26,632 bases of DNA from a virus (IMGVR_UViG_3300022198_004644:1-26632), one strand, 5' to 3'. Shown: positions 1 through 26,632, numbered from the stretch's first letter. Notes: generated from the letters alone by a model not told the origin. Numbers and translations are program-made.

Positions 1-414
1 CCACCAGACCTTTTGCCAGCGCCCCATGGTGACTACGGCGAATGGATCGAGCCGTTGCTCGCTGATCCGCTCTGGGATCGGGTGACCGTGATTGGTGCTG
101 AAGTCATGGCCTACAGCCTGCGGCGGAACGTCGCCGGTACTGCCGATCTGGTGCTGCGCTTCCCAGACGGCACCTACGGCATCGCCGATCTCAAAACCCA
201 GAGCAGCAAAACCTCCACGCCCTACGACACGCGCCCGCAACTGGGCGCCGGTGTCGAAATGATTGGCGACCACTACAAGCTGCTGATCTCTCGCTGCCTC
301 ACCCTCTGGTCACGGCCCGGCAGCCTCACGATCCAAACCCACGCCGCTGACGAATGCCTGCAGGCTTGGCTGGACATCTGCGAGCAGTACGCCGCACGCT
401 TCCGCCCCTTCTAG
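1..414 (+). CDS. PD-(D/E)XK nuclease, 5' truncated (RecB/Cas4-like exonuclease domain)
   Basis: The reading frame is open from the first base of the window, so the true start lies upstream; a TTG at 13 is only an internal candidate. The visible 137 residues contain the nuclease signature: GTADLVLRF supplies the first acidic residue, and IADLKT on the next strand supplies the D-x-K pair. A Gln in the following helix (RPQLGAGVEM) fits the Q motif of RecB-like nucleases. Members of this fold act in phage recombination, DNA processing or host DNA degradation; which role applies here is not visible. It is the last gene before a 215-base non-coding gap, so it probably belongs to an earlier transcription unit than the structural genes. 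The fold call is reasonable, the exact function unknown. Confidence 0.65.
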   Translation, partial: PPDLLPAPHGDYGEWIEPLLADPLWDRVTVIGAEVMAYSLRRNVAGTADLVLRFPDGTYGIADLKTQSSKTSTPYDTRPQLGAGVEMIGDHYKLLISRCLTLWSRPGSLTIQTHAADECLQAWLDICEQYAARFRPF

Positions 415-553
415 GCCGCTAATCAGCCGCCGCTAGTCCACCAGCGGCACATCCCGTGCCACTCTTATCAAGCCGGGATGGCCCGAATACAACACCCGCA
501 AGGGGAATCAGGGCAGGTGCATGCGGCACCATCGGAATCCCGGCACCCAATCC

Positions 554-585
554 CTAGCCAAACCTTGACGCCTAGCGTTGGCTAG
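554..585. promoter_or_regulatory. Inverted repeat overlapping the promoter (possible operator)
   Basis: CTAGCCAA (554-561) and TTGGCTAG (578-585) form a perfect 8-bp inverted repeat with 16 bases between the arms, 24 bases centre to centre. The left arm lies just upstream of the -35 box and the right arm lies in the promoter spacer, so a dimeric protein bound here would block RNA polymerase. A hairpin in the DNA or RNA is the alternative. No regulator gene is visible in the window. Confidence 0.4.
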
Positions 586-593
586 CCTATTCT
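565..593 (+). promoter_or_regulatory. Sigma70-type promoter before the structural gene block
   Basis: TTGACG at 565-570 and TATTCT at 588-593 are separated by exactly 17 bases, matching host housekeeping-sigma spacing with one mismatch to TTGACA and two to TATAAT. Transcription would start near 600, leaving a leader of about 30 bases before the ATG at 630. It is the only promoter of this classical type I found in the window, and it sits at the one large gap before the packaging and structural genes. Confidence 0.55.
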
Positions 594-629
594 CCTGATC
601 ACGGGGGCGACCCCACCGCACAACCAACC

Positions 630-881
630 ATGAACCCGCTCTGCACGGTTCTTCCAGCCACCAAGCCCAGCCGCACGGACTGGTGTGAGCGCTATCTCTT
701 CAACAGCGCCATCCTCTCCGACTGGTGCCACGAAGACGATCTGGAAGACATGCACGCCACCTTCATCGAGGCTGGCATCCCCTACACCGTCCAGTTCGTC
801 CCGCCCGCCGCTGAGCTTGACGACAGCTCTTGGTCAGAAGAGCTGCGCTCTCCTGAGTCCCGCAACTCTTTCATGCGCTGA
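630..881 (+). CDS. Hypothetical protein, 83 aa
   Basis: This is the first gene after the promoter at 565-593. It starts at ATG 630 and is acidic in the middle and C-terminal part. I recognise no family. A central stretch (DDLEDMHATFIEAGIPYTVQ) resembles part of the next small protein (ADFLDDHGIPYFTH), so the two may be distant paralogues. Only two bases separate its stop from the next ATG, pointing to co-translation. Confidence 0.55.
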   Translation: MNPLCTVLPATKPSRTDWCERYLFNSAILSDWCHEDDLEDMHATFIEAGIPYTVQFVPPAAELDDSSWSEELRSPESRNSFMR

Positions 882-883
882 CC

Positions 884-1060
884 ATGGCTAGCGCTAACGA
901 GCAGCAGCTTGCCTTCTTGCTTCAGCAAGCCATCACAAGCGACATCCACGAAGAAGACGCCGCCGACTTTCTCGACGACCACGGCATTCCCTACTTCACC
1001 CACAACCGCCAAACCCTCATCACCCTCGCCTACCGCAACGGCTGGAGACCTCACCAATGA
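884..1060 (+). CDS. Hypothetical protein, 58 aa
   Basis: A short ORF from ATG 884 to TGA 1058-1060. It begins two bases after the previous gene ends, and its stop overlaps the next ATG (ATGA at 1057-1060), the usual sign of translational coupling. It encodes an N-terminal helix rich in Gln and Leu, then an acidic DD-containing turn and HGIPYFTH. The HGIPYF segment recalls GIPYTV in the preceding gene. No function is recognised. Perfect packing between neighbours is the main reason to accept it. Confidence 0.55.
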   Translation: MASANEQQLAFLLQQAITSDIHEEDAADFLDDHGIPYFTHNRQTLITLAYRNGWRPHQ

Positions 1061-1251
1061 CTTCCCCATCTCTCCCCCCTTTCGTCACTCGCACTCATCG
1101 CCGCGTCTACGCCCGCCCTGTGCAACCTTCACGCCGCCCGCATCGCACCCCACAACGCAAGCCCTCCTTTCTTGAGCGCCATGGCGACCTCATCACCTTC
1201 ATCTGGTCCTGCACCCTCATCGCTGCTCTCGTCTACACAGCCTTCTCTTGA
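1057..1251 (+). CDS. Small predicted membrane protein, 64 aa
   Basis: Starts with an ATGA overlap on the previous stop. The N-terminal half is strongly basic and Pro/Arg rich, with several Arg-Arg pairs, and the C-terminus is a single hydrophobic segment (about residues 46-63, ITFIWSCTLIAALVYTAF). This gives a cytoplasm-in, single-span topology by the positive-inside rule. The position, far from any lysis genes, gives no support for a holin or spanin. Its 3' end overlaps the next gene by about 70 bases in another frame, so either this gene or that start may be wrong. Confidence 0.4.
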   Translation: MTSPSLPPFVTRTHRRVYARPVQPSRRPHRTPQRKPSFLERHGDLITFIWSCTLIAALVYTAFS

Positions 1252-1537
1252 ACCCCTGCTAGAAGAACTCACATCACTGGCCAAGCGTGAGAAGGAAATC
1301 CAAGCCCGACGACAAGAGCTGCTTGACCTACTGGATCAACTGGTGGAAGCGGGCGAAGCAGAAGACACGCTCTCGTGGAACGACTGCAAAATCACACGCC
1401 GCAGCCGCAAGTCCGTCACCTACCCGCAGCACATCCTTGAGCAACGCGAACAGCTCAAGGCATCCGAACGACTATCACTCGCCTTGGGCGAGGCCTCGGT
1501 AACCATCAAACACTTCTGGGAAATTCGCGGCGCATGA
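1181..1537 (+). CDS. Coiled-coil hypothetical protein, about 118 aa
   Basis: The start is taken at ATG 1181; TTG 1172 is in frame three codons earlier. The first 20 residues are Ser/Pro rich and overlap the preceding membrane-protein ORF, so translation may begin even later. Residues from about 25 to 60 form a charged heptad-like helix (LLEELTSLAKREKEIQ, then RRQELLDLLDQLVEAG), followed by a basic patch (TRRSRKS) and a second helix. The pattern recalls Gp157-like siphovirus proteins, but I cannot confirm this by eye. Its stop overlaps the next ATG (ATGA at 1534-1537). Confidence 0.55.
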   Translation: MATSSPSSGPAPSSLLSSTQPSLEPLLEELTSLAKREKEIQARRQELLDLLDQLVEAGEAEDTLSWNDCKITRRSRKSVTYPQHILEQREQLKASERLSLALGEASVTIKHFWEIRGA

Positions 1538-1716
1538 CCATGACCAAGACCAAACTCAAACCCACAACCCTTCCCGTCAACCTCACCTCCTACCAACGCG
1601 CTATCGACGCCGCCGCTCGCACCGTCTCCGGCATCCCCCGCCAACAACTAGAAGCCATCGTCGCTGCCGTCATCACCACCATCGGCAAACCAACTCATGA
1701 CGACAAAGCGGCCTGA
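1534..1716 (+). CDS. Hypothetical protein, 60 aa
   Basis: Begins at ATG 1534, overlapping the previous TGA; a second ATG at 1540 is equally possible. It is a basic, Thr-rich N-terminus followed by a helix (YQRAIDAAARTVSGIP) and a second helix with alternating hydrophobics (LEAIVAAVITTI). No family is recognised. It overlaps the next small ORF by 20 bases, in keeping with the dense coupling of this block. Confidence 0.45.
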   Translation: MTMTKTKLKPTTLPVNLTSYQRAIDAAARTVSGIPRQQLEAIVAAVITTIGKPTHDDKAA

Positions 1717-1873
1717 ATACCAGCCCTGCAAGCTCGTCTCTCTCTGCGGTCAGTTCCTAACCCCTAATGGCACCTTCTCCGCAGACCCTGCCACCGCACT
1801 CACTGCAGAACGCTGGTGGCTTGAGCGAGAACAACGACGCATCAACACTGCCACCATCATCCTCCGCGCCTAA
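1697..1873 (+). CDS. Hypothetical protein, 58 aa
   Basis: ATG 1697 to TAA 1871-1873. It starts inside the end of the preceding gene and runs through the region that would otherwise be an unusually long, low-complexity N-terminus of the resolvase. It encodes two Cys residues (PCKLVSLCG) and a C-terminal amphipathic, Arg-rich segment (ERWWLEREQRRINTA). The balanced composition makes it look more like a real protein than the competing Ser/Pro-rich frame, which argues for a later resolvase start. Function unknown. Confidence 0.45.
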   Translation: MTTKRPEYQPCKLVSLCGQFLTPNGTFSADPATALTAERWWLEREQRRINTATIILRA

Positions 1874-2297
1874 CGCCATCACGTTTGACGTGATCGGCAT
1901 GGAGGCCGCCACGCAAGGCAGCAAGCGCCACGTCGGCCACGGGATCATGCGCGAAACCAATCAACGCCTCCGCCCTTGGCGCTCTCTCGTCACCGACGCC
2001 GCACTAGCCACACAACTGCCTCTCATCAATCAGCCCGTCAGCATCTCCATCACCTTCCGCTTCCTTCGACCTAAAGGCCACTACAACAAATCCGGCCTCT
2101 CCCCTAAAGCTCCAGCCCATCTAACCTCCAAGCAAAAGGGCGACATCGACAAGCTCTCTCGTGCCATCCTTGATGCCCTCACTGGCAGCCTTCTTCAAGA
2201 CGATTCGCAGGTGGTGCAGCTATCTGCTCACAAGCGTTACTGCACGCCGCAAGAAAAACCTGGCGCGCTCATCACCATCATCCCGCTGGCAACCTAA
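1767..2297 (+). CDS. rusA: RusA-type Holliday junction resolvase (start uncertain)
   Basis: RusA enzymes cut four-way DNA junctions as dimers; in phages they resolve recombination or replication intermediates, often before packaging. The signature is clear: GDIDKLSRAILDAL (Asp126 and Asp128 from this start) followed by LQDDSQVVQLSAHKRY (Asp145, Asp146, Lys156), the acidic cluster and lysine of the family. The N-terminal strand ITFDVIG, then QGSKRHVG, is also typical. The family normally begins near that strand, so residues 1-38 (Ser/Pro rich, overlapping another small ORF) may not be translated; TTG 1821 or GTG 1890 are later candidates. The gene ends Ala-Thr-stop within a GGCAACCTAA element. 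Confidence 0.85.
   Translation: MAPSPQTLPPHSLQNAGGLSENNDASTLPPSSSAPNAITFDVIGMEAATQGSKRHVGHGIMRETNQRLRPWRSLVTDAALATQLPLINQPVSISITFRFLRPKGHYNKSGLSPKAPAHLTSKQKGDIDKLSRAILDALTGSLLQDDSQVVQLSAHKRYCTPQEKPGALITIIPLAT
2288..2297 (+). promoter_or_regulatory. Boundary element GGCAASYTAR, copy 1
   Basis: GGCAACCTAA, continuing AGC. It includes the stop codon of the resolvase and lies 19 bases before the ATG at 2317. One of nine exact copies in the window; candidate phage-specific promoter or module linker. Confidence 0.45.
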
Positions 2298-2316
2298 AGC
2301 AGCGGCACCCTGTGCC

Positions 2317-2631
2317 ATGGAACCCTGGTCCATCGTTGCAGAAGATCCCAAGACCGGCGAACCCTTTGGGCTCGTCCTACAACACGACGCTGATCCAGAA
2401 CTCGCCGAACACATCGCTCGCAACCTCCTCGCCACCTTCCGCCTCACTGGTGGCTACCTCCCCACCAGCGGCCCTAAATCCCTCAAAGGCCACTACCTCT
2501 TCCTCTACACCGTCTCGCCAGAACCCATCCCCCGCCTAGCCAGCATCTGGGCACACTCCTTCGCTGATGCCGAAGACAAGCTCAACATCCTCGCGGCAGA
2601 CGGCACACTCCTCATGCCCTCCTCCGGTTAA
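2317..2631 (+). CDS. Hypothetical protein, 104 aa
   Basis: I chose ATG 2317 because the longer frame would overlap the resolvase, and because the upstream part (Arg/Ser rich) looks like a shadow. The protein begins MEPWSIVAEDPKTGEPFGLV, contains AELAEHIARNLLATF as a helix and ends with a hydrophobic-acidic segment (ADAEDKLNILAADGTLL). The compact alpha/beta look suggests a single small domain. It sits between the resolvase and the small terminase, nine bases before the latter. No family is recognised. Confidence 0.6.
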   Translation: MEPWSIVAEDPKTGEPFGLVLQHDADPELAEHIARNLLATFRLTGGYLPTSGPKSLKGHYLFLYTVSPEPIPRLASIWAHSFADAEDKLNILAADGTLLMPSSG

Positions 2632-2640
2632 ACTCCGGCC

Positions 2641-2964
2641 ATGGCAAAAAAGAGCACTAACGTAGAAATTGATGAGCGGGTCAACGCCGTTTACGACCTG
2701 CTACTTCGTGCATACAGTCGCACCCAAATCGTTCGCTACTGTTCGGATCAGTGGAATGTAGGCGAACGTCAGGCCGAAAACTACATGGCTCGTGCACGCC
2801 AGTTGATGCAACTGGACGCCGAACTTGAACGCCCGCAATGGCTAGCCGCCGCAGTTGCACGCCTTGTTGAATACGAACGCCGAGCCTCTGAATCCAATCA
2901 GCTAGGCATCGCTCTCAAGGCCCTAGAAGACCAAGCCAAACTCCTGCGCTTTGAGATGTCGTGA
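2641..2964 (+). CDS. terS: Terminase small subunit (probable)
   Basis: 107 residues, helical throughout, directly upstream of the large terminase and overlapping it by four bases (GTGA at 2961-2964). The N-terminal part looks like a helix-turn-helix (VNAVYDLLLRAYSRTQIVRY, then WNVGERQAENYMARAR), as expected for the DNA-recognition domain of small terminases. The C-terminal half is a helical segment for oligomerisation. Small terminases bind the pac or cos site and hand the DNA to the large subunit. Position and fold agree; the sequence family itself is poorly conserved. Confidence 0.75.
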   Translation: MAKKSTNVEIDERVNAVYDLLLRAYSRTQIVRYCSDQWNVGERQAENYMARARQLMQLDAELERPQWLAAAVARLVEYERRASESNQLGIALKALEDQAKLLRFEMS

Positions 2965-4310
2965 GCCTGCTCACTGGCATCACTGAACCAACGCCGCTTC
3001 TCAGCTTCCTCGCCTCACCGTCGCAGCAGGACACCACAGACCTCTTGGCACGTATCCGCCAAGACCTGCACCCTGGCCAACTTGCCTTCGTCGAAGACCA
3101 GACCACTGAAATTCTCGGCATCTCCGCCGGCTACGGCGCCGGCAAAACCCGAGCGCTAGCCAGCAAGGCCGTTCACCTCGCTGCCAGCAATCAGGGCTTC
3201 ATCGGCATCGTCATGGAACCGACCGGCCCACTGATCCGCGACATCTGGCAGAACGACTTTGACGACTTCCTAGAGGCCTACGACATCCCCTACACGTTCC
3301 GCGCTTCACCGCTCCCGGAATACGTGTTGCACCTTCCCGGCGGTGATACCAAGATCCTGTGCCGCAGTTTTGAAAACTGGCAGCGCTGCATTGGCATCAA
3401 CGCCGCATGGTGCCTCTGCGATGAGATTGATACCGTCCCACCGTCTACGGCCAACAAAGCCTTCCCGAAGATCCTTGGCCGTCTCCGTGCCGGGAACGTC
3501 CGCCAGTTCGGTGCAGCCTCCACACCTGAAGGCTTCCGCTGGATGTGGCAAACCTTCGCTTCAGAAGAGACCAAGGAACGCGCTGATCGCAAGCTGATCA
3601 AGATGCGCACGGCAGACAACCCCTATCTGCCGCCGGACTTTATTGAGCGCCTCCAGGCCAACTACGACCCGAACCTGCTGCAGGCCTATCTCAACGGTGA
3701 GTTCGTCAGCCTCACCACCGGCCAGGTGTACGACCGCTTCAACCGTGAGCTTCACGTTCAGAGCGTGGACTGGGATCCAGAAGAGCCGATCCTGCTTGGC
3801 ATCGACTTCAACGTTGGCAACATGAGCGGCGTCTTAGCGGTGCGCCGTGGCCGTGAGCTGCACGTCTTTGACGAGATCACCGGTGCCCACGACACCGATG
3901 CCTTAGCCCAAGAAGCTCGCCGCCGTTACGGCAAAGCACGCATCCTTGGCTACCCCGATGCTTCCGGTGCTAACCGCAGCACCAATAGCTCCCGCAGCGA
4001 CATCGCCATCCTGGAGAGCTACGACATCAGCAACATGGCACCCTCAGCCAACCCACCGGTGCGCGACAGGATCGCAGCGGTACAAGCGCTGCTAGAGAAC
4101 GGCATGGCTGAACGCCGCCTGTTTGTCGATAAGCGCTGCAAGAAGCTGATCGAGTGCCTAGAGCTGCAGAGCTACAACGACAAGGGCGACCCTGACAAAG
4201 ACGCTGGGTACGACCACATGAACGATGCGCTCGGCTACATCGTCCACCGCTGCTTTGAAGTGGGGCGTGGCCACAGCGGTAAAGCAGTGCGCAATCTGCG
4301 CCTGTACTGA
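2961..4310 (+). CDS. terL: Terminase large subunit
   Basis: The 449-residue ATPase-nuclease motor that pumps DNA into the prohead. The GTG start overlaps the small subunit's TGA. Walker A is GYGAGKT (residues 57-63); Walker B is WCLCDE (150-155) with the catalytic Glu155; the coupling motif is GAAST (184-188). The C-terminal RNase H-like nuclease shows Asp282 (LGIDFNVG), Asp333 (GYPDASG) and Asp422 (DHMNDALGY). The length is normal for the family and all catalytic residues are present, so the gene looks functional. Confidence 0.95.
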   Translation: MSLLTGITEPTPLLSFLASPSQQDTTDLLARIRQDLHPGQLAFVEDQTTEILGISAGYGAGKTRALASKAVHLAASNQGFIGIVMEPTGPLIRDIWQNDFDDFLEAYDIPYTFRASPLPEYVLHLPGGDTKILCRSFENWQRCIGINAAWCLCDEIDTVPPSTANKAFPKILGRLRAGNVRQFGAASTPEGFRWMWQTFASEETKERADRKLIKMRTADNPYLPPDFIERLQANYDPNLLQAYLNGEFVSLTTGQVYDRFNRELHVQSVDWDPEEPILLGIDFNVGNMSGVLAVRRGRELHVFDEITGAHDTDALAQEARRRYGKARILGYPDASGANRSTNSSRSDIAILESYDISNMAPSANPPVRDRIAAVQALLENGMAERRLFVDKRCKKLIECLELQSYNDKGDPDKDAGYDHMNDALGYIVHRCFEVGRGHSGKAVRNLRLY

Positions 4311-4312
4311 TC

Positions 4313-4322
4313 GGAAACCTAT
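4313..4322 (+). promoter_or_regulatory. Variant boundary element GGAAACCTAT
   Basis: Two mismatches to GGCAASYTAR. It starts just after the terminase stop and lies 20 bases before ATG 4343. It is followed by AGGTAGATC; the CCTATAGG inside is a perfect palindrome. Confidence 0.3.
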
Positions 4323-4342
4323 AGGTAGATCAGTTGCCTGCC

Positions 4343-4843
4343 ATGGCCCGCACCTACAAACGTGACCAAAACGGTCGTTTCGCTGGTGGTGGCGGCGGTG
4401 GTAGCAAGGGTGGCGGTGGCGGCACCAGTACAAGGTCAAAAAACACTGCACGCGCCAATGACCTCAAGGCCAAAGGCACGACTGCTATCGGTGGTCGCGT
4501 CAAGGCCCAAGGCTTTTCAGGGCAAAAAGGTGCCCAGCAGCGTGCTGGTGGCCTTCGCAGTCAGTCCACCGTCAGCTTGAAGCTTGGCAAGAGCACGGCT
4601 GGAGCAGGTACTCGCTCCGCGTTGAGTGCCAATGCAGCGCAGGTTGGCAAAAGCCGCTCAAAAGCAGCTTCAAAAGGCACTGAAAAGATGGCCAAGGCGC
4701 CTGCAAATGCTGCCAAGGCTCGTTACAAGCAGCTCAGCGGAGAAGCTCGCAAATCGTCGCCTTTCCGTTCGGCATCTGATAACAGGAAGGCTGCTGGAGC
4801 CAAGCGCAGCCTCAATACAATGATCAAAAAGCGCGGTCGCTGA
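4343..4843 (+). CDS. Basic Gly/Lys/Ala-rich protein, 166 aa
   Basis: Start taken at ATG 4343; TTG 4334 is in frame. The N-terminus MARTYKRDQNGRFAGGGGGG carries a motif often seen at the start of phage virion proteins. It is followed by a second Gly run and then about 130 residues rich in Lys, Ala, Ser, Arg and Gln with almost no large hydrophobics, so it is probably disordered and DNA- or RNA-binding. It sits between terminase and portal, where internal head or decoration proteins may be found. No enzymatic motif is seen. Possible roles are DNA condensation or an ejected protein, both inference. Confidence 0.6.
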   Translation: MARTYKRDQNGRFAGGGGGGSKGGGGGTSTRSKNTARANDLKAKGTTAIGGRVKAQGFSGQKGAQQRAGGLRSQSTVSLKLGKSTAGAGTRSALSANAAQVGKSRSKAASKGTEKMAKAPANAAKARYKQLSGEARKSSPFRSASDNRKAAGAKRSLNTMIKKRGR

Positions 4844-4974
4844 TGAAATCACAAATCACTGCTGTTGGCCGGTTGCTTAAACCAGCCCTTGGTCAGCAGC
4901 AGTTGTTTAAGGTCATCTCTATCAAGCAAGATGGCACTAGCAAGGTCATTGTCAATAGGCCTTTGGCAACCTAA
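4843..4974 (+). CDS. Hypothetical protein, 43 aa
   Basis: The start shares a base with the previous stop (TGATG at 4841-4845), and the stop lies in a GGCAACCTAA element 11 bases before the portal start. The protein is small and basic, with a short beta-like pattern (QLFKVISIKQDGTSKVIVN). No family is recognised. Tight coupling supports expression. Confidence 0.5.
   Translation: MKSQITAVGRLLKPALGQQQLFKVISIKQDGTSKVIVNRPLAT
4965..4974 (+). promoter_or_regulatory. Boundary element GGCAASYTAR, copy 2
   Basis: GGCAACCTAA followed by AG. It contains the TAA of the 43-aa ORF and lies 11 bases before the portal GTG at 4986, the shortest spacing of the set. Fourteen bases (TGGCAACCTAAAG plus neighbours) are nearly identical to copy 1. 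Confidence 0.45.
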
Positions 4975-4985
4975 AGAAAAGGGCT

Positions 4986-6455
4986 GTGCACTTCAATCTC
5001 GCTGCCACTGAACTCAAGCCCGTCCTGTCCATTCAGGATCTCGGCGTTCACGATCCCGGCATCGCCTGGCAGCGGATGCAGCTCCGCTGGGAACTCATCG
5101 AAGAGCTGATCGGCGGCACGCTGCAGCTGCAAGCCGCAGGCCGCCGCTATCTGCCGCAGGAGCCCAAGGAATCGGACGAGAGCTATCTCGCACGTCTGCG
5201 CCGCAGCGTCTGCCCGCCGTACTACCAGCGCCTAGAGCAGATGCTGGCCGGCATGATCAGCCGCAAGCCAGTGCGGCTCGACAACGTTCCTGACCCTGTG
5301 CAGGAGCAGATGATGGACGTTGACCTGCAGGGCAATGACCTCAACGTCTACCTGCACAGCCTGGCCCGCACTTGTCTGCGCTACGGCCACGTTGGCGTGC
5401 TGGTGGACTTCCCTCGTGGTGATGAAGGTGATGACACACCGGTCACCGACTTTAACCGTCCCTACTGGGTGAGCTACAGCCCACGGGACATCCTCGGCTG
5501 GCGCACTGACGTGGTGCAAGGCACGCAGAAGCTGACGCAGCTGCGCCTGCTGGAGCGCGTCATCGTGCCATACGGCGAATACGGCGAAGAGGTCGTCGAA
5601 CAGGTGCGCGTGCTGACGCCCGGTGCGTTTCAGCTGTTCCGCAAGCAAGCCTCTCGCTCCCGCGACTGGGAGCTAATTAGCGAAGGCCAGACCACGCTCG
5701 ACGAGATCCCCTTTGCGGTCGCCTACTCCAACCGCATCGGCATCCTGGAATCCACCCCGCCGCTGGAAGAGGTCGCGCACCTCAACCTGCAGAGCTACCG
5801 CGTCAGCTCGGACCTCAGCAATCAGCTGCACATCGCTGCTGTGCCTCGCTTCCATCTCTACGGCGTGCCAGCTGAACTAGACGAGATCACTGCTGGCCCT
5901 GACTCCGCCATGGCGTTGCCCGTTGATTCACGGGCTGAGTTTGTAGAGCCGCAAGGCACTTCGTACAACTTCCAGTTCCAACAGCTGGACCGCATCGAAC
6001 GCCAGATCAATCAGCTGGGCCTGGCCGCTGTGATGGGTCAGAACATGACCAACCAAGCGGCAGAAGCCAAGGCCATTGACCGCAGCCAAGGTGATGCCGC
6101 CCTGATGACCGTGGCTCTTGGCCTGCAGGATCTGATCGACAACTGCCTGCGCTTCCACAGTGCCTTCCTCGGTCTGCCAAACAGCGGCAGCAGCATGGTC
6201 AACAACGACTTCGTGGCCCGCACGCTGGAGCCTGGCCATGTGGCCGAGCTAATCAAGCTGCGCCTCAACGGTGACATCACGCAGGAAACCCTGCTGATCC
6301 AGTTGGCCGATGGTGAGTGGCTCTACGACGATTTCAACGTCGATCAGGAAATTGAAGCCACCGCAGCGCAGCAGCAATCACGGCTGGATGCACAGGCTGC
6401 GCAGCTCGATGCAAACCTGCAACAACTTCCAGGGCAACCTAATCAGCAACCCTGA
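4986..6455 (+). CDS. Portal protein (DUF4055-like)
   Basis: A 489-residue protein in the standard position between terminase and scaffold/capsid. Portals form the dodecameric ring through which DNA enters and leaves the head. The N-terminal pattern (RYLPQEPKESDESYLARLRR, then a helix ending LAGMISRKP) and the central HVGVLVDFPR and YSPRDILGW segments agree with the DUF4055 portal group as I know it. The C-terminus is Gln/Ala rich and helical (EATAAQQQSRLDAQAAQL), like portal crown helices. Translation starts at GTG 4986; no ATG fits better. The end of the gene contains another copy of the boundary element. Confidence 0.85.
   Translation: MHFNLAATELKPVLSIQDLGVHDPGIAWQRMQLRWELIEELIGGTLQLQAAGRRYLPQEPKESDESYLARLRRSVCPPYYQRLEQMLAGMISRKPVRLDNVPDPVQEQMMDVDLQGNDLNVYLHSLARTCLRYGHVGVLVDFPRGDEGDDTPVTDFNRPYWVSYSPRDILGWRTDVVQGTQKLTQLRLLERVIVPYGEYGEEVVEQVRVLTPGAFQLFRKQASRSRDWELISEGQTTLDEIPFAVAYSNRIGILESTPPLEEVAHLNLQSYRVSSDLSNQLHIAAVPRFHLYGVPAELDEITAGPDSAMALPVDSRAEFVEPQGTSYNFQFQQLDRIERQINQLGLAAVMGQNMTNQAAEAKAIDRSQGDAALMTVALGLQDLIDNCLRFHSAFLGLPNSGSSMVNNDFVARTLEPGHVAELIKLRLNGDITQETLLIQLADGEWLYDDFNVDQEIEATAAQQQSRLDAQAAQLDANLQQLPGQPNQQP
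6433..6442 (+). promoter_or_regulatory. Boundary element GGCAASYTAR, copy 3
   Basis: GGCAACCTAA inside the last codons of the portal gene (not in the stop frame), 27 bases before the scaffold ATG at 6470. Confidence 0.4.
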
Positions 6456-6469
6456 GCCTGTGGCTCTAC

Positions 6470-7153
6470 ATGCCCGACAACGACACCGCTCCTGTGGAGC
6501 AGTCTGCAAACAACGCTGATCTGCAAGCCCTGCAAGCAGAACTCGATGCCATGCGCCGCAAAAATGCGGAGCTGCTGGACGAGAAGAAGAAGCTGGCCAA
6601 GAAGCTGCCTGAAGTTCCCGATGGGGTTGATGTCCAAGAACTGCTGGACTTCAAGCGCAAGGTGGAGCAGCAGCAGCTGGAATCCAAAGGCAAGTACGAC
6701 GAAGCGCTCAAAACCTACGAGCAGCAGTACCGCGAACGTGAATCGCAGCTGCAGGCTCGTGTCGCAGAGTTAGAAGCCGAGAACCGTGAACTCAAGGTGA
6801 TCGGTCCTGCGGTCGCTGCTCTTGCCGACACCGTGCACGATCCCGATGAGGTAATCAGGTTGCGGCTTAAGCCTGATCAGATTGAGCGCGAAGCAGACGG
6901 CAGCGTCGTCGTCGTGGACGGCTACCAGCGCACACCGATCAGCGACTGGGCACGCACCAGCCTGCCGCAGTACCGCCTGAAGGCACCTAAACCTGCAGGC
7001 ACCGGTGCACCGGTTGGCCGCAGCAGCGCTGAACTACCTGCCGGTAGCAAAAACCCCTTCTCGCGTGAGCACTACAACCTCACCGAGCAGGCGCGGATCT
7101 ACAAAACCGATCCTGAACTCTACGCACGCTTAAAAGCTGCAGCTGGTAAGTAA
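6470..7153 (+). CDS. Scaffold-like protein, 227 aa
   Basis: Lies immediately upstream of the major capsid gene, the usual place for a scaffolding protein. Residues 15-115 are a long charged coiled coil (LQALQAELDAMRRKNAEL, later QLQARVAELEAENREL). A linker rich in Pro and Gly follows, then a short C-terminal helical segment (REHYNLTEQARIYKTDPELY). Scaffolds are typically elongated and helical with a small capsid-binding C-terminus, which this matches. No protease motif is seen, so the scaffold is either released or cut by an enzyme not in this window. Confidence 0.75.
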   Translation: MPDNDTAPVEQSANNADLQALQAELDAMRRKNAELLDEKKKLAKKLPEVPDGVDVQELLDFKRKVEQQQLESKGKYDEALKTYEQQYRERESQLQARVAELEAENRELKVIGPAVAALADTVHDPDEVIRLRLKPDQIEREADGSVVVVDGYQRTPISDWARTSLPQYRLKAPKPAGTGAPVGRSSAELPAGSKNPFSREHYNLTEQARIYKTDPELYARLKAAAGK

Positions 7154-7247
7154 CTCCCTTTGGCATACTTACAGGCAAGAGGGAAGGCTGTGCTGACCCA
7201 TTGGCCTGTGGCCGCACCACAAACCACTCTCTTCAGGAGAAAAGACC
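7154..7247. other. Leader of the major capsid gene
   Basis: A 94-base gap, one of the longer ones in the structural block. It holds an imperfect copy of the boundary element (GGCATACTTA at 7162-7171), a small hairpin GGCC-TGT-GGCC, and the ribosome binding site at 7235-7240. The 7-bp inverted repeat GTAAGTA/TACTTAC (7146-7172) has no T-run after it. Confidence 0.4.
7235..7240 (+). promoter_or_regulatory. Strong ribosome binding site of the capsid gene
   Basis: AGGAGA seven bases before ATG 7248. Many other genes in the window lack a clear Shine-Dalgarno sequence, so this fits the high expression needed for a major capsid protein. Confidence 0.75.
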
Positions 7248-8303
7248 ATGGCGGCAACAGTCCGCTCGGATATCGTCATCCCGGAGATTTTTACTCCGTA
7301 TCTGGAAGAGGCCACCACTCTTCGCAATGCTTTCATCGCTTCCGGTGTTGTGCAGCCCCTTGAGGCCCTCAACGCTGTTGCCGATGGCGGCGACTACGTG
7401 AACGTGCCTTTCTTCGATGCCAACCTCAGCGGCGACGCTGAAGTGCTGGCTGACAACGCCAGCCTGACCCCTGGCAACATCACCGCCGACAAGCAGCGCG
7501 GTGTTGTGCTGCATCGCGGCCGTGCGTGGGGAGTTCGGGAATTAGCGAAGCTCGCTGCCGGAGCTGACCCGATGGCCGCCATCGGTAACAAGGTGGCTGC
7601 TTACATCGCTCACCAACAGCAGAAGGATCTGCTGGCCACCCTTGCTGGTGTGTTCGGTGCTGTGGGTTCTGCCAACACTGGCGCTGCCTTCATCGACCTG
7701 ACCTTCGATGCCGGCGGTTCTGGTGAGACCCCCCTCACCCCTCGCCACGTTGCCAAGGCTCGCGCCCTGCTGGGTGATCAAGGCGACAAGCTGAGCGCTA
7801 TCTGTATGCACTCGGCTGTCTACTACGACCTCGTTGAGCGTCGTGCCATTGACTACGTGACTGCAACCGAAGCTCGCGCTACCGCTGCTGCTTCTAACGC
7901 TGCCACCCCCGACGTGTTTGGTGGTTCCGTGGCTGGTGCTTACACCGCCGATGACAGCGTGCCCTTCTACATGGGTATGCGCGTGATCGTCTCCGACGAT
8001 GTGCAGACCAGCGGCTCTGGCTCCTCGAAGAAGTATTCGACTTATTTCTTCACCCCAGGAGCAGTCGCATCGGGTGAAGCCCAAGGCCTCAAAACAGAGG
8101 TGGACCGCGACATCCTCGCGCTGGCCGACTACATGGCTGTGTCTTGGCACAACGTGTTCCACCCCATCGGTTCCCAGTACCAGACCGCCGGCGGTGCTAA
8201 CCCCTCGCAGGCAACTCTGGCCACCATCACCAACTGGACCAAGGTGTACGAGACCAAGAACATTGGCATCGTGCGCGGCACCGTCACCAGCAACTTCGAC
8301 TGA
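7248..8303 (+). CDS. Major capsid protein (Gp13-like)
   Basis: A 351-residue protein forming the icosahedral shell. Characteristic segments are the N-terminal SDIVIPEIFTPYLEEATTLR, the strand-rich DGGDYVNVPFFDANLSGD with EVLADNASLTPGNITADKQ, then RRGKAW-like HRGRAWGVRELA and DPMAAIGNKVAAYIAHQQQK. These match the Gp13-like capsid group (HK97-type fold) as I recall it. Position after the scaffold and a strong ribosome binding site agree. No long N-terminal delta domain is apparent, in keeping with a separate scaffold gene. Confidence 0.9.
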   Translation: MAATVRSDIVIPEIFTPYLEEATTLRNAFIASGVVQPLEALNAVADGGDYVNVPFFDANLSGDAEVLADNASLTPGNITADKQRGVVLHRGRAWGVRELAKLAAGADPMAAIGNKVAAYIAHQQQKDLLATLAGVFGAVGSANTGAAFIDLTFDAGGSGETPLTPRHVAKARALLGDQGDKLSAICMHSAVYYDLVERRAIDYVTATEARATAAASNAATPDVFGGSVAGAYTADDSVPFYMGMRVIVSDDVQTSGSGSSKKYSTYFFTPGAVASGEAQGLKTEVDRDILALADYMAVSWHNVFHPIGSQYQTAGGANPSQATLATITNWTKVYETKNIGIVRGTVTSNFD

Positions 8304-8314
8304 GGCTGATCTTC

Positions 8315-8470
8315 ATGGGACTGACCGGGTTCAACCTGGCTCGTCGTGAAGAAGAGGAGGCTGCTGCTTCGGCAGTGGCCTCTGTTTCTACAGAGCCGGA
8401 AGTCTGCTCCATGCCTGAGCAGAAAGAAGCCCCCAAGCGCGGGCGCAAGAAGGTTGAGGAGGAAGGCTGA
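8315..8470 (+). CDS. Small charged protein, 51 aa
   Basis: ATG 8315 to TGA 8468-8470, the stop sharing a base with the next ATG. It opens MGLTGFNLARREEEEAAA, has a Ser/Ala linker and ends in a mixed-charge tail (KRGRKKVEEEG) whose GAGGAGGAAGG coding bases also provide the ribosome binding site of the next gene. Small proteins of this kind after the capsid gene are common in phages. No function is recognised. Confidence 0.55.
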   Translation: MGLTGFNLARREEEEAAASAVASVSTEPEVCSMPEQKEAPKRGRKKVEEEG

Positions 8471-8727
8471 TGGCCGTCTTCCAAGCAACCGAAACCGCTG
8501 GCACTCCTGGTGGTGCTGGCTTCGAGTTGATCACTGACACCAGTGCTCATACCGGGCGCTTCTTTCGCCTCTATGCACTTGAGGCATCGGTGATCAACAC
8601 GGCCACGGTGCAAAACGCCAGTGGTAACACCTTCTCTGCTGTACCCATCCCAGCAGGCGGTGCCATTGATGGGTTGTTCACCTCGGTGACGCTCACCTCT
8701 GGCAAGGTTGTTGCTTACAAGGTCTGA
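8470..8727 (+). CDS. Small beta-rich virion protein, 85 aa (head decoration/fibre candidate)
   Basis: Starts with TGATG coupling behind a strong GAGGAGG site, suggesting high expression. The protein is Gly/Ala/Thr rich with alternating hydrophobics (GRFFRLYALEASVI, then IPAGGAIDGLFTSVTLTSGK), typical of a small beta-barrel that coats the head or forms a short fibre base. The position directly after the capsid gene supports a decoration role. Family membership is an impression, not a proof. Confidence 0.55.
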   Translation: MAVFQATETAGTPGGAGFELITDTSAHTGRFFRLYALEASVINTATVQNASGNTFSAVPIPAGGAIDGLFTSVTLTSGKVVAYKV

Positions 8728-8864
8728 TGGCCGTGAAAGCTAAGGCGGGTGTTGGTGCTCGCCTTTTTACCAAGGGCAAACCCAAGAAGACCCGGCAAGG
8801 GTATGGCCAGCACAGCCGGCCAAATCACGGGCGCAAAAAGCTGAGAGGACAAGGGCGTGGCTGA
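8727..8864 (+). CDS. Very basic protein, 45 aa
   Basis: The start shares a base with the previous stop (TGATG at 8725-8729), and the end overlaps the next GTG by eight bases. Of 45 residues about 16 are Lys, Arg or His, and acidic residues are absent. The motif KKTRQGYGQHSRPNHGRKK followed by LRGQGRG recalls short basic proteins (KRTRQG-type) found in marine phage structural operons, but this is from memory. Nucleic acid binding inside the capsid is a reasonable guess. Confidence 0.6.
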   Translation: MAVKAKAGVGARLFTKGKPKKTRQGYGQHSRPNHGRKKLRGQGRG

Positions 8865-9870
8865 TCTGTCGCAGCAAGTTGAGGAGTTCCTTCGCAATGC
8901 GCTGCGGCAAAAACAGCTAGAAGATCGCCTGATCCGTCAAGCACTGAGAGACCTACGCACCACGCTGATCGCCGTAGAGCGAGTAGTCGGTCAGTCTGGT
9001 GTGCTTAGCGTTGGCCCTGGCCGTGAGCAGACCATCAGTGCGGTGGTGGCGGCTGTGGCCCGCAGCGTGCAGGAGAGCTTTGGTGTGCCGCAGCTGGCGG
9101 CATTGCAAGAAGCCCTGCGGCCGTTTGTGGAGCAGCAGCTGAGCTTCGCCCGCCGCATGGTCACCATGGCCGGCGGTGACCTAATCAATGAAGGCGCAGC
9201 GTCAGCATCTACGGCTCAGGTGCAGCGGATCGTCAACGATGCCGTGGTGGCCGGGAAGACGATGAGCACGCAGCTCACGCAGAGCCTGCCGGCGTTGGTG
9301 GCTGATCGTGTGGAGCGCTTTGCACGCCTTGGTCTGTCAGACATCGGCGGTGAAACCTTCGCCACCTACGAGAGCGCCGTGGTGCGCATCACCGAGAACA
9401 ACGTCGAAGCCCTGATCCGCACCGGTGTGCAGGAAGTGGGCAATGCCGCGCAGCAGGCGATCTATGAGTTTGAAGCGGACCCGGACTGGATGGGACCGGA
9501 CGGCTTGGCCTGGACGGCCGTACTCGACTCGGACGTGTGCCCGATCTGCCTGAAGCTGGACGGCAAGCGGTTTCCGACCGATTACCGCAAGGTCTCACCG
9601 CACCCGCAGTGCCGTTGCTATCTGGTGCCTTGGAAGTGGCGCAATGAGGCCATGACTGATCCGCAGGGCAACCCAGTGCAGCCCAATCGGCTTGCTGATG
9701 GTGATGGCCCAGAAGGTGCGCTCTCGTTCAAGGTGGCTGCCAAGCAGTGGGTCAAAGACAACCCCGAGACTGCTCAGGCCATCTTTGGCAAGAAGTTGGG
9801 CCAACGCTTGTTAGACGGTGAGATCAGCTTTGATCGTGCCGTCAAGCTCTGGCAGTCACCTAAGCGCTAG
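8857..9870 (+). CDS. Head morphogenesis protein, SPP1 gp7 / Mu F-like
   Basis: 337 residues, starting at GTG 8857 with AGAGGA (8844-8849) seven bases upstream, which fixes the start. The N-terminal two thirds are helical. Residues 219-260 carry the family's hallmark: WTAVLDSDVCPICLKLDG with Cys228 and Cys231, then His249, Cys252 and Cys254 in PHPQCRCYLVPWK, a probable metal site. SPP1 gp7 is a minor head protein bound to the portal and affecting DNA ejection. The family usually lies just after the portal; here it lies after the capsid gene and three small genes, which is a modest rearrangement. Confidence 0.85.
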   Translation: MADLSQQVEEFLRNALRQKQLEDRLIRQALRDLRTTLIAVERVVGQSGVLSVGPGREQTISAVVAAVARSVQESFGVPQLAALQEALRPFVEQQLSFARRMVTMAGGDLINEGAASASTAQVQRIVNDAVVAGKTMSTQLTQSLPALVADRVERFARLGLSDIGGETFATYESAVVRITENNVEALIRTGVQEVGNAAQQAIYEFEADPDWMGPDGLAWTAVLDSDVCPICLKLDGKRFPTDYRKVSPHPQCRCYLVPWKWRNEAMTDPQGNPVQPNRLADGDGPEGALSFKVAAKQWVKDNPETAQAIFGKKLGQRLLDGEISFDRAVKLWQSPKR

Positions 9871-9873
9871 GCG

Positions 9874-9883
9874 GGCAAGCTAG
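9874..9883 (+). promoter_or_regulatory. Boundary element GGCAASYTAR, copy 4
   Basis: GGCAAGCTAG in the 31-base gap after the gp7-like gene, 18 bases before ATG 9902. GCGGCAAGGG follows and may serve as ribosome binding site. Confidence 0.45.
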
Positions 9884-9901
9884 CGGCAAGGGTGTGCCGC
9901 T

Positions 9902-10459
9902 ATGACCGTCACTGTCGTTGCTACTGCTGGCGCTGCTGATGCCAACAGCTATCTGACCGTGGCGGCTGCTGATGCCTTGGCTGATTTGTACCTCGGTACC
10001 CTCAGCTGGTCATCGGCCACGACCGACAACAAAGGTCGTGCGCTGATCATGGCCACGCGCTATCTCGATGAGTTGAGCTACATCGGCACCAAAGCCACAT
10101 CCACACAAGCACTGCTCTGGCCTCGCAGCGAAGCGCAATGTGGTGACTGGAGCTATACCAGCAGCGAGATTCCCAAGCAGGTCAAGCAGGCTACGTTTGA
10201 CCTCGCCGAATACCTGCTGGGTGATGGTGATGCGCTCTTGGGCGGTGGTGCCTCCAGTCGTGAGCTGATCCCTGGCATCCCTAACGCCAACCTGAAGCGT
10301 GCAAAGGTCGATGTCATTGATGTGGAGTTCAAAGACGTTGGACAAGCTGAAAGCAAGAACGCTCTGAACCTGCTGCCACATCTGATCAAAGTGCTTGGCT
10401 GTCTATGCCTGAGCGGTGCTTCCGCATCGGTTGGAACTATTCGCGTGGTGCGAAGTTAG
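9902..10459 (+). CDS. Head-tail connector, DnaT-like family
   Basis: The first residues (ATAGAADANSYLTVAAADAL) and ALIMATRYLDELSY followed by TQALLWPRSEA match the phage group annotated as putative DnaT-like, which are in fact head-tail adaptor proteins placed between head and tail genes. The length of 185 residues is usual. It would sit under the portal ring. The C-terminal 40 residues (LIKVLGCLCLSGASASVG) are more hydrophobic than expected and may be strain-specific. Confidence 0.75.
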   Translation: MTVTVVATAGAADANSYLTVAAADALADLYLGTLSWSSATTDNKGRALIMATRYLDELSYIGTKATSTQALLWPRSEAQCGDWSYTSSEIPKQVKQATFDLAEYLLGDGDALLGGGASSRELIPGIPNANLKRAKVDVIDVEFKDVGQAESKNALNLLPHLIKVLGCLCLSGASASVGTIRVVRS

Positions 10460-10462
10460 ACT

Positions 10463-11056
10463 ATGGCCATGCGCGTTGCTTCTGGCCAGTTATCACTCTT
10501 CGCTGCACCACCTGCTGCAGTTGAAAAGAAGCGCACGCTGAACCATCTCGCCAAGCCGCTGACCCGTGAGGAGCAGCGACGCTTTGGCCGCATGTATGCC
10601 GAAAACATCGGATTGATCCGCATGTTCGGCGGGAAGCTTGGCCGCAAATACGGCCATTGCATGGCCCGTGAGGACATTTACAGTTGCGTCGACTTGGCCT
10701 TCATCAAGGCCTGCAAAGCATGGGATCCGGCTAAGGGAAAACTGAGCACGATCTTCTGGACGTTTGCTCAAGGCGAAGTGCTGCACTTCCTGCGCGGTAG
10801 CAACTGGACAATCAAGGCCAGCCATAAGGTGCGCCTGCTGGGTAACCAAGCGCGGCGACTGATGGCCTTGGGTTGGCAGACCCCTGCCATCTGCAAGGAA
10901 TTGAGCTGCAGCCGTCAAGATCTCAAGGATGCCTTGCTAGCAACGGCTGGCATCGCGCACGATGTCAAAGGCTTTGATCTGCACGTCTGCCCGCGCCTGA
11001 CACCAATGGAGGTGCTTGAAGCGGAAGAAGAACTAGAGCTAGCAAGGGCAAGCTAA
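10463..11056 (+). CDS. Sigma70 region-2 protein (phage-encoded sigma factor candidate)
   Basis: 197 residues. Residues 43-112 match sigma70 region 2: MYAENIGLIRMFGGKLGRKY, then REDIYSCVDLAFIKACKAWD and KGKLSTIFWTFAQGEVLHFL, closely following the family pattern (E)DL..G..GL..A...FDP.KG.FST.A..IR..I...LR. Residues 137-160 (GWQTPAICKELSCSRQDLKDAL) form a helix-turn-helix suited to region 4. The N-terminus is short and basic and the C-terminus acidic. It would bind host core RNA polymerase and redirect it to phage promoters. Only three bases separate it from the connector stop, so it is made together with structural proteins. The gene ends Ala-Ser-stop in a boundary element. Confidence 0.8.
   Translation: MAMRVASGQLSLFAAPPAAVEKKRTLNHLAKPLTREEQRRFGRMYAENIGLIRMFGGKLGRKYGHCMAREDIYSCVDLAFIKACKAWDPAKGKLSTIFWTFAQGEVLHFLRGSNWTIKASHKVRLLGNQARRLMALGWQTPAICKELSCSRQDLKDALLATAGIAHDVKGFDLHVCPRLTPMEVLEAEEELELARAS
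11047..11056 (+). promoter_or_regulatory. Boundary element GGCAASYTAR, copy 5
   Basis: GGCAAGCTAA containing the stop of the sigma-like gene, 23 bases before GTG 11080. The bases after it can fold (GCTAAG 11052-11057 with CTTAGC 11072-11077, and AGGCA/TGCCT inside). Confidence 0.45.
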
Positions 11057-11079
11057 GGCATCTGCCTTTCGCTTAGCCA

Positions 11080-11829
11080 GTGGCTGGAACCTACTTTGCA
11101 GCGTTGGACCTCCGCTTCTGGGTGAAGCTGGGCACCACCGCATCTGCCTCGCCAACAGACAACACCTCAATGACTGAGGTGCTGTCGCTCACCAATACCT
11201 CCATCTCGGTGAGTTCTGATACCCAGCAGGTGCTGGATTATCAGTCGGACTTTGGCTTCACCAGCCAGATCGTGACTGGCAACAGCTACACGATCAGCTG
11301 CGCCCTAAATCTCGACCCCACCTCTGAGGGTTACAAGATCCTCAAGCGTGCTGCACAGGATTCCGCGCAGAACGTGGCGGTGCAGTGGTATCGCGAACTG
11401 CCTCTGGTGGGCAGCAGCAACGCCGACCCACAGGTGGACGCTGGTGTGGCGTTCGTATCTAACTGGAGCGAATCGCTGGAGGCTGGTTCGATTGCTAGCT
11501 GCAGCTTCGACCTGCTGGGCTATGGCGCACCGAAGAACTACCAGCAGGGTGATCCTGTTGCCACGCTGACCGTCACCAGCGGCGGCGCCGGCCTGGCTGC
11601 TGCAGCGTCTGCTGTGGCCCTGGTGCCTCTGACCCCTGCCAACGGCAATGGTTCCGGTAAGGGTGCCACTGTGACCACCACTGTGGACGGCTCCGGTGTA
11701 ATCCAGACTGTCACGGTTGTTTCTGGTGGCAACAACTACAAGGTCGGCGATACTCTCACCATCCTGGATGCTTCGGTTTACGGCACTGGCGACACTGCTG
11801 CTGTACTGACCGTCGCTACGGTTGCCTGA
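11080..11829 (+). CDS. Major tail (tube) protein with C-terminal extension
   Basis: 249 residues from GTG 11080. Residues 1-155 have the alternating strand pattern of tail tube proteins (WVKLGTTASASPTDNTSMTE, then TGNSYTISCALNLDPTSEGY and SNWSESLEAGSIASCSFDLL). Residues from about 160 on are a separate, Gly/Thr/Val-rich unit (VVSGGNNYKVGDTLTILDAS), resembling small beta domains displayed on virions. The position, just before the tape measure if the reversed cassette is ignored, supports the call. A strong terminator follows, so this gene ends its transcript. Confidence 0.75.
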   Translation: MAGTYFAALDLRFWVKLGTTASASPTDNTSMTEVLSLTNTSISVSSDTQQVLDYQSDFGFTSQIVTGNSYTISCALNLDPTSEGYKILKRAAQDSAQNVAVQWYRELPLVGSSNADPQVDAGVAFVSNWSESLEAGSIASCSFDLLGYGAPKNYQQGDPVATLTVTSGGAGLAAAASAVALVPLTPANGNGSGKGATVTTTVDGSGVIQTVTVVSGGNNYKVGDTLTILDASVYGTGDTAAVLTVATVA

Positions 11830-11838
11830 GCAAACTAA
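11829..11838 (+). promoter_or_regulatory. Degenerate boundary element at left end of reversed cassette
   Basis: AGCAAACTAA directly after the tail tube stop, two mismatches to GGCAASYTAR. It marks the left junction of the minus-strand cassette, as copy 6 marks the right junction. No plus-strand gene follows it. Confidence 0.25.
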
Positions 11839-11857
11839 GCTGTCGGGTGAGTCATGA

Positions 11858-11888
11858 AGCGGCCAGCTGGAGATGGCCGCTTTTTTTT
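11858..11888 (+). terminator. Intrinsic terminator after the tail tube gene
   Basis: A perfect 8-bp stem AGCGGCCA (11858-11865) / TGGCCGCT (11874-11881) with an 8-base loop, followed directly by T residues to 11888. It is the only strong rho-independent terminator I found. On the opposite strand the hairpin is not followed by a T-run, so it acts mainly on plus-strand transcription and shields the convergent cassette. Confidence 0.9.
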
Positions 11889-11890
11889 GC

Positions 11891-12340
11891 CTACAGCCCG
11901 CTGATGCCGTCTAAGCGTCGCCACTGCTCAGCAAAAAACTGTTCTAGCGGCTGCTTCTCTAGTGCCGGCTTAATCCAGTTTCGACCGGGTACAACCGTGC
12001 CACGGTTTGTGGTGTAGCCGGTCAACACCAGCGGTGCATAGGTGAAGCCTGATTTGCTCTTGGCGCCCCATGTGAAGCGCAGCTCTGTGGCGCTTGGGCG
12101 ATCACGGCGCTGTGAACGCAGCAGCCCGCCAAGATCCACGATGTCCCTTGGGCTGGTCACTGTTTGACCGTTGCGTCGTTTGGTGGCACGCGGCCAAGTG
12201 AACTGCGTAGTTTTGATTTCTTCCTTGAGCTGATCACCCAAGACCTTGCCATAGCTGGTCAGGATTTGCGGCACCCTTAGCTTGAGCTGATTGGCATTCC
12301 AACCGGTCAGCTTCAGGCTTGCCTTGATTTGAATCGGCAT
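11891..12340 (-). CDS. HK97 gp10-like neck/tail completion protein, minus strand
   Basis: 149 residues read leftward. The N-terminal strands and helix (IKASLKLTGWNANQLKLRVP), the central TYAPLVLTGYTTNRG and the C-terminal RNWIKPALEKQPLEQFFAEQ helix match the HK97 gp10-like group, which join tail to head. Its start shares a base with the stop of the upstream minus-strand gene (TGATG). The genes before and after are all on the plus strand, and gp10-like genes normally lie in line between connector and tail tube, so the pair has been turned round. Confidence 0.75.
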   Translation of the reverse strand: MPIQIKASLKLTGWNANQLKLRVPQILTSYGKVLGDQLKEEIKTTQFTWPRATKRRNGQTVTSPRDIVDLGGLLRSQRRDRPSATELRFTWGAKSKSGFTYAPLVLTGYTTNRGTVVPGRNWIKPALEKQPLEQFFAEQWRRLDGISGL

Positions 12341-12735
12341 CAGTTCTGACGGTAACGAACCAGCCGGATCTTGTCGCCCAGGACCTGCTGCAATGTTGAA
12401 CCAATGGTGCCGGAGGCGCCAAAGGGAAAGCGCGAGCCGATGACCTCACAGGCCACGCTGCCTTGCCCTGCAAAATTGAGCGTGCCAGTCACACCGGGCT
12501 TGATGCGGGCATCAAGGGCTTGCGGGTTGACCGCATACCCTTCAAAGGTCTCCACCTCACTGTCAACGCCTGGAAAATCTGACGAGGACGAAGCGCCTTG
12601 CCGCAAATAAAGGTTGACCTGCAGGGTTTCAGTCGCAGGCAACACGTTGCCCGTGGTTGGATCCGTGATAGTGCCAACAGTGGGCAGCTCAAAGACTGCA
12701 GTGGCGTTGGCGAGCCCGGCGAGTGCACTTGTCAT
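12340..12735 (-). CDS. Head closure / neck protein candidate, minus strand
   Basis: 131 residues, beta-rich (TGNVLPATETLQVNLYLRQG, FEGYAVNPQALDARIKPG, IGSTLQQVLGDKIRLVRYRQ). Length, strand pattern and tight coupling to a gp10-like gene suggest the head-closure or stopper role that usually precedes gp10. The sequence alone does not prove it. The ATG abuts a minus-strand copy of the boundary element, leaving no untranslated leader if that element were a promoter. Confidence 0.45.
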   Translation of the reverse strand: MTSALAGLANATAVFELPTVGTITDPTTGNVLPATETLQVNLYLRQGASSSSDFPGVDSEVETFEGYAVNPQALDARIKPGVTGTLNFAGQGSVACEVIGSRFPFGASGTIGSTLQQVLGDKIRLVRYRQN

Positions 12736-12738
12736 GAT

Positions 12739-12748
12739 CTAGCTTCCC
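12739..12748 (-). promoter_or_regulatory. Boundary element on the minus strand (GGGAAGCTAG)
   Basis: Read leftward, GGGAAGCTAG then ATC and the ATG of the minus-strand cassette. One mismatch to the consensus. It is the only near-match I saw on this strand, and it precedes the only reversed structural genes. Confidence 0.35.
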
Positions 12749-12755
12749 GCGAAAG

Positions 12756-12765
12756 GGCAAGCTAG
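12756..12765 (+). promoter_or_regulatory. Boundary element GGCAASYTAR, copy 6
   Basis: GGCAAGCTAG, then ATCTAAAG, 20 bases before the tape measure GTG at 12786. It forms the right arm of the palindrome at 12736-12768. Confidence 0.45.
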
Positions 12766-12785
12766 ATCTAAAGCCGGTCAGATGC

Positions 12786-15056
12786 GTGGCGGAGAGTCTT
12801 GGCTCAGCTGTATTAAGTATCAGCGTTGACGACTCTCGCCTGAAGGCTGGTTTGCAGGCTGCTGAGCGACAGGCTCGCTCAACTGGTCAAGCTGTTGGCC
12901 AAGCATTTACGGCAACCAATAAGCCGATTTTGACTGCAGCCAATGGCTTGCAGTATTTCGTTGATGCACAAGGGCGAGCGCGTGATGCGACAGGAAAGTT
13001 TCTCACCGTTGCACAGCAGCAGGCTGCTGGGCTAGATCGGATTGGTGTTGCAGCTCAAGGCACTGGCCTGCGTCTTGGCGAGTTTGCAACCAAGGCTGGC
13101 ATTGCGCTTGCAGTTTTGGAAACAGCAAGGCGTATTGCGTTCTTTACAACTGATCAGATTACGCAGCTGGATTCTGCCAGTGCGGCAGTGGAGACCTTGG
13201 GTGTTGATTCGCAAGAGTTAAAGTCTAGACTTAGGGCGCTTTCTGTTGAACTTGATAGCAACATCAGCCAGATTGATCTCACCAAGGCTGCCTATGACGT
13301 GGCTAGTTCTGGTTTTTCTTCGGCTGCTGATGCAACGCAAATTCTGAGGGCAGCTGCCATTGGTGCCAAAGGTGGTTTTGCTGAGGTCAACGATGTTGCC
13401 TCTGCTCTGACCGGCGTTCTTAATGCCTATGGCCTTTCAGCTGCTAGCGCATCAAAGATCGTTGATGGCTTTGTGCAGACACAGGCTGATGGTGTGATCA
13501 CGGTGCGCCAGTATGCAGCGGAAATCGGCAACATCGCTTCGATTGCTGCCGCGTCAGGTGTTGGCATTGAAGAGCTGAACGCTGCGATTGCGACGGCAAC
13601 GCTGCGCGGTGTTCCTGTTGCGCAGACCTTCACAGGCCTTCGTCAAGCGCTCGCCAGCATTATTAAGCCATCAGAGCAAGCCAAAGAACTAGCGCAGTCG
13701 CTAGGTATTGAGTTCAACGTCAACGCCCTGCAGGCAAAAGGATTTGGCGGTGTCCTCACTGACATTCAGCAGAAGACAGGTGGTGCGGCCGACAAAATTG
13801 CCGTTTTGCTTGGCAGTGTTGAGGCGCAAGCTGCAGTGCAGCCTTTACTGAATGATCAACTGGTCAAGTACAACGAACTCTTGGGTCGCCAGGCTGATGC
13901 CTCTGGTGAGGCTGCCAAGGCAGCCGGTACGAATGCCAAGACAATCAGCAGCGGACTGCAGCAGATCGGTAATGGCTTTTCCAATCTGGCAACAACCCTT
14001 GATAGCAAGCTGACCCCACTGCTTGGTGGCTTCATTGCACAGCTCAATAATGTGCTGGCCAAACTTAATCAGGTGTCTGCGTTGACGCCTGAGCAGGTCA
14101 AAAGGAGAGATACAGAAGCGGCCAATATCGTTCAGCAAGCGATTGGCCCACTAGGTGGTAGTGGCTTTTTTGGTGCTGTCACGGTTAAGTACAAAGGCAA
14201 AACCTATAAGGGCTCTGCAACTGGTGTTAAAGAGGCCATCCTTCAAGATCTTCTTAAGGAAGAGCTGGCCAAAGTTAATGAAGCAACTGGAGCCAACTCC
14301 ACTGCCACAGCAGCACCTGCAAGCGCTTCAGCGCCATCGGTAGCAGCCGAAGGCGCGAAGGAGGATGCAAAGCGCCTTGCTATCCAAAAGCTTGGCCTTT
14401 TGGAGCTGCAGGTCTTGAAATCAAGGACTGCTGCAGCCAATCAGTTGGCAACGGCTGAAGGCACAGCGCTTTTGGTCCTGCAAAACAAGCTTGGGATTGA
14501 AGAGCGGGTTGCGCAAGCAAAAGCAGCGCAACTCAAGCTGCAAGAAGAGCTGGCAAAACCGGCTGGTGATGGCAAGGACGGCACCCGTAGCAGCCAGCGT
14601 GTTGATGAGCTATTGATCGCCCAGCAAAAGGCCAATGCCGAAGTGCGCCAAGCCTATGCCGAAGCCGGCGCCAGCTTGGTAAAGAATGCCAAGACTGCTG
14701 CCGATGCTTTGAAGTCGGCGCGTGATAGTTACAACTCACTGGTGCGATCTAACCTTGACTTCTTGACCCCTGGATTTGCTCGCAGTCAAATCGCCCAGGC
14801 GCGTGCTGCCATTCAACCCTTGGTTGATCGCGGTGTGATTCGCCAAGGCATAGACATTTCCTCGCCGGACCGACTGTTTGAGCTGGCGAACTTCGCGGAA
14901 AGCTTTACGAAAGCGGAGCGTGATCTTGGTCAAGCTATCGACGAGAACACCCGAGCGCAGAAAGAGCTGCTTAACAAGGACTGGAAGGTGACGGTCAACG
15001 TTCCTGGCGGAAGCGCCAGCGGTGATGTCGTTGGCGCCGTCAACTCAAGGCTATGA
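12786..15056 (+). CDS. Tail tape measure protein (TP901-like core)
   Basis: 756 residues; sets tail length and is ejected with the DNA. The N-terminal ISVDDSRLKAGLQAAERQAR opens a helical region. Residues about 125-300 are the TP901-type minor tail core, with segments AAYDVASSGFSSAADATQIL, TGVLNAYGLSAASASKIVDG, RQYAAEIGNIASIAAASGVG and TATLRGVPVAQTFTGLRQAL. Long Ala/Gln/Lys-rich coiled-coil stretches follow. At about 0.15 nm per residue this gives a tail near 110 nm. GTG 12786 is the start; a nearby ATG (12781) is out of frame. It overlaps the next gene by four bases. Confidence 0.92.
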   Translation: MAESLGSAVLSISVDDSRLKAGLQAAERQARSTGQAVGQAFTATNKPILTAANGLQYFVDAQGRARDATGKFLTVAQQQAAGLDRIGVAAQGTGLRLGEFATKAGIALAVLETARRIAFFTTDQITQLDSASAAVETLGVDSQELKSRLRALSVELDSNISQIDLTKAAYDVASSGFSSAADATQILRAAAIGAKGGFAEVNDVASALTGVLNAYGLSAASASKIVDGFVQTQADGVITVRQYAAEIGNIASIAAASGVGIEELNAAIATATLRGVPVAQTFTGLRQALASIIKPSEQAKELAQSLGIEFNVNALQAKGFGGVLTDIQQKTGGAADKIAVLLGSVEAQAAVQPLLNDQLVKYNELLGRQADASGEAAKAAGTNAKTISSGLQQIGNGFSNLATTLDSKLTPLLGGFIAQLNNVLAKLNQVSALTPEQVKRRDTEAANIVQQAIGPLGGSGFFGAVTVKYKGKTYKGSATGVKEAILQDLLKEELAKVNEATGANSTATAAPASASAPSVAAEGAKEDAKRLAIQKLGLLELQVLKSRTAAANQLATAEGTALLVLQNKLGIEERVAQAKAAQLKLQEELAKPAGDGKDGTRSSQRVDELLIAQQKANAEVRQAYAEAGASLVKNAKTAADALKSARDSYNSLVRSNLDFLTPGFARSQIAQARAAIQPLVDRGVIRQGIDISSPDRLFELANFAESFTKAERDLGQAIDENTRAQKELLNKDWKVTVNVPGGSASGDVVGAVNSRL

Positions 15057-15802
15057 CTGTCACCATCGGACCTTTCACCGCGTCCACCCTGACGGCTCAG
15101 CCGTTCGGCTACGACGAGACCGAGACCATTAGCGGCCTTACGGCACGCAAGTGGCGAATGTCAGGGCTACTGACCCCAGCCCAGTGGTCGCAGCTGCTGA
15201 GCGTCTACAACAACTGGCGCGATGCTCGCATCACTGACACCGACACGCTGCTTAGCGCCAGTGTGGGCACCACCGTCAGCTTGACCGCCAGCGCCAATGG
15301 CTTGAGCTGGGCCGGTGTGGCCTGCTGGTTCCTCAACGCCCCTGTGGGTGAGCAGGTCGGGCCGTACATCAGCACCACAGCTGAGGTGGTGGACGCTGCG
15401 CAAGCGCTAGCAGTGCTGCTACGCCAGCAAGAGAAGAACCGCCAACGCAGCGAGGCCGAACGCCCTGACCTCGGCACGATCACGCTAGGCACGGTGGTGA
15501 TCAAACTCACCAGCCCACTGGAAAGCCGCCAAGACGGTCCATCAGTGGCGATGACTGCGGCAGGCACCAGCTACATCACTGGCCCGCTCGTAGCGCACCG
15601 GGTCTATGCGGTGGAGGGCTACATCACCAGCGGCACCTTTGACAACTTGCTGAACTGGTACGACACGACGGTGGCAGCGGTGCCAGCAGTGGGCAGTTGG
15701 TTTCCCACGACTCCACCATCAGCCAGCGCTGAAGTGATCATCAACGCGGGTGTGAAGAGCACCCGATACAACGTCAGCCTCACTCTGCTGCAGATCCTCT
15801 GA
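15053..15802 (+). CDS. Distal-tail-like protein with internal duplication
   Basis: 249 residues, ATGA-coupled to the tape measure. Both halves share a pattern: a strand-turn-strand, then a helix with W or F and an NW/NNW pair (LLTPAQWSQLLSVYNNWRDA near residue 40, YITSGTFDNLLNWYDTTVAA near 190), then a strand block. This suggests two copies of one domain, as in some distal tail or hub proteins. The gene directly after the tape measure usually encodes the distal tail protein that closes the tube, which fits, but homology is not proved. Confidence 0.5.
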   Translation: MTVTIGPFTASTLTAQPFGYDETETISGLTARKWRMSGLLTPAQWSQLLSVYNNWRDARITDTDTLLSASVGTTVSLTASANGLSWAGVACWFLNAPVGEQVGPYISTTAEVVDAAQALAVLLRQQEKNRQRSEAERPDLGTITLGTVVIKLTSPLESRQDGPSVAMTAAGTSYITGPLVAHRVYAVEGYITSGTFDNLLNWYDTTVAAVPAVGSWFPTTPPSASAEVIINAGVKSTRYNVSLTLLQIL

Positions 15803-18333
15803 TGGCCATCGACATACGCGCCACCGTCAGCTGCAGCCTGGGCACGCTGATCAGCGGCAACATCAGCGACGACTACATCCAAGGCAACGGCCTAGTGAAG
15901 GTGCGGGGCAGCTGTGAGCTGAACGGTGTCGTCACCCCAAAGCCTGGCGCGGTTGTGACCTTCAGCTACACCCGCAACGGTGTAACGACCGCAATCCCGC
16001 GCAAGCTGCGGGTGCTGAGCAGCTTTGCCGACCCGTTCCGCCGAACCACCAAGGTGGAACTGGGTTGCAAGCTGACCTACTTGGAATCGCTTGGCCCCAA
16101 ACCGTCAGCATTGGACCCAGACGAAGACCGTCCAGCAACAGAAACTGGCCGTCGCCAGCAGTGCCTGAACGGTTACATTGAGTATCCAAAAGAGAACAAC
16201 GAAGAAGACGGCTCCGTAATTCCCGTGCCGATCAGCGCATCAGGGATTATGGCCAAGTGCTTGGGGGCGTTGGGCATAAGCGCTAGCGGTAATCCGCTCA
16301 CAAACCGCTTCATGATTGACGAGTTTGATTTCTCGTCAGGCTATGTGCAGGTGTTAAGCGACTTGCTTCTCTCGGAGGGCTACTTCGGCTATCTCGATGC
16401 CACCGAAACTCTGCAGGTGATCAGCCTGCATGACGCTTCCACTACCGGCCCACGCATCACTAAAGACGATGTTGTTGACATCAACGGAATCGGCGTCGGC
16501 GAGCTTCCCGGTGAAGCTGTATATGTGCGTTATCAATCGCTAAGGCTTGTTGAAGACAAGCAAGCCCAGACAGAGCAGGAGCGAGAGGAGCGTGAGCAAA
16601 GCTACGCAAAGAACAGCGACGACTCTTGGGAGTTTGAGAGCCAAACGGGTGAGCCAGAGCCGCACACTATTCGTTACGTGTTTGGCGGTCAGACCTACGA
16701 AGAGACTTACGACCACACTCCTTACACTGAAACAAGAACAACCTTTGGTAAGAACGACGGCTGGGACAATGACACCTGCGTGATCTATAGCTCCAAAGGT
16801 GAGGGTGCTGATTTAAGCAACAAGCCGATTCGACGGCTTACCCGCAACCGCAGGATGCTAGCAGAGGCAGCTGGTTCCTATGTAGCGCAACTGCGTAGTG
16901 CAGACATTGGCGTCAATGCTCGCCTGCAGGCGAATGAAGAAATCGAGACTCTTTACAAGTACAACGAAGACGGTGAGCAAGTGCAGCAGATAGAGCGGCG
17001 CTATCTGCCTGAGTTTGCTTGGGTTGGGAGCTTAGACATCAGCGCTGTCTACCAAAGCGGCGGCACCACTAGCTGGTACGTAGTCAGTTCAGATCTGATC
17101 TTAATCAGCGAGGTTATTACTGACACCGAAATTATCAAGTCACCGAGACCACGCGGCATGTATCTGGCGGCTGGCGAGGAATGGCTCCCTACGGTCCTTG
17201 GCACCAAAACAACTACTACCACAAGGGTCAACTGGGCACTTTCACTTGGCGGTCAGCAGGCCATTGCAGAGATCAAAGAGAACAGTCCTTTTAGTAATGC
17301 CGACCAGCTAGCCGCTTTTCTTAACTCAGCCAAAGAAAACGTAGTAACTGAGGACGTTCAGGTATCCACCCAACGTCAGTACGGCTTACCTGCGGGTGAG
17401 GTTAGACCGCCAGCTAGCGAGCGTCTCTTGCAGGCGTATAGCGCCCAAGCTGGCGAGGACTCCAGCATCAACACCGAAACCGTGGAGGAGCTGGCGTTTG
17501 CTGCGGGCGGCACGGGCGGCGGTTTGGCACGGGACGTGGTGTTCACCATGCCGTACCAAAGCGACGACTACCTGAGCGCGTCTGGTCTGATCGTGCGCGG
17601 TGATGCAGCAATCAAGGCGCAGCGTTACGGCACCATCCAAAACCGCCTGCTGCTGGGCAACCGCTACGGCGTCAACCTGCAACTCCACCCGAAGCATTTA
17701 CCAGCAGCGCCGTTTGCGCCGATCTACCTGAAGAGCGACAGCCTTACGGTGCAATACCGCGCCAACGGCATGAGCTGGGCATTTTCCAGCGATGGCGTTG
17801 TGGCCAGCGTCGATGCGCTGTATTGGGGCGTAGCCGGCGGCAGCGGTGTGCCGTGGGTGCCGGTGGCGCCAGGTGTTACCACCTTCCCAGACGAGCCAAC
17901 TGTCACCGTCAACCCGAGCACAGGCGTTGCCGAAGCAACGGTGGCTGCGGTCATCCCCCCTTGGAATGAAACGCTAACGCTGCTGGGCCGCAGCCGCACC
18001 CGCTGCGATGTGGTGCCCTATCCCTATGCGCTGAGCAGCACCACCGAGTTGGGTGCTCTGGTGACACGCACTCGTGCGTTGTATGCCCTGCGCCTCGAAG
18101 CTGGCACCGGCGCGTTCGGTGTAACCGGCCAGCAGGCCAACCCCAACCCAGCAGAGACCGGCAACCTTGTGTTGACGGGACATCCCGCCACATTGCTGCA
18201 CCACTATGTGTTGCAAGCAAAGGCCGGGGCGTTCTTCCTAACCCCAGAACCAGACAACTCGTATTTTGAGAACTGGGCATTGCAGCACTACAGCTTTGAG
18301 AGCGAACTGCAGCCTGTCTGGTGGGCTGACTAA
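15802..18333 (+). CDS. Large tail tip / hub protein candidate, 843 aa
   Basis: Shares a base with the previous stop (TGATG). It is the largest protein in the window and lies in the tail tip position after the distal-tail-like gene. Residues 1-120 are beta-rich (GNGLVKVRGSCELNGVVTPK; VVTFSYTRNGVTTAI) and contain TKVELGCKLTYLESLG, as in hub barrels. The middle has a highly charged linker (QAQTEQEREEREQSYAKNSD), and the C-terminal third is again beta-rich with Pro-rich linkers. No peptidase or lysozyme motif is evident. I call it a hub mainly from position and size. Confidence 0.5.
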   Translation: MAIDIRATVSCSLGTLISGNISDDYIQGNGLVKVRGSCELNGVVTPKPGAVVTFSYTRNGVTTAIPRKLRVLSSFADPFRRTTKVELGCKLTYLESLGPKPSALDPDEDRPATETGRRQQCLNGYIEYPKENNEEDGSVIPVPISASGIMAKCLGALGISASGNPLTNRFMIDEFDFSSGYVQVLSDLLLSEGYFGYLDATETLQVISLHDASTTGPRITKDDVVDINGIGVGELPGEAVYVRYQSLRLVEDKQAQTEQEREEREQSYAKNSDDSWEFESQTGEPEPHTIRYVFGGQTYEETYDHTPYTETRTTFGKNDGWDNDTCVIYSSKGEGADLSNKPIRRLTRNRRMLAEAAGSYVAQLRSADIGVNARLQANEEIETLYKYNEDGEQVQQIERRYLPEFAWVGSLDISAVYQSGGTTSWYVVSSDLILISEVITDTEIIKSPRPRGMYLAAGEEWLPTVLGTKTTTTTRVNWALSLGGQQAIAEIKENSPFSNADQLAAFLNSAKENVVTEDVQVSTQRQYGLPAGEVRPPASERLLQAYSAQAGEDSSINTETVEELAFAAGGTGGGLARDVVFTMPYQSDDYLSASGLIVRGDAAIKAQRYGTIQNRLLLGNRYGVNLQLHPKHLPAAPFAPIYLKSDSLTVQYRANGMSWAFSSDGVVASVDALYWGVAGGSGVPWVPVAPGVTTFPDEPTVTVNPSTGVAEATVAAVIPPWNETLTLLGRSRTRCDVVPYPYALSSTTELGALVTRTRALYALRLEAGTGAFGVTGQQANPNPAETGNLVLTGHPATLLHHYVLQAKAGAFFLTPEPDNSYFENWALQHYSFESELQPVWWAD

Positions 18334-18349
18334 ACCCTGACTTGAGCCG

Positions 18350-18706
18350 ATGGCAGCCCCGAACCTACGAGTTCCGACCACGATCACCGGCAAGACAGCG
18401 GTGGCGGCGTTGACCACCAGCTTGGCGGCGGTGGTGACAAACAGCGCTGCCAGCGGCAAGGTCTACAAGCTCAACGCAATCCGCGCTGCCAACGTCAGTG
18501 GCGGCACGGTGTCAGTGGACATTGCGATTGAGCGCAGCGGTGTTGCCACTTACGTGATCAAGGCCGGCGCTTTAGACACCGGCAAAAGTCTGATCGTGAC
18601 TGACAAGAACGAGTACATCTACCTAGAAGAGGGTGATGTGCTGAAGGCCAAGGCATCGGCAAGCAGCAGCATCGACCTGAGCATCAACTATGAGGAGATC
18701 AGCTGA
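18350..18706 (+). CDS. Small virion protein, 118 aa
   Basis: A beta-rich protein with segments TSLAAVVTNSAASGKVYKLN, VSVDIAIERSGVATYVIKAG and YLEEGDVLKAKASASSSIDL, ending in SINYEEIS. The YLEEGD...YEEIS ending is a pattern I associate with small structural proteins of cyanophages, but I cannot verify it here. It is coupled to the next gene by TGATG and carries the strong GAGGAGA site for that gene in its last codons. Likely a jelly-roll or barrel attached to the tail or head. Confidence 0.5.
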   Translation: MAAPNLRVPTTITGKTAVAALTTSLAAVVTNSAASGKVYKLNAIRAANVSGGTVSVDIAIERSGVATYVIKAGALDTGKSLIVTDKNEYIYLEEGDVLKAKASASSSIDLSINYEEIS

Positions 18707-19593
18707 TGGCAATTACTACCACAACTTGGACCACCTCAGCTGCGCAGGATTGGGCTAGTGCGACTTGGCAGACTACCGACCCGTCATACCTACTGAACAC
18801 TGAGTTGTCGTCGTGGATCAATGCGATCAATGACACAACCATCATCGAGATGGTGGCCAACCCTGGCACTGCCACCAACCGAGCGGACACAGATTATGTG
18901 CAGTGGGTGCTACGAGCACGCGAGGCGGACACCACGAGCGACTGGGGCATCTTGTTCCACCGGCGCTTTGCAGGTACTTCAGTAAATACGATTAACGATA
19001 GGCTGTACTACAACAGAACAGCCGGAAGCGCAAACAACGGCTACGGTGCATACAGTACAACAAGTGGAAGCTACGCCTATACCGAAGATTTTGCATATGG
19101 AGGGGCTGCTTTCGTCGCGTATGAACCTGCTGGCACCCGTCCGTGGTTTGTCTACAGCTGGCGCGACAGCGCTGTCCAGCGCTACTCCACGCATGTGCTG
19201 ATGCGCCTAGACACCAGCGACCTGATTTCTGGTGGATACTACCCAGCCTCTGCAGTGTCCAAATGGATATACGTGACCGGAGGCAATAACAATTCTGCGC
19301 CTCTTTATCCGTTCATCCGCCATGTGCCCGTCAAAGGCAACAACACTACTTATACGCCAGTGCGCGGAAATGGTGAGTCTAGCGGGGGTCTTTCCGCTTG
19401 GATTCCCGACAACACGAACGGCAACGGTTACTTTGGAACACTAACGCCGCAGTTTGGCTACAACCACTATCTCGGCCGCCCGTCAGACGATTTTCTGACT
19501 AGCAATGCCAACACAGGCGTCTGGGGGGATACAACCACCATCGGCGGTAGTAACTACACCTGTATCGGTGGCCTTTGGGTGAGGACCAGCTGA
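18706..19593 (+). CDS. Tail/virion protein of unknown function, 295 aa
   Basis: Starts with TGATG coupling behind GAGGAGA. It is very rich in Thr, Ser, Asn, Tyr and Trp (TTTTWTTSAAQDWASATWQT at the N-terminus; NGYGAYSTTSGSYAYTEDFA in the middle), with few charges, as in receptor-binding or fibre-head domains exposed on virions. Some stretches have lower GC and different codon use from the tail hub upstream, a possible sign of faster change or exchange. No catalytic motif is seen. Confidence 0.5.
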   Translation: MAITTTTWTTSAAQDWASATWQTTDPSYLLNTELSSWINAINDTTIIEMVANPGTATNRADTDYVQWVLRAREADTTSDWGILFHRRFAGTSVNTINDRLYYNRTAGSANNGYGAYSTTSGSYAYTEDFAYGGAAFVAYEPAGTRPWFVYSWRDSAVQRYSTHVLMRLDTSDLISGGYYPASAVSKWIYVTGGNNNSAPLYPFIRHVPVKGNNTTYTPVRGNGESSGGLSAWIPDNTNGNGYFGTLTPQFGYNHYLGRPSDDFLTSNANTGVWGDTTTIGGSNYTCIGGLWVRTS

Positions 19594-19793
19594 TGGCTGT
19601 CGTGACTGCGCTTGGCTACTCCTGGCCAGACCCCACCGGCGAGGTGATTTTTAGCGTCAGCGCTCCGGTGCAGCCGAGCGAGATTGATCAGCTGCTGCAA
19701 AACCCGATCTTCGTCAATCAAGTGGCTGCCCCTGCTGGCGCCGACTTCCCCATGGAGCCTGGTTGGCGCAAGGTTGTGCGCGTGATCGGCTGA
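19593..19793 (+). CDS. Hypothetical protein, 66 aa
   Basis: I chose ATG 19593, which shares a base with the upstream stop (TGATG), over the earlier in-frame TTG. The protein starts MAVVTALGYSWPDPTGEVIF and contains SEIDQLLQNPIFVNQVAAP. No family is recognised. Its position among virion genes suggests a small tail accessory. Confidence 0.5.
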   Translation: MAVVTALGYSWPDPTGEVIFSVSAPVQPSEIDQLLQNPIFVNQVAAPAGADFPMEPGWRKVVRVIG

Positions 19794-19795
19794 CG

Positions 19796-19805
19796 GGCAA
19801 CTTAG
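19796..19805 (+). promoter_or_regulatory. Boundary element GGCAASYTAR, copy 7
   Basis: GGCAACTTAG, then GC, just after the stop of the 66-aa ORF and 25 bases before ATG 19831. Confidence 0.45.
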
Positions 19806-19830
19806 GCAAACCCTGTCGCGTTGTCGGTAG

Positions 19831-20253
19831 ATGGCCGAGTTCACCAAGTTCCACTCATTTGTGGAGGCGCTGGCAGAGGGTAAGCACAACTTTCAGACTG
19901 CCACGCTGAAGGTGATGCTCACTAACACCCAACCCAGCGCCAGCGATAGCGTCGTAGCCGACATCACTGAGATCGCCGCAGGCAACGGTTACACCGCCGG
20001 TGGCAATAGTGCCGGCACGGTCAGCAGCAGCCAGACCAGCGGCACCTACCGCCTGATCTGCAACGACCCGACCGCGTGGACCGCCAGCGGCGGCAGCATT
20101 GGACCGTTTCGCTGGGCTGTGCTTTACGACGACAGTGCCACCAATGACGAGCTGGTGGGCTTCTGGGATTACGGCGTAGCGACGACGCTTAACAGCGGCG
20201 AAAGCTTCGTGGTCGATTTTGACCCGACCACCGGCGTCCTCTCGATTGCCTGA
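19831..20253 (+). CDS. Conserved phage virion protein, 140 aa (copy A of a tandem pair)
   Basis: The N-terminus EFTKFHSFVEALAEGKHNFQ and ATLKVMLTNTQPSASDSVVA, then ITEIAAGNGYTAGG, follow a pattern common in phage structural operons, usually of unknown function and placed with tail genes. The rest is beta-rich (GPFRWAVLYDDSATNDELVG). The next gene has the same segment order, so the two look like diverged duplicates. Only two bases lie between them. Confidence 0.55.
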   Translation: MAEFTKFHSFVEALAEGKHNFQTATLKVMLTNTQPSASDSVVADITEIAAGNGYTAGGNSAGTVSSSQTSGTYRLICNDPTAWTASGGSIGPFRWAVLYDDSATNDELVGFWDYGVATTLNSGESFVVDFDPTTGVLSIA

Positions 20254-20255
20254 TC

Positions 20256-20654
20256 ATGGCTTCTGTACTGACGATTACGCCAAAAGAACTGGAGCGCCAG
20301 GCCGTCGCCCTGTTTGAAGGCCGCACCTACAAGATCTTTCTGGCTGTCAGGGGCAGCCTGACGGTGGCTTCTACCGCTGCGGAGTGGGAAGCAGCGGAAC
20401 TGAGCGGCAACGGCTATGCCGCTGTGACCGGCACCATCGGCACCGGCAGCTACAACGCTGGCACCACCCGCTACGAGCTACCAAACATCACCGCCCAATT
20501 CACCGCCAGCGGTGCGGGTTATACCTACGACACGATGTGCCTCAAGATCGGCACCGAGCTGTATCTGCACAGCATCAACGTCGAAACGCCGTCGATCACG
20601 TTGGCCGCCGGTCAAAGCAAGAGCTATGTGCTGCAGCTGGCGCAGGATGACTGA
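20256..20654 (+). CDS. Virion protein, 132 aa (copy B of the tandem pair)
   Basis: Follows copy A with two bases between. Shared order: a strand after a basic turn (GRTYKIFLAVRGSLTVAST against HNFQTATLKVMLTNTQPSAS), E-LSGNGYAAVTG against E-IAAGNGYTAGG, then a WTASGG/FTASGAG block, and a C-terminal strand with ITLAAGQS against TTLNSGES. Identity is low, so this is an old duplication or a fold-level match. Its stop shares a base with the next ATG. Confidence 0.5.
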   Translation: MASVLTITPKELERQAVALFEGRTYKIFLAVRGSLTVASTAAEWEAAELSGNGYAAVTGTIGTGSYNAGTTRYELPNITAQFTASGAGYTYDTMCLKIGTELYLHSINVETPSITLAAGQSKSYVLQLAQDD

Positions 20655-21979
20655 TGGCCACCACCATCAACGTCACGAGCGGCGATGGTGATGGCGGGCT
20701 GTTGCGCCGTGACCGCGAAGCGCGTGATGCGCAGCGCTACCGCGATCTAGTCCAGCGGCGTGATGCACGGGTGCGCGGTCGCGCTGAAGCCGCGCAGCAG
20801 CAACCGGAGCAGGTGGCGCAATACGGCCGATCCGCCCCTGCTGTTAGGCGTGCGGGTCTACGCCCTGCGGCCCATCGCTTTGGCGGCAAGTACGGCGCAC
20901 TGCAGCTGGTGATCCGCGCTGCACGTTCGTCAGAAACAACTGTGCGAGACACAGGCCGCGTGAATGGTGACTCTTTGAGCCTGCTGTACGCCGAACGCTT
21001 GAACCGCCCGGTCACCGAGTTTGTGCTGGACGACGTGCAGTTCAACTTGGCGTCGGTGTTCACAGAGACCTACAGCAGCCGCAGCGTTGATCTAATTGAG
21101 AGGTACATGGATGCCAGCTTTGATGGCACCACCTTTTACATGGTGGAGGTCATCACCGCTGAGCTGTTTGCCAGCATCGGCAATGTGGCCCCAGAGCAAA
21201 CGCAGACATCGCGTTATGCGGCACAAGCCTTTGGTTTTCTGCGCACCGTCAACATCAGCACAGGTGTACTCAGCAGCACTGCAGTGGATTTAGGGCTCTT
21301 TGTCGCTACACGCACCAGTGTCTACTCAGCGTCCTCACCACAAAACCCGCTCTTCTTCACGGTCGTCAGCAACACAGAGACAGTTGACTACACACCTGGC
21401 GACTACAACGGCACTGAAGCGATGCTTACCGCTTTGGCACCAGATGAACCCCACCACCAGCTGGTGGCTTGGTACGAAGAACCGGCGCAGATCATCCCGT
21501 TTCTATTTGACTTGACGCAGCCACATGATGTCTTCCCATACCCGCTGGGGGTTGACTATGCCGATGGTGTGACCGATGCGCTCTACGACCTGCTGTACCT
21601 ACCCATCTTTGATGCAAGCAGAGACGAGTTCTACGACTTCGTACCAATCCACACCGCCCATCAAAACTTAGACCGCTTTGCTGTTGGTGCCGTCGTGCCT
21701 ACCATCACCGGCACCCAGTACCGCCTGGAAAGCCTGCCGATTGAGCCTGGCCAAGCGTGGGACACCACAGAAGACAACTTCAGGATCTCACCAGCACCTC
21801 AGCCGTTGTGGACCAGCTGGCCGCGCATCATCGGCAACATGATCACGATCAATGGCTTTGAAGGCTATATGTCAGGCGCCCAAGCGTTGCCAAGTAGCGG
21901 CGGCACTAACAATGCCGCAGCGCACTACCAATGGTTCTCCAACCGGCGCTATGGCGCTCCTTACATCATCCGCCGCTAA
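20654..21979 (+). CDS. Virion protein of unknown function, 441 aa
   Basis: TGATG-coupled to copy B. Residues 15-75 are a highly charged, Arg/Gln-rich helix (LLRRDREARDAQRYRDLVQR) ending in a basic linker; the remaining 360 residues are a balanced globular domain rich in aromatic and acidic residues (RYMDASFDGTTFYMVEVITA; DALYDLLYLPIFDASRDEFY). This layout, a charged stalk followed by a globular head, is typical of adsorption or tail-associated proteins. No family is recognised. Confidence 0.5.
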   Translation: MATTINVTSGDGDGGLLRRDREARDAQRYRDLVQRRDARVRGRAEAAQQQPEQVAQYGRSAPAVRRAGLRPAAHRFGGKYGALQLVIRAARSSETTVRDTGRVNGDSLSLLYAERLNRPVTEFVLDDVQFNLASVFTETYSSRSVDLIERYMDASFDGTTFYMVEVITAELFASIGNVAPEQTQTSRYAAQAFGFLRTVNISTGVLSSTAVDLGLFVATRTSVYSASSPQNPLFFTVVSNTETVDYTPGDYNGTEAMLTALAPDEPHHQLVAWYEEPAQIIPFLFDLTQPHDVFPYPLGVDYADGVTDALYDLLYLPIFDASRDEFYDFVPIHTAHQNLDRFAVGAVVPTITGTQYRLESLPIEPGQAWDTTEDNFRISPAPQPLWTSWPRIIGNMITINGFEGYMSGAQALPSSGGTNNAAAHYQWFSNRRYGAPYIIRR

Positions 21980-22111
21980 ATGATGACCCCCGATCAACTC
22001 CTGCAGCAGCTCAAACTGCTCACCAGCGCCAACCGTCATGCGTTCCTACGCAGCACGGCAGAGCGCAAGTTGCAAGAAAAGCTATCTATGCCTAAACCAC
22101 CGGCAAGCTAG
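21980..22111 (+). CDS. Hypothetical protein, 43 aa
   Basis: ATG 21980 follows directly on the previous stop codon; the stop TAG 22109-22111 forms part of a GGCAAGCTAG element. The peptide is helical and basic (DQLLQQLKLLTSANRHAFLR, then STAERKLQEKLSM). It resembles the 43-aa ORF before the portal in size and Ala-Ser/Thr ending, not in sequence. Function unknown. Confidence 0.5.
   Translation: MMTPDQLLQQLKLLTSANRHAFLRSTAERKLQEKLSMPKPPAS
22102..22111 (+). promoter_or_regulatory. Boundary element GGCAASYTAR, copy 8
   Basis: GGCAAGCTAG containing the stop of the 43-aa ORF, 17 bases before ATG 22129. No Shine-Dalgarno sequence is visible in the remaining leader. Confidence 0.45.
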
Positions 22112-22128
22112 GTTCGCTTCTTACTTAT

Positions 22129-22701
22129 ATGCCTCTGCTCCCGTTCATCAAGCCACCGGCACCCACCACCACCCGCCGGATCGGTACTGAACACAGCGGC
22201 ATCATCGAAATGGAAGAGCGCGGTGGCCTCACCGTTGGTGAGAGCGCCGTGATCGCAGAACTGCTGGCCGATCAACAGAGCAGCTTCGTCACCGGCGCCC
22301 AGATTGCAGATGCGATTGCCAAGGAGGAAGAGATCAGCCTGAGCGAAGCGTTCAGCATCATCGAAGGTGCCATCACCGGCAGCGATCAAGAGGATGCGGC
22401 CAAGGAGATCCGCCTCCGTCATGCCGAGCGCATTGCCCAGGTGGCCAAGTGCTACAGCGCTGCTGGGCAGCGCAACATGGAAGCCTCCGTTACAGCGCTC
22501 GTGCAAAGCCGGCTGAGCCTGCCGGACTGGACGATGGACGACACCCGCAAGCTGGATCGAGTTCTCTTCCAAGGCATCTGGCAGCTGGTGCTCGACGAGC
22601 AAGCCGCTGAAGAGATGCCCAGTGAGCCGGTGACGGAAGAGGAGCTGGGAAAGCCGCGAGCGGCCAGTGGCAAAAGCCGCAAACCGACTGGGCCGCAATA
22701 G
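22129..22701 (+). CDS. Tail assembly chaperone candidate, short form (190 aa)
   Basis: This is the product when ribosomes stay in frame. Helical protein with GTEHSGIIEMEERGGLTVGE near the start and SLSEAFSIIEGAITGSDQED in the middle, ending in a Lys/Arg/Pro-rich tail. The reason for the chaperone call is the frameshift site near its end and the overlapping second frame, the layout of lambda G/GT. In most phages this pair lies just before the tape measure; here it lies about 7 kb after it, so another frameshifted virion protein is the alternative. Start ATG 22129, after boundary element copy 8. Confidence 0.6.
   Translation: MPLLPFIKPPAPTTTRRIGTEHSGIIEMEERGGLTVGESAVIAELLADQQSSFVTGAQIADAIAKEEEISLSEAFSIIEGAITGSDQEDAAKEIRLRHAERIAQVAKCYSAAGQRNMEASVTALVQSRLSLPDWTMDDTRKLDRVLFQGIWQLVLDEQAAEEMPSEPVTEEELGKPRAASGKSRKPTGPQ
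22647..22653 (+). promoter_or_regulatory. -1 ribosomal frameshift site GGGAAAG
   Basis: The heptamer GGGAAAG is in the correct phase, G GGA AAG, with GGA at 22648-22650. It is the same slippery sequence as in lambda G-T. The -1 frame is closed upstream by TGA 22623-22625 and then open to 23303; the zero frame stops at 22701. The site therefore lies inside the 75-base overlap of the two frames. A small GCCG/CGGC hairpin follows immediately. Confidence 0.75.
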
Positions 22702-23303
22702 CGGCTGATCTGTTTCACCACTACCCCGGCACCTACAGGCGAGAGCTGTTTCACGCGGAGCTGCGGCGTGAGGTGCTGCAGATGTGGCGTGAACTGCGGC
22801 GCATCCAACGGGAGCAGGCGGCCCTAGCCGAGCTGCCCACCGCCCAGTTGATGGCGCTCACCGCCAACATCAACCGCGACAGCAAGAAGCAAAGCAAGCC
22901 GTTCACCGCCAACGACTTTGCGTTGTTCCAAGGTGAGCGGGAAGATGACAAGCCGTTCCGCCCCGATGTAGCGGCCGTCGCGTTGGCATTGCGGCACGAG
23001 GGCAAAGCCCCGCCGATGCTGCTCACCTGCTGGCAGCAGGTGTTGGCGAGCGCCACGGAACACTGCAAGCCTCCGAGCCCACGCGCTTGGCACAGCGACG
23101 ACGATGCGGTGTGGGTGCTGGCCCCTGCATTTGAGGGCAGCAACGTGCGCGGCGGATTGGTGCTTGTTCGTGGGCCGATCAGCGGCAGCGTCTTACTGCG
23201 CGACCTGGATCGACCATTGTTGACCCACCGCGTCGAACTACCCAAGCGCAAGGGGTTTGGCTGGATCGAAGCTGGCCTGCTGTTGCTCGGACCGGAAAAT
23301 TAG
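22653..23303 (+). CDS. -1 frame extension of the tail chaperone (fusion 22129-22653 + 22653-23303, about 391 aa)
   Basis: After slipping, translation continues ASGQWQKPQTDWAAIAADLF, then HHYPGTYRRELFHAELRREV and on to residue 391. The joined region is dense in aromatic residues and helices, as in T-type chaperone domains, and lacks a start codon for its first 40 codons, so frameshifting is the natural way to make it. Independent starts at GTG 22773 or ATG 22782 would lose this conserved-looking part. The far C-terminus (GWIEAGLLLLGPEN) reaches a TAG within a GGAAAATTAG variant element. Confidence 0.65.
   Translation, partial: AASGQWQKPQTDWAAIAADLFHHYPGTYRRELFHAELRREVLQMWRELRRIQREQAALAELPTAQLMALTANINRDSKKQSKPFTANDFALFQGEREDDKPFRPDVAAVALALRHEGKAPPMLLTCWQQVLASATEHCKPPSPRAWHSDDDAVWVLAPAFEGSNVRGGLVLVRGPISGSVLLRDLDRPLLTHRVELPKRKGFGWIEAGLLLLGPEN
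23294..23303 (+). promoter_or_regulatory. Variant boundary element GGAAAATTAG
   Basis: Contains the stop of the frameshifted gene and ends three bases before ATG 23307. Two or three mismatches to the consensus, and the spacing is too short for a promoter of this gene. Confidence 0.2.
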
Positions 23304-23306
23304 GGC

Positions 23307-23708
23307 ATGAACTTGCTGTCACTACGCACCGAGCTGGAAACCACGCTGGTGGACGTGCTGGGTGTGTATGTGCTGGCCAACGGCACCAAGACCCCAGCGA
23401 TCAGCGTGCGCGGGGAAGGCGAGAGCCTGCCGGCCAACACGACCGTGCATGGTTTGGAGTGCGTGATCCTGCGCGAACCGGAGCTGGTGCCGATCCGCCA
23501 GTACAGCCAAGAGCAAGCCTTCAGCCGTTGGACGCTGTATCTGGTGGACTGGAGCGGTGACGCCAGCCTGCAGGATGTGGCGGGGCGGCTGCTTTGGGCC
23601 TACCCCAACAGCAACGCGGTGAAGATCAACGTGCCGCGTGGTGCAGGCCCCAGATCGCAGATGCGCGTGGACATCCAGACCAACCCAGACCGCGTACCGG
23701 AGCTGTAG
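23307..23708 (+). CDS. Possible tail terminator / minor tail protein, 133 aa
   Basis: Begins MNLLSLRTELETTLVDVLGV, a helix as seen at the start of many tail terminators, then strands (PAISVRGEGESLPAN; GLECVILREPELVPI) and FSRWTLYLVDWSGDASLQDV, and a closing GPRSQMRVDIQ strand. The alpha/beta order and length suit tail terminator (gpU-like) proteins, and its place next to the chaperone candidate agrees, as these two often travel together. Similarity is not strong enough to be certain. Confidence 0.4.
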   Translation: MNLLSLRTELETTLVDVLGVYVLANGTKTPAISVRGEGESLPANTTVHGLECVILREPELVPIRQYSQEQAFSRWTLYLVDWSGDASLQDVAGRLLWAYPNSNAVKINVPRGAGPRSQMRVDIQTNPDRVPEL

Positions 23709-23726
23709 GCACCGGCAACTTTGGGT

Positions 23727-24077
23727 ATGGCAATCACCCCAGCGAGCTACAACATCAGGCCGCAGCGCAGGGCCGATTACGAGCTGCTGGTGCAGTTCAA
23801 GGATTCCACGGGGACCGGCATCGACATTGACGGTTGGACCGTGTTGGCGCAGGTGTGGGACAAGGCACGCACAACCAAATATGGCGACTTCACCGTGAGC
23901 GAGGTGGATTACAGCACCGGCCAGGTGAAGCTCACCTTGCCTCATGCTGTGACCGCTGCGTTACCGCTCGGTGATGACGCTCGCTACGACGTGATGCTCG
24001 TCAACTTGACAGGGTTGCGTGAGTATTACCTTGAGGGAATTGTGCGGCCCAGCGAGGGCTTCACGACACCGGCATAG
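23727..24077 (+). CDS. Tail fibre / baseplate N-terminal domain protein (BppU-like), 116 aa
   Basis: ATG 23727 is preferred over TTG 23721. The order of segments, DYELLVQFKDSTGTGIDIDG, WTVLAQVWDK, FTVSEVDYSTGQVKLTLP and YDVMLVNLTGLREYYLEGIV, is the one found in small phage domains that attach fibres to the tail (BppU N-terminal type). Here it stands alone, without a fused receptor-binding part. GGCAACTTTG (23714-23723), a variant boundary element, precedes it directly. Confidence 0.6.
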   Translation: MAITPASYNIRPQRRADYELLVQFKDSTGTGIDIDGWTVLAQVWDKARTTKYGDFTVSEVDYSTGQVKLTLPHAVTAALPLGDDARYDVMLVNLTGLREYYLEGIVRPSEGFTTPA

Positions 24078-24079
24078 CG

Positions 24080-24367
24080 ATGGACAACTCCGTTGAGGTG
24101 ATCAGCACCGGCCAGGTCGTCATCACCGAGGTTGAGGAACAGGTTGTAGAGGTCACTGCCCCAGCAGCACCGGCTGCGGTGGTGGTGGCAACTGCTGGCC
24201 CGCAGGGTCCACCGCTGATCAGTGTGATCACAATGAGCGACCTCACGGACGTGGAGGTTGCGGCGCCAGTGGAGGGAAGCGTCTTGTACTACGACAGCAC
24301 GACGGATCGCTGGAGAGGCAACGACATCAATACGCTCACCACACTGACTGACGGCGGCAACTTCTAA
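24080..24367 (+). CDS. Short tail fibre connector, 95 aa
   Basis: Two bases after the previous gene. Residues 1-35 are Val/Glu-rich strands, followed by a short collagen-like GPQGPP and then LTDVEVAAPVEGSVLYYDST with DRWRG, a repeat unit common in phage fibres. It ends TTLTDGGNF, close to the DGGTF ending of other fibre proteins. It probably forms part of a trimeric fibre with its neighbours. Confidence 0.6.
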   Translation: MDNSVEVISTGQVVITEVEEQVVEVTAPAAPAAVVVATAGPQGPPLISVITMSDLTDVEVAAPVEGSVLYYDSTTDRWRGNDINTLTTLTDGGNF

Positions 24368-24377
24368 GCCGGCCAGC

Positions 24378-24387
24378 GGAAACCTAG
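24378..24387 (+). promoter_or_regulatory. Variant boundary element GGAAACCTAG
   Basis: One mismatch to GGCAASYTAR. It lies 27 bases before GTG 24415. AGGCG (24386-24390) can pair with CGCCT (24404-24408) in the leader. Confidence 0.35.
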
Positions 24388-24414
24388 GCGCAACGCAGTG
24401 TCTCGCCTGTAACC

Positions 24415-25248
24415 GTGGCCAACACCATCCGCATTAAGCGCTCAACGGGCAGCAGCGCACCCGTGAGCCTGGCCAATGCGGAGTTGGCCTTTTCTGAGGG
24501 CAATGCTGTCCTGCATTACGGCACCGGCACAGGCGGTGCAGGCGGTAGCGCCACCAGCATCATCAAGATCGGCGGTGCGGGTGCATTTGTCACCCTAGAC
24601 AGCGCTCAGACAATCAGCGGTAACAAGACCTTCACTGGCACGGTTGACCTCAGTGGTGCCACGCTGAACGGCAATGCCACCTTTGGTAGCAACGTCACGA
24701 TCACCGGCGACCTTGTTGTCTCGGGCACGACCACAACGGTCAACTCCACCACGGTGGACGTGGCCGATAAGAACATCACCTTGGGCAATGTCGCTACGCC
24801 CACGGATGTCACGGCTGACGGTGGTGGCATCTCGCTGTTAGGCGCCAGCACAAAGACCTTTGCGTGGCTCAATGCCACTGACAGCTGGACCTCTAGCGAG
24901 GACATTGACCTGGCCAGCGGCAAGGTCTACCGCGTCAATGGCAACACGGTCCTGAGCGGCAGCAGCCTGGGCAGCGGTGTCACCGGCTCCAGCCTCACAA
25001 GCGTCGGCACGCTCACCGGCGGTGTGTGGAACGCCAGCGTGATTGGTGTGCAGTACGGCGGCACCGGCGTGGCCACGTTGACCGGGCTGGTGAAGGGCAA
25101 CGGCACCAGCGCTTTCAGTGCAGCAGTGGCTGGCACGGATTACCTCAGCCCCAGTTCCGAAATAGATGGAGGAAGCTACCTATGGATCTTCGGTCTGACT
25201 GGGTTGGTGCTCAGTGCATTGATGAGTGCTGCCTCGGTGGCGTGCTGA
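24415..25248 (+). CDS. Tail fibre protein, abnormal C-terminus
   Basis: 277 residues from GTG 24415. N-terminus MANTIRIKRSTGSSAPVSLA is a fibre attachment domain. The body consists of triple-stranded beta repeats (SGNKTFTGTVDLSGATLNGN; GDLVVSGTTTTVNSTTVDVA; GVQYGGTGVATLTGLVKGNG). Fibres of this kind commonly end in DGGTF; here the sequence reaches SPSSEIDGG and then turns into a hydrophobic tail (SYLWIFGLTGLVLSALMSAA and SVAC) unlike the rest. This tail overlaps the end of the convergent HNH gene by 38 bases, so insertion of that gene probably changed the fibre's end. Confidence 0.75.
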   Translation: MANTIRIKRSTGSSAPVSLANAELAFSEGNAVLHYGTGTGGAGGSATSIIKIGGAGAFVTLDSAQTISGNKTFTGTVDLSGATLNGNATFGSNVTITGDLVVSGTTTTVNSTTVDVADKNITLGNVATPTDVTADGGGISLLGASTKTFAWLNATDSWTSSEDIDLASGKVYRVNGNTVLSGSSLGSGVTGSSLTSVGTLTGGVWNASVIGVQYGGTGVATLTGLVKGNGTSAFSAAVAGTDYLSPSSEIDGGSYLWIFGLTGLVLSALMSAASVAC

Positions 25249-25729
25249 TATGTGCCCAGCGGATCCCTCGGCGGATCAAGCTGATTGTTGATACAGAGAC
25301 ATTGAACCGGCGTGCCAACTCCACACCGGTCATGCCTTGAGCTAGCCCCTGTTTGATCTGGGCTGCTTGCTCTTCAGTCAGCTTGCTGGTTCCCACCTCA
25401 GATCCACGTTTGAGTGGAGGCGGCACGTGAGTGCCGTGGGAAAGCATGTCTTGAAAGTTCTGAAGCTGGGTGCCGGCATATAGATGCGCCGGGTTGCAGC
25501 ACCTGCGATTGCCGCACCGATGGTTTACCTGTTTACCAGCGGGGTCACCCTTAAACAGCTTGTAAGCAAACCGATGAGCGGTTTGCACCTTCTTGTCCCA
25601 AAACAACTGCCCATAGCCAGGCCCGCCGACGCTGAGTTTCCAAGTCCAGCAGGCATCCAATGAAGGAATGTCTACGCGCTGCAAGAAATACTGGATCGCA
25701 GCAGCTGGATCCGATACTCTTTGGCTCAT
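25211..25729 (-). CDS. HNH homing endonuclease with C-terminal helix-turn-helix
   Basis: 172 residues from ATG 25729, chosen because AGAGGA lies six bases before it; a longer frame starts at 25816. The N-terminal part has CWTWKLSVGGPGYGQLFW, TAHRFAYKLF and QVNHRCGNRRCCNPAHLYAG: His70, Asn79 and His82 of the HNH_3-type fold with Cys72, Cys77 and Cys78. Residues 115-157 (LTEEQAAQIKQGLAQGMTGV, then ELARRFNVSVSTISLIRRG) are a DNA-binding helix-turn-helix. It is free-standing and antisense between fibre genes, as mobile endonucleases often are. The last dozen residues read into the fibre gene. Confidence 0.85.
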   Translation of the reverse strand: MSQRVSDPAAAIQYFLQRVDIPSLDACWTWKLSVGGPGYGQLFWDKKVQTAHRFAYKLFKGDPAGKQVNHRCGNRRCCNPAHLYAGTQLQNFQDMLSHGTHVPPPLKRGSEVGTSKLTEEQAAQIKQGLAQGMTGVELARRFNVSVSTISLIRRGIRWAHISTPPRQHSSMH

Positions 25730-25735
25730 CAGCCG

Positions 25736-25741
25736 TCCTCT
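25736..25741 (-). promoter_or_regulatory. Ribosome binding site of the HNH gene
   Basis: AGAGGA on the minus strand, six bases before ATG 25729. It decides this start over the in-frame codon at 25816. Confidence 0.65.
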
Positions 25742-25811
25742 AACACGGTTGGTCACGGGGTAGGAGCTGACACTCGCTATCCCACACCTATTTTGCCAAG
25801 CCTGTGAGAGG

Positions 25812-25821
25812 GGCAACTTAG
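25812..25821 (+). promoter_or_regulatory. Boundary element GGCAASYTAR, copy 9
   Basis: GGCAACTTAG, then GTC, 33 bases before ATG 25855. The leader after it can fold (GTCC...GGAC around GGCTA-GA-TAGCC). Confidence 0.45.
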
Positions 25822-25854
25822 GTCGTCCGGCTAGATAGCCACCTGGACGGCCAC

Positions 25855-26079
25855 ATGGCTAACACGATCAAGCTCAAGAGTTCTGCCGTTGCAGGCAAGG
25901 TGCCCACCACCAGCGACTTGGCGCTTCGAGAGCTTGGAATCAACGTCTATGACGGCGCGATCTATATGAAGCGCAATCAGGGCAGCGATGAGATCGTGCG
26001 GATCGCTTTTGCGAACCAGGACTATGGGCTGATCACGGGTAGCGCTAGCGGGACGCTCGATTACGGCGCTCTCGTCTGA
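25855..26079 (+). CDS. Short tail fibre attachment protein, 74 aa
   Basis: MANTIKLKSSAVAGKVPTTS, then DLALRELGINVYDGAIYMKR and DEIVRIAF, is the N-terminal module found at the start of many phage fibres, related to the opening of the gene at 24415. It stops after DYGALV instead of continuing into a shaft, so the protein is either a stand-alone subunit or one that lost its shaft. The stop shares a base with the next ATG. Confidence 0.65.
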   Translation: MANTIKLKSSAVAGKVPTTSDLALRELGINVYDGAIYMKRNQGSDEIVRIAFANQDYGLITGSASGTLDYGALV

Positions 26080-26632
26080 TGGCAACCCAAGTTCAGAATC
26101 GTCGCGGCACGACTGCGGAGCACAGCACCTTCACGGGTGCAAATGGTGAGCTGACGGTCGATACCGACAAGGATGTGGTGGTAGTCCATGACGGCAGCAC
26201 GGCTGGTGGCTTTCCGATGCTGCGGCAGGACCAGGCCAACCTGCCTACCAGCGCACCTTCAAACGGGGTTTATATACCCTCCAGCAACAACGTAGCCATC
26301 TCGACTAATGGCACTGGGCGGTTGTTTGTTGATGCGAGTGGGAATGTTGGGGTTGGCGAAAGTCCTAGTGTTGCACTTGACGTATTTCGCACTTCCGATA
26401 CTTCTGTACAGCTTTTTCGTGCAGGAGCAAATAATGTCGCCAACACAAGTTTGGCGAGGGTAAATTTATCCGTTACAGCAACAGGCGGCATTAGCCTTCT
26501 CTCGGAAGGTTTTGGTGCAGCCGCTGGTGCTGACTTCTTGGTGTTTGGTACAGCAAGCACCGAGCGCCTCCGCATCACATCGGACGGGAAACTAGGTCTG
26601 GGGACTAGTAGCCCTAGCGAATTGCTACATAT
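26079..26632 (+). CDS. Tail fibre / adhesin, 3' end outside window
   Basis: Open to the window edge. The start TQVQNRRGTTAEHSTFTGAN, then GELTVDTDKDVVVVHDGSTA, matches the N-terminal domain of major tropism determinants and related fibres. Repeats of the form GNVGVGESPSVALDV and GKLGLGTSSPSELLH, with ERLRITSDG, follow; such shafts usually end in a self-cleaving S74 chaperone, which would lie beyond the window. Host recognition is the expected role. It is TGATG-coupled to the previous gene. Confidence 0.8.
   Translation, partial: MATQVQNRRGTTAEHSTFTGANGELTVDTDKDVVVVHDGSTAGGFPMLRQDQANLPTSAPSNGVYIPSSNNVAISTNGTGRLFVDASGNVGVGESPSVALDVFRTSDTSVQLFRAGANNVANTSLARVNLSVTATGGISLLSEGFGAAAGADFLVFGTASTERLRITSDGKLGLGTSSPSELLH

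Follow-up and report, generated by a model that had tools for sequence, protein, structure and literature searches.

A repeated boundary element in a cyanosiphovirus as a candidate single-box late promoter for a small phage sigma factor

Related late promoters and oriented repeats in described phages

Late gene control in cyanosiphoviruses is little understood. Late promoters read by a phage-encoded sigma factor are an already known kind of system, of which the locus described here appears to be a variant. In phiEco32, gp36 is a sigma factor that lacks region 4 and recognizes tAATGTAtA as the only box of its middle and late promoters, RNA starting 6–9 bp away (PMC8948821). In T4, gp55 is a very small sigma with region 2 homology that reads a −10-like element only and works with gp33 and the sliding clamp gp45 (PMC2988020, PMC7892883), its clamp-binding peptide lying on a linker (PMC7892883). 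Phage 7-11 gp47 is a late sigma that harbors region 4 and reads the bipartite promoter GTAAtg-16-aCTA (PMC8948821). The cyanosiphovirus P-SS2 encodes a group 3 sigma beside terL, the regulon of which is left open by Sullivan and colleagues in the available part of their report (PMC2784084). Two further classes of repeated element are found in mycobacteriophages: the stoperators of cluster A, which number over twenty, often occupy short gaps between genes, and have an orientation that correlates with transcription (PMC9283540), and the start-associated sequences of cluster K, which lie 3–7 nt before a start codon and contain AGGAG (PMC3203893).

The window, that is, the entire 26,632-base stretch of viral DNA analyzed here, is assigned to a cyanosiphovirus on the basis of its terminase (TerL), which shares 73% identity with that of Synechococcus phage S-H1, 70% with KBS-S-2A, and 65% with MED4-117 and its kin. 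The same virus is represented by a 41-kb record (G001; 40,962 bases), which matches 26,573 of the 26,632 window bases and contains no tRNAs. Like phiEco32, this virus combines a region-4-less sigma-like protein with what seem to be single-box promoters, a comparison made by description, but the box sequence differs and the phiEco32 host is E. coli. The likeness to T4 extends to a small region 2 sigma, what is probably a −10-type element as the only box, and a predicted clamp-type peptide; T4, however, itself encodes the clamp (gp45) and the co-activator (gp33) that it uses and places the peptide at the C terminus of gp55, whereas the peptide here is N-terminal and of the bacterial beta-clamp type, with no co-activator identified. 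The listed matches of our sigma profile and fold searches do not include gp55. Phage 7-11 shares a sigma gene deep in the late cluster, a proposed positive feedback, and several late promoters, but differs in its bipartite promoter and region 4. P-SS2 is likewise a cyanosiphovirus with an alternative sigma among its packaging genes and weak sequence similarity to ours (27% over 102 residues, E = 3e-3), but QLxLF is not seen at the N terminus of that sigma. Finally, the element resembles cluster A stoperators in being asymmetric, oriented with transcription, and placed in short intergenic spaces.

A ten-base element at late gene boundaries

The original prediction of nine exact copies of GGCAASYTAR, all on the plus strand and 11–33 nt before start codons, is reproduced here, against 0.38 copies expected on both strands (mean of 100 dinucleotide shuffles, both strands; maximum 2). 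Since this pattern was picked after the data had been seen, we also carried out an unsupervised motif search over 36 upstream regions, which returned GGCAAcCTAg as the top motif, with a log-likelihood ratio of 74.7 versus 28–41 in ten shuffles. The nine copies are found at 2288–2297 (GGCAACCTAA, 19 nt before gene 2317), 4965–4974 (GGCAACCTAA, 11 nt before the portal gene), 6433–6442 (GGCAACCTAA, 27 nt before the scaffold gene), 9874–9883 (GGCAAGCTAG, 18 nt before the head–tail adaptor gene Ad1, a spacing kept in relatives), 11047–11056 (GGCAAGCTAA, 23 nt before tail gene 11080), 12756–12765 (GGCAAGCTAG, 20 nt before the tape-measure gene), 19796–19805 (GGCAACTTAG, 25 nt before gene 19831), 22102–22111 (GGCAAGCTAG, 17 nt before gene 22129), and 25812–25821 (GGCAACTTAG, 33 nt before gene 25855). 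The three variants listed alongside them are real: 4313–4322 (GGAAACCTAT, plus strand, 20 nt before gene 4343), 24378–24387 (GGAAACCTAG, plus strand, 27 nt before gene 24415), and 12748–12739 on the minus strand (GGGAAGCTAG), which is separated by 3 nt from the ATG of gene 12735–12340 on that strand. Three additional plus-strand copies had gone unremarked: a variant at 23294–23303 (GGAAAATTAG, 3 nt before the ATG at 23307), a weak and tentative copy at 10450–10459 (GCGAAGTTAG, 3 nt before the sigma-gene ATG and overlapping the upstream stop codon), and a putative degenerate copy at 7162–7171 (GGCATACTTA, 76 nt before the major capsid gene). The last of these is the only copy at the major capsid gene, although strong late expression would be expected there; the orthologous place in L178 and its relatives is occupied by GGCAAACTAG.

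All nine exact copies thus precede gene starts as proposed, but their description as boundary elements needs qualifying, since some overlap the coding end of the upstream gene: its stop codon falls within copies 2288 and 11047, the latter of which also takes in the last few sigma-gene codons, and copy 6433 lies within the final codons of the portal gene. The "boundary" is therefore sometimes coding. We considered whether the motif is a conserved protein end and ruled this out, as the stop-codon overlaps fall in different frames.

Across 60 non-redundant sites (flanks under 60% identical), the core is GGMAASYTAD followed by an A-rich stretch, with no −35-like or second upstream box; the family-wide consensus is roughly GGVAAVYTAR followed by G-rich and A-rich bases, and the core in the window is GGMAASYTAR. 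The window contains no more matches to sigma70-like host promoters than expected by chance. In the 41-kb record, all 14 copies of GGMAASYTAD are at gene boundaries and none falls in the roughly 11-kb early block, such that the copies inside genes that would have spoken against the prediction are not seen; one GGGAACCTAG variant was seen on the early strand of this record, ahead of a small gene. The motif is one-stranded in near relatives, and a motif of the same form is not above background in four cultured relatives. In S-H1 and KBS-S-2A, a de novo search yielded other, low-complexity motifs that scored somewhat above six shuffles each.

The distance to the start codon is informative. At 91 of 109 non-redundant sites a start codon lies within 45 nt, most gaps being 17–23 nt (range 3–34, mode 18–20), and the Shine–Dalgarno core AGGAG is absent. 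The shortest-leader class, eight non-redundant sites, roughly five of them at orthologues of a single minus-strand gene, has a gap of exactly 3 nt, with the ATG at +4. At sites with longer leaders, A is found at +4 to +6 past the element in 46–61% of cases. This preference and the exact 3-nt minimum together point to an RNA start about 4–6 nt downstream of the box, from which we infer that messages of the shortest class would be leaderless. The start predicted here is slightly closer to the element than the 7–10 bases originally proposed. In the 50-bp gap between minus-strand gene 12735 and the tape-measure gene, one copy faces each gene; a strong intrinsic terminator (11856–11883, plus strand) lies upstream of this divergent gap, and some copies in relatives are directly preceded by terminator-type hairpins.

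A small sigma-like gene that accompanies the element

Within the late cluster, the plus-strand gene 10463–11056 encodes a 197-residue protein with PHROG, profile, and fold matches to sigma factors. It matches PHROG 351 (sigma factor) with E = 2.9e-10, whereas the Pfam sigma region 2 match is below cut-off. A profile of 23 relatives aligns over regions 2–3 with RpoH (E = 1.5e-6), SigB (2.8e-5), and FliA (7.9e-5), and these alignments stop short of region 4; the PHROG profile match spans 487–625, and that of the larger phage sigma discussed below 498–730. The predicted layout comprises a QLSLF peptide near the N terminus, region 2 at about residues 35–112, and region-3-like helices at about residues 121–160. 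Two AlphaFold models have mean pLDDT values of 66 and, with a deeper alignment, 75; their tails are of low confidence and pTM is below 0.5. Foldseek searches of the PDB with these models match sigma factors, including SigE region 2 with TM scores of 0.78 and 0.80 by target length. We therefore place the product, by remote homology, in the sigma-70 family as a putative group 3-like member on the strength of its region 2. A search of 50,697 phage records gave nothing more closely related than the weak P-SS2 match, no isolated phage other than P-SS2 matched the sigma, and 62 pattern matches in bacterial genomes gave no confirmed small sigma. Region 4 of other sigma factors recognizes the −35 box (PMC8948821), and a protein without it fits the absence of an upstream −35 box at the element.

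The element and this gene occur together. In contigs spanning the Ad1 region, boundary sites number 3.15 per 10 kb in the 40 contigs with the sigma gene and 0.19 in the 10 without it; these contigs are kin and the rank test ignores kinship, so we do not take its p-value as independent evidence. One contig, L014, is an exception, with the sigma gene present and no boundary sites by the same criterion. Over 511 kb of partly overlapping sigma-bearing loci, 183 copies are in the sense and 5 in the antisense orientation, versus 9 and 2 for a reversed-pattern control. In sigma-bearing contigs, TerL is anywhere between 27% and 100% identical to that of the window, the motif-bearing contigs including L119, L121, L146, and L154 at 27–28%, L178 at 51%, and L134 and L143 at about 60%; sigma-less relatives covering Ad1 are at 65–73% and harbor few or no copies. 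Motif and sigma therefore appear to travel together, independently of terminase. The window motif was not recovered by de novo search in the sigma-less relatives. In a clade in which the sigma is about 50% identical, a drifted motif, GGCAAACTAG, occupies the same boundaries and is recovered de novo in L178. Sigma and motif share ancestry, and their co-occurrence is thus partly inheritance. If the pairing is correct, the sigma of the L178 clade should favor GGCAAACTAG over GGCAACCTAG, and the family would provide a candidate sigma–promoter pair with dozens of natural variants.

The motif, its placement, strand bias, and spacing, the sigma co-occurrence and homology, and the conservation of the peptide described below were computed directly. 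On this basis, we consider it very likely that the element is a promoter and likely that the small sigma reads it; a single-box late promoter served by this protein is, probably, the best overall explanation of the sequence data. The element would act as a −10-type box without a −35 box at phage-specific late promoters, at which host RNA polymerase carrying the small sigma would begin RNA about 4–6 nt past the box, giving leaders of roughly 5–30 nt and leaderless messages at a few genes. The late region would then be transcribed in successive short units that overlap one another, two of which would diverge from the 50-bp gap ahead of the tape-measure gene. The sigma gene itself belongs to the late cluster whose promoters its product would read; its first expression may come from read-through, and its synthesis should thereafter be self-reinforcing.

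A predicted clamp-binding peptide at the N terminus of the sigma

Residues 9–13 of the sigma-like protein, encoded at 10487–10501 on the plus strand, read QLSLF, a predicted beta-clamp-binding peptide by its match to the published consensus, given as QLxLF (PMC4549789) or QL[S/D]LF (PMC3716654). Neither the sigma gene, which falls within the span of the original prediction, nor this clamp-motif-like peptide had been pointed out there. In 48 of 51 distinct sigma sequences, many of them close relatives, Q[LM]x[LF][FL] is found at the same N-terminal place (QLSLF, QLDFF, QLSFF, QLSFL, QLCLF, QLQLF, QLDLF, QLALF, QMDLF, QLLLF, or QLNLF); the remaining three have QLSML or QLSLP. Over 23 aligned sequences, Q9 and L10 are kept at 90% or more, and low model confidence over residues 1–30 puts the peptide in a segment that qualifies as unstructured. 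QLxLF is a short motif, and 5 of the 120 long reading frames in the 41-kb record contain a sequence that fits it loosely. The sigma-less relatives G015, G016, and S-H1, whose records are complete or long, have their own clamp-like gene, and none was found in the sigma-bearing records tested, a distribution that fits, but does not prove, use of the host clamp.

The recurrence of a QLxLF-type peptide suggests that late transcription is tied to replication, as in T4: the tail may bind the host beta sliding clamp and so couple late transcription to replicating DNA. We regard docking of the N-terminal tail on the beta clamp as tentative, with the chances somewhat below even, and the fuller proposal, a siphovirus late sigma tethered by the host clamp such that single-box late promoters favor replicating phage DNA, as a shade less probable again. 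Such a tether would follow a T4-like logic with different parts and, in the literature searched, is possibly new outside T4-like phages; if true, it may add a second example of late transcription coupled to a clamp, this one from outside the T4 family.

Competing explanations

The promoter was one of three options in the original prediction, and it is well supported by the sigma co-occurrence, the oppositely oriented copies in the 50-bp gap, and the 3-nt minimum. The strongest alternative, which we nonetheless consider unlikely, retains the late promoter but assigns it to a host sigma or to a larger phage sigma70-like protein, possibly assisted by a further activator, leaving the small sigma some other role. 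A larger sigma70-like gene is indeed present in G001, G003, G004, and G010; however, it is also found in G015, G016, and KBS-S-2A, where motif copies are few or none, which makes it a poor candidate reader, and the motif follows the small sigma instead. The element is, moreover, unlike host −35/−10 promoters, in keeping with the chance-level sigma70-like matches noted above. An activator or repressor acting on the same sites is possible. A search for single-subunit RNA polymerase (PF00940) gave no matches in nine related records, and its positive control also gave none.

Less probable still are stoperator-like sites of the cluster A mycobacteriophage type, at which a repressor stops elongation during lysogeny. 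The anatomy agrees, as stoperators too are asymmetric, follow the direction of transcription, and often lie in short gaps between genes (PMC9283540), and the 41-kb record encodes a serine integrase, but the sigma co-occurrence, the restriction to late genes, and the 3-nt minimum are all left unexplained, as is what else would start late RNAs after the terminators. Furthermore, no repressor was recognized among ten proteins scanned in that record.

The other two options raised originally, an RNA processing site and a linker for module exchange, are together improbable. Copies do edge gene insertions between relatives: G002 differs from G001 by insertions between portal and scaffold that are bordered by the motif, and the window gene 4343–4843 is missing from G003, with motif copies flanking such insertions. 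This placement also fits a promoter, being expected where cassettes bring their own. Neither option accounts for the sigma link, the opposed copies in the divergent gap, the strand bias, or the sharp 3-nt edge of the spacing, and ten bases are short for homologous exchange. Finally, a translation start-associated sequence like that of cluster K is the least probable reading: copies do precede start codons on the sense strand, but with gaps of 3–34 nt and no AGGAG they depart from the cluster K pattern.

Element copies at the sigma genes

The 3' end of the small sigma gene (window 10463-11056 +, 197 aa), our candidate reader of the GGCAASYTAR-type element, is overlapped by a copy of the element at window 11047-11056, and the last residues of the protein would thus be dictated by the putative promoter sequence; among relatives, the C terminus ends in AS, AN or AT. 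A further motif copy is found ≈400 nt beyond the larger, sigma70-like gene in the related record G010 (39372 -), with a counterpart at the matching place in G004. In both records, a terminator-like hairpin begins no more than some 25 to 50 nt after the motif copy, a spacing so close that the product could be a very short RNA.

Possible RNA features in the window

Ahead of the major capsid gene, the leader (window ≈7162-7247) contains a small hairpin, or two of them, with a loop of the YUGYG type, also present in relatives (loci L057, L081, and L083, and L178 from the drifted-motif clade). The stems vary in sequence but retain pairing across many relatives (38-100% capsid identity), including cultured S-H1 and MED4-184, and the hairpins are possibly a structured RNA element. 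Separately, window 472-552 + matches the Rfam family sRNA-Xcc1 (RF02221) with E 8.3e-08 and 56.4 bits, above the family's gathering threshold of 53.

Other gene content

Three relatives that lack the small sigma, namely G015, G016, and the Synechococcus phage S-H1 (L081), each have a gene of their own for a protein resembling the beta clamp of DNA polymerase III; no such gene was found in the small-sigma-bearing records tested. G001, the 40,962-base record of the same virus as the window, carries a serine integrase-like gene (L085 7529-8965 -; phrog_95, E 1.6e-58), which suggests a temperate ancestry or lifestyle. Finally, a reading frame in the tail region (window 25211-25816 -) is similar to an HNH endonuclease plus helix-turn-helix.
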